DNA from: Streptomyces sp. SAI-127
GTDB taxonomy: Bacteria > Actinomycetota > Actinomycetes > Streptomycetales > Streptomycetaceae
Assembly: GCF_029894425.1 (NCBI RefSeq)
Contig: NZ_JARXYJ010000001.1
Location: 8,824,501-8,888,500 of the forward strand
Reading direction: 5' to 3'
Length of the DNA: 64,000 nt
In this document: piece after piece, positions 1 to 64,000 of the stretch
Position numbering within the stretch: the first letter of the stretch is position 1
How the letters are laid out: every line of letters starts with the position of its first letter
The notes under the pieces: generated by a model
Databases searched by the model: none
Seen by the model: the letters and a program-made list of their open reading frames with translations, nothing else
What the model was told of the DNA's origin: nothing
Program-made: the position numbers and the translations under genes

Positions 1-1107
1 CTCGACTTCCTCAAGGCCCGCTTCGACGCCGGCCTCGCCTGGGTGCACTATCCGGAGGGACTCGGCGGCCTGAACGCACCCCGTTCCCTCCAGGCCGTCG
101 TGGACGCCGGGTTGGAGGCCGCGGGCGCTCCCGACAACGACCCGCGGCGCAACGGCATCGGCCTCGGCATGGCCGCGCCGACGATCCTCAGGTACGGCAC
201 GGAGGAGCAGAAGCAGCGCTTCCTGCGGCCCCTGTGGGTGGGGGAGGAGGTCTGGTGCCAGCTGTTCAGCGAGCCCGGCGCCGGATCCGACCTCGCCGCG
301 CTCGGCACCCGGGCCGTGCGGGAGGGCGACAGCTGGGTGGTCAACGGGCAGAAGGTGTGGACGTCCGGCGCCCACAACTCCCGCTGGGCCATCCTCATCG
401 CCCGCACCGACCCGGACGTGCCCAAGCACGCGGGCATCACCTACTTCCTCTGCGACATGACCGACCCGGGTGTCGAGGTGCGGCCGCTGCGCCAGATCAC
501 CGGCGAGGCCGAGTTCAACGAGGTCTTCCTCACCGACGTCCGCATCCCCGACAGCTGCCGGCTCGGTGACGTCGGCGACGGCTGGAAGGTCGCGCAGACC
601 ACGCTGAACAACGAGCGCGTCGCGATCGGCGGCATGCGGCTGCCCCGCGAGGGCGGCATGATCGGCCCGGTCTCCAAGACCTGGCGCGAGCGCCCCGAGC
701 TGCGCACCCAGGACCTGCACCAGCGTCTGCTGAAGCTCTGGGTGGACTCCGAGGTCGCCCGCCTCACCGCGGAGCGCCTGCGCCAGCAGCTGGTCGCCGG
801 ACAGCCGGGACCCGAGGGCGCCGGCATGAAGCTCGCCTTCGCCCGCCTCAACCAGGAGATCAGCGGCCTGGAGGTCGAACTGCGTGGCGAGGAGGGCCTG
901 TTGTACGACGACTGGACCCTGCGGCGCCCGGAGCTGGTGGACTTCACCGGCCGCGACGCCGGCTACCGCTACCTGCGCTCCAAGGGCAACAGCATCGAGG
1001 GCGGGACCAGCGAGGTCCTGCTGAACATCGTCGCCGAGCGCGTCCTGGGCCTCCCGGCCGAGCCGCGTACCGACAAGGACGTCGCCTGGAAGGACCTGTC
1101 CCGATGA
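1..1107 (+). CDS. Acyl-CoA dehydrogenase, 5' end outside window
   Basis: FAD-dependent acyl-CoA dehydrogenase, which oxidises an acyl-CoA thioester to the 2-enoyl-CoA in the cytoplasm. The frame is open from the first base, so the GTG at 43 is internal and the N-terminal helices are partly missing. Visible are the flavin-contacting middle domain (QLFSEPGAGSDLA, VNGQKVWTSGAH) and the C-terminal helical bundle with IEGGTSEVLLNIVAERVLG. It overlaps the next acyl-CoA dehydrogenase by ATGA, so the two are translationally coupled. Adjacent, divergent acyl-CoA dehydrogenases form alpha2beta2 enzymes in actinobacterial sterol side-chain degradation (FadE26-FadE27 type). A heteromer is an inference here, and the substrate is unknown. 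Confidence 0.93.
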   Translation, partial: LDFLKARFDAGLAWVHYPEGLGGLNAPRSLQAVVDAGLEAAGAPDNDPRRNGIGLGMAAPTILRYGTEEQKQRFLRPLWVGEEVWCQLFSEPGAGSDLAALGTRAVREGDSWVVNGQKVWTSGAHNSRWAILIARTDPDVPKHAGITYFLCDMTDPGVEVRPLRQITGEAEFNEVFLTDVRIPDSCRLGDVGDGWKVAQTTLNNERVAIGGMRLPREGGMIGPVSKTWRERPELRTQDLHQRLLKLWVDSEVARLTAERLRQQLVAGQPGPEGAGMKLAFARLNQEISGLEVELRGEEGLLYDDWTLRRPELVDFTGRDAGYRYLRSKGNSIEGGTSEVLLNIVAERVLGLPAEPRTDKDVAWKDLSR

Positions 1108-2186
1108 GCGCACAGCCCGAACTGCTGTACTCGGAGGAGGAAGAGGCGCTGCGGGCCGCCGTTCGGGACCTCCTCGCCGACCACTGCGACGCGCCGGGTG
1201 TGATCGCCCGCACCGAGTCGGACACCCCGCACGACCTCGCGGCCTGGAAGGCCCTCGCCGACGGCATGGGCCTCGCGGGGCTCCTGGTGCCCGAGGACAA
1301 GGGCGGTCAGGGCGCCACGCACCGCGAAGTCGCGGTAGTCCTGGAGGAGTTGGGTCGCGCGGTCGCTCCCGTGCCCTACCTCACCAGTGCGGTCGTCGCC
1401 ACCGAGGCCCTGCTCGCCTGCGACACCGACGACCTCCTCGCCGAGCTCGCCTCCGGACGGAAGACCGGCGCCCTCGCCGTCTCCCTGAGCGTCGCCCCCG
1501 GCGGCGCCTACAAGGTCGTACGCCACGAAGACGGCACCCTGCACGGGGAGTTGTCGGCGATCGCGGACGCTCAGGCGGCCGACGTGCTGCTCGTGCCCGC
1601 GGACGACGGCGGGCTGTACGCGGTGGAGGCCATCTCCGCGACCGTCACTCCGCAGGTCTCCTTCGACCTGACCCGTCCGCTCGCCACCGTCACCCTCGAC
1701 GGGGCCCGAGGTCGCCTGCTGGGTGACGCCGAAGTCGCCGTGCACCGCGCGCTCCGGGCCGGCGCCGGACTGCTCGCCTCCGAGCAACTCGGGCTCGCCG
1801 ACTGGACGTTGACCGAGACCGTGCGCTACCTCAAGGAGCGCAAGCAGTTCAACCGGCCCGTAGGCGGGTTCCAGGCGCTCAAGCACCGGCTCGCCCAGCT
1901 GTGGCTGGAGGTCGTCAACCTCCGTGCCGCCGCCCGGAACGCGGCCGACGCGCTCGCGACGGGTGAGGACGCCGACGTGGCGGTCGCCGTCGCGCAGGCC
2001 TACGCGGCATCCGTCGCGGTGCACGCCGCCGAGGAGGCGCTCCAGCTGCACGCGGGGATCGGCATGACCTGGGAGCACCCGGTGCACCTGTATCTGAAGC
2101 GTGCCAAGGCCGACTCGATCGCCTACGGCACGGCGGGCACGCATCGCGCCCGGTTGGCCGAACTCGTCGACCTCCAGGCACCTTGA
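1104..2186 (+). CDS. Acyl-CoA dehydrogenase, second subunit-like
   Basis: A 360-residue acyl-CoA dehydrogenase family protein whose ATG overlaps the stop of the previous gene. It has an N-terminal helical domain, a middle domain that is poorly conserved compared with its partner, and a C-terminal domain with LHAGIGMTWEHPVHLYLKR. The middle domain lacks the clear SEPGAGSD flavin motif of the partner, as expected for the less canonical chain of a heteromeric dehydrogenase. That pairing is inferred from coupling and divergence. A strong hairpin terminator follows the stop. Confidence 0.9.
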   Translation: MSAQPELLYSEEEEALRAAVRDLLADHCDAPGVIARTESDTPHDLAAWKALADGMGLAGLLVPEDKGGQGATHREVAVVLEELGRAVAPVPYLTSAVVATEALLACDTDDLLAELASGRKTGALAVSLSVAPGGAYKVVRHEDGTLHGELSAIADAQAADVLLVPADDGGLYAVEAISATVTPQVSFDLTRPLATVTLDGARGRLLGDAEVAVHRALRAGAGLLASEQLGLADWTLTETVRYLKERKQFNRPVGGFQALKHRLAQLWLEVVNLRAAARNAADALATGEDADVAVAVAQAYAASVAVHAAEEALQLHAGIGMTWEHPVHLYLKRAKADSIAYGTAGTHRARLAELVDLQAP

Positions 2187-2210
2187 GCGTCACCCGGTGA
2201 ACGCCGGTGA

Positions 2211-2238
2211 AGCCCGCCCCACCTGGGGCGGGCTTTTC
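2211..2238 (+). terminator. Rho-independent terminator after the acyl-CoA dehydrogenase pair
   Basis: A perfect 10-bp stem, AGCCCGCCCC pairing with GGGGCGGGCT, closes on a 4-nt loop and runs into a short T run. It lies 25 bases after the stop codon. Confidence 0.9.
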
Positions 2239-2367
2239 CGTGCGCCCGCGCGGACGGAGTGAACGAGCGGCGGCAGTCCGGCCAACTCCTGGCATGTACA
2301 GGTTCATTGAGGGCTGAAGTGCCCCATACTCCCTGTGGTTTCGACCCGCCCCACAGGGAGGCAGAAC

Positions 2368-3225
2368 ATGGCCCTCATCACTCGTCGCAGAGCCCTCACC
2401 ACCCTCGGCGCCGCGGTCGCCGCGACGCTCGCCCCGCCCGCCGGCAGCGCCTGGGCCGGAAGTCAGAGGCACCGCCCCCGTCCGTTGTGGCGCGCCCACG
2501 CCCACAACGACTACGAGCATCCGCGCCCTCTCCTCGACGCCCTCGACCACCGTTTCGGCAGCGTCGAGGCCGACATCTTCCTCGTCGGCGAACAGCTCCT
2601 CATCGGCCACACCGTGGACGACCTCGACCCGACGCGTACCCTCGAGTCCCTCTACCTCGACCCGCTGGCCAGGATCGTCAAGGCCAACCACGGTTCGGTC
2701 TACCGGGGTTACCGCCGTCCCCTGCAACTGCTCGTCGACATCAAGACCGAGGGCTCCTCGACCTACCTCGAGCTCGACCGCCATCTGCGGCGTTACCGGC
2801 ATCTGTTCACGACGTACGTGCACGGCAAGGTCGTCCCCGGTCCGGTGACCGCCGTGATCTCCGGCGACCGCGCCGCCCGTGTCCCGATGGAGGCCCAGTC
2901 CGTGCGCCGGGCCTTCTACGACGGCCGGCTCGCCGACCTCGGCACCTCGGCGCCCGCCTCCCTCATCCCGCTGATCAGCGACAACTGGACGCTCAACTTC
3001 ACCTGGCTCGGCGAGGGCGTCTTCCCCGACGCCGAGCGGCAGAAGCTGCGGACCATCGTCCAGCAGGCCCACGCGCGCGGGCAGAAGGTGCGGTTCTGGG
3101 CCACCCCGGACCTCGCGGGCCCCGCCCGGGACGCGCTGTGGGCCGAACTTCTCGCCGCCGGCGTCGACCACCTCAACACCGACGACCTGGCAGGCCTGGA
3201 GGCCTTCCTGGGCGCCCACCGATAG
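2368..3225 (+). CDS. Secreted PI-PLC/glycerophosphodiesterase-like protein
   Basis: A 285-residue exported protein of the PLC-like phosphodiesterase superfamily, resembling the AIM6 group. The start is the ATG preceded by AGGGAGGCAG. Earlier in-frame codons would place residues in front of a good Tat-like signal (TRRRALTTLG, then a hydrophobic segment and an AWA cleavage region). The barrel begins with RAHAHNDYEHPRP, followed by EADIFLV and LLVDIKTEG, which supply the His and acidic metal or catalytic residues of this superfamily. The substrate is not known. It stands alone between a terminator and a small membrane protein gene. Confidence 0.8.
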   Translation: MALITRRRALTTLGAAVAATLAPPAGSAWAGSQRHRPRPLWRAHAHNDYEHPRPLLDALDHRFGSVEADIFLVGEQLLIGHTVDDLDPTRTLESLYLDPLARIVKANHGSVYRGYRRPLQLLVDIKTEGSSTYLELDRHLRRYRHLFTTYVHGKVVPGPVTAVISGDRAARVPMEAQSVRRAFYDGRLADLGTSAPASLIPLISDNWTLNFTWLGEGVFPDAERQKLRTIVQQAHARGQKVRFWATPDLAGPARDALWAELLAAGVDHLNTDDLAGLEAFLGAHR

Positions 3226-3356
3226 GCGCCTCGGAACGAGGACGGACACCACTCGTTCGGAGGACACTTCAGCCGCCCGGACGAACCCTCCGCTACGCCA
3301 CACTTGCGCCCGAACGCCGCGAATCGGACCCGGCGGCGTGGCGGAGGAGGCTGTCC

Positions 3357-3551
3357 ATGGCGATTTCCATTTCCCTAGTGGTGCTGCTGCTGATCCTGGC
3401 GGTGATCTTCCTGCGCAGCGGCGGACTCAAGGTCTCCCACGCGCTGGTGTGCGCGCTGTTCGGGTTCCTGCTCGCCGGTACGAGCATCGCGCCCACCATC
3501 CACAGCGGTCTCACGGCGACGGCCGACATCGTCAGCAGCCTGCGCCCCTGA
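3357..3551 (+). CDS. Small conserved-type membrane protein, 64 aa
   Basis: A 64-residue protein. It has an N-terminal transmembrane helix (ISLVVLLLILAVIFL), a short basic turn (RSGGLKVSHA), a second hydrophobic segment (LVCALFGFLLAGTSIA) and a short tail. The start is set by GGAGGAGG seven bases upstream of the ATG. Small two-helix proteins of this look are common in Streptomyces and have no known function. The stop lies two bases from the end of the convergent phosphodiester glycosidase gene. Confidence 0.75.
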   Translation: MAISISLVVLLLILAVIFLRSGGLKVSHALVCALFGFLLAGTSIAPTIHSGLTATADIVSSLRP

Positions 3552-3553
3552 CC

Positions 3554-4792
3554 TCAGCCCGAGAAGAAGACCCCGATGCCGTTCGGCACGGGCCGCTCGG
3601 CCCCGCCAGAAGGGTGGTTGAGAGCGGCGACGGAGCTCGTGCCCGGCATCCGGGCGGCCATGGTTGTGGAACCCCCGCCGTCCAGGCTGAAAGCGTCGAC
3701 GGAGCCCAACGTCCGCATGGTCTCCGCCACTTCGGCGATCGTCAGCCCACTGCGATGGTCCGGCGCCCCGTCCAGCGCGAGGAGATACAGCCGCCGTCCG
3801 CCGTCCGCGACACCCACGGCCGTGCGCACGGCCGACGTCGTGTCGTCGAGGCCGGGCAGCGGCCGGCCGCCGTCGAGCACCGGGTAGCCGCCGAGCGCGA
3901 AGCGGTACGGAACCTTCGCCGAGGCCGCGACCAGTCGGTGCTTCACCGTCACCGCCGCGCCCACGGACAGCTTCCGCAGTTGCTGCGCGCCCGCCTCCCG
4001 GCCCACCAGCACGGTGGTGCCGTCGGCGATCGGTCCGCCGCCCGGGGCGTCTGCCGTGGCCACGACCTGACCGGCGCGGACCGTCACCTCGTAGGTGTCC
4101 GTGCTGCACGGGGCGGCCCGGTCGGTGTCCGTCCCGCAGGTCGACCGCACCCGGGAGGCGCTGCCCCAGTCCGAGGTGAACGCCCCGACCGAACCCACGG
4201 GCAGCGCGTACTGGTTCAGCCCGCCGAGCGGCAGCTGCCCCTCGGGCGTCCGCACCGACCCGTCGAGCGCCAGGCCGTCAAGGCGGGCCAGACGGTCGGT
4301 GCCCACGCCGAACACGTCCTTGGTGCTCGTGCCGGACGGCAGTGCGGGCCCGAAACGCTGACCGTCCGGCACCGCCGCCTTGAGCACGCGGCCCTGCGCG
4401 ATCGCCGGGCCCACACTCGCGCCGGTGGCCTCGACGCCCGGGTGCTGGGTCTCCGTGATGTTGAAGAAGTCGCCGTTCACCCCCGCGAGCGCGCCCTGCG
4501 CGGTGGCCAGCCGGGACACCGTGGCCCGCGCCGCCACCGCCCCCGGATACAACAGCTCCAGCCGCACCCGCGGATCGCTCAGGTCCACGCCGATCACATG
4601 GGCGTGCGCCACCCCCGCGGCCGCGTCGATGTCGAACTCCTCGTACCGCACACCGGTCGCGAGCCGTGTCCACCCCTGCGCGGCGCCGGCCGGCGCCGCC
4701 CCCACCAGGGCCGCACCGGCCAGCGTGCCGAGTGCCGCGAGAAACGTCAGTACCGATCTGCCGGCGCGTAAACGCCTTTGACGATGCGTCAC
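3554..4792 (-). CDS. Secreted phosphodiester glycosidase family protein
   Basis: A 412-residue exported protein with a Sec signal in residues 1-38. It belongs to the phosphodiester glycosidase (NAGPA, DUF2233) family, which removes sugars held in phosphodiester linkage. Family hallmarks are GVNGDFFNI near residue 115, the C-terminal FSLDGGGSTTMA, and the final PNGIGVF. The length is normal for actinobacterial members. The natural substrate is unknown, but cell-wall or exopolysaccharide glycosyl-phosphates are plausible. It is convergent with the small membrane protein gene. Confidence 0.87.
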   Translation of the reverse strand: MTHRQRRLRAGRSVLTFLAALGTLAGAALVGAAPAGAAQGWTRLATGVRYEEFDIDAAAGVAHAHVIGVDLSDPRVRLELLYPGAVAARATVSRLATAQGALAGVNGDFFNITETQHPGVEATGASVGPAIAQGRVLKAAVPDGQRFGPALPSGTSTKDVFGVGTDRLARLDGLALDGSVRTPEGQLPLGGLNQYALPVGSVGAFTSDWGSASRVRSTCGTDTDRAAPCSTDTYEVTVRAGQVVATADAPGGGPIADGTTVLVGREAGAQQLRKLSVGAAVTVKHRLVAASAKVPYRFALGGYPVLDGGRPLPGLDDTTSAVRTAVGVADGGRRLYLLALDGAPDHRSGLTIAEVAETMRTLGSVDAFSLDGGGSTTMAARMPGTSSVAALNHPSGGAERPVPNGIGVFFSG

Positions 4793-4868
4793 AGCTCTCC
4801 CTGATGTCTCGTCAACTGTTCCCAGGCCTCAGGAAGAGTGCATCAGACAGCGATGACACAGGCGACGG

Positions 4869-5252
4869 CTATGCGCCGACCACACGCGAACGGATCAGGA
4901 AACGTACCCCCTCGGGCGCCTCCAGCGAGAACCCACTGCCCCGGCCCTCGACGACGTCCACGATCAGCCGGGTGTGGCTCCACACCGCGTACTGGCTCCT
5001 CGACATCCAGAACGTCACCGGCTCCTCGACCCCCGGCACGTTCAGCTCGGCGAGCAGCACGTCCGAGCCGCCGGTGCGGAACTCGCCCGCCGGGTAGCAC
5101 ATGGGCGCGCTGCCGTCGCAGCAGCCGCCGGACTGATGGAACATCAGCGGCCCGTGCGCCTCGCGCAGCCGGCGCAGCAGCTCGGCGGCCGCGGGCGTGA
5201 GCTCGACGCGCGGCACCTCGTCGTACACGGCACGTGCGGAATCCTCGTCCAT
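4869..5252 (-). CDS. DUF779 domain protein
   Basis: A 127-residue soluble protein with the Cys-rich DUF779 signature HQSGGCCDGSAPMC and a beta-rich remainder. Family members usually sit beside an aldehyde dehydrogenase gene; here there is none adjacent, so the gene looks orphaned. The ATG is chosen because extending the frame upstream would give 37 low-complexity residues and overlap the 41-residue gene. No strong Shine-Dalgarno sequence precedes it. Function unknown; the conserved Cys pair suggests metal or thiol chemistry. Confidence 0.8.
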   Translation of the reverse strand: MDEDSARAVYDEVPRVELTPAAAELLRRLREAHGPLMFHQSGGCCDGSAPMCYPAGEFRTGGSDVLLAELNVPGVEEPVTFWMSRSQYAVWSHTRLIVDVVEGRGSGFSLEAPEGVRFLIRSRVVGA

Positions 5253-5319
5253 GGTCGTCGAGTGCAGCACGGGGAAGGTTGCGAGGGGGTTGCAGGGCGC
5301 AGTGCGGCAGCGTGCGGCT

Positions 5320-5445
5320 TCAGGACAGGTCGATGGGAGCCGGGTTCCACTGGTACCGGGCATCCTCCTCGTCCTTGAGAAGGACTCTGCGCTGCCCCGC
5401 GGCCGCCGAATGGGACGAGCGTGAGGAGACTCCCTGGCCGGTCAC
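5320..5445 (-). CDS. Uncharacterised 41-residue protein
   Basis: A short gene read directly from the sequence. A GTG start is preceded by an excellent Shine-Dalgarno (AGGAGGGGAA, 5-nt spacing) and opens 13 bases after the stop of the methyltransferase-NUDIX gene on the same strand. The product begins MTGQGVSSRS, is Ser/Ala-rich in its first third, and ends in a polar segment RRVLLKDEEDARYQW followed by NPAPIDLS. No membrane helix or Cys is present. I do not recognise the family. The ribosome binding site, operon position and non-random C-terminus argue that it is real. Confidence 0.6.
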   Translation of the reverse strand: MTGQGVSSRSSHSAAAGQRRVLLKDEEDARYQWNPAPIDLS

Positions 5446-5458
5446 TGTTCTTCCCCTC

Positions 5459-6625
5459 CTAGCCGGCGTACGGCGTGAAGTGGGCCGGCGTGTGGTCGAT
5501 CGGCAGGTCCGGGCGCCATGCGGTCAGGCCCTGGGCGCTGCACACGAACAAGTTCTCCGGCAGCCGGTCCAGGGCGAACCAGCGCCAGTCGCCGACGCGT
5601 TCGTCGGGCTGGTCCGAGGGTTCGCCCCGCCAGGCGGTGACCCGGGCGGCCACGGTCATCCGCACCACGCCCTCCACGTCGTCGAGGAGCGTGCCCAGTA
5701 GCCGGACGTCTGCCGGGCGGGCCTCGATGCCGGTCTCCTCGCGCAGTTCGCGCACGACCGTCTCCGCCAGCGACTCCCCGGCCTCCACCGTGCCGCCCGG
5801 CAACTCCCAGGTCCCGCGCCGGTGCCGGCCGAGAAGCAGTCCGCGAGGGCCGTACAGGATGGCGCCGACGCCGATCGCCGCGTGCGGGACCGGAGGGCGG
5901 CTGGCGCGTGGGCGGGAGGAGACCCGGACCGGCCGGGTCGCCCGGACGATCCGGTAGGAGGCGTGGTTGCCCTCCTCCGGCGCGTCGAGGACGTCGATCC
6001 CCTCGACCCGCAGACCGTGCTCGCCGAGCAGGTCCGTCCAGAGTTCCGGAGTCAGCACCCACATCCGTACGGCGACCTCCCCGCCCCCGGCGAGCCGCAG
6101 GATCTCGGGCCGGGATTCGACGACCGACGACGGGCCCTCTCCTCGGGAGTTGGTGTGCAGCACGGTGAAGCACAGCGTTCCGCCGGGTCGGAGCGCGGCG
6201 GCGAGAGCGGGCAGCAGTCGGCGGGGATCGACGTAGGGCACCGCGTTGACGGAGTAGACGACGTCGTACGGCTCTGCCGCGCCGAGGTGCTCGACGGCGT
6301 CCGCCCTGATCAGGCGCAGTCCGGGCAGGGAGCCGTAGCGCGTGAGGGCCCGTTCGTGCTGTGTGGGGGAGGAGTCGACCGCGTCCACCGAGGCGCCGTA
6401 CATCTGGACGAGATGCGCCGCGTGCCGGGCCGGGCCGCACCCGAGGTCCAGCACGCGCCGCCCGGCCAGCTCGCCGAGGATCTCGGCGCCCGGCCCGGTG
6501 CCCCGGAGGCCCCAGTCGAACCGCTCGAGCTCCGGCAGGACCGTGCCGCGCCGCAGATGGTGGTCGCCGTAGGCGTGCCAGGCCTCGGCGTTGACGGCGT
6601 CGGGGCCGACGGGTCGCGTGGTCAA
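5459..6625 (-). CDS. SAM methyltransferase-NUDIX hydrolase fusion
   Basis: A 388-residue two-domain protein. Residues 1-215 form a class I SAM-dependent methyltransferase with motif [14 protein letters not shown] and an acidic VDAVDSS strand end. Residues 235-388 form a NUDIX hydrolase with a complete box ([19 protein letters not shown] followed by EETG). The start is TTG, preceded by GGGAGG at 4 nt; no better in-frame start fits the methyltransferase N-terminus. The fusion recurs in actinomycetes, and neither the methyl acceptor nor the nucleotide substrate is known. It is followed by the 41-residue gene in the same direction. Confidence 0.88.
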
Positions 6626-6748
6626 CGTGCCTCCCGGATGCGGTGGTCGAGGTTCGGACCCTATGCGAGCGCCGGACCACCGAGTTGCCGAGGGCCACCG
6701 CCCATTTCCGTCCCTTGTCTTGACGTGTACTTGGCGGAGTGGCTTCTA

Positions 6749-6762
6749 TGGGAGCGCTCCCA
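6749..6762. promoter_or_regulatory. CebR box (operator) of the mannanase gene
   Basis: The 14-bp palindrome TGGGAGCGCTCCCA exactly matches the established binding site of CebR, the Streptomyces cello-oligosaccharide-responsive LacI repressor. It directly abuts a promoter with -35 TTGACG at 6720 and a -10-like TTCTAT at 6744 (18-bp spacer), so repressor binding would block transcription start. No cebR gene lies in the window. Confidence 0.88.
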
Positions 6763-6800
6763 TGCTCCTTCCGACTGCCTCACCCATCCCTGGAGCCGCA

Positions 6801-8450
6801 GTGAGAAGAACAAGAAAGAGCCCCCTGAGCACGTTATTGGCCAGACTGGCCGCCCTCATCGCACTGGTGGTGCTCGGCGCCCTCTGCCCGAGCGCGGCCC
6901 AGGCCGCCGAGGAGCCCGGCACCAAGGCCGCCGGTCTGCACATCAGCGACGGCCGCCTGGTCGAAGGCAACGGCAACGACTTCGTCATGCGTGGCGTCAA
7001 TCACGCCCACACCTGGTACCCGAACGAACTGGGGTCGCTGGCCGACATCAAGGCGCAGGGCGCCAACACCGTCCGGGTGGTCCTCGCCGATGGCCACCGC
7101 TGGACCGCCAACACCGCCTCGGACGTGGCCAACGTCATCGCCCAGTGCAAGGCAAACCGGCTCATCTGCGTCCTGGAGGTGCACGACACCACGGGATACG
7201 GCGAGGACAGCGCGGCCGGCACCCTCGACCAGGCCGCCGACTACTGGATCGGCCTGAAGAGCGTGCTCGCCGGCCAGGAGAACTACATCGTCATCAACAT
7301 CGGCAACGAGCCCTGGGGCAACACCGACCCCGCCGGCTGGACCGCCCCGACGATCGCCGCGATCCAGAAGCTCCGCAACGCCGGCTTCGAGCACACGATC
7401 ATGGTGGACGCCCCCAACTGGGGCCAGGACTGGCAGCAAGTCATGCGCACCAACGCCCAGAGCGTCTACGCCGCCGACACCACCGGCAACCTGATCTTCT
7501 CGATCCACATGTACAGCGTCTTCGACACCGCGGCGGAGATCACCGACTATCTCAACGCCTTCGTCAGCGCCAAACTGCCCATTCTGATCGGGGAGTTCGG
7601 CGGCCCCGCCGACCAGTGGGGCGATCCGGACGAGGACACCATGATGGCCACCGCCGAGCAGCTCGACATCGGTTACCTGGCCTGGTCCTGGAGCGGCAAC
7701 ACCGACCCGATCCTCGACCTCGTGCTCAACTTCGATCCGGCGCAGACGACTTCGTGGGGTCAGCGCATCTTCAACGGCGCCAACGGCATCGCGCAGACCG
7801 CCAAGGAAGCCACCGTTTTCGGCGGCGGTTCCGGTGACACCCACGCCCCTACCGCACCCGGCACCCCGACCGCCTCGGCGGTGACGGCGACCTCGGCGAA
7901 CCTGTCCTGGACGGCGTCCACTGACAACGTTGGCGTCGCCGGCTACGACGTCGTCCGGGTCAGCGGCGGCACCGAGACGAAGGTCGCGGCCTCGACGGCG
8001 AATTCGGTGACCGTGACGGGCCTGACCGCGGGCACGGCGTACTCCTTCGCCGTTTACGCCCGTGACGCGGCCGGGAACCGGTCGGCCCGCTCGGCGACGG
8101 TGAGCGTCACCACCGCCGACACGCCCGCGGGGAGCTGTTCCGTCGGCTACCGCGTGGTCGGCGAGTGGCAGGGCGGTTTCCAGGGCGAGATCGCCATCCG
8201 CAACACCGGCACGTCCGCCGTCAGCGGCTGGAAGCTCGCCTTCACCTTCGCCAACGGGCAGACCGTCTCCAACATGTGGGGCGGGACCGCCGCGCAGAGC
8301 GGCGGGGCGGTGACCGTCACCCCGGCCTCCTACACCAACACGATCCCGGCCGGGGGCTCGGTCACCGTCGGCTTCATCGGCAGCAAGGGCGCCACGAACA
8401 CCGCACCCACGGCCTTCACGCTCAACGGGGCGGCCTGCGTGAACGGTTGA
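6801..8450 (+). CDS. Secreted GH5 endo-beta-mannanase with FN3 and CBM2
   Basis: A 549-residue exported glycanase. The GTG start follows GGAG at 5 nt and gives a clean Sec signal (residues 1-34, ending in AQA). Residues about 40-340 form a GH5 (beta/alpha)8 barrel closest to subfamily 8 beta-mannanases, with acid/base E170 in NIGNEPWGN and nucleophile E265 in LIGEFGG. A fibronectin type III module (about 352-440) and a C-terminal CBM2 (about 447-549, with SGWKLAFTF and NMWGGT) follow. It should cleave mannan or glucomannan in plant biomass. The CebR box upstream implies induction by cello-oligosaccharides. Other GH5 endoglucanase activity is the main alternative. Confidence 0.9.
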   Translation: MRRTRKSPLSTLLARLAALIALVVLGALCPSAAQAAEEPGTKAAGLHISDGRLVEGNGNDFVMRGVNHAHTWYPNELGSLADIKAQGANTVRVVLADGHRWTANTASDVANVIAQCKANRLICVLEVHDTTGYGEDSAAGTLDQAADYWIGLKSVLAGQENYIVINIGNEPWGNTDPAGWTAPTIAAIQKLRNAGFEHTIMVDAPNWGQDWQQVMRTNAQSVYAADTTGNLIFSIHMYSVFDTAAEITDYLNAFVSAKLPILIGEFGGPADQWGDPDEDTMMATAEQLDIGYLAWSWSGNTDPILDLVLNFDPAQTTSWGQRIFNGANGIAQTAKEATVFGGGSGDTHAPTAPGTPTASAVTATSANLSWTASTDNVGVAGYDVVRVSGGTETKVAASTANSVTVTGLTAGTAYSFAVYARDAAGNRSARSATVSVTTADTPAGSCSVGYRVVGEWQGGFQGEIAIRNTGTSAVSGWKLAFTFANGQTVSNMWGGTAAQSGGAVTVTPASYTNTIPAGGSVTVGFIGSKGATNTAPTAFTLNGAACVNG

Positions 8451-8564
8451 TGTACCCGAGGTATCAGGTCAACTGTCCCGGACTCTTGACTCGGAACGTG
8501 CTCAGTCGCGATCCTCGACGCATCTATTGCGCCGGTCATGACAATTCCAAGGGCAGTCAAAACG

Positions 8565-8599
8565 CCCTCGGTCGACGGCGCCTCCCGCCGACCGAGGGA
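8565..8599 (+). promoter_or_regulatory. Hairpin overlapping the ribosome binding site of the amidohydrolase gene
   Basis: CCCTCGGTCG pairs with CGACCGAGGG, and the stem is extended by inner CGG/CCG pairs. The right arm contains the probable Shine-Dalgarno GAGGGA, 8 nt before the ATG. A promoter-like TTGACT (8486) with GATCCT (8510) lies upstream, so the hairpin would be in the leader RNA. It could limit initiation or act as an attenuator; which of these is not decided by the sequence. Confidence 0.5.
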
Positions 8600-8607
8600 C
8601 GTGGGCC

Positions 8608-10659
8608 ATGGCCGGACGCACCTGCCGCCGACGCAAGAACATCACCATCACCTCCGTGCTCTTCCTGGTGCTGGCCACGATCCTGGGCCCCACGCCGAGT
8701 TCGGCGGCCACCGACTGGTGGACACCGGCCTCCAGGCCCACCCCCGACGCCCAGATCAACGTGACGGGAGCGCCCTTCACCGGCACCAACTCCGCGGGCG
8801 AGGTGAGCGGGTTCGTCGACGCCCACAACCACCTCTTCTCCAACGAGGCCTTCGGCGGCCGGCTGATCTGCGGCAAGGTGTTCTCCGAGTCCGGAGTCGC
8901 CGACGCGCTCAAGGACTGTCCCGAGCACTACCCCGACGGCACCCTCGCGCTCTTCGACTACATCACCCACGGTGGCGACGGCAAGCACGACCCGGTCGGC
9001 TGGCCGACCTTCAAGGACTGGCCGGCATACGACTCCATGACCCACCAGGCCAACTACTACGCCTGGGTGGAGCGCGCCTGGCGCGGCGGGCAGCGGGTGC
9101 TGGTCAACGACCTCGTCACCAACGGCATGATCTGCTCCGTCTACCCCTTCAAGGACCGCAGTTGTGACGAGATGACCTCGATCCGGCTGCAGGCCAGGAT
9201 GACGTACGACCTCCAGGCCTTCATCGACAAGATGTACGGCGGCACCGGCAAGGGCTGGTTCCGGATCGTCACCGACAGCGCGCAGGCCCGGCAGGTCATC
9301 CAGCAGGGCAAGTTGGCGGTCGTTCTCGGTGTGGAGACCTCCGAACCGTTCGGCTGCAAGCAGATCCTCGACATCGGGCAGTGCAGCAAGGCGGACATCG
9401 ACAAGGGGCTCGACGAGCTGTACGGGCTGGGCGTGCGCTCCATGTTCCTGTGCCACAAGTTCGACAACGCCCTGTGCGGTGTCCGCTTCGACGAGGGCGG
9501 CCTCGGAACCGCCATCAACGTCGGGCAGTTCCTGTCCACCGGCACCTTCTGGAAGACCGAGACCTGCAAGGGACCGCAGCACGACAACCCCATCGGTACG
9601 GCGGCCTCCGAGGCGGAGGACGACCTGCCGGCCGGCACCGAGGTCCCGGAGTACGACAAGGCCGCGCAGTGCAATGTCCGCGGGCTCACCGATCTCGGCG
9701 AGTACGCCGTGCGCGGCATGATGAAACGCAAGATGATGCTCGAGATCGACCACATGAGCGTCAAGGCCACCGGTCAGGTCCTCGACATCTTCGAGGCCGC
9801 GAACTACCCCGGCGTGCTCTCCTCGCACAGCTGGATGGACCTCAACTGGACCGAGCGGGTCTACTCGCTCGGCGGCTTCGTCGCCCAGTACATGCACGGC
9901 TCCGAAGGGTTCGCCGCGGAGGCCGAGCGCACCGATGCGCTGCGCGAGAAGTACGACGTGGGCTACGGCTACGGCACCGACTTCAACGGCATCGGCGACC
10001 ACCCCGCACCGCGCGGAGCGGACGCCGCGAACAAGGTGACGTACCCCTTCAAGAGCGTCGACGGCGGTTCGGTCATCGACAAGCAGACGTCCGGGCAGCG
10101 CACCTTCGACTTCAACACCGACGGGGCCGCCCATGTCGGCATGATCCCGGACTGGATCGAGGACATCCGGCTCGTCGGCGGCCGGGGTGTCGTGGACGAC
10201 CTCTTCCGGGGCGCCGAGTCCTACCTCGACACGTGGGGAGCCTCCGAGCAGCACCAGGCGTCCGTCGACCTCGCCAGCGGGAAGACGGCGACGGCCAGTT
10301 CGTCCGAGTCCAATCCGTTCACCAGCTATCAGCCGGGGCGGGCCGTGGACGGCGACGACTCCAGCCGCTGGGCGAGCGACTGGAGCGACGATCAGTGGTG
10401 GCAGGTCGACCTGGGCTCCACGAACCGGGTCTCCAAGGTCACGCTCGACTGGGAGCGGGCGTACGGGACGTCGTACCGGATCGAGCTCTCGACCGACGGG
10501 GCGAACTGGCAGACCGTCTGGTCGACCACCTCCGGGGACGGCGGCCTGGACACCGCCAAGTTCACCGGTACTCCGGCCCGTTACGTCCGTGTCCACGGAC
10601 TCGACCGCGGCACCGACTGGGGATACTCGCTCAACGAGGTCGGCGTCCACAGCGCCTGA
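8608..10659 (+). CDS. Secreted amidohydrolase-like protein with discoidin domain
   Basis: A 683-residue exported protein with a Sec signal in residues 1-33 ending SSAA. The long central region looks like a metal-dependent hydrolase of the amidohydrolase superfamily: GFVDAHNHLFSNE carries the HxH metal motif at the first strand, followed by LEIDHMSVKATG, LSSHSWMDLNW and YGTDFNGIGDHP. Many Cys residues suggest disulfides. The last 135 residues form an F5/8 type C (discoidin/CBM32-like) domain beginning ASVDLASGKTATASS, which binds carbohydrate. The substrate is unknown. It may share a transcript with the tetR gene 22 bases downstream. Confidence 0.8.
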   Translation: MAGRTCRRRKNITITSVLFLVLATILGPTPSSAATDWWTPASRPTPDAQINVTGAPFTGTNSAGEVSGFVDAHNHLFSNEAFGGRLICGKVFSESGVADALKDCPEHYPDGTLALFDYITHGGDGKHDPVGWPTFKDWPAYDSMTHQANYYAWVERAWRGGQRVLVNDLVTNGMICSVYPFKDRSCDEMTSIRLQARMTYDLQAFIDKMYGGTGKGWFRIVTDSAQARQVIQQGKLAVVLGVETSEPFGCKQILDIGQCSKADIDKGLDELYGLGVRSMFLCHKFDNALCGVRFDEGGLGTAINVGQFLSTGTFWKTETCKGPQHDNPIGTAASEAEDDLPAGTEVPEYDKAAQCNVRGLTDLGEYAVRGMMKRKMMLEIDHMSVKATGQVLDIFEAANYPGVLSSHSWMDLNWTERVYSLGGFVAQYMHGSEGFAAEAERTDALREKYDVGYGYGTDFNGIGDHPAPRGADAANKVTYPFKSVDGGSVIDKQTSGQRTFDFNTDGAAHVGMIPDWIEDIRLVGGRGVVDDLFRGAESYLDTWGASEQHQASVDLASGKTATASSSESNPFTSYQPGRAVDGDDSSRWASDWSDDQWWQVDLGSTNRVSKVTLDWERAYGTSYRIELSTDGANWQTVWSTTSGDGGLDTAKFTGTPARYVRVHGLDRGTDWGYSLNEVGVHSA

Positions 10660-10681
10660 CGCACGACAACGGGGGACACGC

Positions 10682-11272
10682 ATGGCACGTATGCCATCGG
10701 CCGAGCGGCGCCGGCAGCTGACCGAGGCCGCGATCAGGGCGATGGCCCGGGACGGCGTCGCGAAGACGACGACCCGGTCCATCGCCGCCGAGGCCGGCGT
10801 GTCCCTCAGCGTCTTCCACTACTGCTTCGACTCCAAGCAGGCCCTGCTCGAGGCCGTCATCACGACCCTCACCGACCACTCCGTCACCGTGGTCAAGGAG
10901 GCGCTGCGCCCCCGGGACACTCTGGAGGAGACCGTCGCCGCCGGGTTCCGGGCGTACTGGGACCATGTCCGCGCCCACCCCGAGGCGCACATGCTCACCT
11001 ACGAGCTCACCCAGTACGCCCTGCGCGAGCCGGGATTCGAGCACCTGGCCAGGCGCCAGTACGAGCTGTACGGCGAGGCCTACGCCGAGCTCATCGAGCA
11101 GCTGCGCCGGGACATGGATCTGCAGCTGCGGGTGCCCGTCTCCGTGCTGGCCCGCTATCTCGCGGCCATGACCGACGGGCTCACCCTGAACTACCTCGTC
11201 CTCGGCGACGCGGCCGCCTGGGCGGACATCCTCGACACGGTCACGGCGCACATCGCGGGTCTGGTGCGCTGA
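10682..11272 (+). CDS. TetR family transcriptional regulator
   Basis: A 196-residue TetR-type repressor. The N-terminal helix-turn-helix is in residues 10-55 (TTTRSIAAEAGVSLSVFHYCF), with a C-terminal all-helical ligand domain. The start is the ATG 7 nt after GGGGGA; a second in-frame ATG three codons later is possible. It lies 22 bases behind the secreted amidohydrolase and ahead of the VOC and UvrA-like genes on the same strand, so it could control either side. No clear operator palindrome was found around it. Confidence 0.88.
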   Translation: MARMPSAERRRQLTEAAIRAMARDGVAKTTTRSIAAEAGVSLSVFHYCFDSKQALLEAVITTLTDHSVTVVKEALRPRDTLEETVAAGFRAYWDHVRAHPEAHMLTYELTQYALREPGFEHLARRQYELYGEAYAELIEQLRRDMDLQLRVPVSVLARYLAAMTDGLTLNYLVLGDAAAWADILDTVTAHIAGLVR

Positions 11273-11326
11273 GACCGGTCAGGATTCGAGAAGCGCGGGC
11301 CGGAGGCCGTGGCTAGCGTGACGGCC

Positions 11327-11674
11327 ATGGACATCACGATTCGGGCGAGTTTCCTCCCGCACGACGACCCGGAGGCGTCCCTGGCCTTCTACCGGGACGT
11401 GCTGGGCTTCGAGGTCCGCGGTGACGTGGGCCGCGACGGGATGCGCCGGCTCACGGTCGGGCCCGCGGGGCAGGCCGGGACCTCGGTCGTGCTGCACCCG
11501 GCTGGCGACGACCCCGAGCTCCTGCTCGCCACCCCCGACCTCGACTCCGTCTTCGAGCGGCTCCAGGCCCGCGCAGAGGTGATCCAGGAGCCGATCGAGC
11601 AGCCGTACGGCATTCGGGACTGTGCCTTTCTCGACCCCGCGGGCAACATGATCCGCGTCCAGGAGCTGCGCTGA
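11327..11674 (+). CDS. VOC (glyoxalase/dioxygenase fold) protein
   Basis: A 115-residue single VOC domain (beta-alpha-beta-beta-beta repeats), with SFLPHDDPEASLAFYRDVLG at the start and FLDPAGNMIRVQEL at the end. Such proteins are metal enzymes or small-molecule-binding resistance proteins. I prefer the ATG: a -10-like TAGCGT ends 7 nt before it, which suggests a leaderless mRNA. GTG codons 9 and 18 bases upstream are alternatives. It precedes a UvrA-like ATPase by 55 bases, and a joint role in drug or damage resistance is an inference. Confidence 0.82.
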   Translation: MDITIRASFLPHDDPEASLAFYRDVLGFEVRGDVGRDGMRRLTVGPAGQAGTSVVLHPAGDDPELLLATPDLDSVFERLQARAEVIQEPIEQPYGIRDCAFLDPAGNMIRVQELR

Positions 11675-11728
11675 GGCGAGCGGGTCGACATAGTGTTCGA
11701 AGCTGTCGAAACGGGAGGACAAGTCACC

Positions 11729-14107
<2,379 letters not shown>

Positions 14108-14558
14108 CGGGGCGGCGGTCGCGGTAGTACGGGGTGATGGCCGGGGGCGCGATGTCGTACGGCGTCGGAGCCGCCAGGTGTCCTCGGCGGTTGAGCAGGT
14201 TCTCGCGCACGGGGCCAAAGAGCGCCTGGGTCCGGTCGTGGCCGAGTGCGACGACGCCGGTTCCTCGACGACGACTCCGGCGTCCGGGCGGCCTCCAGGA
14301 ACACACGGGCCTCTCTTCGGCGGGGCCCTGGGTGTGGTCCCTGAGGGGCGCCCCCTGAGGGAGCGCCCCCTGAGGGGTGCCCCCTGAGTCGGCGGTGCCA
14401 GAGACGGCGCTTCCACTTCGACGCCGCCGCCCACGCCCACCCCCTGCCCGTGCGTCCGATGGGCGGGACCGTCTCAAGTGCACCCGGCCTCCACCCCGGC
14501 CTGCACGCCGGCCTGCACCGTGGCCGCCCACCCCGGCGATCCGGCCGGAACCGACCCC
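14108..14558. other. Gene-poor gap with short direct repeats
   Basis: About 450 bases with no convincing complete gene. Bases 14339-14390 hold three to four copies of a GCGCCCCCTGAGGG-like unit, and 14486-14520 hold repeated GGCCTGCACGCC-like units. On the minus strand, near 14105-14260, one frame encodes a protein-like tail (FGPVRENLLNRRG, then TPYDIAPPAITPYY) that continues antiparallel into the uvrA-like gene. It may be the remnant of an old convergent gene. Confidence 0.35.
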
Positions 14559-14625
14559 TTGACCCATGGCTCACCCTCCCCGATGCTCAGTTGCGCATGG
14601 TGATGCGTGTATCGGATGAGGCAAC
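14559..14625 (+). promoter_or_regulatory. mscR promoter with tandem IclR-type boxes
   Basis: The -35 is TTGACC (14559-14564) and the -10-like GATGCT (14582-14587), with a 17-bp spacer. Two bases later begin two 17-bp boxes, GTTGCGCATGGTGATGC (14590-14606) and GTATCGGATGAGGCAAC (14609-14625), each with one perfect half-site of GTTGC-N7-GCAAC. The 19-bp period equals that at the other island promoters. Position over the transcription start suggests repression. Confidence 0.6.
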
Positions 14626-14651
14626 CCGTAGATCTGTCGGAGGAGTGACCC

Positions 14652-15737
14652 ATGGCTCATGAGGTTCGTGCTGTCGTCGCCCGGGCGAAGGGCGCCCCGG
14701 TCTCCGTCGAGACGATCGTGGTTCCCGATCCGGGGCCCGGCGAGGCGCTGGTGAAGGTCGAGGCGTGCGGTGTCTGTCACACCGATCTCCACTATCGGGA
14801 AGGCGGGATCGGCGACGACTTCCCCTTCCTGCTCGGGCACGAGGCGGCCGGCCGCGTCGAAGCCGTCGGAGAGGGCGTCACCGGCGTCGAACCGGGTGAC
14901 TTCGTCATCCTCAACTGGCGCGCTGTCTGCGGTACGTGCCGGGCCTGCGCCAAGGGCAGGCCGTGGTACTGCTTCGCCACCCACAACGCGACCCAGCGGA
15001 TGACACTGCTCGACGGCACTCCGCTCACGCCCGCCCTCGGCATCGGCGCCTTCGCGGAGAAGACCCTGGTCGCCGCGGGGCAGTGCACCAAGGTGGACCC
15101 GGCGGCCCCGGCGACCGCCGCGGGACTCCTCGGCTGCGGTGTCATGGCGGGCTTCGGCGCGGTCGTGAACACCGGTGCCGTCGGTCGTGGGGACTCCGTC
15201 GCCGTCATCGGCTGCGGCGGCGTCGGCATGGCCGCGGTCGTGGGCGCGCGGCTCGCCGGCGCGACCAAGGTCATCGCCGTCGACGTCGACCCGCGCAAGC
15301 TGGACCGGGCCACGCGGATGGGTGCCACCCACACCGTCGACGGCTCCACGGCGGACGTCGTGGCGGCGGTGCGCGAACTGACCGGCGGCTTCGGCGCCGA
15401 CGTGGTCGTGGAGGCGGTCGGCCGCCCCGAGACGTACGAACAGGCCTTCTATGCCCGCGACCTCGCCGGCACCGTCGTCCTCGTCGGTGTGCCGACCCCG
15501 GAGATGAAGCTGGAGCTGCCGCTGCTCGACGTCTTCGGGCGGGGCGGCGCGCTGAAGTCCAGCTGGTACGGCGACTGTCTGCCCTCCCGCGACTTCCCTG
15601 CCCTGATCGACCTCTACCTGGGCGGACGTTTCGACCTGGACGCCTTCGTCTCCGAGACCGTCGACCTCGGGGACGTGGAGAAGGCGTTCGAGAAGATGCA
15701 CCGTGGTGAGGTGCTGCGGTCCGTGGTGGTGCTGTGA
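14652..15737 (+). CDS. mscR: S-(hydroxymethyl)mycothiol dehydrogenase
   Basis: A 361-residue zinc-dependent alcohol dehydrogenase family enzyme. It matches the mycothiol-dependent formaldehyde dehydrogenase, which oxidises the formaldehyde-mycothiol adduct with NAD. Catalytic zinc ligands lie in ACGVCHTD (C42) and LLGHEAAG (H63); the structural zinc Cys cluster is [15 protein letters not shown]; the nucleotide fold is [23 protein letters not shown] precedes the ATG. In this island it would remove formaldehyde released by N-demethylation of betaine and dimethylglycine. The S-formylmycothiol hydrolase often found next to it is absent here. Confidence 0.9.
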
Positions 15738-15753
15738 GAGGCAGGCGTCATCC

Positions 15754-15892
15754 GTTTCCTATCGCGCATCTTGTTGCGCACAAGGCAACGCGGAGCCATG
15801 CGCATGTGCGTCCTCTGGACGCCTTGACAAGGGTTTGTGGGCGCCCTCAAACTGACGTTGCGTTCAACGCAATCCGTTTCGCTATACGCACC
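15754..15892 (+). promoter_or_regulatory. Rieske operon promoter with four IclR-type boxes
   Basis: There are two tandem pairs of the 17-bp box. The upstream pair is GTTTCCTATCGCGCATC (15754-15770) and GTTGCGCACAAGGCAAC (15773-15789). The downstream pair is GTTGCGTTCAACGCAAT (15857-15873) and GTTTCGCTATACGCACC (15876-15892). The period inside each pair is 19 bp. Between them lies a promoter, TTGACA (15824) with -10-like CAAACT (15848). Two flanking operators would allow looping or combined activation and repression. Confidence 0.65.
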
Positions 15893-15900
15893 GAGGTGTC

Positions 15901-16263
15901 ATGATGATTCCCGCGTGCCGTCTCGTGGATCTTCCTCGAGGCGAGGCCTACCGGCTCGACATCGATCCGCCGGTCTCGGTGTTCCACACCGACGACGGCG
16001 AGGTCTTCGCCATCGACGACACCTGCACCCATCAGGACGCCTCGCTCGCCGACGGCTGGCTGGAGGGCTGCGAGGTCGAATGCCCGCTGCACGCCTCGAA
16101 GTTCGACCTGCGGACGGGCGCCGTCGACGCCCCGCCGGCCAAGCGCCCGGTCCGCACCCACGAGGTCCACGTCGAGGACGGCATGATCTACGTCCAGCTG
16201 TCCCTGGACGCGCCCAACCTGCCGCCCTGCGTCGCGGCCCGGCTCGCCGGCGGACCCGCGTGA
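15901..16263 (+). CDS. Rieske 2Fe-2S ferredoxin component
   Basis: A 120-residue soluble Rieske ferredoxin. Cluster ligands are C42 and H44 (TCTHQDASL) and C61 and H64 (VECPLHASKF). It carries electrons from the flavin reductase encoded next to the oxygenase downstream. Two ATGs are possible; the second, one codon later, is better spaced from GAGG. The stop overlaps the reductase start (GTGA), so the two are coupled. Family relatives serve aromatic dioxygenases, but the promoter boxes and neighbours place this one in quaternary-amine demethylation. Confidence 0.88.
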   Translation: MMIPACRLVDLPRGEAYRLDIDPPVSVFHTDDGEVFAIDDTCTHQDASLADGWLEGCEVECPLHASKFDLRTGAVDAPPAKRPVRTHEVHVEDGMIYVQLSLDAPNLPPCVAARLAGGPA

Positions 16264-17420
16264 GGACGGTCGCCGTGGTCGGCGCCTCGCTCGCCGGTCT
16301 GTCGGCGGCGCGCTCGCTGCGGAAACAGGGCTACGACGGGCGGCTCGTCGTCATCGGCGACGAACTCCACCGCCCGTACGACCGGCCCCCGTTGTCCAAG
16401 GAGTTCCTGGCCGGCTCCCTCGCAGAGGCCGATCTCGCGCTGGAGCCGGACACCGAGGACCTGCGGGCCCAGTGGCTGCTCGGTGTCCGCGCCGTCGGCC
16501 TCGACGGCCCGCAGCGCGCCGTACGGCTCGCCGACGGCAGCGAGGTACGGGCGGACGGCGTCGTCATAGCGACCGGCGCCGCCGCCCGGACCCTGCCCGG
16601 CATGGACGGCCTGGCCGGGGTGCACACCCTGCGCACTCTGGACGACGCCCGCGCCCTGCGCGACGAACTGATCCTCGGGGGACGGCTGGTGGTGATCGGC
16701 GGTGGCTTCATCGGCGCCGAGGTCGCCTCCACCGCGTACGCCCTCGGGCTCGACGTGACCGTGGTGGAAGCGGCCCCGACCCCGCTGGCCGGACCGCTCG
16801 GCGAGACCATGGGCGAAATCGTCTCCGCCCTCCACGCGGACCACGGCGTACGGCTGTTGTGCGGGGTGGGTGTCAAGGGACTGAGCGGCGAGAGCCGCGT
16901 CGACGCCGTCCTGCTGGAGGACGGCCGCAGCGTACCCGCCGACATCGTGGTGGTGGGGGTCGGTGCCCGCCCGTGCGTCGAATGGCTCGCGGGCTCGGGC
17001 ATCGAGCTCGACGACGGCGTCAAGTGCGGCGCCGACGGCCGCACCAGCCTGGCCGGTGTGGTCGCGGTCGGTGACTGCGCCTCCTGGTACGACCCGCGCG
17101 CGGGCCTGCACCGCCGGGTCGAGCACTGGACCGGCGCACGGGAGCGGCCCGACGCGGCCGTGGCCGCACTGCTGGCGGGCGGCGCGGTGGAACCGAGCGC
17201 GCCGAGGCCGCCGTACTTCTGGTCGGACCAGTACGGCGTGAAGATCCAGTTCGCCGGTCACGCGGCCGGTGCCGACAGTGTGACGATCGAGGAAGGCGCC
17301 CGGGACGACCGCAACGTCCTGGCCGTCTACCGGCGTTCCGGGCATCCGGTCGCCGTGCTCGGGATGAATCAGCCGCGGCTGTTCATGCGCTGGCGCAAGC
17401 AGCTCGCCGCCGCGGCCTGA
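16260..17420 (+). CDS. FAD-dependent ferredoxin reductase
   Basis: A 386-residue NAD(P)H:ferredoxin reductase of the putidaredoxin-reductase type. It has an N-terminal FAD fold (VAVVGASLAGLSAARSLR), the family motif RPYDRPPLSKEFLAG, an NADH fold (LVVIGGGFIGAEVAS), the second FAD motif VAVGDCASWY near residue 270, and a reductase C-terminal domain. The GTG start overlaps the ferredoxin stop. It should pass electrons from NADH to the Rieske ferredoxin. With the oxygenase it makes a three-component system, unlike the two-component GbcAB known in Pseudomonas. Confidence 0.9.
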   Translation: MRTVAVVGASLAGLSAARSLRKQGYDGRLVVIGDELHRPYDRPPLSKEFLAGSLAEADLALEPDTEDLRAQWLLGVRAVGLDGPQRAVRLADGSEVRADGVVIATGAAARTLPGMDGLAGVHTLRTLDDARALRDELILGGRLVVIGGGFIGAEVASTAYALGLDVTVVEAAPTPLAGPLGETMGEIVSALHADHGVRLLCGVGVKGLSGESRVDAVLLEDGRSVPADIVVVGVGARPCVEWLAGSGIELDDGVKCGADGRTSLAGVVAVGDCASWYDPRAGLHRRVEHWTGARERPDAAVAALLAGGAVEPSAPRPPYFWSDQYGVKIQFAGHAAGADSVTIEEGARDDRNVLAVYRRSGHPVAVLGMNQPRLFMRWRKQLAAAA

Positions 17421-17508
17421 CAGCACCGCCGCTGTCGCCCCGTCCAGAACGCCGTCCGCTCGTCCCGGCGTGCATCACCGGTCCACGACGTTCCCCGAGG
17501 AGTGCACT

Positions 17509-18636
17509 GTGACCTCGACCAGCCTGCCGGACAGTCTGATCGCCACCCTCCCCGGCGTTTCCTACACGGATCCCGGGATCTTCGCCCAGGAGCAGGAGCG
17601 CATCTTCGAAGCGATGTGGTTCTGCGCCGTCCGCGCCGCTGACCTGCCCAGGCCCGGTGCCTTCAAGACGGTTGAGGTGGGCCGCGAGAGCATCCTCGTC
17701 ACGCGGGCACGGGACAACTCGATCCGCGCCTACTTCAACGTCTGCCGGCACCGGGGCGCCAAGCTGTGCACCGAGGAGTCCGGCGAGGTCAAGCGAGCCT
17801 TCCAATGCCCGTACCACGCCTGGACGTACGACCTGACGGGCAAACTCGTCGCGGCGCCGAACCTGACGAAGATGCCCGACGTGGGCCGTACCGAGTACGG
17901 CCTCGCGAGCGTGGCGGTGCGCGAATGGCTGGGCTACGTGTGGGTGTGCCTCGCGGAGGACCCGCCGCCCTTCGACGAGGTCGTCCAGGACGTGATCGCG
18001 CGCCTGGGCGACACCGAGTCGATCGAGCACTACGACATCGGGGGTCTTGAGGTCGGCCGGCGGATCGTCTATGACGTGAAGGCGAACTGGAAACTCATCG
18101 TCGAGAACTTCATGGAGTGCTACCACTGCGCGACGATCCACCCCGAACTCACCGAGGTGCTGCCGGAGTTCGCCGACGGATACGCGGCCCAGTACTACGT
18201 GGGCCACGGCGCGGAGTTCGGTGAGGACGTCAGGGGCTTCACCGTCGACGGCTCGGAGGGGCTGGACCGGATCCCGGGAGTCTCCGAGGACCAGGACCGC
18301 CGCTACTACGCGATCACCGTGCGGCCGCAGGTGTTCATCAACCTCGTGCCCGACCATGTGATCTTCCACCGGATGTACCCGGTCGCCGCCGACCGCACGA
18401 TCGTCGAGTGCGACTGGCTGTATCTGCCGCATGTCGTCGAGAGCGGCAAGGACGTCAGCAGGTCGGTGGAGCTCTTCGACCGGGTCAACCGGCAGGACTT
18501 CGACGCGTGCGAGCGCACGCAGCCCGGGATGAGCTCACGGCTGTACGCCAAGGGCGGCGTCCTGGTGCCCAGCGAGCACCACATCGGCGAGTTCCACGAC
18601 TGGGTCCAGGCCCGGCTGGGGGCTCAGCCCAGGTAA
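17509..18636 (+). CDS. Rieske non-heme iron oxygenase, probable betaine N-demethylase
   Basis: A 375-residue oxygenase alpha subunit. Rieske ligands are C79, H81, C100 and H103 (CRHRG and CPYHAW). The mononuclear iron site is in NFMECYHCATIHPE with H206 and H211. The residue that bridges the two metal sites, Asp in classical aromatic dioxygenases, is Glu203 here; Glu at this place is reported for the carnitine enzyme CntA, which acts on quaternary amines. The predicted reaction is glycine betaine to dimethylglycine plus formaldehyde. GTG start after GAGGAG. Its last 13 bases overlap the convergent iclR gene. Stachydrine or carnitine are alternative substrates. Confidence 0.82.
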   Translation: MTSTSLPDSLIATLPGVSYTDPGIFAQEQERIFEAMWFCAVRAADLPRPGAFKTVEVGRESILVTRARDNSIRAYFNVCRHRGAKLCTEESGEVKRAFQCPYHAWTYDLTGKLVAAPNLTKMPDVGRTEYGLASVAVREWLGYVWVCLAEDPPPFDEVVQDVIARLGDTESIEHYDIGGLEVGRRIVYDVKANWKLIVENFMECYHCATIHPELTEVLPEFADGYAAQYYVGHGAEFGEDVRGFTVDGSEGLDRIPGVSEDQDRRYYAITVRPQVFINLVPDHVIFHRMYPVAADRTIVECDWLYLPHVVESGKDVSRSVELFDRVNRQDFDACERTQPGMSSRLYAKGGVLVPSEHHIGEFHDWVQARLGAQPR

Positions 18637-19421
18637 CCCATGCGGTGGCTGATCTCCTCGGCGCCCTTGACCAGTACCGGAGCGAGCTCGTGCAGACGCT
18701 CCTCGGAGAGCCGGTACGCGGGCCCTGAGGCGCTGAGCGCCGCGATGACCTCTCCGTCCCGGTCGCGGACCGGCGCGGCCATGGCGTGCAGGCCGAGCTC
18801 CAACTCCTCCAGGGCCCAGGCGTATCCGCGCTCCCGGGCCTCGGCGAGGTTCTTCTCGAGCTTCGTCTTCGCGGTGATGGTGCGCGGGGTGACCTTCTTC
18901 AGGCCGGTCTCGGTCAACAGCGCGGCGCGCTCCTTGGCGGGCAGATGGGCCAGCAGGATCTTGCCACTCGACGTGGCGTGCAACGGGGTCAGCTGGCCGA
19001 CCCAGTTCTGCGCGGTGACGGCACCCGGGCCGCGCACCTGGTAGAGGTTGACCGCGTAACGCTCCTGCATCACGGCGAGGTTCACCGTCTCGCCGATCTC
19101 CTCCGCCAGGTCCTCGCAGACCGGGCGGCTCTGCTGGGTGATGTCGATGCGTCCGGTGACCGCGCCGGCCAGGCGCACGATGCCGAAACCGAGACGGTAC
19201 TTGCCGCGCTCACCCGCCTGTTCCACCAGACCGCGCGCTTCCAGGGCGCCGAGGAGGCGGAACGCCGTGGACTTGTGAACGTCGATCTCGGCCGCCACCT
19301 CGCTGACGCCGGCCTCGCCGCGCTGGGCGAGGATCTCCATCACGTGAATGGCCCGGTCGACGGACTGCACCCCGCCGGTCGACGACCCTGTCGTTTCGTT
19401 ATCCGGGTTGTAGTTGCTCAC
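18624..19421 (-). CDS. IclR family regulator, first copy
   Basis: A 265-residue IclR protein. The N-terminal winged helix-turn-helix is in residues about 12-75 (GEAGVSEVAAEIDVHKSTAF), with a C-terminal GAF-like effector domain. It is a close paralogue of the IclR at the other end of the island: both share the SVDRA start of the DNA-binding domain, long identical runs in it, and a similar HRxGYLG C-terminus. The GTG start is chosen because TATAGT ends 7 nt upstream, implying a leaderless mRNA; an extension upstream would cross the promoter. Its own operator overlaps the start codon. It probably senses an island metabolite such as betaine, choline or dimethylglycine (inference). Confidence 0.88.
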   Translation of the reverse strand: MSNYNPDNETTGSSTGGVQSVDRAIHVMEILAQRGEAGVSEVAAEIDVHKSTAFRLLGALEARGLVEQAGERGKYRLGFGIVRLAGAVTGRIDITQQSRPVCEDLAEEIGETVNLAVMQERYAVNLYQVRGPGAVTAQNWVGQLTPLHATSSGKILLAHLPAKERAALLTETGLKKVTPRTITAKTKLEKNLAEARERGYAWALEELELGLHAMAAPVRDRDGEVIAALSASGPAYRLSEERLHELAPVLVKGAEEISHRMGYLG

Positions 19422-19433
19422 AACGCAACTATA
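19413..19433 (-). promoter_or_regulatory. Leaderless promoter and autoregulatory box of the first iclR
   Basis: The box GTTGCTCACAACGCAAC (19413-19429) has perfect GTTGC and GCAAC halves. It covers the start codon (19419-19421) and touches the -10 TATAGT (19428-19433, minus strand). A bound regulator would block both promoter and start, so negative autoregulation is likely. Confidence 0.7.
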
Positions 19434-19529
19434 CGGGGAGTACGGAACAGTCTGTTTACCCTCGGGACGCTGACCAGGGTCTTTTGCCTGGTAGGGGGTG
19501 TGCAAGTGTTGTGCGGTTGATCCGGGCGT

Positions 19530-21188
19530 TCAGTGATGGGCACGCAGAACGTCAAGTGCGGCCAGCGCCACGTGCAGTTCGGTGCGCTGTTCGCCGGATT
19601 CGAGGTCGCAGTGGAGGATGCGCTCGATCGCGCGAAGGCGCTGGTAGACGGTTTCCCGGGACAGGTCGCCGCGGCGGGCGGCGGTGGTTTTGTTGCCGGC
19701 CGCGTCGAGGTAGTGGCGCAGGGTCGTCAGCAGGTCTGTGCGGTGCCGGGTGTCGTGGTCGACGAGACGGCCGAGCTGCCGCTCGGCGTAGTCCTGGACG
19801 CGGATGTCCTCGCGGAGCGCGTACAGCAATCGGCGCAGGCCGATGTCGGACAGCTCGTGGAAGGACCTGCCGTCGGGCAGGGCGAGGCCGGGCAGGGCGG
19901 ACTCGGCCACGCGTTCGGCCTCGCGGAAGGAACGGGCGGCGTCGTGGAGGTCCGCGACCTCGGCACCGATGCTCACGACCGCGTCGGGGTCCAGGCCGTG
20001 TGCGGCCCGGCTGAGCCGCTCGACCGTGGGCCGCCAGGGCTGTGACTGACGCAGTGCCAGCAGGACGCCGAGCCGCCCCGGGGCCAGTGCGCCGACGAGT
20101 GCGGGCACGCCCGCGGTCCGTAGTTCCCGGGACAGGAGGGACTCCGGCTCGGCGCTGTCGTCTCCCCTCCGTAGGTCCACCAGCACCGCGACGAACGCGC
20201 CCTCGGTGGGCAGACCCAGCGCGGCGACGCGGGCGCGGGCGTCCTCGGGGGAGTGGTGGCGCTGTTCGGCGAGGTCGCGCAGGGCGTTCCGGTGCGCGGC
20301 ACTTTCCCAGGTCGTGGCATGGATGAGGCGGGCGATGGTCAGGGCCATCGCCGTCCGCTCCAGTACGGTGACGTCCTCGGGTGCGAAGGCCGCGGGCCCG
20401 CCAGAGGTGTCCGGGAGCATGGTCACCCGGCCCCAGCGATCGCCCTGGTACTCCACGGGTGCCACGAGCCAGCCCTCGGGACCGCACACTTCGGTGCGGT
20501 CGCGGGACGGGACGGCTCTGGAGCGCTGTTCCCAGTCGGTGAGCGCCTCTTCGACGGTGCTGCCGGAGGCCTCGCAGATCAGCGCCTGGTGCACCAGGTT
20601 CTCGAGCACGACCGTGCGGCCGCTCATCTCCGCCGCCGCCCGCACCACGTCCTCGGGTCCCGCGCCGCGCAGCGTCAGGCCGGTGAACGCCTCGTGGATC
20701 CGCTGGGTCCGGCGCATCGCGTCCGTCTGGTTGCCGAGGAGGAGTGTGTGGACGACCTGGGTGACCTCCAGGAAGTTGACGTCCTTGGCGAGGGTGACGA
20801 GAGGCAGGTCGCGGGCCCGGCAGGCCTGGACGAGCGCGTCGGGCGGGCGGTGGTAGCGGCGTACGAGCTCGATGACCAGGGCCGCGGCTCCGACGTCGGC
20901 GAGCTCGTCCACGTACCGGCGTACTCCGGTCGGATCCTCGGGCAGGGGCATTCCGGTGGTCAGGACCAGTTCGCCGCCCTTGAGGAAGGACGCCGGGTCC
21001 GTCAGCTCGGTGATGTGGACCCAGCGCACCGGTCGGTCGAGCCGGGTCACACCGGTCACGACCTGCGGCTGCCCCGTGGCCAGAACGGGCAGGGCCAGTA
21101 CGTCGGCCACGGTGAGCGGCCGCCCGGCCGTGGCGGAGCCCCGGTCGTCCGGGTCCGGCGGCCGGAAGGTAACGCCGTTCTCGCCCAT
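19530..21188 (-). CDS. PucR family transcriptional regulator
   Basis: A 552-residue regulator with an N-terminal PucR domain (about 25-145, LTVADVLALPVLATG), a central GGDEF-like region (about 290-410) and a C-terminal PucR helix-turn-helix (about 485-540, NKTTAARRGDLSRETVYQRL). The ATG follows GGGAGG. It is divergent from the aminotransferase gene across 234 bases, which contain a GTCCC-GTGC-GGGAC palindrome at 21246-21259 that could be its site. PucR members control purine, proline and GABA catabolism. The neighbours here favour GABA or a related omega-amino acid. Confidence 0.88.
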   Translation of the reverse strand: MGENGVTFRPPDPDDRGSATAGRPLTVADVLALPVLATGQPQVVTGVTRLDRPVRWVHITELTDPASFLKGGELVLTTGMPLPEDPTGVRRYVDELADVGAAALVIELVRRYHRPPDALVQACRARDLPLVTLAKDVNFLEVTQVVHTLLLGNQTDAMRRTQRIHEAFTGLTLRGAGPEDVVRAAAEMSGRTVVLENLVHQALICEASGSTVEEALTDWEQRSRAVPSRDRTEVCGPEGWLVAPVEYQGDRWGRVTMLPDTSGGPAAFAPEDVTVLERTAMALTIARLIHATTWESAAHRNALRDLAEQRHHSPEDARARVAALGLPTEGAFVAVLVDLRRGDDSAEPESLLSRELRTAGVPALVGALAPGRLGVLLALRQSQPWRPTVERLSRAAHGLDPDAVVSIGAEVADLHDAARSFREAERVAESALPGLALPDGRSFHELSDIGLRRLLYALREDIRVQDYAERQLGRLVDHDTRHRTDLLTTLRHYLDAAGNKTTAARRGDLSRETVYQRLRAIERILHCDLESGEQRTELHVALAALDVLRAHH

Positions 21189-21422
21189 AGTGCCTCCCTG
21201 CCTGCCCGGACACTGTGACAAGCCAGGCTGACCTGCGCAAGAGCCGTCCCGTGCGGGACGTCGAACCCCTGGTGGCGGGCCGCTGCCCGAGCCGCCTGAC
21301 ACAACGTCCGAACTCCGCGTCCCCGCTGGACAGATCAGGCGTTGTCGACGCTCGGGCACCCCGAGATGCTCGGGCTACGGGAGCAGACCACGCAGTCCAC
21401 CACCCACGGCTTGGAGACGACC

Positions 21423-22691
21423 ATGACCGCACTGTCGCCGCACCTTCGCCAGGCCACGCCCGTCGTGGCGGCCAGGGGCGAGGGCGTCCACCTCTACGGC
21501 GAGGACGGCCGCCGCTACCTCGACTTCACCGCCGGGATCGGCGTCACCAGCACCGGACACTGCCACCCGAGGGTCGTGGCGGCGGCACAGGAGCAGGTGG
21601 GCACGCTGATCCACGGCCAGTACACGACGGTCATGCACCGGCCGCTGCGGCAGCTGGTCGACAAGCTCGGCGAGGTGCTGCCGACCGGCCTGGACAGCCT
21701 GTTCTTCACGAACTCGGGCAGCGAGGCCGTGGAGGCGGCGCTGCGGCTGGCCCGGCAGGCCACCGGCCGCCCGAACATCCTGGTCTGTCACGGCGGCTTC
21801 CATGGTCGTACCGTCGCGGCCGCCGCCATGACCACCTCCGGCACCCGCTTCCGCTCCGGTTTCTCGCCGCTGATGAGCGGGGTGGTCGTCACCCCGTTCC
21901 CGTCGGCCTACCGCTACGGCTGGGACGAGGAGGCGGCGACCCGGTTCGCGCTCCAGGAGCTGGACTACACGCTGCAGACGATCTCGTCGCCCGCCGACAC
22001 GGCGGCGATCATCGTCGAGCCGGTGCTCGGCGAGGGCGGCTACGTCCCCGCGACCCGCGCCTTCCTGGAGGGCCTGCGGGAGCGGGCGGACCGCCACGGG
22101 TTCCTGCTGATCCTGGACGAGGTGCAGACCGGCGTCGGTCGCACCGGCCGCTTCTGGGGCCACGACCACTTCGGTGTCACGCCGGACATCCTCGTCACCG
22201 CCAAGGGCCTGGCCAGCGGCTTCCCGCTGTCCGGCATCGCGGCCTCCGAGGAGCTGATGGCGAAGGCGTGGCCGGGCTCGCAGGGCGGTACGTACGGCGC
22301 CAACGCGGTGGCGTGCGCGGCGGCCTGCGCCACGCTCGACGTCGTACGGGACGAGAAGCTCGTCGAGAACGCCGAGGCGATGGGAGCACGGCTGCGCCAG
22401 GGCCTGGAGGCGGTCGCCGACCGGACCCCGGCCATCGGGGACGTACGCGGCCTCGGTCTGATGCTGGCCAGCGAGTTCGTCACCGAGGACGGCAGCCCGG
22501 ACCCGGAGACCGCCGCCCGCGTACAGCGCGCCGCGATCGACGAGGGCCTGCTGCTGTTGCTGTGCGGCGCCTGGAACCAGGTCGTGCGGATGATCCCGGC
22601 GCTCGTGATCGACGAGACGGCGGTGGACGAGGGACTTCAGGCGTGGGCGACCGCCGTGGAGGCCGGTACATCGGGAGCGGCTGACCGATGA
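21423..22691 (+). CDS. Class III PLP aminotransferase, GabT-like
   Basis: A 422-residue fold-type I aminotransferase. Landmarks are FTAGIGVTSTGHCHP, FTNSGSEAVEAALRLAR, the PLP-binding ILDEVQTGVGRTG and the Schiff-base lysine in VTAKGLASGFPLSG. It moves the omega-amino group of a substrate such as 4-aminobutyrate to 2-oxoglutarate. The ATG follows GGAG. It overlaps the next gene (ATGA), making a three-gene coupled operon ending in succinate-semialdehyde dehydrogenase; that context supports GABA. Ornithine, taurine or beta-alanine aminotransferase are alternatives. Confidence 0.87.
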   Translation: MTALSPHLRQATPVVAARGEGVHLYGEDGRRYLDFTAGIGVTSTGHCHPRVVAAAQEQVGTLIHGQYTTVMHRPLRQLVDKLGEVLPTGLDSLFFTNSGSEAVEAALRLARQATGRPNILVCHGGFHGRTVAAAAMTTSGTRFRSGFSPLMSGVVVTPFPSAYRYGWDEEAATRFALQELDYTLQTISSPADTAAIIVEPVLGEGGYVPATRAFLEGLRERADRHGFLLILDEVQTGVGRTGRFWGHDHFGVTPDILVTAKGLASGFPLSGIAASEELMAKAWPGSQGGTYGANAVACAAACATLDVVRDEKLVENAEAMGARLRQGLEAVADRTPAIGDVRGLGLMLASEFVTEDGSPDPETAARVQRAAIDEGLLLLLCGAWNQVVRMIPALVIDETAVDEGLQAWATAVEAGTSGAADR

Positions 22692-25576
22692 CCGGCGCTC
22701 TCGCGTCCCTCGTCGGTCGACTCGCCACGACCGCTCCCGGACTGCGGGTGGAGACCGGCGTGGGCGCCCTCGGCCAGTACGCCTACGACGCTTCCAACTA
22801 TCGGGTGCCGCCGCGGGCGGTGGCCTTCCCGCGCTCGGCCGAGGACGTGGTCGCGGTGCTGCGGGCCTGTCGGGAGACCGGTGTTCCGGTCACCGCGCGG
22901 GGCGGCGGCACCAGCATGGCCGGCAACGCCGTCGGACCGGGCGTCGTCCTGGACTTCTCCCGGTACATGAACCGGATCCTGGACATCGACGAGCTCGCCG
23001 GGACCGCACGCGTCGAGGCCGGAGTCGTCCTCGACGCCCTCCAGAGCGCGACAGCCCCGCACGGGCTGGCCTTCGGCCCCGACCCGTCCTCGCACAGCCG
23101 CTGCACGCTCGGCGGGATGGTCGGCAACGACGCGTGCGGCAACCGGTCGGTGCGGCACGGGCGGACCAGCTCCCACATCGAGGCACTGGAGATCGTGACG
23201 GCCGACGGCGTGCGGGCCGTCGCCGACGGCACGGGGCTGCACCCGGCGGACGCTGCCGATGCGGAACGCGTGGCACGTCTCGAAGCGGACGTGCGAGCTC
23301 TCATCGGCGACAACCTGGCGCCGATCCGGACCGAGCTGGGCCGGATCCCCCGCCAGGTCTCCGGCTATCAGCTGCACCATCTGCTGCCCGAGAACGGCTT
23401 CGACATGGCCCGCGCTCTGGTCGGCACCGAAGGCTCCTGTGCGGTCGTCACCGCCGCGACGGTCCGCCTGGTGGCGACCGCACGGGCTTCTGCGCTGCTC
23501 GCCCTCGGCTACGACGACGTCGTCGACGCCGCCGAGGACGTGACGGAGATCCTCCGCTGGGATCCCACCGCCGTGGAGGGCATGGACGAGGCGATCGTCG
23601 ACACCATGCGTGCGCGGCGCGGCCCGGACTCCGTCACCGGGCTGCCCGAGGGGCGCGCCTGGCTCTACGTCGAGCTCGACGGTGACGACGAGGCGGACGT
23701 GAACCGTCGTGCCGCCGAACTCCTCGACGTGCTCAAGGCTCAGGGGCGGACGACCGGCGGGCGGGTCGTGGAGAGCGTGGCCGAGCGGCGCTCGCTGTGG
23801 CGGGTCCGCGAGGACGGGGCCGGGCTCGCCGCACGTCTTGTCGACGGCGGGGAGTCCTGGCCCGGCTGGGAGGACTCGGCGGTCGCGCCCGAGAACCTGG
23901 CCGGCTACCTGCGGGACTTCCGTGAGCTCCTGGCCGGTCACGGGCTCACGGGCGTGATGTACGGGCACTTCGGCGCGGGCTGCGTCCACGTGCGCATCGA
24001 CTTCGACCTCGTCACGGACGAGGGGCGCACCGCTGCCCGTCGCTTCCTGCACGAGGCGGCCGCCCTGGTCGTCGCGCACGGCGGCACGCTGTCGGGCGAA
24101 CACGGCGACGGCCGCGCCCGCGGCGAGCTGCTGGAGGTCATGTACAGCCACCGCATGATCCGCACCTTCGCCGCCTTCAAGGAGGTCTTCGACCCCGAGG
24201 GGCTGCTGAACCCGGGTGTCATCGTCGCGCCCGCCCCGCTCGACGCCGATCTCGCGCTGCACCAGATCCAGCCCCTGGCCACGGAGTTCACCTTCCCGCA
24301 CGACGAGGACGGCTTCGCGGGCGCGGCCCGCCGCTGCGTCGGTGTCGGCCGCTGCCGCAGCGACGCGGGCGGTGTGATGTGCCCCAGCTACCGGGCCACG
24401 GGAGAGGAGAACGACTCCACGCGGGGCCGGGCGCGCCTGCTCCAGGAGATGGTGCGCGGCGAGACGGTCCAGGACGGCTGGCGGTCCACGGAGGTCCGTG
24501 ACGCCCTCGACCTGTGCCTGTCCTGCAAGGCATGCTCCAGCGACTGCCCGGTCGGCGTCGACATGGCCACGTACAAGGCGGAGTTCCTGCACCAGCACTA
24601 CAAGGGCAGACTCCGCCCCCGCTCGCACTACTCGCTGGGCTGGCTGCCCCTGACCTCGGCCCTCGCCGGATACGCCGCTCGGCCCCTCAACGTCCTGCTG
24701 CGCGGACCGCTCGGCAAGCTGCTCGCCCGTCTCGGAGGTGTGACCACGCAGCGCAGGATCCCGGCCTTCGCCTCCCGGCGTGTCCTGCGCGGGGTCCTGC
24801 GTGGCGTCCTGCGCGGGGCGAAGACCGGCGAACCGGCGAAGGCCGTGCTCTTCGTGGACAGTTTCACGCGTGCTTTCCGCCCCGAGGTGGCCGGAGCCGC
24901 CGCCCGTGTCCTCGCCGACGCCGGGATCCCCTGCACTGCGGAGGACGGTCTGTGCTGCGGCCTGACCTGGGTCAGCACCGGCCAGCTGTCCGTGGCCCGC
25001 AGGATCATGACCCGCACGGTCGCCCACCTCGACAACGGCGACGAGCGGCCCATCGTCGTGGCCGAACCGAGCTGTGCCGCCGCGCTCAGGCGCGACGTGC
25101 CCGAGCTCCTCGGGACGGACGCCGCCCGTCGGGTCGCGGACCGCGTTCACACCTTCACGGGCGCCCTGACCGACCTGGCCGCCGCCGACTGGACGCCCCG
25201 CGAGCTCCCGGACGACATCGTCCTGCAGACCCACTGCCACGAGTACGCGACCTTCAAGCGCAGCCGCCCCGCCGACCTGCTGCGCAGGCTGGGCGCGGGC
25301 AAGGTCGACGAGGCCGAGGGCTGCTGCGGCCTCGCCGGCAACTTCGGCTTCGAGGAGCAGCACTACGACACCTCGATGGCCGTCGCCGACCTGGCACTCA
25401 GGCCTCGCCTCGACGCCGTCGGCGAGGCCCGGCGGGCCGTTGTCGTGGCCGACGGCTTCAGCTGTGCCACCCAGATCGACCACCTCGCCGGCGACCGGGG
25501 CCTCCGCGCCCTGCACCTGGCCGAACTGCTCGACCCCGCCGCCGATCAAGCCGCTCGACCAGGAGAGACGTCATGA
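22688..25576 (+). CDS. FAD and Fe-S oxidoreductase (GlcD-GlcF-type fusion)
   Basis: A 962-residue fusion. It has an N-terminal PCMH-type FAD domain (about 25-255, TARGGGTSMAGNAVG), an FAD-linked oxidase C-terminal domain (about 270-515, GEHGDGRARGELL), a bacterial 4Fe-4S dicluster region (first Cys group near 553; CLSCKACSSDCP near 609) and two CCG domains (CCGL at about 756 and 878). The family oxidises 2-hydroxy acids such as D-lactate, glycolate or D-2-hydroxyglutarate to oxo acids and passes electrons to the membrane chain. Its place between aminotransferase and semialdehyde dehydrogenase genes is unusual. It may remove a hydroxy-acid by-product of the pathway (inference). Confidence 0.88.
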   Translation: MTGALASLVGRLATTAPGLRVETGVGALGQYAYDASNYRVPPRAVAFPRSAEDVVAVLRACRETGVPVTARGGGTSMAGNAVGPGVVLDFSRYMNRILDIDELAGTARVEAGVVLDALQSATAPHGLAFGPDPSSHSRCTLGGMVGNDACGNRSVRHGRTSSHIEALEIVTADGVRAVADGTGLHPADAADAERVARLEADVRALIGDNLAPIRTELGRIPRQVSGYQLHHLLPENGFDMARALVGTEGSCAVVTAATVRLVATARASALLALGYDDVVDAAEDVTEILRWDPTAVEGMDEAIVDTMRARRGPDSVTGLPEGRAWLYVELDGDDEADVNRRAAELLDVLKAQGRTTGGRVVESVAERRSLWRVREDGAGLAARLVDGGESWPGWEDSAVAPENLAGYLRDFRELLAGHGLTGVMYGHFGAGCVHVRIDFDLVTDEGRTAARRFLHEAAALVVAHGGTLSGEHGDGRARGELLEVMYSHRMIRTFAAFKEVFDPEGLLNPGVIVAPAPLDADLALHQIQPLATEFTFPHDEDGFAGAARRCVGVGRCRSDAGGVMCPSYRATGEENDSTRGRARLLQEMVRGETVQDGWRSTEVRDALDLCLSCKACSSDCPVGVDMATYKAEFLHQHYKGRLRPRSHYSLGWLPLTSALAGYAARPLNVLLRGPLGKLLARLGGVTTQRRIPAFASRRVLRGVLRGVLRGAKTGEPAKAVLFVDSFTRAFRPEVAGAAARVLADAGIPCTAEDGLCCGLTWVSTGQLSVARRIMTRTVAHLDNGDERPIVVAEPSCAAALRRDVPELLGTDAARRVADRVHTFTGALTDLAAADWTPRELPDDIVLQTHCHEYATFKRSRPADLLRRLGAGKVDEAEGCCGLAGNFGFEEQHYDTSMAVADLALRPRLDAVGEARRAVVVADGFSCATQIDHLAGDRGLRALHLAELLDPAADQAARPGETS

Positions 25577-27012
25577 CCGACACACCCACGCAGTTGTTCA
25601 TCGGCGGTGCCTGGCTGGACGCCGCGGACGGCGCCACCATGCCCGTGGACGACCCCGCGACCGGCGAGATCCTCTGCCGCATCGCCGACGCCGGCCCCAA
25701 GGACGCCCGGCTCGCGGAGGAAGCGGCCGTCCAGGCGCAGGAGGAGTGGGCCCGTACGGCACCTCGGGCCCGCAGCGAGATCCTGCGCCGCGCCTACGAG
25801 ATCATCCTCGAGCGCACCGACGAGCTCGCCCACCTGATGACGGCCGAGATGGGCAAGCCGCTGGCCGAGGCCAGGGGAGAGGTGGCCTACGCGGCGGAGT
25901 TCTTCCGCTGGTTCTCGGAGGAGGCCGTCCGTATCGACGGCGGTGCCGGCATCCTGCCGGACGGCCGCAACCGCATGCTGCTCTCCCGTCGCCCGGTCGG
26001 CCCCTGTCTGCTGATCACCCCGTGGAACTTCCCCCTGGCCATGGGCACCCGCAAGATCGGCCCGGCGATCGCCGCCGGCTGCACCATGGTGCTCAAGCCG
26101 GCCCCGCAGACCCCGCTGTCCAGCCTGGCCCTCGCCGCGATCCTCCAGGAGGCCGGGCTGCCGGACGGCGTGCTGAACGTCGTCACCACCTCCCGTGCGG
26201 GTGAGGTGTGCGAACCGCTCCTGCGCGGCGGGCGGATTCGCAAACTCTCCTTCACCGGCTCCACCAACATCGGACGCCTGTTGCTGGCCCAGAGCGCGGA
26301 GGCGGTCGTACGGACCTCGATGGAGCTGGGCGGCAACGCGCCGTTCATCGTCTTCGAGGACGCCGACCTGGGCAAGGCGGTGGACGGCGCGATGCTCGCC
26401 AAGATGCGCAACATGGGCGAGGCGTGCACCGCCGCCAACCGCTTCTTCGTGCACCACTCGGTGGCGGAGGAGTTCGGGCGGCGCCTGGCGGAGCGCATGG
26501 GCGCGCTCGTCGTGGGCCCCGGCACCCGGGACGGGGTCGATGTCGGACCGCTGATCGACAGGACCGGGCGGGGCAAGGTGGAGGCTCTGGTCGCCGACGC
26601 GGTGGAGCGCGGCGCCCGGGTCCTCGTCGGTGGCCGTACGCCGGAGGGGCCGGGCTGCTTCTACCCGCCGACCGTGCTCACCGACGTGTCCCCCGAGAGC
26701 CGCCTCATGGACACGGAGATCTTCGGTCCCGTCGCCGCGATCCTCACCTTCGGCGACGAGGACGAGGTGATCCGGCGGGCCAACGACACCCCCTGGGGCC
26801 TGGTCGGCTACGTCTTCACCGAGGGCCTCGACCGCGCCCTGCGGGTCAGCGAGCGCCTGGAAGTCGGCATGGTCGGCCTCAACACCGGCCTCGTCTCCAA
26901 CCCGGCCGCGCCCTTCGGCGGGGTCAAGCAGTCCGGGCTGGGCCGTGAGGGCGGCCGGGTCGGGATCGACGAGTTCCTGGAGTACCAGTACCTCGCGATG
27001 CCGGTGCGATGA
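25573..27012 (+). CDS. gabD: NAD(P)-dependent succinate-semialdehyde dehydrogenase
   Basis: A 479-residue aldehyde dehydrogenase of the GabD group. The catalytic nucleophile is C285 (GEACTAANRF) and the general base E251 (MELGGNAPF); ITPWNFPLAMGTRKIGPA and SFTGSTNIGR are typical of the succinate-semialdehyde branch. It oxidises the semialdehyde made by the aminotransferase to succinate. The ATG overlaps the preceding stop. No island-type IclR box precedes this operon, so it is regulated separately, presumably by the PucR protein. Confidence 0.9.
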   Translation: MTDTPTQLFIGGAWLDAADGATMPVDDPATGEILCRIADAGPKDARLAEEAAVQAQEEWARTAPRARSEILRRAYEIILERTDELAHLMTAEMGKPLAEARGEVAYAAEFFRWFSEEAVRIDGGAGILPDGRNRMLLSRRPVGPCLLITPWNFPLAMGTRKIGPAIAAGCTMVLKPAPQTPLSSLALAAILQEAGLPDGVLNVVTTSRAGEVCEPLLRGGRIRKLSFTGSTNIGRLLLAQSAEAVVRTSMELGGNAPFIVFEDADLGKAVDGAMLAKMRNMGEACTAANRFFVHHSVAEEFGRRLAERMGALVVGPGTRDGVDVGPLIDRTGRGKVEALVADAVERGARVLVGGRTPEGPGCFYPPTVLTDVSPESRLMDTEIFGPVAAILTFGDEDEVIRRANDTPWGLVGYVFTEGLDRALRVSERLEVGMVGLNTGLVSNPAAPFGGVKQSGLGREGGRVGIDEFLEYQYLAMPVR

Positions 27013-27030
27013 CGGCGGTCTCCCTACGGC

Positions 27031-27402
27031 TCACATGGCCAGCCCGAGCGTCACCGCGGTGGCCACGGAGACGGCGGTGAGGATGATGGGGGCCATCGCG
27101 TTCCCCCGGGTGGCGGGGTCGGCGTAGTCGCCGGCCTTGGCGTGGAAGCCCACCGCCCCGATCATGGTGATGGTGAATCCTATGGCGGCCGCGATGCCCA
27201 GCGGCTGCCAGAAGAGGCCGATGATCAGGCCACCGGCGGCGGCGACCTCGGCCAGCCCGACGAAGCGCACGAGGCCCGCGCTCAGTCCCATGTGCGACTG
27301 CAGGCCGGCGGAGACGTCGCCCTTCAGCAGAGCCTTTGGCGCACCCGCGGCCAGCGATACGAGGGCGAGCAGCACGCTGAGGACGGCGGCCGTGATGTAC
27401 AT
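27031..27402 (-). CDS. DoxX family membrane protein
   Basis: A 123-residue integral membrane protein with four hydrophobic helices (starting YITAAVLSVLLALVSLAAG) and the DoxX motif region LVRFVGLAEVAAAGGLI. The ATG follows GGAAGGAAC. DoxX proteins are linked to thiol and oxidative stress responses. A GTTGAC-N2-GTCAAG-like box lies upstream, shared with the pirin and LLM oxidoreductase promoters, so the three probably formed one MarR-type redox regulon. Convergent with gabD. Confidence 0.82.
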   Translation of the reverse strand: MYITAAVLSVLLALVSLAAGAPKALLKGDVSAGLQSHMGLSAGLVRFVGLAEVAAAGGLIIGLFWQPLGIAAAIGFTITMIGAVGFHAKAGDYADPATRGNAMAPIILTAVSVATAVTLGLAM

Positions 27403-27456
27403 GGACGGTTCCTTCCGAGCGGCCCGCTCCGGGATGGAGCCGCCGCGGATCACAAG

Positions 27457-27470
27457 CTTGATGTGTCAAC
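27457..27470 (-). promoter_or_regulatory. MarR-type box at the doxX promoter
   Basis: Plus-strand CTTGATGTGTCAAC holds the inverted halves TTGA and TCAA. It differs from the perfect copy at the LLM gene in three positions. A -10-like TAAGGT (minus strand, 27480-27475) lies just upstream, so the box sits at the transcription start. Confidence 0.55.
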
Positions 27471-27561
27471 CAGGACCTTAGGGAAGATTTAGATGACTCG
27501 TCAACCGAGCTGCGCTGTGGCCCTGCGGCTGCTGTGGCCATCGGCCTGTTCCGCGTGGCAT

Positions 27562-27579
27562 CATAGTTGATGTGACAAC
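27562..27579 (+). promoter_or_regulatory. MarR-type box and -10 of the pirin gene
   Basis: GTTGATGTGACAAC (27566-27579) overlaps the last two bases of a -10-like CATAGT (27562-27567). The LLM promoter has exactly the same overlap, which supports a common regulator. Confidence 0.55.
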
Positions 27580-27603
27580 CAAAATGTGTGAGAGGCGGTC
27601 CCG

Positions 27604-28530
27604 GTGAGCAACGTGGAAAGCCGAGTCGATGTGCTGTCGGCGCGGGACGTGCCGCTGGGTGGGCCGCGTGCGCTGCTCGTGCGCCGTACGCTGCCGCAGC
27701 GGGCGCGAACCCTGATCGGAGCCTGGTGCTTCGCCGACCACTACGGTCCCGTCGACGCCACTGTCACGGGCATGGACGTGCCCCCGCATCCGCATACCGG
27801 CCTGCAGACCGTGAGCTGGCTGTTCAGCGGAGAGATCGAACACCGCGACACCCTGGGTTCCCACGTCCTCGTCCGGCCCGGCGAGATGAACCTCATGACC
27901 GGCGGGTACGGCATCGCCCACTCGGAGGTCTCCACGCCGGACACCACCGTCATCCATGGCGTCCAGCTGTGGGTGGCGCTGCCCGAGGAGCACCGCGACA
28001 CGGCTCGCGCCTTCCAGCACCATGTGCCTGAGCCGGTGCGGCTCGACGGCGCCGAGATCAAAGTCTTCCTGGGCTCACTCGCAGGCAGCACCTCCCCGGT
28101 CCGGACCTTCACCCCGCTGGTCGGTGCCGAGATCGTCCTCGACCCGGGTGCGTCGCTCACGCTCGCCGTGGACTCAGCCTTCGAGCACGGCCTCCTCGTC
28201 GACAGCGGAGACGTCCGCCTGCTCGACACCGCGCTGCGCCCGGCCGAACTCGGCTACGTCCCCTGTGGCACCGACACCCTCACGGTGGTGAACGAGTCGG
28301 ACGTTCCCGCGCGCACGATCCTGCTCGGCGGCCCTCCCTTCGAGGAGGAGATCGTCATGTGGTGGAACTTCATCGGCCGCAGCCATGAGGACATCGTCAA
28401 GGCGCGGGAGGACTGGCAGGCAGGCTCCGACCGCTTCGGCGAGGTCGAGGGCCACCCCGGAAGTCGCCTGCCCGCCCCGGCCCTGCCCAACGCCGTCATC
28501 ACGCCGCGCGGCAACCCCCCGCGCCGCTGA
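27604..28530 (+). CDS. Pirin family protein
   Basis: A 308-residue bicupin of the pirin family. The N-terminal cupin carries metal ligands in PPHPHTGLQTVSWLFSGEIE and GYGIAHSE; the C-terminal cupin is less conserved. Bacterial pirins are iron-dependent quercetinases or redox-responsive proteins; the activity here is not known. The GTG start lies after GAGAGG. It is followed by a GNAT gene 21 bases downstream and is preceded by the MarR-type box. Confidence 0.88.
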   Translation: MSNVESRVDVLSARDVPLGGPRALLVRRTLPQRARTLIGAWCFADHYGPVDATVTGMDVPPHPHTGLQTVSWLFSGEIEHRDTLGSHVLVRPGEMNLMTGGYGIAHSEVSTPDTTVIHGVQLWVALPEEHRDTARAFQHHVPEPVRLDGAEIKVFLGSLAGSTSPVRTFTPLVGAEIVLDPGASLTLAVDSAFEHGLLVDSGDVRLLDTALRPAELGYVPCGTDTLTVVNESDVPARTILLGGPPFEEEIVMWWNFIGRSHEDIVKAREDWQAGSDRFGEVEGHPGSRLPAPALPNAVITPRGNPPRR

Positions 28531-28551
28531 CCCCCGTCCGAAAGGAATCCC

Positions 28552-28890
28552 ATGAACCAGTCCTCCGGCATCCGGACTGTCCAGCGCGTGGACGCCCGTC
28601 ACCGGTACGAGATTCTGGTCGACGGCCGACGCGCCGGTCTGACGGCCTACCGCGACCGCGGTGCCCAGCGGGTCTTCTTCCACACGGAGGTCGACGACGC
28701 CTTCGCCGGCCAGGGCCTGGGTGCCGAGCTGGTCCAGGCGGCACTCGCCGACGTGCGGGAGTCGGGGAAGCGGGTGGTGCCGGTCTGCCCGTACGTGGCC
28801 AAGTTCCTCAAGCGGCATGAGGAGTTCGCCGACCTCGCCGACCCGGTGACACCGGAGGTCCTGCACTGGCTGGAGGAGGAGCTCCGCTGA
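28552..28890 (+). CDS. Short GNAT N-acetyltransferase (YjdJ-like)
   Basis: A 112-residue single-domain acetyltransferase of the short YjdJ-like (Acetyltransf_CG) group. The core includes FFHTEVDDAFAGQGLGAELV, the acetyl-CoA binding loop, and VVPVCPYVAKFLKRHEEF. RBS GAAAGG. It probably shares a transcript with the pirin gene. The acceptor substrate is unknown. Confidence 0.87.
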   Translation: MNQSSGIRTVQRVDARHRYEILVDGRRAGLTAYRDRGAQRVFFHTEVDDAFAGQGLGAELVQAALADVRESGKRVVPVCPYVAKFLKRHEEFADLADPVTPEVLHWLEEELR

Positions 28891-28921
28891 GCGGAGGGGA
28901 ATCGCGCACGACCGCGATGGG

Positions 28922-29038
28922 CTCCGAGAAGCGCATACGGCCCTCGGGGGCCTCCGCGAGACGGACCGGCACGCGGTAGTCGCCGACGGACAGACAGGAC
29001 TCCGCCTGCAAGTCGCGCGAGACGCGTCCGTAGACATC
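28922..29038 (-). pseudogene. marR remnant, inverted N-terminal piece
   Basis: The minus strand encodes DVYGRVSRDLQAESCLSVG followed by DYRVPVRLAEAPEGRMRFSE. This matches the N-terminal dimerisation and first DNA-binding helices of typical Streptomyces MarR proteins. It stops matching at about 28922. It lies next to, but in opposite orientation to, the C-terminal half of what looks like the same gene, so an inversion has probably split it. Neither piece has a start codon with a ribosome binding site. Confidence 0.5.
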
Positions 29039-29057
29039 CGGCTCGGCTCCCACTCCA

Positions 29058-29298
29058 CGCTTCTCGCCACCAGGTCTCCCGTATGGCGAAGCGCGGGATG
29101 GTCCGCCGGGAGGGGTGCGTCCAGGGTGGCCGCCGTGCGTTCGTGGTGATCGCCCCGGAGGGACGCGGGGCGATCGCCGAGGCGGCGCCCCGCCATGTGG
29201 AGACCGTGCGCCGCCTGTTCGTCGACCTCCTCACGCCGGAGGAGCTCGAGGCGCTCTGCCGTATCTCCCGTCGCGTGCTCGAGCAGTTGGAGAAGTGA
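29058..29298 (+). pseudogene. marR remnant, C-terminal piece
   Basis: The plus strand encodes HQVSRMAKRGMVRREGC, GGRRAFVVIAPEGRGAIAE and HVETVRRLFVDLLTPEELE. This is the recognition helix end, wing and C-terminal dimer helices of a MarR protein. The reading frame breaks just upstream: CGCTTCTCGCCACCAG appears to have one extra base compared with an expected SRFSHQ-type reading. The ATG at 29083 has no ribosome binding site and would give a protein lacking the helix-turn-helix. Confidence 0.6.
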
Positions 29299-29366
29299 AC
29301 TCCGCGGGGGAGCCGGGTGGCGCTGAGGTGTGCGGAATAGCCGGGGGCGGGGGTGCGTTGCGGGGG

Positions 29367-29384
29367 TATAGTTGATGCATCAAC
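29367..29384 (+). promoter_or_regulatory. Perfect MarR-type box and -10 of the LLM oxidoreductase gene
   Basis: GTTGATGCATCAAC (29371-29384) is a perfect 14-bp palindrome overlapping the -10 TATAGT (29367-29372). It is the best of three related boxes around the marR remnant. Confidence 0.65.
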
Positions 29385-29404
29385 CAGCAGGAAGGGTGAG
29401 GGCG

Positions 29405-30511
29405 ATGCAGTTCGGCATCTTCACCGTCGGTGACGTGGCCACCGACCCGCACACGGGTCGTACGCCCACCGAGCACGAGCGGATCAAGGCGATGACCGCG
29501 ATCGCGCGGAAGGCCGAGGAGGTCGGACTCGACGTGTTCGCGACCGGTGAGCACCACAACCGGCCGTTCGTGCCCTCGTCGCCGACGACCCTGCTCGGCT
29601 GGATCGCCGCGCGCACCGAGCGGATCATCCTGTCGACGTCCACCACGCTGATCACCACCAACGACCCGGTGAAGATCGCCGAGGACTACGCGATGCTCCA
29701 GCACCTGGCCGACGGGCGCGTCGACCTGATGATGGGCCGCGGCAACACCGGCCCGGTCTATCCGTGGTTCGGCAAGGACATCCGCGACGGCATCGGCCTC
29801 GCCATCGAGAACTACGCGCTGCTGCGCCGGCTGTGGCGCGAGGACGTCGTCGACTGGGAGGGGAAGTTCCGCACGCCGTTGCAGGGCTTCACCTCCACGC
29901 CGCGGCCGCTGGACGGCGTACCGCCGTTCGTCTGGCACGGCTCCATCCGCTCCCCGGAGATCGCCGAGCAGGCCGCGTACTACGGCGACGGCTTCTTCCA
30001 CAACAACATCTTCTGGCCGAAGGAGCACACCGGGAAGCTGATCGACCTCTACCGGCAGCGGTACGCCCACTACGGCCACGGCACACCCGAGCAGGCCGTC
30101 GTCGGCCTCGGCGGCCAGGTCTACATGCGGCACAGCTCCCAGGACGCGATCCGGGAGTTCCGCCCGGTCTTCGACCACTCACCGGTGATGGGCGGCGGCG
30201 TCTCGATGGAGGAGTACATGGAGCAGACCCCGCTGACCGTCGGCACGCCCGAGCAGGTCATCGAGAAGACGCTCTCCTTCCGCGAGTACGCCGGTGACTA
30301 TCAGCGCCAGCTGTTCGTGGTGGACGGCGGCGGCATCCCGCTGAAGACGGCACTGGAGCAGATCGACATGCTCGGCGAGGAGGTCGTACCGGTGCTGCGC
30401 GAGGAGTTCGCGGCGCGGCGGCCGGCCGGAGTGCCGGACGCCCCGACCCACGCCTCCCTGCTCGCGGCCCGCGACGCCGAGAGCGCGCGGGCCGCCGGGC
30501 AAGGGGTCTGA
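29405..30511 (+). CDS. LLM class flavin-dependent oxidoreductase
   Basis: A 368-residue luciferase-like monooxygenase fold protein. Family landmarks are MQFGIFTVGD at the start, FATGEHHNRPFVPSSP, ILSTSTTLITTNDPVKIAED and DLMMGRGNTGPVYPW. It should use FMN supplied by a reductase or coenzyme F420; the substrate is unknown. The ATG is preceded by GGAAGG. An in-frame ATG lies within the promoter box and is rejected as start. Confidence 0.87.
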   Translation: MQFGIFTVGDVATDPHTGRTPTEHERIKAMTAIARKAEEVGLDVFATGEHHNRPFVPSSPTTLLGWIAARTERIILSTSTTLITTNDPVKIAEDYAMLQHLADGRVDLMMGRGNTGPVYPWFGKDIRDGIGLAIENYALLRRLWREDVVDWEGKFRTPLQGFTSTPRPLDGVPPFVWHGSIRSPEIAEQAAYYGDGFFHNNIFWPKEHTGKLIDLYRQRYAHYGHGTPEQAVVGLGGQVYMRHSSQDAIREFRPVFDHSPVMGGGVSMEEYMEQTPLTVGTPEQVIEKTLSFREYAGDYQRQLFVVDGGGIPLKTALEQIDMLGEEVVPVLREEFAARRPAGVPDAPTHASLLAARDAESARAAGQGV

Positions 30512-30568
30512 GACCGTACGAACCGCACTCCGGACCGCGTGCAGACGCGTCCGGGAGGGAGAGGAATC

Positions 30569-31000
30569 ATGACCGACAACGTCAACGCGTACCCGGCCAC
30601 CGACGGGGTCGCGCCCGACCGCTGGGCCAGCGCGCTGCACCTCTTCGACAATGGCGTCGGGGTGCCGCACGAGGAGACCACGGTCGAGCGCTGGGAGCGT
30701 GCCGGGCTGCTGTTCGAGGCGCGGGACTACAGCGGTGCCGCGAAGCTCCTCGCCGTCGTCGTCGAGGAGGCGCCGGAACAGACCGGTCCCCGGCTGCTGC
30801 TGGCCCGCGCCTACTACCACTCCGCACAACTGAAGCGCGCCGAGGAGCAGTTGCGCGTGATCGTCGAGCGCGATCCGGTGGAGCACTACGCCCACCTGAT
30901 GCTGGGACGCACCCTGCAGCGTCAGGGACGCCAGGACGAGGCGGAGCCCTGGCTGCGGATGGCGGGCGCGTTCGCGGGCGAGTTCCCGGACGGCGAGTGA
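30569..31000 (+). CDS. Tetratricopeptide repeat protein
   Basis: A 143-residue soluble helical protein with about two to three TPR units (RWERAGLLFEARDYSGAAKL, then RLLLARAYYHSAQLKRAEEQ and HLMLGRTLQRQGRQDEAEPW). It is likely a protein-protein interaction scaffold with no recognisable enzyme domain. RBS GGGAGGGAGAGG. It follows the LLM gene by 57 bases on the same strand and ends before a very strong hairpin. Confidence 0.83.
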   Translation: MTDNVNAYPATDGVAPDRWASALHLFDNGVGVPHEETTVERWERAGLLFEARDYSGAAKLLAVVVEEAPEQTGPRLLLARAYYHSAQLKRAEEQLRVIVERDPVEHYAHLMLGRTLQRQGRQDEAEPWLRMAGAFAGEFPDGE

Positions 31001-31010
31001 CGGAGATGTC

Positions 31011-31048
31011 GAGCACCGCGTGGCCCCGGCCGGGGCCACGCGGTGCTC
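31011..31048 (+). terminator. Strong 17-bp hairpin terminator
   Basis: A perfect 17-bp stem, GAGCACCGCGTGGCCCC with its exact complement, closes on a GGCC loop. There is no long T run, as is usual in Streptomyces. It isolates the TPR gene from the choline dehydrogenase promoter. Confidence 0.85.
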
Positions 31049-31060
31049 GTTCGATCAGTA

Positions 31061-31096
31061 GTTGCGTGGCTCGCAACCTGGTGCGTATGACGCTAC
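31061..31096 (+). promoter_or_regulatory. Tandem IclR-type boxes upstream of betA
   Basis: GTTGCGTGGCTCGCAAC (31061-31077) has both halves perfect. GGTGCGTATGACGCTAC (31080-31096) has two mismatches in ten conserved positions. The period is 19 bp. The betA promoter elements themselves are not clear. Confidence 0.65.
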
Positions 31097-31145
31097 CCGT
31101 ACTAGCATGCCGCGCGTATCTACGGCGCGAGCGAGACGAGGCATC

Positions 31146-32816
31146 ATGGCTCCTCAGCAGTACGACTTCGTCATCGTCGGCGGTGGATCGGCCGGCAGCG
31201 CACTGGCCAACCGGCTCTCCGCCGACCCGGGCAACCGGGTGCTGGTCCTGGAGGCCGGCCGGCCCGACTACCCGTGGGACGTCTTCATCCACATGCCCGC
31301 GGCACTGACCTACCCGATCGGCAGCCGCTTCTACGACTGGAAGTACGAGTCCGAACCCGAGCCGCACATGGGCGGCCGGCGCGTCTACCACGCCCGCGGC
31401 AAGGTGCTGGGCGGCTCCAGCAGCATCAACGGCATGATCTTCCAGCGCGGAAACCCCTTGGACTACGAGCGCTGGGCCGCCGACCCCGGCATGGAGACCT
31501 GGGACTACGCGCACTGCCTGCCGTACTTCAAGCGCATGGAGAACTGTCTCGCGGCCGACCCCGACGACGAGTTCCGCGGCCACGACGGACCGCTCGTCCT
31601 GGAACGCGGCCCGGCCACCAACCCGCTCTTCACCGCCTTCCAGAAGGCCACCGAGGAGGCCGGGTACGCGCCCACGGACGACGTCAACGGCTACCGGCAG
31701 GAGGGCTTCGCCAAGTTCGACCGCAATGTCCACCGCGGGCGCCGCCTGTCGGCCTCGAAGGCGTATCTGAAGCCCGCCCGCAAACGCCCCAACCTCACGG
31801 TCACGACCCGCGCCCTCGTCACCCGCGTCCTGTTCGAGGGCAAGCGGGCGGTCGGCGTCGAGTACCGGCGCGGCAAGGGTGCGCCGCAGCAGGTGCGCGC
31901 CAAGGAGGTCATCCTCTGCGGTGGCGCGATCAACTCCCCGCAGCTGCTCCAGCTGTCCGGCGTGGGCAACGCCGGGGAACTGAGCGCGCTCGGCATCGAC
32001 GTGGTCCACGACCTGCCGGGCGTCGGCGAGAACATGCAGGACCACCTGGAGGTGTACATCCAGTACGCCTGCAAGCAGCCCGTCTCCATGCAGCCGTACC
32101 TCGCGAAATGGCGCGCCCCCTTCATCGGCCTGCAGTGGCTCTTCCGCAAGGGTCCCGCCGCGACCAACCACTTCGAGGCCGGCGGCTTCGCCCGCAGCAA
32201 CGAGGACGTGGACTACCCCAACCTGATGTTCCACTTCCTGCCCATCGCGGTCCGCTACGACGGCTCCGTGCCCGCGGGCGGACACGGCTACCAGGTGCAT
32301 GTGGGACCCATGTACTCCGACGCCCTCGGCTCGGTGAAGATCAGGAGCAGGAACCCGGACGAGCACCCGGCGCTGCGCTTCAACTACCTGTCCACCGAGC
32401 AGGACCGCCGCGAGTGGGTCGAGGCGATCCGCGTCGCGCGGAGACTGCTCAACCAGCCCGCCCTCGCCCCCTACAACGGCGGGGAGATCTCGCCCGGACC
32501 GTCCGTCGAGAGTGACGAGGAGATCCTCGCCTGGGTCGCCAAGGACGGCGAGACGGCCCTGCACCCCTCCTGCACCTGCAAGATGGGCACCGACGAGATG
32601 GCCGTCGTGGACCCCGCCACCATGCGCGTGCACGGAGTCGAGGGGCTGCGTGTCGTCGACGCGTCGGTGATGCCCTATGTCACCAACGGAAACATCTACG
32701 CGCCGGTGATGATGATCGCGGAGAAGGCGGCCGACCTCATCCTCGGCAAGGAGCCGCTTCCTGCTTCCAAGGCCGCGTACTACCGGCACCGGGACGCCCG
32801 GACGCAGGCGGGGTAA
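31146..32816 (+). CDS. betA: Choline dehydrogenase, GMC oxidoreductase
   Basis: A 556-residue GMC flavoenzyme that oxidises choline to betaine aldehyde. It has the N-terminal FAD fold ([18 protein letters not shown]), the GMC signature [18 protein letters not shown], the second signature [15 protein letters not shown], and the active-site region HPSCTCKMG with [17 protein letters not shown]. The ATG is preceded by GACGAGG. Length and motifs fit BetA. With betB downstream it supplies glycine betaine to the Rieske demethylase. Electrons should enter the respiratory chain. Confidence 0.9.
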
Positions 32817-32922
32817 CGCAGTTTTTTCACGGGGCCGCTTGCGTCGGAAACCCGCCCCGTCGGCTCGGGATCATGCCCCCCGCACGGCTGCCCGATTGTC
32901 GAAACCGTCATCCCCCAACCCC

Positions 32923-32987
32923 TTGACGTGGGTTCATGCATTCTCCAGAGTGTTCCACCACAAGCAATGCGGTGCGCGATGCGCAAC
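32923..32987 (+). promoter_or_regulatory. betB-proVWX promoter with tandem IclR-type boxes
   Basis: The -35 is TTGACG (32923-32928) and the -10-like CAGAGT (32946-32951), with a 17-bp spacer. Directly after come GTTCCACCACAAGCAAT (32952-32968) and GGTGCGCGATGCGCAAC (32971-32987), again with 19-bp period. This is the same geometry as at mscR and dmg, and fits repression of the betB-transporter operon. Confidence 0.6.
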
Positions 32988-33012
32988 GAGAATCGCTCGA
33001 AGGGCTCCCCAG

Positions 33013-34482
33013 GTGGCAGACCTGTATGTGGACGGGAAGTGGCGGGAGCCGGTGGCCGGAGGCCATCGGGAGATCCGATGTCCCGCCGACGGCACGCTTT
33101 CCGCGACCGTGTCCGAAGGGACCCGCCCCGACACCGAGGCGGCCGTCGCCGCCGCCCGCCGGGCCTTCGACGAAGGGCCCTGGCCGCGCACCCCGGAGCG
33201 TGAGCGCGGCGCCCTGCTGCTGCGCACCGCCGACCTGCTCGAGCGTGACGCCAAGGAGTTCGCGCGCGCCGAATCGCTGGACACCGGCAAGCGGCTGGTG
33301 GAGAGCGAGTACGACATCGCCGACGTCGTCTCCTGTCTTCGCTATTACGGCGGGCTCGGCGGCACCGACGCCGGCCGTGTGATCGACACCGGACGGGACG
33401 ACGCCGTCAGCCGCGTGGTCTACGAGCCGATCGGTGTGTGCGGTCTGATCACACCGTGGAACTACCCTCTTCTGCAAGCGAGTTGGAAGGTCGCTCCGGC
33501 CCTTCTGGCCGGTGACACGATCATCCTCAAGCCCAGCGAGCTCACCCCTTCCACCGCGATCCTGCTGATGAAGGCGCTGGAGGAGGCCGGACTGCCCGCC
33601 GGTGCGGCCAACCTCGTCCTCGGTACCGGACCCGAGGTGGGTGCGCCCCTCTCCGAGGATCCCCGCGTCGACATGGTCTCCTTCACCGGGGGCGTGGAGA
33701 CCGGCAAACGGATCATGGCGACGGCCGCCGCGAGCGTGAAGAAGGTCGCGCTGGAACTCGGCGGCAAGAATCCCAACGTCGTCTTCGCCGACGCCGACTT
33801 CGAGACGGCCGTGGACTTCGCGCTCACGGCCGTCTTCCTGCATTCGGGACAGGTCTGCTCGGCCGGTGCCCGGCTGATCGTCGAGGACTCCCTGCACGAC
33901 CGCTTCGTCGACGAGGTGGTCCGCCGGGCCCGGCGGATCCGCCTCGGCGGGCCCTTCGATCCCGAGGCCGAGACCGGGGCTCTGATCTCGGCGCAGCACC
34001 TGGAGAAGGTCGAGGCGTACGTCGCCGCAGGACTCGCCGAAGGTGCCGTCCTGCGCTGCGGCGGTGAGCGCCCCGACGACCCCGCCCTCGCGAACGGCCA
34101 CTACTACCCGCCCACCGTGCTCGACGAGTGCCGGCAGGACATGCGGGTGGTGCACGAGGAGTCCTTCGGGCCGGTGCTGACCGTGGAACGCTTCTCCGGT
34201 GAGGACGACGCCGTACGCATCGCCAACGACACGGAGTACGGACTCGCCGGTGCCGTCTGGACGCAGGACGCCGGGAAGGCCCAGCGGGTGGCCCGCCGAC
34301 TGCGGCACGGCACCGTGTGGATCAACGACTACCACCCCTATGTGCCACAGGCCGAATGGGGTGGCTTCGGGCACTCCGGTGTGGGCCGGGAACTGGGACC
34401 GACCGGCCTTGACGAGTACCGCGAGCCCAAGCACATCTGGCAGAACATCCAACCCCGGCCGCAGCACTGGTTCCGCGGCTGA
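33013..34482 (+). CDS. betB: Betaine aldehyde dehydrogenase
   Basis: A 489-residue aldehyde dehydrogenase. The nucleophile is C282 ([12 protein letters not shown]) and the base E248 (LELGGKNPN); [19 protein letters not shown] and [14 protein letters not shown] fit the betaine aldehyde branch. The GTG start follows GAAGGG at 8 nt; upstream codons would cross the promoter boxes. It converts betaine aldehyde to glycine betaine using NAD. It lies 20 bases before the importer genes, so synthesis and uptake of betaine share a promoter. Confidence 0.9.
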
Positions 34483-34502
34483 ACGCCGAGAAGAGGTCGA
34501 CC

Positions 34503-35591
34503 ATGACCCCAACCCAGACCGAGGTGCCGCCGCGCCGCGGCACCCCCGAGGACGCGGCGCCCACGCCCGTCATATCCGTACGCGGGCTGTGGAAGGTGTT
34601 CGGGCCGAAGGCGGACCAGGTACCGGACTCCGAGGAGCTGCGCGGGCTCACCCGCCGCGAACTCATGGACCGCACCGGCTGCACCGCCGCCGTGCGTGAC
34701 GTGCACTTCGACGTCGCGCCCGGCGAGGTCTTCGTCGTCATGGGACTGTCCGGCTCCGGCAAGTCCACCCTGGTGCGCTGTCTGACCCGGCTGATCGAGC
34801 CCACCGCCGGTGAGATCGTCTTCGAGGGCGAGGACATCCGGGACGCCGACGAGCGGCGGCTGCGCGAACTGCGGCGCAGCAAGTTCTCCATGGTCTTCCA
34901 GCACTTCGGTCTGCTGCCCCACCGCCGCGTCGTCGAGAACGTGGCGTTCGGGCTGGAGATCCGCGGCATGGGCCGGGCCGAGCGCACCAGGCGGGCGCTG
35001 GAGGTGGTCGAACTCGTGGGCCTGTCGGGGTACGAGAACTCCTATCCCGACCAGCTCTCCGGCGGTATGCAGCAACGCGTGGGCCTGGCACGGGCGTTGG
35101 CCGGGGATCCGGACGTCCTCCTCTTCGACGAGCCGTTCTCGGCGCTCGACCCGCTGATCCGCCGTGACATGCAGAGCGAGGTCATCCGGCTGCACCACGA
35201 GGTCGGCAAGACGATGGTGTTCATCACCCACGACCTCTCCGAGGCGCTGAAGCTCGGCGACCGGATCCTCATCATGCGCGACGGCAAGATGGTCCAGTGC
35301 GGCACCGGCGACGAACTCGTGGGCGCCCCCGCCGACGACTACGTACGTGACTTCGTGAAGGACGTGGCGCGCGGCGATGTGCTGACCCTGCGCTGGATCA
35401 TGCGTCCGGCGACACCCGAAGACCCCCTGGACGGGCCCGAGCTGGGCCCCGACGTCGTGGTGAAGGAGGCCACCCGGGCGGTGCTAGCGGCCGACAAGCC
35501 CGTCAAGGTCGTCGAGAACGGCAAGCTGATCGGCATCGTCGGCGACGAGGAGATCCTCGCGGTGGTCGCCGGGCAGGAAGGCGACGCGTGA
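34503..35591 (+). CDS. proV: Glycine betaine/proline ABC importer ATPase
   Basis: A 362-residue ProV/OpuAA-type ATPase. It has a typical N-terminal extension ([18 protein letters not shown]), Walker [10 protein letters not shown], signature [16 protein letters not shown], Walker [15 protein letters not shown] and a C-terminal regulatory part that resembles one CBS repeat. It powers uptake of betaine or a related quaternary amine. Its stop overlaps the permease start. Confidence 0.92.
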
Positions 35592-37600
35592 TGACCGTCG
35601 TCATGGAGAAACCCGGGCAACCGGGGCAGACGAAGCAGGCCGAACCGCCTCCGCCCGCAGCTCCCGTACGCAGGATCAGCCGGTCCATGGTGGTCGCCGC
35701 GATCCTGGTCGTCTGGCTCGTCCTCTTCGCCGTACTGCGCGGAAAGCAGACCCTGTCGCTGGCCGCGGCCGACCTCACCGATCTGCACCGCTGGCTCAAC
35801 GACGTCAACGACTCCATCGGCGCCAACCGCAACTCCAACCCGCTCTTCCTGTACGGCTTCAACGAGATCCGACTGGTCATCGACAACCTGGTGACCTTCG
35901 TGCAGGACCTGATCTCCCAGCCGTCCGGTGACCGCCCGCTCCCGCAGATCGGCTGGCTCGGAGTCGTCGGCCTCGCCGGCTACGTCTCCTGGGCGGTGGC
36001 CAACTGGCGGGTCGCGCTGCTGGCCGTGGCCGGCTTCACCTTCCTCGGGCTGCAGGGCCTGTGGCAGGAGAGCATGGACACCCTGGCCCTGACCCTCTCG
36101 GCGGTCCTGGTGGCGCTGCTGTTCGCCGTCCCGCTGGGCGTGTGGGCGGGCCTGTCCCCACGGGCCAACCGGATCGTCACGCCGTTCCTCGACTTCATGC
36201 AGACGATGCCGACCTTCGTCTACCTGGCGCCGCTGACCCTGTTCTTCCTGATCGGGGGGGCCTCCGCCACCATCGCCACCGTCATCTACGCGGCACCGCC
36301 GGCCATCCGCATCACCGCGCACGCCATCCGTTCCGTGCCCGCGACGACGGTCGAGGCCGCCGCCTCGATGGGCGCCACCCGCAGACAGTCGCTGCTGAAG
36401 GTCCTGTTGCCGATGTCCAAGCGGACCGTGGTGATGGGCATCAACCAGACCATCATGGCCGCCCTGGCCATGGTGACCATCGCGGCCCTGATCGACGCCC
36501 CCGGGCTCGGCAAGACCGTCGTGCAGGCCCTGCAGTCCCTCGACGTCGGTACGGCCTTCAACGCGGGCCTCGCCATCGTCGTCATGGCGATCGTTCTGGA
36601 CCGGGTCACCACCGCGGCGAGCGGACGCGCGGAGGCGGCCCGGCGCTCCGGCAGCGCCCTGCTCAAGTGGCGGCGGCACCTGCTCGCCGCCGGGGGAGTG
36701 GTGGCGGCCGTACTCGTGTATCTGTCGCACACCTATCTGTGGGCGGCCGAGTTCCCCGGCGACGGCAGCACCGGCGGCAACATCGCCAAAGCGGCCGACG
36801 ACGTGACCACCTGGGCGCAGGACAACCTGTCGGGGCTGACCAACGGTTTCCGCGACGCCATCACCAACGGCCTGCTCAACCCGTTCCAGACGCTGCTGAC
36901 CGACTCGCCGTGGTGGCTCGTCGGCGCCGCCCTGATCGGGATCGCGGTGGTGCTGGGCGGCTGGCGCGCCGGCATCACCACCGCCGTGTGCGTGGGACTC
37001 CTGGTCGCCACCGGAGTGTGGTCGGACGGTATGACGACCCTGGCCTCGACCGTCGTGGCGACCGTGCTGGTCATGCTGCTCGGTGTCGTCTTCGGGGTGT
37101 GGATGGGACGCAGCGCGCTGGTGGACCGGATGGTGCGGCCCACCCTCGACGCGGCCCAGGTCATGCCGCCGTTCGTCTATCTCGTGCCGTTCCTCGCCCT
37201 GTTCGGCGCGACCCGGTTCACGGCCATCGTCGCCGCGATCGTCTACGCGGCCCCGGTCGCCATCAAGATCATCGCCGACGGGGTGCGGACCGTGCCCGCG
37301 ACCACGGTCGAGGCGGCGACCTCCACCGGGTGCAACACCTGGCAGATCATCACCAAGGTCCAGCTGCCGATGGCCCGCAGCGCCCTGACGCTCGCGACCA
37401 ACCAGGGCCTGATCTACGTGCTGTCGATGGTCGTCGTCGGCGGCCTGGTCGGCGCCGGGGCCCTCGGCTACGACGTGGTCGCCGGCTTCTCGCAGGGACA
37501 GCTGTACGGCAAGGGCCTGGCGGCCGGGCTGGCCATCGTGCTGCTCGGCGTCATGTTCGACCGGATCACTCAAGCAGCGGCTCGCCGCACCAGTAATTGA
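35588..37600 (+). CDS. proW: Duplicated betaine ABC importer permease
   Basis: A 670-residue membrane protein containing two ProW-like permease domains in tandem, about residues 150-340 and 470-660. Each has its own EAA loop ([19 protein letters not shown] and [19 protein letters not shown]). Most ProW/OpuAB proteins have a single domain and act as dimers; here the dimer appears fused in one chain. GTG or the adjacent ATG is the start, overlapping the proV stop. Confidence 0.9.
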
Positions 37601-37613
37601 GGAGCACGACACG

Positions 37614-38579
37614 ATGGCAAGACACTGGCGAGCCGGCGCGGCCGGCCTGGCCGTCCTCGGCCTCACCCTCACGGCCTGCGGCGGCGCGAAGGTCGGTGAC
37701 TCCTCGGAGGCCGGCGGCTCGGGCAGCTCCGGCAAGTGCGGCACCTTCAACCTCGCGATCAACCCGTGGGTGGGCTACGAGGCCGACGCGGCGGTCGTCG
37801 CGTACGTCGCCGAGCACGACCTGAAATGCAAGGTCACCAAGAAGGACCTCAAGGAGGAGATCGCCTGGCAGGGCTTCGGCACCGGCGAGGTCGACACCGT
37901 CCTGGAGAACTGGGGCCACGACGACCTGAAGAAGAAGTACATCACCCAGCAGAAGACCGCCGTGGAGGCCGGCCCGACCGGCAACAAGGGCATCATCGGC
38001 TGGTACGTGCCGCCGTGGCTGGCCAAGGCCCACCCGGACATCACCGACTGGAAGAACCTCAACAAGTACGCCGCCGAGTTCAAGACCTCGGAGTCCGGCG
38101 GCAAGGGCCAGCTCCTGGACGGCGACCCGTCGTACGTCACCAACGACGAGGCGCTGGTGAAGAACCTGAAGCTCGACTTCAAGGTGGTGTACGCGGGCAG
38201 CGAGACCGCGCTGATCCAGGCGTACCGCAACGCCGAGAAGAACAAGGAGTGGGTGATCGGCTACTTCTACGAGCCGCAGTGGTTCCTGTCCGAGGTGCCG
38301 CTGGTCAAGGTCGACCTGCCCGCGTACAAGACGGGCTGCGACGCCGATCCGGCCAAGGTCGCCTGTGACTATCCCGTCTACGACCTCGACAAGATCGTCA
38401 GCGCGAAGTTCGCGAAGTCCGGCAGCCCCGCCTATGACCTGGTGAAGAAGTTCAACTGGACGAACGACGACCAGAACACCGTGGCCAAGTACATCGCGGT
38501 GGACAAGATGACGCCGGACGCGGCGGCCAAGAAGTGGGTCGACGCCAACCGCGACAAGGTCGACGCCTGGATCAAGTAG
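37614..38579 (+). CDS. proX: Betaine-binding lipoprotein
   Basis: A 321-residue substrate-binding lipoprotein of the OpuAC/ProX type, with a lipobox ending LTLTAC (C22). Aromatic segments NPWVGYEADA, GWYVPPWLAKAHPD and EPQWF can supply the Trp cage that binds a trimethylammonium group. The protein is tethered outside the membrane and feeds ProVW. It is followed by a strong hairpin, so the transport operon ends here. Confidence 0.92.
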   Translation: MARHWRAGAAGLAVLGLTLTACGGAKVGDSSEAGGSGSSGKCGTFNLAINPWVGYEADAAVVAYVAEHDLKCKVTKKDLKEEIAWQGFGTGEVDTVLENWGHDDLKKKYITQQKTAVEAGPTGNKGIIGWYVPPWLAKAHPDITDWKNLNKYAAEFKTSESGGKGQLLDGDPSYVTNDEALVKNLKLDFKVVYAGSETALIQAYRNAEKNKEWVIGYFYEPQWFLSEVPLVKVDLPAYKTGCDADPAKVACDYPVYDLDKIVSAKFAKSGSPAYDLVKKFNWTNDDQNTVAKYIAVDKMTPDAAAKKWVDANRDKVDAWIK

Positions 38580-38590
38580 CCCGCTCGTGG

Positions 38591-38636
38591 ACGCCCGGTG
38601 GGCGGTGCGCACTCCCGCGCGCCGCCCACCGGGCGT
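38591..38636 (+). terminator. Terminator of the betB-proVWX operon
   Basis: ACGCCCGGTGGGCGG pairs with CCGCCCACCGGGCGT (15 bp). The 16-nt loop can fold further. It lies 12 bases after the proX stop. Confidence 0.82.
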
Positions 38637-38675
38637 TGCCGCTTTCCGGCCCGTTCCGTGACGTCGGCGGGCCTC

Positions 38676-38742
38676 TTGACACCCACCGGCACGGCGGGCA
38701 CATTGAGTTGCGCAGCCTGAATCGTGTTGCGTACAAAGCAAC
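38676..38742 (+). promoter_or_regulatory. dmg promoter with tandem IclR-type boxes
   Basis: The -35 is TTGACA (38676-38681) and the -10-like CACATT (38699-38704), with a 17-bp spacer. Two bases later come GTTGCGCAGCCTGAATC (38707-38723) and GTTGCGTACAAAGCAAC (38726-38742), with 19-bp period. The spacing from -35 to the first box matches the mscR promoter base for base. Confidence 0.68.
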
Positions 38743-38760
38743 TTAACCGGAGGTGCGGCG

Positions 38761-41199
38761 ATGGCGGGACCCCGAGTGGTCATCATCGGAGCGGGCGTCG
38801 TCGGCGCGGCACTCGCCGACGAGATCTCCGCACGCGGCTGGACCGAGGTGACCGTGGTCGACCAGGGCCCGCTCCCGGCCACCGGGGGATCGTCCTCGCA
38901 CGCCCCGGGCCTCGTCTTCCAGGCCAACTCCTCCAAGACCATGACCGAGCTGGCCCGCTACACCGTCGAGAAGTTCTGCTCGCTCGACGTCGACGGACAG
39001 CCCTGCTTCCTCCAGGTCGGCGGCCTCGAAGTGGCGACCACGCCCGAGCGCGTCACCGAACTCCACCGCCGCCAGGGCTGGCTCACCTCCTGGGGCGTGG
39101 AGTCACGGATCCTGACCGCCGACGAGTGCGTCGACAAGCACCCCCTGGTCAACCGCGACCGGGTCCTCGCCGGTCTCCACATCCCGACCGACGGCCTCGC
39201 CAAGGCCGTCCTCGCCGTCGAGGCGCAGATCCGCCGGGCCACCGAGCGCGGAGTGACGTTCCTGGCCCGCCACGAGGTCCTCGACGTCCTCCAGGCCGAC
39301 GGGGAAGTGACCGGAGTCCGGACAGACCGGGGCGACCTGCAGGCCGACATCGTCGTGTGCTGCGCCGGCATCTGGGGCCCGAGGATCGCCCGCATGGCCG
39401 GCATGAACCTCCCGCTCACCCCGCTCGCCCACCAGCTCGCCTGGACCGGCCCGGTCCCGGCGCTCGAGGGCCAGACCGAGGAGGCGGTGCGCCCGATCCT
39501 GCGCCACCAGGACGCCGACCTCTACTACCGCGACCGCCACGACACCCTCGGCATCGGCTACTACGGCCACCGCCCCCTGCCCATCACCGCCGACGAGATC
39601 CTCTCCGTCGACGAGGCCGACGGGATGCCGTCGGTCCTGAAGTTCACCGAGGACGACTTCGCGGACGCCTGGACCGAGACGCAGTCACTGCTGCCGGCCA
39701 CCCGCGAGGCCAAGATCGAGGAGGCCATCAACGGCCTGTTCTCCTTCACCACCGACGGCCTGCCCCTCCTCGGCGAGTCCCCGGACGTCAAGGGCTTCTG
39801 GGTCGCCGAGGCCGTCTGGGTCACCCACTCCGCCGGCGTCGGACGAGCCGTCGCCGAGTGGCTGGTCGACGGCCACTGCTCCTCCTTCGACCTCCACGAG
39901 TGCGACGTCAACCGCTTCGAGCCGCACCAGCTCGCCCCGGAGTACGTACTGGCCCGCGACTGCCAGAACTTCGTGGAGGTCTACGACATCCTGCACCCGC
40001 TGCAGCCCTCCGGTGACCCGCGTCCCCTGCGCACCAGCCCCTTCTACGCCCGCCAGCAGGAGCTGGGCGCCTTCTTCCTGGAGGCGAACGGCTGGGAGCG
40101 GCCGCACTGGTACGAGGCCAACGCGGGACTGGTGGAAGGCCGTTCGATCGTCACCCCGAACGACTGGGCCGCGCGGTACTGGTCGCCGATCGTCGGTGCC
40201 GAGGCCCAGGCCACCCGCGAGACCGTCGCGATGTACGACATGACGGCCCTCAAGCGCCTGGAGGTGAGCGGACGGGGAGCTGCCGACTTCCTGGAGCGGC
40301 TGTGCACCGGCAAGGTCGCCAAGTCCGTCGGCTCGGTGACGTACACCCTGCTGCTGGACCACGACGGAGGCATCCGCAGCGACATCACCGTCGCGCGGCT
40401 GGCCCCCGACCTCTTCCAGGTCGGCGCCAACGGCAACCTCGACCTCGACTGGTTCACCCGCCACCTCCCCGCCGACGGCACGGTCCAGGTCCGTGACATC
40501 ACCCCCGGCACCTGCTGCGTCGGCCTGTGGGGACCTCTCGCCCGGGACGTCCTCCAGCCGCTCACGGACGAGGACTTCTCGGCCGCGGGCCTGAAGTACT
40601 TCCGCGCCAAACGCGCTCACATCGGGTCCGTCCCGGTGACGGCCATGCGCCTGTCGTACGTCGGTGAGCTCGGCTGGGAGCTGTACACCACCGCCGACCA
40701 GGGCCTGAAGCTGTGGGACACGCTGTGGCGGGCGGCCCGTCCGCTGGGCGGGATCGCGGCCGGGCGGGGCGCCTTCAACAGCCTCCGCCTGGAGAAGGGC
40801 TACCGCTCCTTCGGCACCGACATGACCTATGAGCACGACCCGTACGAGGCCGGGGTCGGCTTCGCCGTCAAGGCCGACAAGGAGGACTTCGTCGGGAAGG
40901 CGGCACTGGAGCGACGCAAGGCCGACGTGCGGCGGAAGCTGACCTGCCTGACGATCGAGGACCCGCGGGCCGTCGTCATGGGCAAGGAGCCGGTGTACGA
41001 CGGGCAGCGCCCGGTCGGTCACGTCACCAGCGCGGCCTTCGGCCACACGATCGGCAAGGGCATCGCGTACGCCTGGCTGCCCGCGGAGCTCGCTGAGGCC
41101 GGCCGTGCGCTGCACATCGGTTACTTCGACCAGCGCGTGGAGGCCGTCGTGGCCGAGGAGCCGCTGTTCGACCCGGCGATGTCCCGCCTTCGGGGGTGA
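38761..41199 (+). CDS. dmg: Dimethylglycine oxidase
   Basis: An 812-residue two-domain flavoenzyme closely resembling Arthrobacter globiformis dimethylglycine oxidase along its whole length, from VVIIGAGVVGAALADEISAR to the final MSRLRG. Residues 1-about 420 form the FAD oxidase domain; GGSSSHAPGLVFQ contains the His (H47) matching the covalent flavin site. The C-terminal half is a GcvT-like tetrahydrofolate domain (MYDMTALKRLEVSG, RLSYVGELGWELYT). It makes sarcosine and either formaldehyde or methylene-tetrahydrofolate. RBS GGAGGTG. Sarcosine dehydrogenase is the main alternative. No further sarcosine-degrading gene lies in the window. Confidence 0.92.
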   Translation: MAGPRVVIIGAGVVGAALADEISARGWTEVTVVDQGPLPATGGSSSHAPGLVFQANSSKTMTELARYTVEKFCSLDVDGQPCFLQVGGLEVATTPERVTELHRRQGWLTSWGVESRILTADECVDKHPLVNRDRVLAGLHIPTDGLAKAVLAVEAQIRRATERGVTFLARHEVLDVLQADGEVTGVRTDRGDLQADIVVCCAGIWGPRIARMAGMNLPLTPLAHQLAWTGPVPALEGQTEEAVRPILRHQDADLYYRDRHDTLGIGYYGHRPLPITADEILSVDEADGMPSVLKFTEDDFADAWTETQSLLPATREAKIEEAINGLFSFTTDGLPLLGESPDVKGFWVAEAVWVTHSAGVGRAVAEWLVDGHCSSFDLHECDVNRFEPHQLAPEYVLARDCQNFVEVYDILHPLQPSGDPRPLRTSPFYARQQELGAFFLEANGWERPHWYEANAGLVEGRSIVTPNDWAARYWSPIVGAEAQATRETVAMYDMTALKRLEVSGRGAADFLERLCTGKVAKSVGSVTYTLLLDHDGGIRSDITVARLAPDLFQVGANGNLDLDWFTRHLPADGTVQVRDITPGTCCVGLWGPLARDVLQPLTDEDFSAAGLKYFRAKRAHIGSVPVTAMRLSYVGELGWELYTTADQGLKLWDTLWRAARPLGGIAAGRGAFNSLRLEKGYRSFGTDMTYEHDPYEAGVGFAVKADKEDFVGKAALERRKADVRRKLTCLTIEDPRAVVMGKEPVYDGQRPVGHVTSAAFGHTIGKGIAYAWLPAELAEAGRALHIGYFDQRVEAVVAEEPLFDPAMSRLRG

Positions 41200-41214
41200 G
41201 CGGGTCATAGCCAT

Positions 41215-41240
41215 GGTCCGGGCGCCGGGGCGCCCGGACC
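41215..41240. terminator. Bidirectional terminator between dmg and the second iclR
   Basis: GGTCCGGGCGC pairs with GCGCCCGGACC across a 4-nt loop. It lies 15 bases after the dmg stop and 16 before the iclR stop, so it can serve both convergent genes. Confidence 0.78.
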
Positions 41241-41256
41241 CAGCGCCCGGACGGCG

Positions 41257-42048
41257 TCAGCCCAAGTAGCCGAGCCGGTGGCTGAGTTCGTCGGCGCCCT
41301 CGATCAGCACCGGGGCCAGCTCGTGCATCCGCTCCTCGGTGAGACGGAAGGCGGGCCCCGAGGCGGTGAGGGCGGCGACGACCTTGCCGTCGCCGGAACG
41401 AACCGGCGCCGCCATGGCGTTGAGGCCCTCCTCGTACTCCTCGACCGTCAGGGCGTAACCCTGCTCGCGGACCCGGACCAGCTCCGCCTCCAGCTGCTGC
41501 CGGGAGGTCAGCGTGCGTGCGGTCATCCGCTCGAGCCCGGCCGCGGCGACGAGCTCGTCCCGGCGCTGCTCCGTGAGATGCGCGAGCAGGACCTTGCCGC
41601 TCGACGTGCAGTGCATCGGCGTCAGCCGGCCGACCCAGTTCTGCGCGGTGATGGCGGACCGGCCGCGCACCTGGTCGAGGTTGATCACATGGTGGGACTC
41701 CAGGACCGCGATGTTCATCGTCTCGCCCAGTTTGTCGGCGAGGCGCTCGCAGATCCCGCGGCCGTGCTTGGTGACGTCGATGCGCCCGGTGACCGCCCCG
41801 GCCAGGCGCACGATGCCGAAGCCGAGGCGGTACTTCCCCCGCTCACCCTCCTGCTCCACCATCCCGTGCGCCTCCAGCGCGCCCAGCAGACGGAACGCGG
41901 TGGACTTGTGGACGTCGATCGCCTCGGCCACTTCACTGACGCCTGCCTCGCCACGCTGGGCGAGGATCTCCAGCACGGTGACAGCCCGGTCGACGGACTG
42001 CACACCGCCGCTGGACGTGCCCCCGGACTCGGTACCGTAGCTGCTCAT
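41257..42048 (-). CDS. IclR family regulator, second copy
   Basis: A 263-residue IclR protein with winged helix-turn-helix (about 15-75, GEAGVSEVAEAIDVHKSTAF) and effector domain, a near twin of the first island IclR. The DNA-binding domains are almost identical, so both probably recognise the same GTTGC-N7-GCAAC box; the effector domains differ more (for example NLAVMQERYAVNL versus NIAVLESHHVINL), so the ligands may differ. The ATG lies 7 nt after the -10 TAGAGT, implying a leaderless mRNA. It marks the right border of the island. Confidence 0.88.
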   Translation of the reverse strand: MSSYGTESGGTSSGGVQSVDRAVTVLEILAQRGEAGVSEVAEAIDVHKSTAFRLLGALEAHGMVEQEGERGKYRLGFGIVRLAGAVTGRIDVTKHGRGICERLADKLGETMNIAVLESHHVINLDQVRGRSAITAQNWVGRLTPMHCTSSGKVLLAHLTEQRRDELVAAAGLERMTARTLTSRQQLEAELVRVREQGYALTVEEYEEGLNAMAAPVRSGDGKVVAALTASGPAFRLTEERMHELAPVLIEGADELSHRLGYLG

Positions 42049-42075
42049 GGCGGAACTCTATGCGAGCAGGTCAAC
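42040..42075 (-). promoter_or_regulatory. Promoter and tandem boxes of the second iclR
   Basis: Plus-strand GCTGCTCATGGCGGAAC (42040-42056) covers the ATG and TATGCGAGCAGGTCAAC (42059-42075) follows at the 19-bp period. Both are weaker copies (two and three mismatches). The -10 TAGAGT lies between or over them. The placement over the start codon copies that of the first iclR. Confidence 0.5.
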
Positions 42076-42083
42076 AGTCGTCC

Positions 42084-44660
42084 TCAGCCGGTGAGGGGTG
42101 CGAACGTGATCCGGTCGACGTTGGGCGCGTACGCCGTGGGGTTGGCCACGGTGACGGTGTTGGTGCCCGCGGAGAGGGTCACCGGCACCGGCAGGTCCCA
42201 GTAGTTGTTCCAGCTGTAGTTGTTGCGGAACATGACCGTCCGGGCGGTCCCGTCGACACTGATCCGGGCCGCGCGGGAGACGACGTTGGTGTTGTAGTTC
42301 CCGGAGCCGGAGACCTGGTTGTTGGCGTAGCGGACGTTCATGACGTAGCGCCCGGCGCTCGCCGCGTCGACCTTGAAGGTGAGCGTGTTGTCCGCGCCGT
42401 TGCCGATGTAGCCGACGTACTTGCCGCCGGAGGCCCAGGTGTCCGAGGTGACGACGGCGGTCCCGGCGAGGGTGGCGTCCTCGGCCTGGTAGGAGGTCAC
42501 GCCCTTGGTGTCACCACTCGCGGCGACGCGCAGGTCGCGCAGGGTGAGCGTGGTGGAACCCGAAGTGGTGGCGGTGATGCGGTTGTTGCCCGCCGACAGG
42601 TACAGCCGTGAGCACTTGTCGGTGAGCCTGCCGCGCGTGGAGGGCAGGGTCACGGCGGTGGCGCCGTCCAGGGCGAGCGTGCCGGTGCCGTCGGAGGAGT
42701 AGTCGGTGTGGACCGTGTAGTAGCCGTCGGCCGGGGCGTACACGTCGAAGATCGCCGAGTCCGCGGAGTCCAGCGCCAGGGAACCGGCGCCGGTGATGCC
42801 GGACGCGGAGTAGCCGTACGTGGGCGTGCCGGTGACGTCGGTGTAGGCGGCCGGGTAGAGGGTCTGCGCGGTGGAGGCGGCGGTGAGGTCGACCTTGTCG
42901 AGGGTGACCTCGTTCGTGCCCTTGGCCAGGGCGATCGTGTGGCTGCCGGCGGTCAGTGACACCGAGGCGCGGGCGGTGGCGCGGTAGGTCCAGTTCAGCG
43001 TCGGCCCGTAGGTGAGGGTCTGGGCCGCGCCGCCGTCCACGGTGAGGGTCTGGGTCGCCGGGGCGCCCGACTGGTTGCCGTAGAAGACGTCGAGGTCGTA
43101 GCTGCCCGTCCTCGGGACCTTGACCGTGAAGGCGACCTTGCTGGTCGGCCGGTTGAGGCTGCCGACGTCCTTGGTGCCCGAGGTGGCGTAGCCGTAGGCG
43201 TTGGACACCGAGCCCTGGCTGTAGACCGTGCCGCCGGTGATGGCCGCGTTCTCGGCCTCGTACGACGCCGACCAGGGGACGGAGGCCGCGGTGGGCGAGC
43301 CGGGGCCGGCGGGGTTCACGGTGATGCGGTAGGCCGACATCGGGTCGAGGCCGGTCAGCGGCACGGTGATGCTGCGGTCGGCGGCGACGGCGTAGGTGCT
43401 GCGGGCCAGCACCCTGGGCGCGGGCGCACCGCCCTCGTAACCGCTCCACGCGGTGCGCTCCACCGAGACGTTGACTTTCCTGCCGAAGGAGGACGGGATG
43501 TGCTGGACGACGGTGTCGGCCGAGCCGGAGGTGCCGCCGCCGAGGAGCACCTGGGCCTGCTTGCGGCCGGTGTCGAGGGAGGCGACGCCCTGGAGCGTGT
43601 CGGTGGTGTTGGCCTGCGGCGGGGTCACCTTGGCGGTCTGGCCGCTCAGTCCCGCGTACCAGCGCATCAGCCACCAGTTGCCGTTCGGGATGTTGGTCTG
43701 GGCGACGTTGTCGTCCAGGTTCCCGGCGATGTCCCAGTACGCGAGGTCGGCGTCGACCTTGTTCCGCTCGAACATCGACATCCACTGGACCATCTGCCCC
43801 GGCACGGACAGGTCGCGGCGGTCGGCGTACTCGTTGATGTTGACCGGCCGGGGGCTGATGCCCGCGTCGGTCTCGAGGGTCCGGTAGGCGGCGAGGTCGG
43901 ACTCGAAGTGCGCCAGGGAACCGGGGTCGAGCTCGTGCCAGGTGGTGATGTCCGGCAGGACGTCGTTGGCCTTGGCCCACGGGTAGAAGTCGCCCATGAG
44001 CCGGGGGTCGTAGTGGGTCTCGTTGGGGCCGGCGATCCGGGCGTCCGGGATGATCGACCGGATCTTGTCGTAGACGGTCGTCCAGTCGCTCTTGAAGCGG
44101 CTCAGCGCGTTCGCGTAGGTCGTGGCGTCCGAACTGCCCAGGCCGGTGTACCAGTTGCCGTCCGGCTCGTTGAACGGCACCCACACGAACGTACCGGCGT
44201 CCGGACGGGCCGCCACCTTGCGGACCATGGTGTCGACCTTGGTCAGGTAGTCGCTCAACCCCAGATCCTCGTAAGGCCAGTTGGCGTAGATGTCCTGCAT
44301 GTAGATCAGGTTGTCGCCGCCGCCCGTCCTGGCGTACTGGGACTGGACGACCAGCGCGTCGCCGTTGGGGTGCTGGGCCCCGTCCGGCGCCTTCTGGGCG
44401 ATGGTCCTCAGATGCAGGGGCGCGACCACGCTGTCCCCGGGCACGCCGTCGTCGCTGAGGCCGTAGAGGGCGCCGTTCGCACCGTGCATGACCGCGCCGG
44501 TGGTGGTGCCGAGGTCGACCTTGAGCTGTGGGGCGGCGGCCTGGGCAGCGGGTGAGGTCAGGAAGGAGCCGACGAGTGCGGACACGACGGCCGCGCCGGC
44601 GAGGCCGACGAGACGCCGGGTGGTGCGGGGACTTTCGGGCAGGGCAGACGTACGAGGCAT
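42084..44660 (-). CDS. Secreted clan GH-A glycoside hydrolase with CBM modules (paralogue A)
   Basis: An 858-residue exported protein (signal 1-42). Residues about 45-350 form a clan GH-A barrel of GH39-like appearance, with acid/base candidate E165 (VPFNEPDGNW) and nucleophile candidate E277 (VNINEYADRR). A beta-sandwich follows (about 350-455). Then come a CBM35/CBM6-like module (465-597, SYEAENAAITGG), a middle beta module (600-715) and a second CBM35-like module (720-858, SYQAEDATLAG). It is the last gene of an ABC sugar-importer operon. The glycan is unknown; it has a longer paralogue 8.7 kb away. Confidence 0.82.
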   Translation of the reverse strand: MPRTSALPESPRTTRRLVGLAGAAVVSALVGSFLTSPAAQAAAPQLKVDLGTTTGAVMHGANGALYGLSDDGVPGDSVVAPLHLRTIAQKAPDGAQHPNGDALVVQSQYARTGGGDNLIYMQDIYANWPYEDLGLSDYLTKVDTMVRKVAARPDAGTFVWVPFNEPDGNWYTGLGSSDATTYANALSRFKSDWTTVYDKIRSIIPDARIAGPNETHYDPRLMGDFYPWAKANDVLPDITTWHELDPGSLAHFESDLAAYRTLETDAGISPRPVNINEYADRRDLSVPGQMVQWMSMFERNKVDADLAYWDIAGNLDDNVAQTNIPNGNWWLMRWYAGLSGQTAKVTPPQANTTDTLQGVASLDTGRKQAQVLLGGGTSGSADTVVQHIPSSFGRKVNVSVERTAWSGYEGGAPAPRVLARSTYAVAADRSITVPLTGLDPMSAYRITVNPAGPGSPTAASVPWSASYEAENAAITGGTVYSQGSVSNAYGYATSGTKDVGSLNRPTSKVAFTVKVPRTGSYDLDVFYGNQSGAPATQTLTVDGGAAQTLTYGPTLNWTYRATARASVSLTAGSHTIALAKGTNEVTLDKVDLTAASTAQTLYPAAYTDVTGTPTYGYSASGITGAGSLALDSADSAIFDVYAPADGYYTVHTDYSSDGTGTLALDGATAVTLPSTRGRLTDKCSRLYLSAGNNRITATTSGSTTLTLRDLRVAASGDTKGVTSYQAEDATLAGTAVVTSDTWASGGKYVGYIGNGADNTLTFKVDAASAGRYVMNVRYANNQVSGSGNYNTNVVSRAARISVDGTARTVMFRNNYSWNNYWDLPVPVTLSAGTNTVTVANPTAYAPNVDRITFAPLTG

Positions 44661-44718
44661 GGCTGACCTCCTCCTCCCGCACCGTCGCGGGAGGCTCGTG
44701 TTGCTTCGGGGGGTGGGA

Positions 44719-45573
44719 TTACTTGACGGCGCCGCTGGTGATGCCGGAGACGATGCGGCGCTGGGCGATGACGAAGACGAGCACCATGGGAAGGCTCATC
44801 ATCACGACGTAGGCGAAGATCAGATGCCAGTTGTTGAGGTACAGCTGGGCGCTGGCGACCTGGTAGAGGTTGAGCGGCAGGGTGGCCCTGTCCCCTCCGC
44901 CGAGGACGAAGAAGGCGTAGAAGATGTCGCTCCAGGCGAACAGCATCACCATGATCGTCGCGGTGGCGATGACCGGTCGCAGCAGCGGCAGGACGATGCG
45001 CCAGAAGACCCGCACCGGACCGGCCCCGTCCATGCGCGCCGCCTCCTCCAACTCCTCGGGGAGCGCGCGGATGAACCCGGTCATGAAGAAGATCGAGGTG
45101 GACAGGTACATCCCGGCGTAGACGCCGATCATGCCGGGCCGGGTGCCGGCCAGGCCCAGCTGGCGCAGCTCCATCACGATGGTGATCACCGCGGGCGGCA
45201 GCAGCAGTCCGCTGATGCTCAGCGCGTACAGGGCGTTGACCAGCCGCCCCTTGCGGCGGGCGAACACCCAGGCCGCACCGGCCCCGAGCAGCAGCACCAG
45301 GACGACCGAAGGGGCCACCACCAGAAGGCTGTTGACGAAACCCTGGACGATCTTGCCCTCGTCAAAGGTCTGCTGGTAGTTCGCGGCGGCCTGGGCGTGG
45401 TGGGGCAGGGAGAGGTTGGGTTTGACGGCCTCGGCCTGCGGCTTGACCGAGGTGACCGCGACCAGCCACAGCGGGATGCCGATGGTCACGGCGGCGATCA
45501 GCAGCACGACGACGGGCTGCACCCAGCGCCACGGACGCCGGTGAACGGGCGCGAACGCGCCGACGGTGGTCAC
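44719..45573 (-). CDS. Sugar ABC importer permease, MalG type
   Basis: A 284-residue inner-membrane permease with six helices and the EAA loop ELEEAARMDGAGPVRVFWRI. It overlaps the MalF-type permease gene by 4 bases. No ATPase gene is in the operon; in Streptomyces such importers use the shared ATPase MsiK encoded elsewhere. It should import the oligosaccharide released by the neighbouring hydrolase. Confidence 0.92.
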   Translation of the reverse strand: MTTVGAFAPVHRRPWRWVQPVVVLLIAAVTIGIPLWLVAVTSVKPQAEAVKPNLSLPHHAQAAANYQQTFDEGKIVQGFVNSLLVVAPSVVLVLLLGAGAAWVFARRKGRLVNALYALSISGLLLPPAVITIVMELRQLGLAGTRPGMIGVYAGMYLSTSIFFMTGFIRALPEELEEAARMDGAGPVRVFWRIVLPLLRPVIATATIMVMLFAWSDIFYAFFVLGGGDRATLPLNLYQVASAQLYLNNWHLIFAYVVMMSLPMVLVFVIAQRRIVSGITSGAVK

Positions 45574-46526
45574 TGGTTGTTCTCCCTGCGGCGCAGACCG
45601 ACGATGACGGGCACGGCGAGGACGACGACGATGAGGAACAGCACCAGGCTCATCGCCGAGGCCTGCGCGTAGAGGCCCTGACCGAAGATGCGGAACATGT
45701 AGATGTTGAACACCTCGGTCTCGCTGCCAGGGCCGCCCGCGGTGGTGGCCTGGACGATGTCGAAGGTGTTCATGGAGCCGATCAGCGCGGTGGTCACGTT
45801 GAACGTCACCGCCGGTGCCAGCAGCGGGAACCTGATCGACCAGAAGGTCCGCCAGCCACCGGCCCCGTCGATGCGGGCCGCCTCCAGCACATCACCGGGC
45901 ATGCTCTTCAGCCCCGCCAGATAGATCAGCATGGCCAGGCCCATCCACTTCCAGCCGTGGATGAGCGTGACGACGACCAGCGTCCAGGTGGTCGAGCCGA
46001 GCCAGGGCGTGTCGACGGGGTGACCCGCCAGCGACGACAACACACTGTTGAGCGCCCCGTCCTGGGCGAGCAGGGCCCGGAAGATGTACCCCACCGCCAG
46101 GGCGGAGATCAGCACCGGCAGGAAGAACACCGCGCGGAAGAAACGGTTGAAGCGGGTGTCGCGCTCCAGGAGCAGGGCGAGCCCGAGACCGAAGCCGTTC
46201 TGGAAGACGGCCACGAGGACGGCGTACTCCAGGGTGATACGGATGTCACGGACCATCGACCCGTCGTGCAGGATCGTGGAGAAGTTCGAGAGGCCCACGA
46301 AGCCGATCTGCGGGTGGAACGCCGACCAGTCGGTGAACGGGTAGACGAAGTTCAGCAGGTTCGGCAGCAGGAAGAACACTCCGAACACGGCGAGCGCGGG
46401 CACCGCGAACCACCACGGCTGGTCGGCCCCGCGACGGGACCGTCCGGGCCGGCCGGGACGCGCGGCCCGGTCCGCTTCCTTCGCGCGCGTGGCGTCACCG
46501 ACGCCGAGGGTGGCTGTGTCCGCCAC
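45570..46526 (-). CDS. Sugar ABC importer permease, MalF type
   Basis: A 318-residue membrane protein with a basic cytoplasmic N-terminus (RAARPGRPGRSRRGADQ), six helices and the EAA loop DVLEAARIDGAGGWRTFWSI. It pairs with the MalG-type permease, whose start overlaps its stop. The 165 bases between it and the binding-protein gene contain no recognised gene. Confidence 0.92.
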   Translation of the reverse strand: MADTATLGVGDATRAKEADRAARPGRPGRSRRGADQPWWFAVPALAVFGVFFLLPNLLNFVYPFTDWSAFHPQIGFVGLSNFSTILHDGSMVRDIRITLEYAVLVAVFQNGFGLGLALLLERDTRFNRFFRAVFFLPVLISALAVGYIFRALLAQDGALNSVLSSLAGHPVDTPWLGSTTWTLVVVTLIHGWKWMGLAMLIYLAGLKSMPGDVLEAARIDGAGGWRTFWSIRFPLLAPAVTFNVTTALIGSMNTFDIVQATTAGGPGSETEVFNIYMFRIFGQGLYAQASAMSLVLFLIVVVLAVPVIVGLRRRENNQ

Positions 46527-46691
46527 GTTTCAACCTCCGGTACGGGACCCCGGGCTCGCCGCCGACGGGCGGCCCGGGGGAGGGTCGGACGAAGATCTGC
46601 GCCTCCGCCGCGTGGGCGCGACCAGCCACGACGGTGCCGCAGACGATCGACGGCACGCGCGCGGCACTCCCGGCGGAGCGCTTCGGCGCCG

Positions 46692-48002
46692 TCAGAAGCC
46701 CGAGACTCCGCGGGCCTTGAGGACCTGGTCGAACTGGTCCTCGGCGGCCTGGGCGACCTGCTGCGGGGTCTTCTTGCCGTAGATCATGTCGGCGAGCGCG
46801 AGGTGCATGTCAGGGGCGGTCAGCGCCTTGACCTGGAAGACACCGGTGGCGCTGGAGAGCGCCTCGGCCTGGGCGATGGCGGTCTGCGGCAGTCCGTCGG
46901 GGTTGGGCACGGACGGCTGCACCGAGACGAGCTTGTTGGCCTTGATGTAGGCCGGGTAGTCCTTGCCGAGCCAGAAGGACATGAACTGCCGGGCGGCCGT
47001 CTGCCGCTTGCTGTCACCCGTGTTGAAGGCGACCACACCGTTGGTCTGGTCGGGCGAGTACTCGGCCTGGGCGGCGCTGTTGGAGAGCGGGAACCAGCCC
47101 AGCTTCGCGTCCATCTCGGCGGTGCTGGAGGTCGCCTGGATCTCGGACTGGAGCGAGGTGACGTTGACGGCCATCGCCGCGCTGCCGTCCATGATCGCCT
47201 TGCCCTGGTCGACGAAGGTCGCGGTCTTGTAGTTCTTCTGCGCGAGGCCACCGTCGAGGACCTTCGTCTTGTACGTGGTGATGGCGTCCACGATGGTCTT
47301 GTCGGTCCAGGAATCCTTGTTCTTGTTGAGGCTGTCCCAGAACGTCTGCGGCAGGTCCGTCATCTGGAGCTGCACCTGCCACTGCAGCGGCCACTTGTCG
47401 CCGCCGACCTCGAAGAAGGGGGCCACGCCCGTCTTCTCCTTGATGGTTCTGGCGTCGGCGAGCATGGCGTCGTAGCTGGTGGGCATCTCGGTGATGCCGG
47501 CCTTCTTGAAGACCGCCTTGTTGTAGTAGACGCCGAGCACCGCGGGGCTGGTGACGATCGCGGCGTAGCGGTGGCCGTCGACCTGGCCGAGACTCTGCTC
47601 CGTCTTGCCGAGCTTGGAGACCCAGTCCTCGTTGTCGAGCTGGAGCAGGTTCTGGGCGGGCTGGACGAACGGCAGGGTGCTGCCCGTGGGCTGCCAGAAC
47701 ATCAGGTCCGGCTTGGTGCCCGAGGCGAGCTTGGTCGGCACGTTCGACTCGTACGGGTCGGGGATCACCTCGGTGGTGATCTTTGCCCCGGTGGCCTTCT
47801 CGAACGCCTCGATGACCTGCTTGGGCTCGGAGACGCTGTTCTGGGCGACCCACATCGTGAGCTTGACGCCCTTGAGCGAGGCGGTGGCATCGACCGACCC
47901 GGTGGGCGCGGCGCCGGCACCTCCGGCGGTGCTGTCGCTGCACGCGGTGCCGGTCAGCCCGATGACACAGGCAGTGGCGAGGACGGAGACGGCTCTTCTC
48001 AT
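46692..48002 (-). CDS. Sugar-binding lipoprotein of ABC importer
   Basis: A 436-residue extracellular solute-binding protein of the family 1 (MalE-like) type. Its lipobox is LTGTAC with acylated C21, followed by a Ser/Gly/Ala linker. TSPAVLGVYYNKAVFKKAG and the C-terminal Trp/Asp region fit oligosaccharide binders. It is the first gene of the importer-hydrolase operon. Immediately upstream lies the G-rich repeat array, and no clean promoter is visible. Confidence 0.9.
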   Translation of the reverse strand: MRRAVSVLATACVIGLTGTACSDSTAGGAGAAPTGSVDATASLKGVKLTMWVAQNSVSEPKQVIEAFEKATGAKITTEVIPDPYESNVPTKLASGTKPDLMFWQPTGSTLPFVQPAQNLLQLDNEDWVSKLGKTEQSLGQVDGHRYAAIVTSPAVLGVYYNKAVFKKAGITEMPTSYDAMLADARTIKEKTGVAPFFEVGGDKWPLQWQVQLQMTDLPQTFWDSLNKNKDSWTDKTIVDAITTYKTKVLDGGLAQKNYKTATFVDQGKAIMDGSAAMAVNVTSLQSEIQATSSTAEMDAKLGWFPLSNSAAQAEYSPDQTNGVVAFNTGDSKRQTAARQFMSFWLGKDYPAYIKANKLVSVQPSVPNPDGLPQTAIAQAEALSSATGVFQVKALTAPDMHLALADMIYGKKTPQQVAQAAEDQFDQVLKARGVSGF

Positions 48003-48039
48003 GGCGAGATCCTTGGTCGTGCGGAGGGCGAGGGCGGGG

Positions 48040-48420
48040 CGGTGCGGTGCTCTGCGGTGCTGCGGAGGTCGGGGTGCGGTGTCGGTGGGCGTGCGGTGCT
48101 GCGGAGGTCGGGGTGCGGTGTCGCGGTGGGCGTGCGGTGCGGGTCGGCGGAGAGGGGGTGGCTGTCGGGTGCCCGGGGGACCTGGGTGTTGGTCTGGTTC
48201 GGGAGTTGGGTGGTTCGGTGGTGCGGGGTGGATGTGGGGGTGGGGTGGCTGGGTGTTGGTCTGGTTCGGGAGCTGCGTGGTCCGGTGGAGCGGGGTGGTT
48301 GTGGGGGAGTGGGAGGGGCGGTTGGGTGTCGGTCTGGTTCTGGAAGCGCGCGGTCTGGTGGAGGGGGAGTGGGGGGTGGTTGTCGGGGGCGGGTGGTCGC
48401 GTGCCGGTCCGGTTCAGGAA
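48040..48420. repeat. Decaying G-rich tandem repeat array
   Basis: The plus strand is extremely G/T-rich. Bases 48054-48140 hold two copies of a unit with GGAGGTCGGGGTGCGGTGTCG, period 39. Bases 48184-48425 hold four imperfect units marked by GGTCTGGTTC at 48191, 48258, 48331 and GGTCCGGTTC at 48406, spaced 67, 73 and 75 bases. The last unit lies in the 3' part of the dead lacI, so the array seems to have grown from that gene. Many G runs could form G-quadruplexes. Confidence 0.75.
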
Positions 48421-48429
48421 CCGTGCGGT

Positions 48430-49097
48430 CTGACGCCGGCCCTCGGCGCGGGGTGATGCCGTGCACGGGTTCCGGTCGAGGCGGGGAGCGGGGAGCGCGA
48501 TGTAGTGCACGGTTTCGTGCCCGAGTCCGAGAAGGCGTTCGGCGGCGGTCCGGGCCGCCTCCCGGTCGTCGGCACACACAGGGCCGGTCGGGCGGCGGCG
48601 CCTTCACCGGCGCCGCGCACGGCACACGCGCCGGTACGCGGTCCAGGACGGCGGCGCCGAGACGGTCGTAGCCGATGACCACCAGGCCGCCCACGGGTAT
48701 CGGCGGCCCCGGCGACCGTAGGGTCCAAGTCGTCCTCCGGTGTCACCACCCGCACGCCGAGCGCCAACCTGGCGGAGCGGGACGCCTCCTCCAGACCCCG
48801 CGGGGTGGCCGGGCAGCCGCGGAGGACGGTGTTCGAGGTGAGGACCGTGACCGCCCGGGTCACCCCGCCGGCCAGGGCGAACGCGGTGGCGTCGCGCCTG
48901 GACCCCCGGGCTCGTACAGCCGCTTCGACGCGTCTGCCGGTCTCCTCCTTCACGTTCGGACGGCCGCTGATGACCCTCGAAACGGTCGGGTGGAAGACGC
49001 CCGCCGCGCGTGCGACAGCGCGGATGCCGACAGGCCTGCGCCGCCCCGGGGAGGGCGCGGTCTGGCCGTCGAAGCTTGTGTGACCGGTCACATGCAT
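48430..49097 (-). pseudogene. Frameshifted lacI-type repressor gene
   Basis: The ATG opens a LacI DNA-binding domain (IRAVARAAGVFHPTVSRVIS, then GRPNVKEETGRRVEAAVRA). The protein then jumps frame: VVIGYDRLGAAVLDRVPARV is in a second frame and CADDREAARTAAERLLGLGH in a third, each matching successive LacI effector-domain segments. At least two frameshifts and a shortened C-terminus make it non-functional. Its helix-turn-helix also carries an unusual GVFHP in place of the normal GVS-x turn. It was probably the regulator of the importer operon or of the divergent alpha-galactosidase gene. Confidence 0.75.
49079..49092. promoter_or_regulatory. LacI-type operator 1 between lacI remnant and GH36 gene
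   Basis: TGTGACCGGTCACA is a perfect 14-bp palindrome with the central CG of LacI-family sites. It overlaps the start of the lacI remnant. Confidence 0.6.
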
Positions 49098-49105
49098 GCG
49101 AGGAT

Positions 49106-49119
49106 TGTGAGCGGTCACA
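49106..49119. promoter_or_regulatory. LacI-type operator 2 between lacI remnant and GH36 gene
   Basis: TGTGAGCGGTCACA differs from the first operator at one base and lies 27 bases from it, so the two are not on exactly the same face of the helix. Together they probably formed the divergent operator of the lost repressor. Confidence 0.58.
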
Positions 49120-49266
49120 TTGCGGGCGTCAAGAGACCGTAACTGGGGATTTACCTTTGAAATACAACCGCCGACGCGGCCAACTCTCGCCCGCCGAGCG
49201 CGAATTCCCAGCTCAGCCCAGACGAGACCGTGGCAGTACCGAACCATCCCGGAAGGGGAAATTGCG

Positions 49267-51372
49267 TTGACCGCAGCCGTCGGAACACTCGAGAGATCCC
49301 GCCTCTGGTCGCACCCGGAGCTCAGGCTGCATGCCGTCGTGGACGCCACGGGCTCGGTCCGGCTGGGGGCGCCCGACCAGGACTGGGCCGGTCTGGTCCC
49401 GCTCGTCGAGGTCACCGCCACCGGGCACGGACGCCTGTGGTCGGGGGAGCGCTTCATCGAGACCGCGATCGGCGACCGCCTGACCTACCGCGACCACGAG
49501 ACGGTCCGGGAGGGGAGCAAGGAGCGTACGACGATCCGGCTCGCGGACCCCGAGACCGGCCTGGTCGCCGAGGTGGTCCTGGAGACGGCTCCGGGTGCCG
49601 GTTTCCTGCGCTCGCGGGTGCGTCTGGTCAACGAGGGCAGCACACCCCTCCGGCTCGAGAGCGTGAGCACCCTGACCGTCGGCGGCATCACCGACGTGGC
49701 CGGCGGTCTCGACGGACTGACCCTGCACTGGGCGGACAACGACTGGCTCGCCGAGTGCCGTTGGCGCAACGCCTCCTTCCGTGACCAGGTCGTCCCGCTG
49801 AGCCGGCCCGCGCACGGTCACGAGGGGCGCGGCTGTTTCGAGCGCTTCTCGCAAGGGAGTTGGTCCACCGGCCGGCACCTGCCGATGGGGGCGCTCACCG
49901 ACCTCTCCGGCCGCACCTGGCTGTGGCAGATCGAGTCCAGCGCGGGCTGGCGCTTCGAGTCCGGCGAACGCGAAGGCGCCGCCTACGTCGCCCTGTTCGG
50001 ACCCGACGACGCCCACCACCAGTGGCAGCACACCCTCGCGCCCGGCGAGGACTTCCACACCGTTCCCGCCGTCCTCGTCCGCGGTGAGACGGGCGGTCTC
50101 GACGCCGCCTTCGGTGAACTCACCGACTACCGCAGGCTGATCCGCCGCGACCACCCCGACCTCCGCGCCCTGCCGGTGATCTACAACGACTACATGAACA
50201 CCCTCATGGGCGACCCGACCACCGACAAGCTCCTGCCGCTCGTCGAGGCGGCGGGGAGGGCCGGCGCCGAGGTCTTCGTCATCGACGCCGGGTGGTACGA
50301 CGACGACGCCCAGGGCTGGTGGGACGCCGTCGGCGCGTGGCAGGCCGCCCGGGGCCGTTTCCCCGGCGGCATCCAGGAGGTGCTGGACGCGATCCGGGGG
50401 CACGGCATGGTCCCGGGGCTGTGGCTGGAGCCCGAAGTCGTGGGCGTGCGCAGCCCGTTGGCCGACAGCCTGCCTCCCGAGGCGTTCTTCCGGCGCGGCG
50501 GCCTGCGCGTGACGGAACACGGACGGCACCACCTGGACCTGCGCCACCCCGCCGCCCGCGCCCACCTCGACGCGGTCGTGGACCGGCTGGTCGGAGAGTG
50601 GGGCGTCGGGTACCTCAAGCTCGACTACAACATCAACATCGGACCCGGCACGGAGAACGGCCCGGAGAGTCCCGGCGCCGGTCTGCTGGGCCACCACCGC
50701 GCCCACCTCGACTGGATGTCCGCCCTCCTGGACCGGCATCCCGGCCTGGTCCTGGAGAACTGCGGCTCAGGCGGTCTGCGCATGGACTACGCCCAACTAG
50801 CCGTCACCCAGCTCCAGTCCACCAGCGACCAGCAGGACCTGCTGCGCTACCCGCCCATCGCCGCGGCCGCCGCCACCGCCGCGGCCCCCGAACAGGCCGC
50901 GGTGTGGGCCTACCCGCAGCCCGACCACACCCCCGACAGGATCGCGTTCACCCTCACCGGCGCACTGCTGGGCCGGATCCATCTCTCCGGCTTCCTCGAC
51001 CGCATGGACGCCGAGCAGTTCGAGCTCGTCCGCTCCGCGATCCGGGTGTACAAGGACATCCGGCCGGAGATCGCCGACGCCCGTCCCTTCTGGCCGCTGG
51101 GCCTGCCGGGCTGGGAGGACGGCTGGATCGCCCACGGGCTGCGGGGGCGCGACGCGACGCTCGTCGCGGTGTGGCGGCGGGATCGGACCGACGCCCCGGA
51201 GCGCCGTACGCTCACGCTTTCCCACCTGCGCTGCGTCGAGTCCAGGCCGGAGGTGCTTCAGCCCACGACGGCCGACGCCACGGTGGAGTGGGACGCGGCC
51301 GAGGGGAAGCTCACCGTCGGCTTGCCGCGCACCGACACGGCCGTACTGCTCAGGCTGGCCACGACCGTCTGA
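49267..51372 (+). CDS. GH36 alpha-galactosidase
   Basis: A 701-residue cytoplasmic enzyme (no signal) that removes alpha-galactosyl residues from oligosaccharides such as raffinose or galactomannan fragments. It has an N-terminal beta-supersandwich (1-about 300), a catalytic barrel (about 310-620) and a C-terminal sheet. The nucleophile is D453 (YLKLDYN) and the acid/base D507 (NCGSGGLRMD); the family motif VFVIDAGWYDDD is present. The TTG start is chosen for the GGAAGGGGAA Shine-Dalgarno 7 nt upstream. It is expressed divergently from the lacI remnant across two operators. It could act on galactomannan pieces made by the mannanase, though that gene is 40 kb away. Confidence 0.9.
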   Translation: MTAAVGTLERSRLWSHPELRLHAVVDATGSVRLGAPDQDWAGLVPLVEVTATGHGRLWSGERFIETAIGDRLTYRDHETVREGSKERTTIRLADPETGLVAEVVLETAPGAGFLRSRVRLVNEGSTPLRLESVSTLTVGGITDVAGGLDGLTLHWADNDWLAECRWRNASFRDQVVPLSRPAHGHEGRGCFERFSQGSWSTGRHLPMGALTDLSGRTWLWQIESSAGWRFESGEREGAAYVALFGPDDAHHQWQHTLAPGEDFHTVPAVLVRGETGGLDAAFGELTDYRRLIRRDHPDLRALPVIYNDYMNTLMGDPTTDKLLPLVEAAGRAGAEVFVIDAGWYDDDAQGWWDAVGAWQAARGRFPGGIQEVLDAIRGHGMVPGLWLEPEVVGVRSPLADSLPPEAFFRRGGLRVTEHGRHHLDLRHPAARAHLDAVVDRLVGEWGVGYLKLDYNINIGPGTENGPESPGAGLLGHHRAHLDWMSALLDRHPGLVLENCGSGGLRMDYAQLAVTQLQSTSDQQDLLRYPPIAAAAATAAAPEQAAVWAYPQPDHTPDRIAFTLTGALLGRIHLSGFLDRMDAEQFELVRSAIRVYKDIRPEIADARPFWPLGLPGWEDGWIAHGLRGRDATLVAVWRRDRTDAPERRTLTLSHLRCVESRPEVLQPTTADATVEWDAAEGKLTVGLPRTDTAVLLRLATTV

Positions 51373-51426
51373 ACGCGCGGCGGTGACATGGCCGTACTCC
51401 TCAGGCCGGCCGCGTCCGCCTGAGCG
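51334..51426 (+). repeat. 42-bp duplication of the GH36 3' end
   Basis: Bases 51334-51375, covering the last codons and stop of the alpha-galactosidase gene, recur at 51385-51426 with 35 of 42 bases identical, including a second in-phase stop-like TGA. This is a small old tandem duplication. Confidence 0.75.
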
Positions 51427-51432
51427 TGGGAC

Positions 51433-51462
51433 GGGGCGGGCCCGCTCTGCCGGATCCGCCCC
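51433..51462. terminator. Possible terminator between GH36 and CGNR genes
   Basis: GGGGCGG pairs with CCGCCCC (7 bp) across a 16-nt loop between two convergent genes. No T run follows, so the assignment is modest. Confidence 0.45.
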
Positions 51463-51474
51463 TCCCGGGACCGG

Positions 51475-52026
51475 TCACGGGCTGACGCTCTTCTTCCGGG
51501 CCCGGTACGCCGCGGCCTTGATCTTGTTGCCGCACGACTCCATGCCGCACCACTGCCGGCGCATGCCCCGGGAGCGGTCGATGTAGATGCGGGTGCACTC
51601 GGGGTTGCCGCACTCCTTGATCAGGGGTACGTCGGGGCCGCTCAGGAGTTCCACCGCGAGGCGGGCCACCGTGGAGAGCGCTTCTTCCGGGTCGGCCTGC
51701 GTCCACCGCCCGGACGGCGTGAGCTGGGGCACCGCGGGCGGCTTGCGGGCCGCGCTGTTGAGCACGGCCAGCGCCCCGGTGTCGTACCCCTCACCGAGCC
51801 GGCGGGCGGTCACCAGCTGGTACACGGCTTCCCGTACGGTCGTCGCCTGCTCGACGTCGGCCTCGCTGCTCGGGGAGACCGCGTCGACGACGCCGGACTC
51901 CCGATACCATGCGTCGAGCCTCTCCGGCGCGGCGAACATCTCGAAGCGCGTCGAACGCCGCGCCCGGAGCGTCGCGGCGAAGTCGAGGGCCGGGTTGCCG
52001 CACACGAAGACATGGTCGAGGTTCAC
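51475..52026 (-). CDS. CGNR zinc finger (ABATE domain) protein
   Basis: A 183-residue protein. The N-terminal ABATE-type domain starts VCGNPALDFAATL; the C-terminal CGNR zinc finger has its Cys ligands in ECGNPECTRIYIDRSRG and RQWCGMESCGNKIKA and is expected to bind DNA. It is annotated in general as a putative stress-response regulator. Convergent with the alpha-galactosidase gene and divergent from lacI; no target is evident. Confidence 0.88.
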   Translation of the reverse strand: MNLDHVFVCGNPALDFAATLRARRSTRFEMFAAPERLDAWYRESGVVDAVSPSSEADVEQATTVREAVYQLVTARRLGEGYDTGALAVLNSAARKPPAVPQLTPSGRWTQADPEEALSTVARLAVELLSGPDVPLIKECGNPECTRIYIDRSRGMRRQWCGMESCGNKIKAAAYRARKKSVSP

Positions 52027-52249
52027 ATCACCATTCTGACAGGTGACGGGTCATGCGGGCAAGGCGCGCCGCTTCGGCTCGCGCAGGGTATGTGTTGAGG
52101 GTCGAATCGGTGACGCCCTGACGGTCGGAACCGGTCACGTCGACGACCTGTCGGTCTTCGAGACGTTCACGCTGCACCGCCGCCGCTCCGACGGCCACAC
52201 CGGGCAACGGCTTGCGTAGGATTCGAGCTGCCGGACATCGGGAGACTCA

Positions 52250-53326
52250 ATGACGCCAGTGGGAGGACAGGGCCAGAGCCCTGGCGCGCCGCGTGCCGTG
52301 GATGTGGCCAGGCTGGCCGGCGTCTCGCAGAAGACGGTCTCGCGGGTCTTCAACGGCGAGCGGTACGTGTCGGCCGACGTGCGGGGACGGGTGCTGCAAG
52401 CCGCGGAGGAACTCGGCTACCGGCTGAACGGCGCGGCCCGGGCCCTGGCCTCCGGACGTACCCGCTCGATCGGCGTGGTCGCGCTCGGAACCGCCCTGTA
52501 CGGCCCCGCCTCCCTGCTCATCGGCATCGAGCGGGCCGCCCGGGACGCGGGATACGCGCTCCGGGTGGTCAACACGCGGGAGGGCGATCCGGCGGGTGTC
52601 GCGGGGGCCGTGGAGTCGCTCCTCGAACAGGGCGTGGACGGCATCGTCGTGTCCGAACCGATCGACGAGGGTTCGGTGCCGCTCAGGGTCGACGTCCCGG
52701 TCCTGATCCTCGGCGCGCCCGCGACGTTCGGGGGCCCGCGCGCGGTGGCGGCAGGCGTCGGTGCGGAGTCACTGGCGCGGGCGGCCACCGAACACCTGCT
52801 GGACCTCGGGCATGTGACGGTCCATCATCTGGCCGGTCCGCAAAGGTGGTTCGCCGCCCGGGACCGTCTCCTGGGCTGGCGGGCGGCGCTCGCGGAACGT
52901 GACAGGGAACAGCCGCCCGTCATCGAGGGCGACTGGTCGGCCTCGTCCGGCTACGCGGCGGGCCGCGAACTCGCCGCCGCCGGTGATGTCACCGCGGTGT
53001 TCGCCGCCAACGACGACATGGCCGTCGGCCTGGTCCGCGCACTGCTGGAAGCGGGCCTGCGCGTGCCGGAGGACGTGAGTGTCGTCGGCTTCGACGACAT
53101 CCCCGTCTCCGCCTATGTCACCCCACCGCTGACCACCGTGCGCCAGCCGTTCGACGCCGTGGCCCGGGAAGGGCTGCGGCTGCTGGTGCAGGCCATCGAG
53201 AAACCGGACGCCGAGCCGGCCCCGGCGACCGACCCTCCGGTCGAGCTCGTCGTACGCGCCTCGACGGCGCCCCCGCCGACGGGCGGGCGGCGGCCATCCG
53301 GATGGAGAGGCACCGGCGGCGCCTGA
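52250..53326 (+). CDS. LacI family repressor, stand-alone
   Basis: A 358-residue LacI/GalR protein. The N-terminal helix-turn-helix is in residues about 16-70 (DVARLAGVSQKTVSRVFNGE), with the hinge RALASGRTRSIGVV and a periplasmic-binding-protein-like effector domain with VFAANDDMAVGLVRAL and SVVGFDDIPVSAYVTPPLTT. The ATG follows GGGAGA. A -10-like TAGGAT lies about 30 bases upstream. It is convergent with the large glycoside hydrolase gene and has no obvious partner operon; the alpha-galactosidase or the first importer are candidate targets. Confidence 0.9.
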   Translation: MTPVGGQGQSPGAPRAVDVARLAGVSQKTVSRVFNGERYVSADVRGRVLQAAEELGYRLNGAARALASGRTRSIGVVALGTALYGPASLLIGIERAARDAGYALRVVNTREGDPAGVAGAVESLLEQGVDGIVVSEPIDEGSVPLRVDVPVLILGAPATFGGPRAVAAGVGAESLARAATEHLLDLGHVTVHHLAGPQRWFAARDRLLGWRAALAERDREQPPVIEGDWSASSGYAAGRELAAAGDVTAVFAANDDMAVGLVRALLEAGLRVPEDVSVVGFDDIPVSAYVTPPLTTVRQPFDAVAREGLRLLVQAIEKPDAEPAPATDPPVELVVRASTAPPPTGGRRPSGWRGTGGA

Positions 53327-53340
53327 CGGCGCCGCCGGTG
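53311..53340. terminator. Bidirectional terminator over the lacI stop
   Basis: CACCGGCGGCGCC pairs perfectly with GGCGCCGCCGGTG (13 bp) across a 4-nt loop that contains part of the lacI stop codon. It ends five bases before the stop of the convergent hydrolase gene. Confidence 0.82.
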
Positions 53341-53344
53341 GTGA

Positions 53345-56300
53345 TCACTTCTCCCGCGAGTACGGCGCCACGGTGATCCGGTCGATCAGCGGCGCGTACC
53401 GGGATCGGAGCAGCACCCCGGGGAAGGTCTCCGAGGCGTAGGTCGCGCCGTCGAAGTTCGGCAGCTCCTCGGAGCGGAAGGCGATCGTGTTCTGTCCCTT
53501 CTTCAGGGTGACGGGGACGGTCAGCTCCCAGAAGTTGTCCTGGTGGAAGCTGTGCGGGAAGCCGACGCGCCGCATCTCCCCGCCGTTGACGGTGATGTCG
53601 GCGTGGCGCGCCAGCGGGTCCGGGTTGTAGTGGGTGGCCTCGGACTGCTCCGGGTTGGAGTAGCGGACGCGCAGCGCGTACAGACCGGCCCGGTCCGCGG
53701 TGACGGTGAACGTCGCGGTGTTGCCGTTGCCCGGGTCGCCGCCGATGCCGGTGATCGCCGTGCCGTCGGTGGCCAGGGCCAGCGGGGTGAGTGCGGCCGA
53801 GCCCGCGAGCACCGCGTCCTGGGCCTCGTACGTACGGGCCTTCAGCGCGCCCTCGGTCGGTGTGACCGTCAGGCGGTCGACGAGGGTGGCCGACGAACCG
53901 CCCGTCAGCGTCACCTTGTTGACGCCGCCGGAGAGGGAGACCGCGACGCTGCTCCTGCCCTTGGCCAGGCGCAGGACGTCGTGTCCGTTGACGGAGAGCC
54001 GCGCGCCGGCGCCGGCGAGGGTGTCGACCCCGAGGGTGGCCTCGCGGTCGGCGGGGGAGTACACCCAGAACGTGGCGGTCTGGCCCTTGGCGAGCCGGGC
54101 CGCGCCCGAGCCGGTGGCCGCCCGCTCGGGCAGCGTGTAGACGGGCTGTGCCCCGCCGCTCAGCCAGGCCAGTTCGCCCTCGTGGACCTGGGTGCCGGCC
54201 GACGCCCCGGGAAGGGCGAGGGTGAGGCGGTCGACGATGGCGTCACCCTTCGTCGCACGCTTGCCGTCCAGGCTCTTCGCCGCGAGCGTCAGGGTGTGCT
54301 TGCCCTTGGTGAGCTTCACCTTGGTGTCGGTGTGGTCCCACACCACCCACTTGTAGCCGAGCGGCAGATACAGCTGCTGCTCGCTGTCGGCCTGGCCGTC
54401 CACGCGCAGGAAGACATTGGTGGGGCCCTGCTCCTTCACCTTGTCGAAGGTGTTGAGGGAGTTGGCGAAGACGCTCAGGTCGTAGGTGCCGTCCTCGGGC
54501 ACGTCCACCGTGAAGTCGAGCGTGACGTCCGAGCCGGTGCGCAGTCCGCCCACGTCGTAGCCGCCGGACGTGTAGAACTTCGACACGTCGGAGGTGGAGC
54601 CCTCCGGGCCGTTCTTCGAGTAGCCGGACCCGGTGTGGGCCGCGTCCTCCGCCTCGTACGAACCCTGCCAACGCACCGGCGGGGACTGGGTCTTCGCCGC
54701 CTTCCCGGCCGGGCTGAGGACGATCTCGTACGCCGAGGACTCCTTCAGCTTCGGCAGCGCGCCGTCACCGAAGTCGACGGTGACCGTGCCGTCGTCCGCG
54801 ACCTTCAGGTTCGTCTCCGTGAGCAGCTTCGGGCCGGAGGAGTCGCCGACCTGCCCGCTCCACTCGATCTCCCGCACCCAGGCGTGCACACGGTCACCGA
54901 AGAGCTTCTTCGGAACGTCCGAGAAGGTGATGTGACCCTTGCCCGTGGAGCCGCCGAAGAGCAGCCGGGCCTGCTTCTTCTTCTGGTCCAGCGTGGCCAC
55001 GCCCTGCATGGTGTAGTTCTCGCCGGGGAACGGCGGGGTCACCGCCACCGTGTGCCCGCTCATCGAGGCATACGAATGGAGCAGCCACCACTGGCCGTTG
55101 CCGCGGTTGGACTGCACCGCGGAGTCGGAGAGGTTGCCGTCGATGTTCCAGTACGCGATGTCGGCGTCCACCTTGGACTCCTCGATCGCGGAGACCCACT
55201 GGATCATCTGGCCGGGCACGGAGGTGTGGTAGTTGAAGGCGTACTCGTTGATGTTGACGGGGAGTTGGGTGCCCTCGCGGTCGGTGCCCTTGAACAACTC
55301 CTTCTCCCACACCCGGTACTTGGCGACGCTCGCGCGCACCGCCTCCGGGTGGCTCAGCTCGTGCCAGGTGATGACGTCCGGGAGGGTGCCCGCGGCCAGG
55401 GCGTGGGTGAGGAAGCCCTTCACCTGGTCGTAGAGGATGCTGGTGTTGGGACCGGCGACACGGGCGTCCGGCATCTTGGTCTTGATGAGCTTGTACGCGG
55501 AGTCCCAGGCGGCGAAGTAGTCGTCGGGGTCGCTCAGCCAGCTGACCTTGTTGTAGCTCCACTGGCCGGTGCCGAACATGTTGCCCTCGGGCTCGTTGAA
55601 CGGCACGAAGACGATGTTGTCCTGGTACTGCTTCGGCAGCTGGAGCACCTGGTCGACCTGCTTGGCGATCTTCTCCTCATAGAGCTTGAGCTTCTCCGCG
55701 GGGGTGTCGCCCGGCCACTCGTACGGGAAGCCGCGGTGGATGTCGGTCATGTAGATGTACACGTCGCCGTCGGTGGAGTCGGCCAGCGGCTTGACCACGT
55801 CCAGCGCGTCGGCGCCGGGATGCTGCGGACCGTCCTGGGCCTTGGTGGAGACCGTGCGCAGGCCCATGCCCTCGATGAGGTTGTTGGTGGGGACGTCCGG
55901 TCCGTACACCCCGTAGAGGGTGCCGGAGGCGCCGCCGTGGAACGCGCCGGTGTCCGAGCCGAGGTCGACGGTGAGCTGCCCCTCGCGGACCACGGTGACG
56001 TTCGCCCGCACCGCGCGTCCCGCCGCCGTTCCCGCGACCGTGAAGGTCCCCGGCGCGGCGTACTTCTCGGGCGGTACGGCGTCCCAGGTGACGGGTGTGT
56101 CGCGGTCGTATCCGTCGGAGAAGCCGGCGCGGACGGCCGCGGGGAGGGTCGGGGCGGTCCCGTCGGTCGTACGGACGTCGAAGGACGTCTTGGAGAGTTC
56201 CTGGAGGGTCGGCACGGCACCGACCAGGCCGGCCACCTGCTCGGCGGTGAGCGCCGAGTGCCATACGGCGAAGTCGTCGACGGCGCCCTTGAGCAGCGGG

Positions 56301-56995
56301 TCCGGGTAGAGGGACTTGCCTATGTAGCCGGCGGCGGTCGCCGAACCGCTCAGCAGGTCCTTGGCCTTGATGGCGGTCGCGGCGGAGGAGACCGCCACCC
56401 CGTCGAGGTAGGTGGTGAGCCGGCCGGCGGTGGAGTCGAGGGTGACGGTGACCGTCCGCCATGCGTCCGCGGGCAGTGGCGCATAGCCGCGGACCTGGGT
56501 CTCCGCGCCGCCTCCGCCGGTGGTCACGGAGGTCTGGAACAGCCCGTTGCCGTTGTACGGAGTGCTGAAGAGGTACTTGGTGGTGTCGGTGCCCAGGTCG
56601 AAGATCCGCTGCCAGGACGACGTGTCGCCGCTCCACTTCACCCGGGCGGAGACCGTCAGGTCGCTCGCGTCGCCGACCACTTCGCGGGGCAGACGGACGT
56701 AGGCGCCGTCGGAGGTGGGGGCCCCGCCGGGCAGGGCCAGCGCCTTGCCGCCGTCCGTGCCCGCCACGGACTGGGCCGTCGAGCCGTTCACCAGGCTCGC
56801 CGTCAGTCCGTTGCCGGAACTGTCGGTGATCTTTCCGGAGGCGAGGTCGTCCTGGTCGAAGGTGTAGCGGGCGGCGGGCCCGGGCGCCTCGGCCGCGTGC
56901 GCGGACACGGCGGGCGCGGCCAGCAGGCCCGCGCCGAGGGCCAGCGCCATGGCGGCCGGCGCGCGGCGGCGCGTGGATCTGTCAGCGGATGACAT
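53345..56995 (-). CDS. Secreted multidomain clan GH-A glycoside hydrolase (paralogue B)
   Basis: A 1216-residue exported protein (signal 1-35). In order: a LamG/concanavalin-like module (about 40-260), an Ig-like module (265-340), a clan GH-A GH39-like barrel (342-650) with acid/base candidate E468 (VPFNEPEGNM) and nucleophile candidate E584 (VNINEYAFNY), a beta-sandwich (650-765), a CBM35/CBM6-like module (778-930), a middle beta module, and a C-terminal CBM. From the barrel onward the layout copies the 858-residue protein at 42-44.7 kb. Three CGAACCGGTTCG-type operators lie between it and the divergent lacI, so it is probably induced with the second importer. The glycan is unknown. Confidence 0.83.
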   Translation of the reverse strand: MSSADRSTRRRAPAAMALALGAGLLAAPAVSAHAAEAPGPAARYTFDQDDLASGKITDSSGNGLTASLVNGSTAQSVAGTDGGKALALPGGAPTSDGAYVRLPREVVGDASDLTVSARVKWSGDTSSWQRIFDLGTDTTKYLFSTPYNGNGLFQTSVTTGGGGAETQVRGYAPLPADAWRTVTVTLDSTAGRLTTYLDGVAVSSAATAIKAKDLLSGSATAAGYIGKSLYPDPLLKGAVDDFAVWHSALTAEQVAGLVGAVPTLQELSKTSFDVRTTDGTAPTLPAAVRAGFSDGYDRDTPVTWDAVPPEKYAAPGTFTVAGTAAGRAVRANVTVVREGQLTVDLGSDTGAFHGGASGTLYGVYGPDVPTNNLIEGMGLRTVSTKAQDGPQHPGADALDVVKPLADSTDGDVYIYMTDIHRGFPYEWPGDTPAEKLKLYEEKIAKQVDQVLQLPKQYQDNIVFVPFNEPEGNMFGTGQWSYNKVSWLSDPDDYFAAWDSAYKLIKTKMPDARVAGPNTSILYDQVKGFLTHALAAGTLPDVITWHELSHPEAVRASVAKYRVWEKELFKGTDREGTQLPVNINEYAFNYHTSVPGQMIQWVSAIEESKVDADIAYWNIDGNLSDSAVQSNRGNGQWWLLHSYASMSGHTVAVTPPFPGENYTMQGVATLDQKKKQARLLFGGSTGKGHITFSDVPKKLFGDRVHAWVREIEWSGQVGDSSGPKLLTETNLKVADDGTVTVDFGDGALPKLKESSAYEIVLSPAGKAAKTQSPPVRWQGSYEAEDAAHTGSGYSKNGPEGSTSDVSKFYTSGGYDVGGLRTGSDVTLDFTVDVPEDGTYDLSVFANSLNTFDKVKEQGPTNVFLRVDGQADSEQQLYLPLGYKWVVWDHTDTKVKLTKGKHTLTLAAKSLDGKRATKGDAIVDRLTLALPGASAGTQVHEGELAWLSGGAQPVYTLPERAATGSGAARLAKGQTATFWVYSPADREATLGVDTLAGAGARLSVNGHDVLRLAKGRSSVAVSLSGGVNKVTLTGGSSATLVDRLTVTPTEGALKARTYEAQDAVLAGSAALTPLALATDGTAITGIGGDPGNGNTATFTVTADRAGLYALRVRYSNPEQSEATHYNPDPLARHADITVNGGEMRRVGFPHSFHQDNFWELTVPVTLKKGQNTIAFRSEELPNFDGATYASETFPGVLLRSRYAPLIDRITVAPYSREK

Positions 56996-57051
56996 GGATA
57001 CGTCCTCAATCGTCGAGTAACGGGTTCCGGTCGGCCCGTCTCAGTCGCCGT

Positions 57052-57063
57052 CGAATCGGTTCG
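57052..57063. promoter_or_regulatory. LacI-type operator, copy 1
   Basis: CGAATCGGTTCG, one mismatch from the palindrome CGAACCGGTTCG, lies 57 bases upstream of the start of the 1216-residue hydrolase gene. Confidence 0.55.
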
Positions 57064-57160
57064 ATCCAGGCGTGCAGGGGGAGGAAGCGCGTGTTGAGGC
57101 AGTGCGGGTACGGCGGCTCTGTGACGGCGGGTGCGAGGGAGTCGCCAGGGGCGACCGTGT

Positions 57161-57172
57161 CGAACCGGTTCG
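57161..57172. promoter_or_regulatory. LacI-type operator, copy 2
   Basis: CGAACCGGTTCG is a perfect palindrome in the middle of the 350-base divergent intergenic region. With the other two copies it could support repression of both genes by looping. Confidence 0.65.
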
Positions 57173-57302
57173 GCGAAGCTAGCACCGGGACATCGGGCCA
57201 GCAATCCCTTCGACACGGGGATCTCCGCGTCTCTCCCACCCCGTCAGCGAATACGTTCAGGGTATTGACAGGCGTCGGGTCAGTTCCTACGTTCACTCCA
57301 CG

Positions 57303-57314
57303 CGAACCGGTTCG
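57303..57314. promoter_or_regulatory. LacI-type operator, copy 3
   Basis: A second perfect CGAACCGGTTCG lies 32 bases before the lacI start, where it would block transcription of lacI and the importer operon behind it. Confidence 0.68.
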
Positions 57315-57345
57315 ACAAGCCGGTCGCCCGTCCCAAGGAGTCGCC

Positions 57346-58377
57346 GTGAACATCGGTGAGATCGCCCGGCGGGCCGGTGTCTCGCGCAGCACCGTGTCCT
57401 ACGCACTGAGCGGCAAGCGCCCGGTGTCGGAGGACACGCGCCGGAAGATCCAGCAGGTCGTCGACGAACTGGGCTACCAGCCCAGCGCCAGCGCCCGCGC
57501 CCTGGCGAACGGGCGGACCAGCACCATCGGCCTGGTCTTCCCGCCGGCCGGCAACCACTACACGGGGATGCAGCTGGACTTCATCGGCAGCGTGGTGGAG
57601 GCCGCCGCGGCCTACGACTACGACGTGCTGCTGTCGCCAAGCGGCATGGACAGCGACCGTTCCTTCCAGCGGCTGCTGGGGGAGCGGAGGGTCGACGGCG
57701 CGATCCTGATGGAGATCAGGCTGGAGGACGACCGGGCCGATCACCTGGCCGCGCTCGGCTTCCCCTCCGTCGCCATCGGCCGTACCGCCCACCCGGAGGA
57801 CGGCTGGTACGTCGGCCTGGACCACACCGCGCTGGCGGCGGCCTGCGTCCATCACCTCGCGGACCTCGGCCACCGCCGAGTCGCCTTCGTCAACCGGCCC
57901 GAACAACTCCTGAGGACCGGCTACGAGTCCGCCCACCGCGGACTGGACGGCTTCACGAAGGCCGCGGCCGAACGCGGGCTGACGGTGCGGACGTACTGCT
58001 GCGGGGACGACGCCGCCGCGGGCCAGGCCTGCGTGGAACGGATCCTGCACGACGACCCGGCCACCACGGCCCTGGTCACCCTGAACGAGGCCGCGCTGGG
58101 CGGCCTCTACCGGGGGCTCGCCCACGCCGGCCGCCATGTACCGCGCGACTTCTCCATCACAGGGATCGTCGCCAACCGCTGGGCGGAGACGGTCACCCCG
58201 CAGCTCACCGCGGCGGACGTACCGGCGGCCGAGATGGGCCGGCTCGCCGTCGATCTGCTGGTGGAGCGGCTGGACCACTCCGACGCGCCGCCCCGGCAGC
58301 ACCTGCTCATCCCACCGATCTCGCTGCGGGCGAGTACCGGGCCCGCGGGGCCTCCGCGGGCCGACACGACGGCCTGA
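57346..58377 (+). CDS. LacI family repressor of the second importer locus
   Basis: A 343-residue LacI/GalR protein. The helix-turn-helix is right at the N-terminus (IGEIARRAGVSRSTVSYALS), with the hinge RALANGRTSTIGLVFP and an effector domain (VDGAILMEIRLEDDRAD, TALVTLNEAALGGLYRGLA). The GTG follows AAGGAG at 5 nt. It is the first gene of an apparent operon with binding protein, two permeases and a GH63-like hydrolase. Perfect operators upstream indicate autorepression; the inducer is probably the imported sugar. Confidence 0.9.
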   Translation: MNIGEIARRAGVSRSTVSYALSGKRPVSEDTRRKIQQVVDELGYQPSASARALANGRTSTIGLVFPPAGNHYTGMQLDFIGSVVEAAAAYDYDVLLSPSGMDSDRSFQRLLGERRVDGAILMEIRLEDDRADHLAALGFPSVAIGRTAHPEDGWYVGLDHTALAAACVHHLADLGHRRVAFVNRPEQLLRTGYESAHRGLDGFTKAAAERGLTVRTYCCGDDAAAGQACVERILHDDPATTALVTLNEAALGGLYRGLAHAGRHVPRDFSITGIVANRWAETVTPQLTAADVPAAEMGRLAVDLLVERLDHSDAPPRQHLLIPPISLRASTGPAGPPRADTTA

Positions 58378-58502
58378 CCGCACTCCGGAACCACTCGTCA
58401 CACCGCCGCACGTCCGAACACCACGGCGCTGCTCGCGGTGCCCTCATCTCCGCGCGACCCCCTGCCGCGGCACCCGCATGCCACAAACCGAAGGAACCCA
58501 CC

Positions 58503-59750
58503 ATGAACAGCTTCTCCGGACGGCACCGTCCGACCGCCGCGGTCCTGATCTCCCTGGCCGTCGCCACCGGCGTCACCGCCTGCGGCTCCGGCTCGGGCAG
58601 CAGCGGCACCAAGGGCGCCGACAGCGGCACGTACACCGTCTGGGACCCCTACCCGCAGTTCGCCAAGGGCTCGGCCTGGACGAACCTTCTCGACAAGTGC
58701 GGCACCGAGGCGGGCGTGAAGGTCAAGCGGACCGGCTTCGACACCAGTGACCTGACGAACAAGGCCCTGCTGGCGGCCCAGCAGGGCAACTCCCCGGACA
58801 TCCTCATCGTCGACAACCCGGTCGTCTCGACCCTGGCCGAGGCGGGCGTCCTCACCACGACCGACGACAACAAGCTGGACACCTCGAAGGTCGACCCCAA
58901 CCTCCTCGCGGCCGGCCAGTCGGGCGGCAAGACCTACGGCACCCCGATCGGCGCCAACACCCTCGCCCTCTACTACAACAAGAAGGTCCTGAAGGAAGCC
59001 GGCGTCGACATCGCCTCGGTGAAGGACTGGGCGTCCCTGACGGCGGCCCTGGAGAAGGTGAAGAAGGCCGGCAAGAAGGGCATCACCTTCTCCGCGATCG
59101 GCACCGAGGAGGGCAGCTTCCAGTTCCTGCCGTGGTTCTGGGGCGCGGGCGCGAAGCTGACCCAACTCGACTCCGCCCAGGGCGAGTCGGCGCTCTCCCT
59201 GTGGAAGGACTGGGTCAAGGGCGGCTACGCCCCCAACTCGGTCCTCAACAACACCCAGACGACCAGCTGGCAGGAGTTCGCGACCGGCGACTACGCCTTC
59301 GCCGAGAACGGCACCTGGCAGCTCGCCAACGCCAAGAAGGCCGGCTTCGACTACGGCGTGCTCCCGATACCCGGCGCCTCCGGCGGCAGCGCCGCCGCAC
59401 CGACCGGCGGCGAGTTCGTCACCCTCCCGGTCCAGGACGACACCGGCCGCTACACCACCTCCCAGAAGCTGGCGACCTGCCTGACCAGCACCCAGAACCT
59501 GTACGACACCGACACCACCCTGTCCTACGTGGCCCCCACCAGCGAGGTCCAGGACAAGCAGGTGGCCGCGACGGCGGAGCTGAAGCCCTGGGTCGACGCG
59601 GTCAAGGCGGCCAAGGGACGCACCAGCGACGACCTGGGCACCAAGTACCCCAAGATCTCCGAGCAGATGTGGAAGGCCGTCCAGTCCGCCCTCAGCGGCT
59701 CGAAGTCGCCGAAGGACGCGCTGACCGACGCCCAGTCCGCCGTCAAGTGA
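58503..59750 (+). CDS. Sugar-binding lipoprotein of second ABC importer
   Basis: A 415-residue family 1 extracellular binding protein. The lipobox is GVTAC with acylated C27, then a Gly/Ser linker. TPIGANTLALYYNKKVLKEA and FLPWFWGAGAKLTQL are typical of oligosaccharide binders. It follows lacI by 125 bases with no separate operator, so it may be transcribed from the lacI promoter. It is tethered outside the membrane. Confidence 0.92.
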   Translation: MNSFSGRHRPTAAVLISLAVATGVTACGSGSGSSGTKGADSGTYTVWDPYPQFAKGSAWTNLLDKCGTEAGVKVKRTGFDTSDLTNKALLAAQQGNSPDILIVDNPVVSTLAEAGVLTTTDDNKLDTSKVDPNLLAAGQSGGKTYGTPIGANTLALYYNKKVLKEAGVDIASVKDWASLTAALEKVKKAGKKGITFSAIGTEEGSFQFLPWFWGAGAKLTQLDSAQGESALSLWKDWVKGGYAPNSVLNNTQTTSWQEFATGDYAFAENGTWQLANAKKAGFDYGVLPIPGASGGSAAAPTGGEFVTLPVQDDTGRYTTSQKLATCLTSTQNLYDTDTTLSYVAPTSEVQDKQVAATAELKPWVDAVKAAKGRTSDDLGTKYPKISEQMWKAVQSALSGSKSPKDALTDAQSAVK

Positions 59751-60724
59751 GCACACCCCGGGGCCAGTTGATGAGCCAGACGACACAAGTGCAGCGCCCG
59801 CGGACCGACTCCAAGGGCGCGGCCCCCGAGGCGCGGCGCCGTCCCGCCTCCCCGCAGTGGGCCGCGTGGGCCTTCCTCGCCCCGGTGACCCTCTACCTCG
59901 TCCTGTTCTACGCCTATCCGCTGTACCGCAACCTCGACCTGAGCCTGCGCCACTACACCGTGCGCTCGTTCGTGCAGGGGGACGCGCCCTTCACCGGCCT
60001 GGCGAACTACCGGACGGTCTTCGACGACCCGACCTTCGCCCCGGCCCTGCTCCACACAGTGGTGTTCACCGGCGTGTGCCTGGTCTTCCAGTACAGCATC
60101 GGCCTGGCGCTGGCCGTCTTCTTCAACCAGCACTTCCGGCTCTCCGCCACCCTGCGGGCCCTGTTCCTGGTGCCGTGGCTGCTGCCGCTGATCGTGTCGG
60201 CCTCGACCTGGTCGTGGATGCTCAACAGCGAGTCCGGCATCGTCAACGCCGTCCTGCAAGCCATCGGGATCGGCCCGGTGAACTGGCTGACCTCGCCGTC
60301 CTGGTCGCTGGCCTCGGTGATCATCGCGAACATCTGGATCGGCGTCCCCTTCAACCTGGTCGTGCTCTACAGCGGCCTCCAGTCCATCCCGGGCAGCCTC
60401 TACGAGGCGGCCGCCCTCGACGGTGCGGGTCCCTGGCGGCGTTTCTGGAGCATCACCTTCCCGCTGCTGCGCCCGGTCTCCGCCATCACCCTGCTGCTGG
60501 GCCTGGTCTACACACTCAAGGTCTTCGACATCATCTGGATCATGACCAAGGGCGGCCCGGCCGACTCGTCCACCACCTTCGCCACCTGGTCCTACCAGCT
60601 CGGCTTCGGCAACCTCCTGCCCGCCTTCGGCCCCGGCGCCGCCGTCGGCAACCTGCTGGTGGTCGCCGCCCTGGTCTTCGGCCTGGTCTACGCGCGGGTC
60701 CAGCGAAAGCAGGCGCTGTCATGA
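59747..60724 (+). CDS. Second importer permease, MalF type
   Basis: A 325-residue membrane protein if it starts at the GTG overlapping the preceding stop (GTGA), or 317 residues from the ATG at 59771. The N-terminus is basic and cytoplasmic, followed by six helices and the EAA loop LYEAAALDGAGPWRRFWSI. It partners with the next gene, whose start overlaps its stop. Confidence 0.9.
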   Translation: MSTPRGQLMSQTTQVQRPRTDSKGAAPEARRRPASPQWAAWAFLAPVTLYLVLFYAYPLYRNLDLSLRHYTVRSFVQGDAPFTGLANYRTVFDDPTFAPALLHTVVFTGVCLVFQYSIGLALAVFFNQHFRLSATLRALFLVPWLLPLIVSASTWSWMLNSESGIVNAVLQAIGIGPVNWLTSPSWSLASVIIANIWIGVPFNLVVLYSGLQSIPGSLYEAAALDGAGPWRRFWSITFPLLRPVSAITLLLGLVYTLKVFDIIWIMTKGGPADSSTTFATWSYQLGFGNLLPAFGPGAAVGNLLVVAALVFGLVYARVQRKQALS

Positions 60725-61530
60725 GAACACGGCTGAAGACCGCCCTCGGCCTGCTGCTGACCGGGATCATGCTCTTCCCGGTGTACTGGATGCTCAACGT
60801 GTCCCTCACCCGCGACCAGGACATGCGCAAGAGCCCACCGGACCTGTTCCCCTCCCACGTCACCCTGGAGGGCTACCGGGCCGTCGTCGACCAGCAGTTG
60901 CCCTACCTCGGCACCAGCCTCGTCATCGGTCTGGGCACCGTCGCCCTGACCGTGGCGCTGGCCGCCCCCGCCGGCTACGCACTGGCCAAACTGCGCCCGC
61001 GCGGCGGCGGAGTCATGAGCTTCGTCCTGCTGGCCGCCCAGATGATCCCCGGCATCATCATGGCGATGGGCTTCTACGCCATCTACCTCCAACTCGGCCT
61101 GCTCCAGACCGTTCCCGGCCTCATCGTCGCCGACTCCACCCTGGCCGTCCCCTTCGCCGTCCTCATCTTCACCGCGTTCATGTCCGGCATCCCCGGCGAA
61201 CTCCTCCAGGCCGCGAAGACGGACGGCGCGGGACCCCTGCGCACCTTCTGGTCGGTCGTTCTGCCGATGAGCCGCAACGCCGTCGTCACGGTGTCCCTGT
61301 TCGCCTTCCTGTGGTCCTGGTCCGACTTCGTCTTCGCCAGCACCCTGGTCAACGGCGGCGCCCACGAGCCGATCACCCTGGGCATCTACCACTACATCGG
61401 CAACAACAACCAGCAGTGGAACGCCATCATGGCCACCGCCGTCGTGGCCTCCCTGCCCGCCGCCGTCATCCTCGTCCTCGCCCAGCGCTACGTCGCCGCC
61501 GGCGTGACCGCGGGTGCCGTCAAGGACTGA
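60721..61530 (+). CDS. Second importer permease, MalG type
   Basis: A 269-residue membrane protein with six helices and the EAA loop LLQAAKTDGAGPLRTFWSVV. The ATG overlaps the preceding stop. As in the first importer no ATPase is encoded; the shared MsiK ATPase is the expected partner. It is followed by the GH63-like hydrolase 58 bases downstream. Confidence 0.92.
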   Translation: MRTRLKTALGLLLTGIMLFPVYWMLNVSLTRDQDMRKSPPDLFPSHVTLEGYRAVVDQQLPYLGTSLVIGLGTVALTVALAAPAGYALAKLRPRGGGVMSFVLLAAQMIPGIIMAMGFYAIYLQLGLLQTVPGLIVADSTLAVPFAVLIFTAFMSGIPGELLQAAKTDGAGPLRTFWSVVLPMSRNAVVTVSLFAFLWSWSDFVFASTLVNGGAHEPITLGIYHYIGNNNQQWNAIMATAVVASLPAAVILVLAQRYVAAGVTAGAVKD

Positions 61531-61588
61531 CCTCCGCGGCGCAGCCCCTCCCTCTGACGATCCCTGCTCGAGAAACGAGTGCCCCTTC

Positions 61589-63322
61589 ATGACCGCCGAC
61601 CGCTCCGGCCCGGCCTTCTCCGTCCACGACATCCCGTTCAGCACCTACGGATCCTGGTTCGGCATCTCGCCCGTGGTGGCGGAGAAGACGTACGCCGAGG
61701 ACCTCCACCTCGTCTCGCACCAGAACGGCATGCACGCCGTCCTGAGCCTGGTGCCGCTCGACCCCGTGACCGGCGAGCGGGCCGGGACCCGCGTCGAGGC
61801 GACACCGGGCCTGCTCAGCTGGACCGGTGCCGACGGGCGCATCGACCTCGCCTACGAGTCGCCGGACACCGTACGACTGCGCGGTGCGGGCGCGCCGCTG
61901 CGGATCTCGGCGGCGGCCCGGACGCTGACCCCGTTCAGCGGCACGTACTTCTATCGTGAACCGGCTGCCGAGGCTTACGTGTTCACGTCGTACGAGACCG
62001 GACGGCGCTACCGCGTCTCGGTGCTCTCCGGCACGGTGGCCGACGTGTTCGGCAGCCAGGCCCTGGGCAGCGCCGACCGCGGTGTCACCGTCGCCGACGC
62101 GGACGGCGGATGGGAGATCGCGGTCGAGGAACTCGACACCGCCCGCCCTCCCTACGTGTCGACGGCGGCCTTCGGCAAGGTCGTCGAGGCCGCGCGGAAC
62201 TCCTTCGCGGACTTCGTCGACACCGTGGCCCCCTGGCGCTCGGCCGCCACCCCGGCCGCCGAACTCGCCGCCTACGTCCTGTGGTCGGCGACCGTACGCC
62301 CGGCCGGTCTGGTCACCCGGCCCGGCGTCCTGATGTCCAAGCACTGGATGGACAAGGTGTGGAGCTGGGACCACTGCTTCAACGCCCTTGCCCTGGCCCC
62401 TGGTTGCCCCGAGCTGGCCCGGGACCAGTTCCAGCTGCCCTTCGACCACCAGGACGAGACCGGGGCGCTGCCCGACTCGGTCACCCACTCCGAGGTGCTC
62501 CACAACTTCGTCAAACCGCCCATCCACGGCTGGGCGTTCGGCCACCTGCGACGCCGGCTGCCGACGCCCCCCGACCGCGCGGAACTGTCCGCCACGTACG
62601 ACAGGCTGGAACGCTGGACGGAATTCTGGCTCACCGCCCGCCGTGCCCCCGGCGCGGACCTGCCGCACTACCAGCACGGCAACGACAGCGGCTGGGACAA
62701 CGCCACCACCTTCGATCCCGAGCGCGTGGTCGTCACCGCGGACCTCGCCGCCTTCCTCACCCTCCAACTGCGTGAACTCGCCGACCTGGCAGCGCATTTG
62801 GAGAGACCGGAAGACGCCCGGGGGTGGACGCGGGCCGCCGAGGAGACGCAGCAGGCGATGCTCGACCAGCTCTGGACGGGCGACCGGTTCGTCGCCCGGA
62901 GCGTCGACAGCGGCGACACCTGGGGCACCTCCAGCCTGCTCGACCTGATGCCCATCGTGCTGGGCGAGCATCTGCCGCCCGAGATCGGCGATGTGCTGGC
63001 CGCCCGTATCGAGGCGCATCTGACCCCGTACGGCCTGGCCACCGAGCTGCCGGCCTCGCCGCACTACCTCGCCGACGGCTACTGGCGCGGCCCCATCTGG
63101 GCCCCCGCCACGATCCTCGTCGAGGACGGCCTGCGGCGCGGCGGGCACCACCGGCTGGCGGACGAGATCAGCGCCCGCTTCCGCGTTCTGTGCGAGGAGC
63201 ACGGCTTCGCCGAGAACTTCGACGCCCTGACCGGCACGGGCCTGCGCGACCGCGCCTACACGTGGACGGCCGCCGCCTACCTCCTCCTCGCCGAAGCCCA
63301 CGCACAGCGAGAGGGCCGGTGA
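61589..63322 (+). CDS. GH63-like (alpha/alpha)6 glycoside hydrolase
   Basis: A 577-residue cytoplasmic enzyme without signal. An N-terminal beta domain (1-about 190) is followed by an (alpha/alpha)6 barrel of the GH63/MGH1 type. Landmarks are KVWSWDHCFNALAL, GNDSGWDNATTF with general acid candidate D370, DGYWRGPIW, and HGFAENFDALTG with general base candidate E542. Relatives are mannosylglycerate/glucosylglycerate hydrolases and amylo-alpha-1,6-glucosidase-like enzymes, so an alpha-linked disaccharide or glycoside taken up by the importer is the likely substrate. The Shine-Dalgarno is weak, so translation may depend on the upstream genes. Confidence 0.85.
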   Translation: MTADRSGPAFSVHDIPFSTYGSWFGISPVVAEKTYAEDLHLVSHQNGMHAVLSLVPLDPVTGERAGTRVEATPGLLSWTGADGRIDLAYESPDTVRLRGAGAPLRISAAARTLTPFSGTYFYREPAAEAYVFTSYETGRRYRVSVLSGTVADVFGSQALGSADRGVTVADADGGWEIAVEELDTARPPYVSTAAFGKVVEAARNSFADFVDTVAPWRSAATPAAELAAYVLWSATVRPAGLVTRPGVLMSKHWMDKVWSWDHCFNALALAPGCPELARDQFQLPFDHQDETGALPDSVTHSEVLHNFVKPPIHGWAFGHLRRRLPTPPDRAELSATYDRLERWTEFWLTARRAPGADLPHYQHGNDSGWDNATTFDPERVVVTADLAAFLTLQLRELADLAAHLERPEDARGWTRAAEETQQAMLDQLWTGDRFVARSVDSGDTWGTSSLLDLMPIVLGEHLPPEIGDVLAARIEAHLTPYGLATELPASPHYLADGYWRGPIWAPATILVEDGLRRGGHHRLADEISARFRVLCEEHGFAENFDALTGTGLRDRAYTWTAAAYLLLAEAHAQREGR

Positions 63323-63328
63323 GACCGG

Positions 63329-63391
63329 TCAGGCCAGGGTGATTTCGACCGGCAGCTTCTTGATGCCGTTGACGAAGGAACGGACGCGCGG
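63329..63391 (-). pseudogene. Possible cytochrome P450 C-terminal remnant
   Basis: The minus strand encodes LPRVRSFVNGIKKLPVEITL followed by an alanine and a stop, resembling the extreme C-terminus of CYP124/125-type P450s. Nothing P450-like precedes it. The assignment rests on about 20 residues. Confidence 0.35.
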
Positions 63392-63392
63392 G

Positions 63393-63664
63393 AGCGGGGC
63401 ACGCTGCTGGAGCGGGCCACCGGCGCCCAGAAGGCGGACGTGTCCTGCTACCGCCACCAGCGAGTGGAGCGCCTCGGCGCCGGGCTCGCGGTCACCGCGC
63501 GGGCCGCCGACGGCACGGTGGAGGGACTCGAACTCCCGGGCCCGCCCGGATGGTTCACCGCCGTCCAGTGGCACCCCGAGGACACCGCGCACGAAGACCC
63601 CGCCCAGCAGGGCCTGTTCGACGCCCTGGTGCGCACCGCGCGACGGCGGCTGACGCGGGCCTGA
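63393..63664 (+). pseudogene. C-terminal fragment of a class I glutamine amidotransferase
   Basis: The frame encodes ERGTLLERATGAQKADVSCY, then RHQRVERLGAGLAVTARA and PGWFTAVQWHPEDTAHEDP. This is the C-terminal third of a gamma-glutamyl-GABA hydrolase (peptidase C26, PuuD) family protein. The HPE motif holding the catalytic His-Glu pair is kept, but the part with the nucleophile Cys is missing and no start signal is present, so it is a remnant. It directly abuts the P450-like tail. Confidence 0.7.
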
Positions 63665-63782
63665 GGGGCATCGCCCCCGGGACCGGACTGGTGAAGTGCT
63701 GGTGAAAACCCGGTGGAAGCGCTGTCAGTGGTGCCGCTTATGCTGCACCGGACGATCACGCGGGACCAGGGGAGGGCGCGGC

Positions 63783-64000
63783 ATGTTCGGCAAGCTGTTC
63801 GGCAGGGATGCGGAGAGACCGGCGGCGGATCCGCACGCCCTGCCCGTCCCGCGCAGATCGAAGAACGGGATGTACACGCTGCGCGCGCTCGGGGACACGC
63901 GGGTGCTCGCACTGGTGGAGGCCGCCGACGCCGGTGACTGGGAGGCGGTCAAGGAGGCCCTCGCCCCCTTCGACCTCGGCCGCGACCACTCGGTCCTGGG
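63783..64000 (+). CDS. Unrecognised protein, 3' end outside window
   Basis: The ATG follows GGGGAGGG, and a -10-like TATGCT lies about 40 bases upstream. The visible 72 residues begin MFGKLFGRDAERPAADPHAL and continue with TRVLALVEAADAGDWEAVKE, which suggests a helical, possibly TPR-like, cytoplasmic protein. I do not recognise the family. Confidence 0.6.
   Translation, partial: MFGKLFGRDAERPAADPHALPVPRRSKNGMYTLRALGDTRVLALVEAADAGDWEAVKEALAPFDLGRDHSVL

Follow-up and report, generated by a model that had tools for sequence, protein, structure and literature searches.

A shared DNA code appears to tie two proteins of the IclR family to a near-complete pathway for the degradation of choline and glycine betaine in the 64,000-nucleotide stretch of DNA from a soil bacterium analysed here (the window). 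Six tandem 36-bp operators share the four-arm layout GTTGC-N7-GCAAC, N2, GTTGC-N7-GCAAC: one each lies ahead of mscR, betA, betB-proVWX and dmg, and two lie ahead of the Rieske operon. Related operator-like sites overlap both iclR starts. The reading that we favour, with a probability of roughly 77%, is that IclR1, together with IclR2 where it is present, represses choline/glycine-betaine catabolism through this operator, to which it would bind as a dimer of dimers. Within the genome the code is specific, and its conservation extends across actinobacterial families; it yields testable targets as well as a candidate inducer class.

The box follows the consensus GTTGCGcnacncGcAac / GtTgCGcaatacGCAAC, with G at position 4. 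The original prediction had placed it ahead of all these catabolic genes, in pairs spaced exactly 19 bp start to start; boxes with top matrix scores are present at every one of them, and the six pairs, starting at 14590 (5 mismatches over the 20 fixed bases), 15754 (2), 15857 (3), 31061 (2), 32952 (3) and 38707 (2), all stand at exactly 19 bp. The first operator (14590..14625, + strand; arms with 0, 3, 2 and 0 mismatches; TTGACC -35 at 14559-14564) precedes mscR (14652..15737, +), encoding S-(hydroxymethyl)mycothiol dehydrogenase for formaldehyde removal (TIGR03451, 667 bits, cut-off 513). The Rieske operon has a main operator, p2 (15857..15892, +; TTGACA -35 at 15824-15829), and an auxiliary one, p1 (15754..15789, no strand assigned), 103 bp upstream of it, and encodes, all on the + strand, a Rieske ferredoxin (15901..16263; PF00355), a ferredoxin reductase (16260..17420; PF07992, PF14759) and a GbcA-like Rieske oxygenase, probably a glycine betaine demethylase (17512..18636, start codon provisional). 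The last protein reaches 221.7 bits with the GbcA model NF058607, below its cut-off of 670, and we infer its GbcA-like role from the gene context. It is followed by iclR1, a probable repressor gene (18624..19421, - strand; PF09339, PF01614) with a GTG start, a conserved start region and an apparently leaderless transcript.

Farther along, betA (31146..32816, +), for choline dehydrogenase (TIGR01810, 857 bits, cut-off 732), has its operator at 31061..31096 (+), probably overlapping the promoter itself. The betB-proVWX operator (32952..32987, +; TTGACG -35 at 32923-32928) precedes a betaine-aldehyde dehydrogenase-like gene, betB (33013..34482, +; TIGR01804, 591 bits, below the cut-off of 669), and proV, proW and proX for a betaine-type ABC transporter (34503..38579, +; PF00005, PF00528, PF04069). 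The operator at 38707..38742 (+; TTGACA -35 at 38676-38681) serves dmg (38761..41199, +), which encodes a dimethylglycine dehydrogenase/oxidase-like flavoprotein with a folate-binding domain (PF01266, PF16350, PF01571, PF08669), and is followed by iclR2 (41257..42048, -; PF09339, PF01614), a paralogue of iclR1 (67%) with the same recognition helix. The block between 19.5 and 31 kb, which contains a PucR regulator, a class-III aminotransferase, an aldehyde dehydrogenase and others, looks like an insertion, since iclR1 and betA are separated by no more than 300 bp in 48 of 53 loci from relatives that contain both genes. The block had been described as a GABA module devoid of the box, which holds for pairs, none being found there, and fails for single boxes, two of which occur with two mismatches each.

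Single boxes are not significant by number. With up to 2 mismatches, 34 single 17-mers occur in the window against 29.3 +/- 5.5 expected, a number reached in 20 of 100 shuffles. Genome-wide, with up to 1 mismatch, the box occurs 163 times and the reversed pattern 395 times, which is no excess; the significance therefore rests on pairing. Exact single boxes number nine in the genome, five of them outside the island; the one inspected, at 8,943,604, was dropped because the match positions place it at the 3' end of an aldehyde dehydrogenase-like gene. The pair pattern with up to 3 mismatches, a limit that leaves aside the mscR pair with its 5, occurs at five places in the 10.7-Mb genome, all inside the island, whereas the reversed pattern occurs nowhere; the scan turned up no unrelated pair with a comparable score. 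The idea that the repeats reflect chance or the composition of G+C-rich sequence, for which the ordinary frequency of single boxes could be quoted, is already refuted by this confinement of pairs and by the conservation of spacing and position described below, and its probability is practically nil. Moreover, a scoring matrix built from the relatives' sites ranked the eight proposed sites 1 to 8 in the window, seven of them at 20.9-38.4 bits against a maximum of 12.9 bits in the reversed window; the iclR2 site, at 12.4 bits, is at background level, and its support comes from its orthologs. When each of five gene classes was left out of the matrix in turn, the site of the omitted class still ranked 3rd to 6th of 63,965.

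Choline or glycine-betaine catabolism is regulated by GbdR in Pseudomonas and by BetI in Proteobacteria, members of the AraC and TetR families, respectively, with operators unlike the IclR-type box. The general design of the present operator is already known for the IclR family, whose group 1 has a 17-bp palindrome, GTTYCRYW3RYGRAAC, near or over the gene start; in 94 of 181 ortholog groups such sites stand in tandem, at a distance of 18-22 nt that is mostly 19-21 (Suvorova and Gelfand 2021, PMC8222616). The betaine operator shares the GTT-11-AAC palindrome and, with its 19-bp period, the tandem arrangement, and differs by GTTGC (G, not Y, at position 4) and by an often-degraded arm 2; choline/betaine targets are unnamed in the main text of PMC8222616, whose supplementary tables may list them. 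Among the operators in Table 1 of that work, TphR of Comamonas sp. E6 has the same TTGCGY-N3-RYGCAA core, and differs in controlling terephthalate catabolism and in the single site given, whereas MhpR of E. coli, for phenylpropionate catabolism, has a palindrome of the GGTGCAC-N3-GTGCAC type, close to the weaker GGTGC arms found here. The earlier statement that the operator is undescribed thus has to be narrowed: the literature already describes both the type of motif and its tandem arrangement (PMC8222616), and what was not found in print, judging by titles and abstract openings and by the main text of PMC8222616, is a report of an IclR-type choline/betaine regulon. The available portions of PMC6904314 and PMC12772271 are unrelated to such a regulon.

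The promoter architecture bears on the sign of the regulation. At four promoters (mscR, fdx, betB and dmg) a TTGAC -35 sits 29-33 bp ahead of the operator, which implies repression. Assuming a 17-bp spacer from TTGAC, the first box begins 0-2 bases after the -10 at mscR, dmg and betB, just as had been proposed, and 4 bases after it at fdx. The same -35 arrangement is found, among relatives' sites with up to 5 mismatches, at 47/49 mscR, 48/59 fdx, 40/40 betB and 23/23 dmg sites; at betA, TTGAC stands at the standard place in none of 52 relatives' sites, nor in the focal genome. At the four promoters the operator would thus begin a few bases past the -10 and span the transcription start, and at iclR1, iclR2 (three good arms) and probably betA it would overlap the promoter, so that operator-bound IclR could keep RNA polymerase out or hold it there. 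An inducer from the pathway, most likely choline, glycine betaine or dimethylglycine, would free IclR from the operator, and its release would jointly switch on uptake, oxidation, demethylation, formaldehyde removal and the regulators' own genes.

In the Rieske operon p1 lies some ten helical turns upstream, and a DNA loop between the two operators is the probable way in which it reinforces repression. The systematic search for such sites covered this operon alone; of its 68 distinct promoters, 41 carry p1, placed 100-103 bp ahead of p2, a position that could suit the binding of an activator. IclR1 and IclR2 might then be activators or dual regulators, the liganded protein recruiting polymerase from the upstream operator and the start-proximal sites serving for fine tuning; the IclR family includes both types (PMC8222616), and the part of PMC11323563 consulted proposes such a dual role for BhcR. 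Nevertheless, four of the five catabolic promoters combine a good TTGAC -35 with an operator just past the -10, a repressor position, which makes this alternative unlikely.

The period of the operator is kept in relatives within and beyond the genus, as the original reading required: 80 relatives' loci gave 224 distinct pairs at 19 bp, while no other distance up to 60 bp gave more than 6, and 20 loci of other families gave 21 against at most 3, the relatives being non-independent samples. Sites with up to 5 mismatches precede 52/54 mscR, 63/64 fdx, 52/53 betA, 47/49 betB and 23/23 dmg genes, and none of the operon-internal proV (0/47), proW (0/34) and proX (0/40) genes taken as control. Genes entered these counts if their match started within the first 8 residues, and iclR genes entered the start counts if it began by residue 14; IclR matches had to span more than 200 residues, and duplicate upstream sequences were removed before the iclR-start, -35, p1 and spacing counts.

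As to the protein that reads the operator, its assignment to IclR1 and IclR2 draws on strongly indirect evidence, namely co-occurrence, the placing of operators across the starts of both iclR genes, the recognition helix that the two proteins have in common and one exceptional genome. An iclR1 ortholog is present in 34 of 150 same-genus genomes, 33 of which bear 3-7 pairs; of the 116 without it, 12 bear 1-2. Because the genes form one island, co-occurrence alone cannot separate regulator from target, and, all evidence for the association being sequence, a regulator encoded elsewhere might read the boxes, with the IclR proteins as mere targets or bystanders. We consider this very improbable, since tandem 17-bp GTT-11-AAC palindromes at 19-21 nt are typical of IclR (PMC8222616), the box lies over both iclR starts, and in G061, the one genome that departs from the co-occurrence, iclR1 and the operator over its start persist although orthologs of betA and gbcA are missing. 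Furthermore, in other families a pair precedes a gene matching one of the query proteins in 14 of 20 iclR-centred loci (50-72% identity); as a point against the favoured reading, a pair with up to 4 mismatches is absent in 5 of 20 class-level loci.

The boxes foreseen over both iclR starts are present, and are not the single boxes first described, since an extra outer arm lies 19 bp upstream (GTTCC at iclR1, GTTGA at iclR2), the inner arm being mostly lost. The iclR1 start operator (19413..19448, -) consists of a perfect 17-bp box plus the upstream outer arm (arms with 1, 4, 0 and 0 mismatches; arm 2 lost), and that of iclR2 (42040..42075, -; 1, 2, 1 and 1) is weak when taken alone. In relatives, both outer arms are kept at 51 of 81 iclR1 and 10 of 12 iclR2 starts, and are not both retained at the other 30 iclR1 starts; arm 2 averages 3.3 and 3.8 mismatches of 5 at the iclR starts, little or no better than random. 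More speculatively, and in our view less likely than not, the outer half-sites of a composite operator might anchor an IclR tetramer, with the two inner arms, arm 2 in particular, left to vary so as to host promoter elements, within an ancient actinobacterial choline/betaine code that would also comprise a betaine-sensing pocket around an invariant Trp and the ten-turn Rieske loop. In any case, such natural three- and four-arm sites offer material for studying how IclR tetramers read tandem operators.

Both proteins score above the cut-offs of PF09339 (HTH) and PF01614 (effector domain), and the recognition helix VHKSTAFRLL is identical in all 76 IclR1 and IclR2 rows (at least 70% identity, retrieved loci). 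Their best NCBIfam match is BhcR (NF045644), at 203.5 bits for IclR1 and 194.4 for IclR2, below the cut-off of 350. BhcR of Paracoccus denitrificans, also of the IclR family and with autoregulation proposed, shares the pocket residue Ala 146 and differs in its glyoxylate ligand and in Gly160 and Asp212, which are Ser and Ala/Thr in IclR1/IclR2 (PMC11323563, as far as consulted). Within Table 1 of that source, the glyoxylate/pyruvate pocket is not found in the two proteins, which have Ser at 160, Ser at 161 and Ala/Thr at 212 where the glyoxylate sensors BhcR, IclR and AllR have Gly, Ala/Ile and Asp, Ala at 143 against Leu/Met/Thr, and Thr at 154 against Leu/Ser; Leu 220 (as in IclR and AllR), Ser 241 and Ser 239 (Thr in IclR2) are retained. 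Glyoxylate, hinted at by the BhcR match, was consequently rejected as ligand on the basis of residues 160 and 212 in that table.

In the focal genome, the serine dehydratase, PurU and BCCT genes were rejected as operator carriers, their best matches within about 1.5 kb on each side having 7, 6 and 7 mismatches. In relatives, the operator set additionally includes BCCT, serine dehydratase, PurU and dihydropteroate synthase genes, so that their regulon would also link the breakdown of betaine with serine and folate one-carbon genes.

The check was run on three scales, namely the window, its own genome and the loci of relatives. Single boxes (GTTGC-N7-GCAAC, 17 bp) with up to two mismatches were not enriched in the window, where the count was 34 and shuffles gave 29.3 ± 5.5; when no more than one mismatch was allowed, the 163 found across the genome were fewer than the 395 matches of the reversed pattern, and five of the nine exact boxes in the genome lay outside the island of choline and glycine-betaine catabolism genes. 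A lone box, without a partner, is no proof of anything. Pairs spaced 19 bp start to start, each forming a 36-bp operator of four arms, were present in the window at 15754, 15857, 31061, 32952 and 38707 with 2–3 mismatches over the 20 fixed bases, and a sixth, with 5 mismatches, at 14590. Across all 10.7 Mb of the genome, pairs with up to three mismatches occurred at five places, every one in the island, and the reversed pattern at none. In addition, a symmetric matrix derived from the sites of relatives, with the nearest one (L001) left out, placed the eight proposed sites (the six pairs and the two iclR starts) at ranks 1–8 in the window, and when each of five gene classes was omitted in turn the site of that class still ranked 3rd to 6th. 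By this matrix the iclR2 site alone is background (12.4 bits, the reversed-window maximum being 12.9).

The relatives' set, obtained with the GbcA-like protein as query, comprised 80 named loci, 79 from Streptomyces and one from Actinacidiphila, the best 80 of at least 592. When a second box was sought within 60 bp of boxes with up to one mismatch, counting distinct pairs only, 224 were spaced 19 bp and at most six any other distance; the reversed control gave one pair at 19 bp, its five largest peaks (up to 28) lying at multiples of three. Such a pair was present in 77 of the 80 loci. Among 20 class-level loci from six other families, 19 bp was again the top spacing, with 21 distinct pairs against at most three elsewhere (13 of the 20 loci), so that the exact spacing of the original prediction is kept in relatives. 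With up to four mismatches, the pair pattern was found in 15 of these 20 loci and in five not at all; in 14 of the 15, belonging to three of the six families, it lay 5' of a gene matching a query protein. Within the relatives' loci, which are related so that the counts are not independent, an operator with up to five mismatches preceded mscR in 52/54 genes, fdx (the ferredoxin gene heading the Rieske operon) in 63/64, betA in 52/53, betB in 47/49 and dmg in 23/23, and at the same threshold none of the operon-internal genes proV (0/47), proW (0/34) and proX (0/40).

Over the eight window sites, arms 1–4 had 4, 14, 6 and 3 mismatches, each of 40, the outer arms thus being conserved and arm 2 variable. 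The relatives' averages repeated this for mscR and dmg; the rule is not general, since betA best keeps arms 1 and 2, and betB arm 4. A TTGAC hexamer started 29–33 bp 5' of the operator in 47/49 mscR, 48/59 fdx, 40/40 betB and 23/23 dmg promoters of relatives. With a 17-bp spacer, the operator at these four promoters starts 0–4 bases past the -10 element, overlying the start point, and such a site just beyond a predicted -10 is a repressor's place. At betA the hexamer was found at this distance in 0/52 cases, and the promoter may be TTGCGT with TATGAC/TATAGC within the operator.

The iclR starts had been predicted to carry a single box. The box is indeed there in relatives (arms 3 and 4 with up to three mismatches together, at 72 of 81 iclR1 and 11 of 12 iclR2 starts), but it is not quite single, as an extra outer arm lies 19 bp upstream: both outer arms were within one mismatch at 51/81 iclR1 and 10/12 iclR2 starts. 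Arm 2 is lost, with a mean of 3.3 (iclR1) and 3.8 (iclR2) mismatches of 5, and a TATAGT-like -10 element spans its end, the spacer and the beginning of arm 3. Since the start codon follows six bases after this element in the rows inspected (45 of 81 for iclR1 and all 12 for iclR2, where L141 is out of register), the iclR transcripts look leaderless.

The Rieske operon has a second candidate operator, p1 (15754–15789), 103 bp before the main one (15857–15892). An upstream site with up to six mismatches was found in 45 of 68 distinct fdx promoters, against an expectation of 0.4 when the 200 upstream bases were shuffled base by base; in 41 of these 45 promoters the distance was 100–103 bp. A loop of about ten turns and an activator site would both fit this arrangement. 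In the fdx promoters (15754–15892 in the window, and in relatives) the sequence between p1 and the -35 element has diverged.

The operator was also followed through 150 genomes of the genus, the window's own included, taking as iclR1 ortholog the best copy with at least 80% identity. An ortholog was present in 34 genomes, 33 of which had 3–7 pairs each with up to three mismatches. Of the remaining 116, 12 had one or two pairs, which is background, because the reversed pattern likewise gave one or two matches in 16 of the same 116 (overall, 24 matches in 23 of the 150). Some of the 116 contain a diverged cluster (L129, L138–L140) with an IclR of 56–61% identity, whose sites, having four mismatches each, fall below the threshold; this parallel cluster consists of betB, gbcA, dmg, mscR, iclR, fdx and red. 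The exception among the iclR1 genomes, G061 (locus L126), lacks orthologs of the two pathway genes sought there, betA (best match 39%) and gbcA (best E 3.6e-5). Its iclR1 still encodes the recognition helix, and the operator covering the iclR1 start has two perfect outer arms; this links the operator with the iclR gene and not with those enzymes.

The HTH regions of IclR1 and IclR2 are identical at 61 of 69 residues, and the remainder of the two proteins at 108 of 179. The helix VHKSTAFRLL was identical in IclR1 of at least 80% (61/61) and 70–79% identity (6/6), in IclR2 (9/9) and in three of five same-genus rows at 50–65%; at class level it was found in 8/21, another eight ended in RLV, and the others differed at one to several places. 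As only 9 of the 34 genomes hold a second copy, 67–70% identical to IclR1, IclR2 looks optional. In L136, L137 and L069 an additional GbcA-like gene with its own tandem operator lies close to an iclR2-like gene. Of the residues that hold glyoxylate or pyruvate in IclR, AllR and BhcR (Table 1 of PMC11323563), some differ here, with Ala at 143, Thr at 154, Ser at 160 and 161, and Ala/Thr at 212; Leu220 of IclR and AllR is retained in both proteins, Ala146 is common to them and BhcR, Ser241 is retained and 239 is Ser or Thr. The position of IclR residue 149 was Trp in all 91 rows examined, and the alignment suggests a larger pocket in which this Trp would suit a trimethylammonium ligand.

In the survey of Suvorova and Gelfand, group 1 IclR motifs include GTTYCRYW3RYGRAAC, and tandem sites 18–22 nt apart, mainly 19–21, were described in 94 of 181 ortholog groups and put down to tetramer binding (PMC8222616). 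The candidate operator fits this kind, with G at position 4, and its nearest relatives listed there are the TphR and MhpR operators (PMC8222616). Choline and betaine are absent from the main text of that paper, and no report of an IclR-type choline/betaine regulon was found in the mostly open-access literature, supplementary tables aside. Therefore, as far as these sources go, operator type and tandem layout are already described for the IclR family, and a choline/betaine regulon of that kind was not found in print.

The focal island encodes a three-part Rieske oxygenase system, choline dehydrogenase, betaine-aldehyde dehydrogenase together with a ProVWX-type transporter, a dimethylglycine dehydrogenase/oxidase-like protein and, for formaldehyde removal, MscR. 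The names GbcA-like and BetB come partly from context, because the oxygenase (222 against 670 bits) and BetB score below the GbcA and BADH cut-offs, respectively. In 115 loci, 27 additional pairs with up to four mismatches lay away from the listed genes; of the proteins downstream, five were profile-scanned and the rest judged by eye. The five were two BCCT-family transporters (for both, the betaine-specific model was the best match, yet below its cut-off), dihydropteroate synthase, L-serine ammonia-lyase and formyltetrahydrofolate deformylase (PurU), the loci being L005, L045, L021, L137 and L132. These extra genes suit a breakdown of betaine to pyruvate by way of glycine and serine, folate carrying the one-carbon units, and in relatives they join betaine catabolism with serine and folate one-carbon genes. 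The focal genome has serine ammonia-lyase, PurU and BCCT genes of its own; an operator was sought at these, and none was found.

In the window, iclR1 is separated from betA by a block (19530–31039) that holds no operator pair and encodes a PucR-type regulator, a class-III aminotransferase, an FAD oxidase/4Fe-4S protein, an aldehyde dehydrogenase, a pirin, a luciferase-like monooxygenase and a TPR protein. Since the two genes are less than 300 bp apart in 48 of the 53 relatives' loci with both, this block looks inserted.
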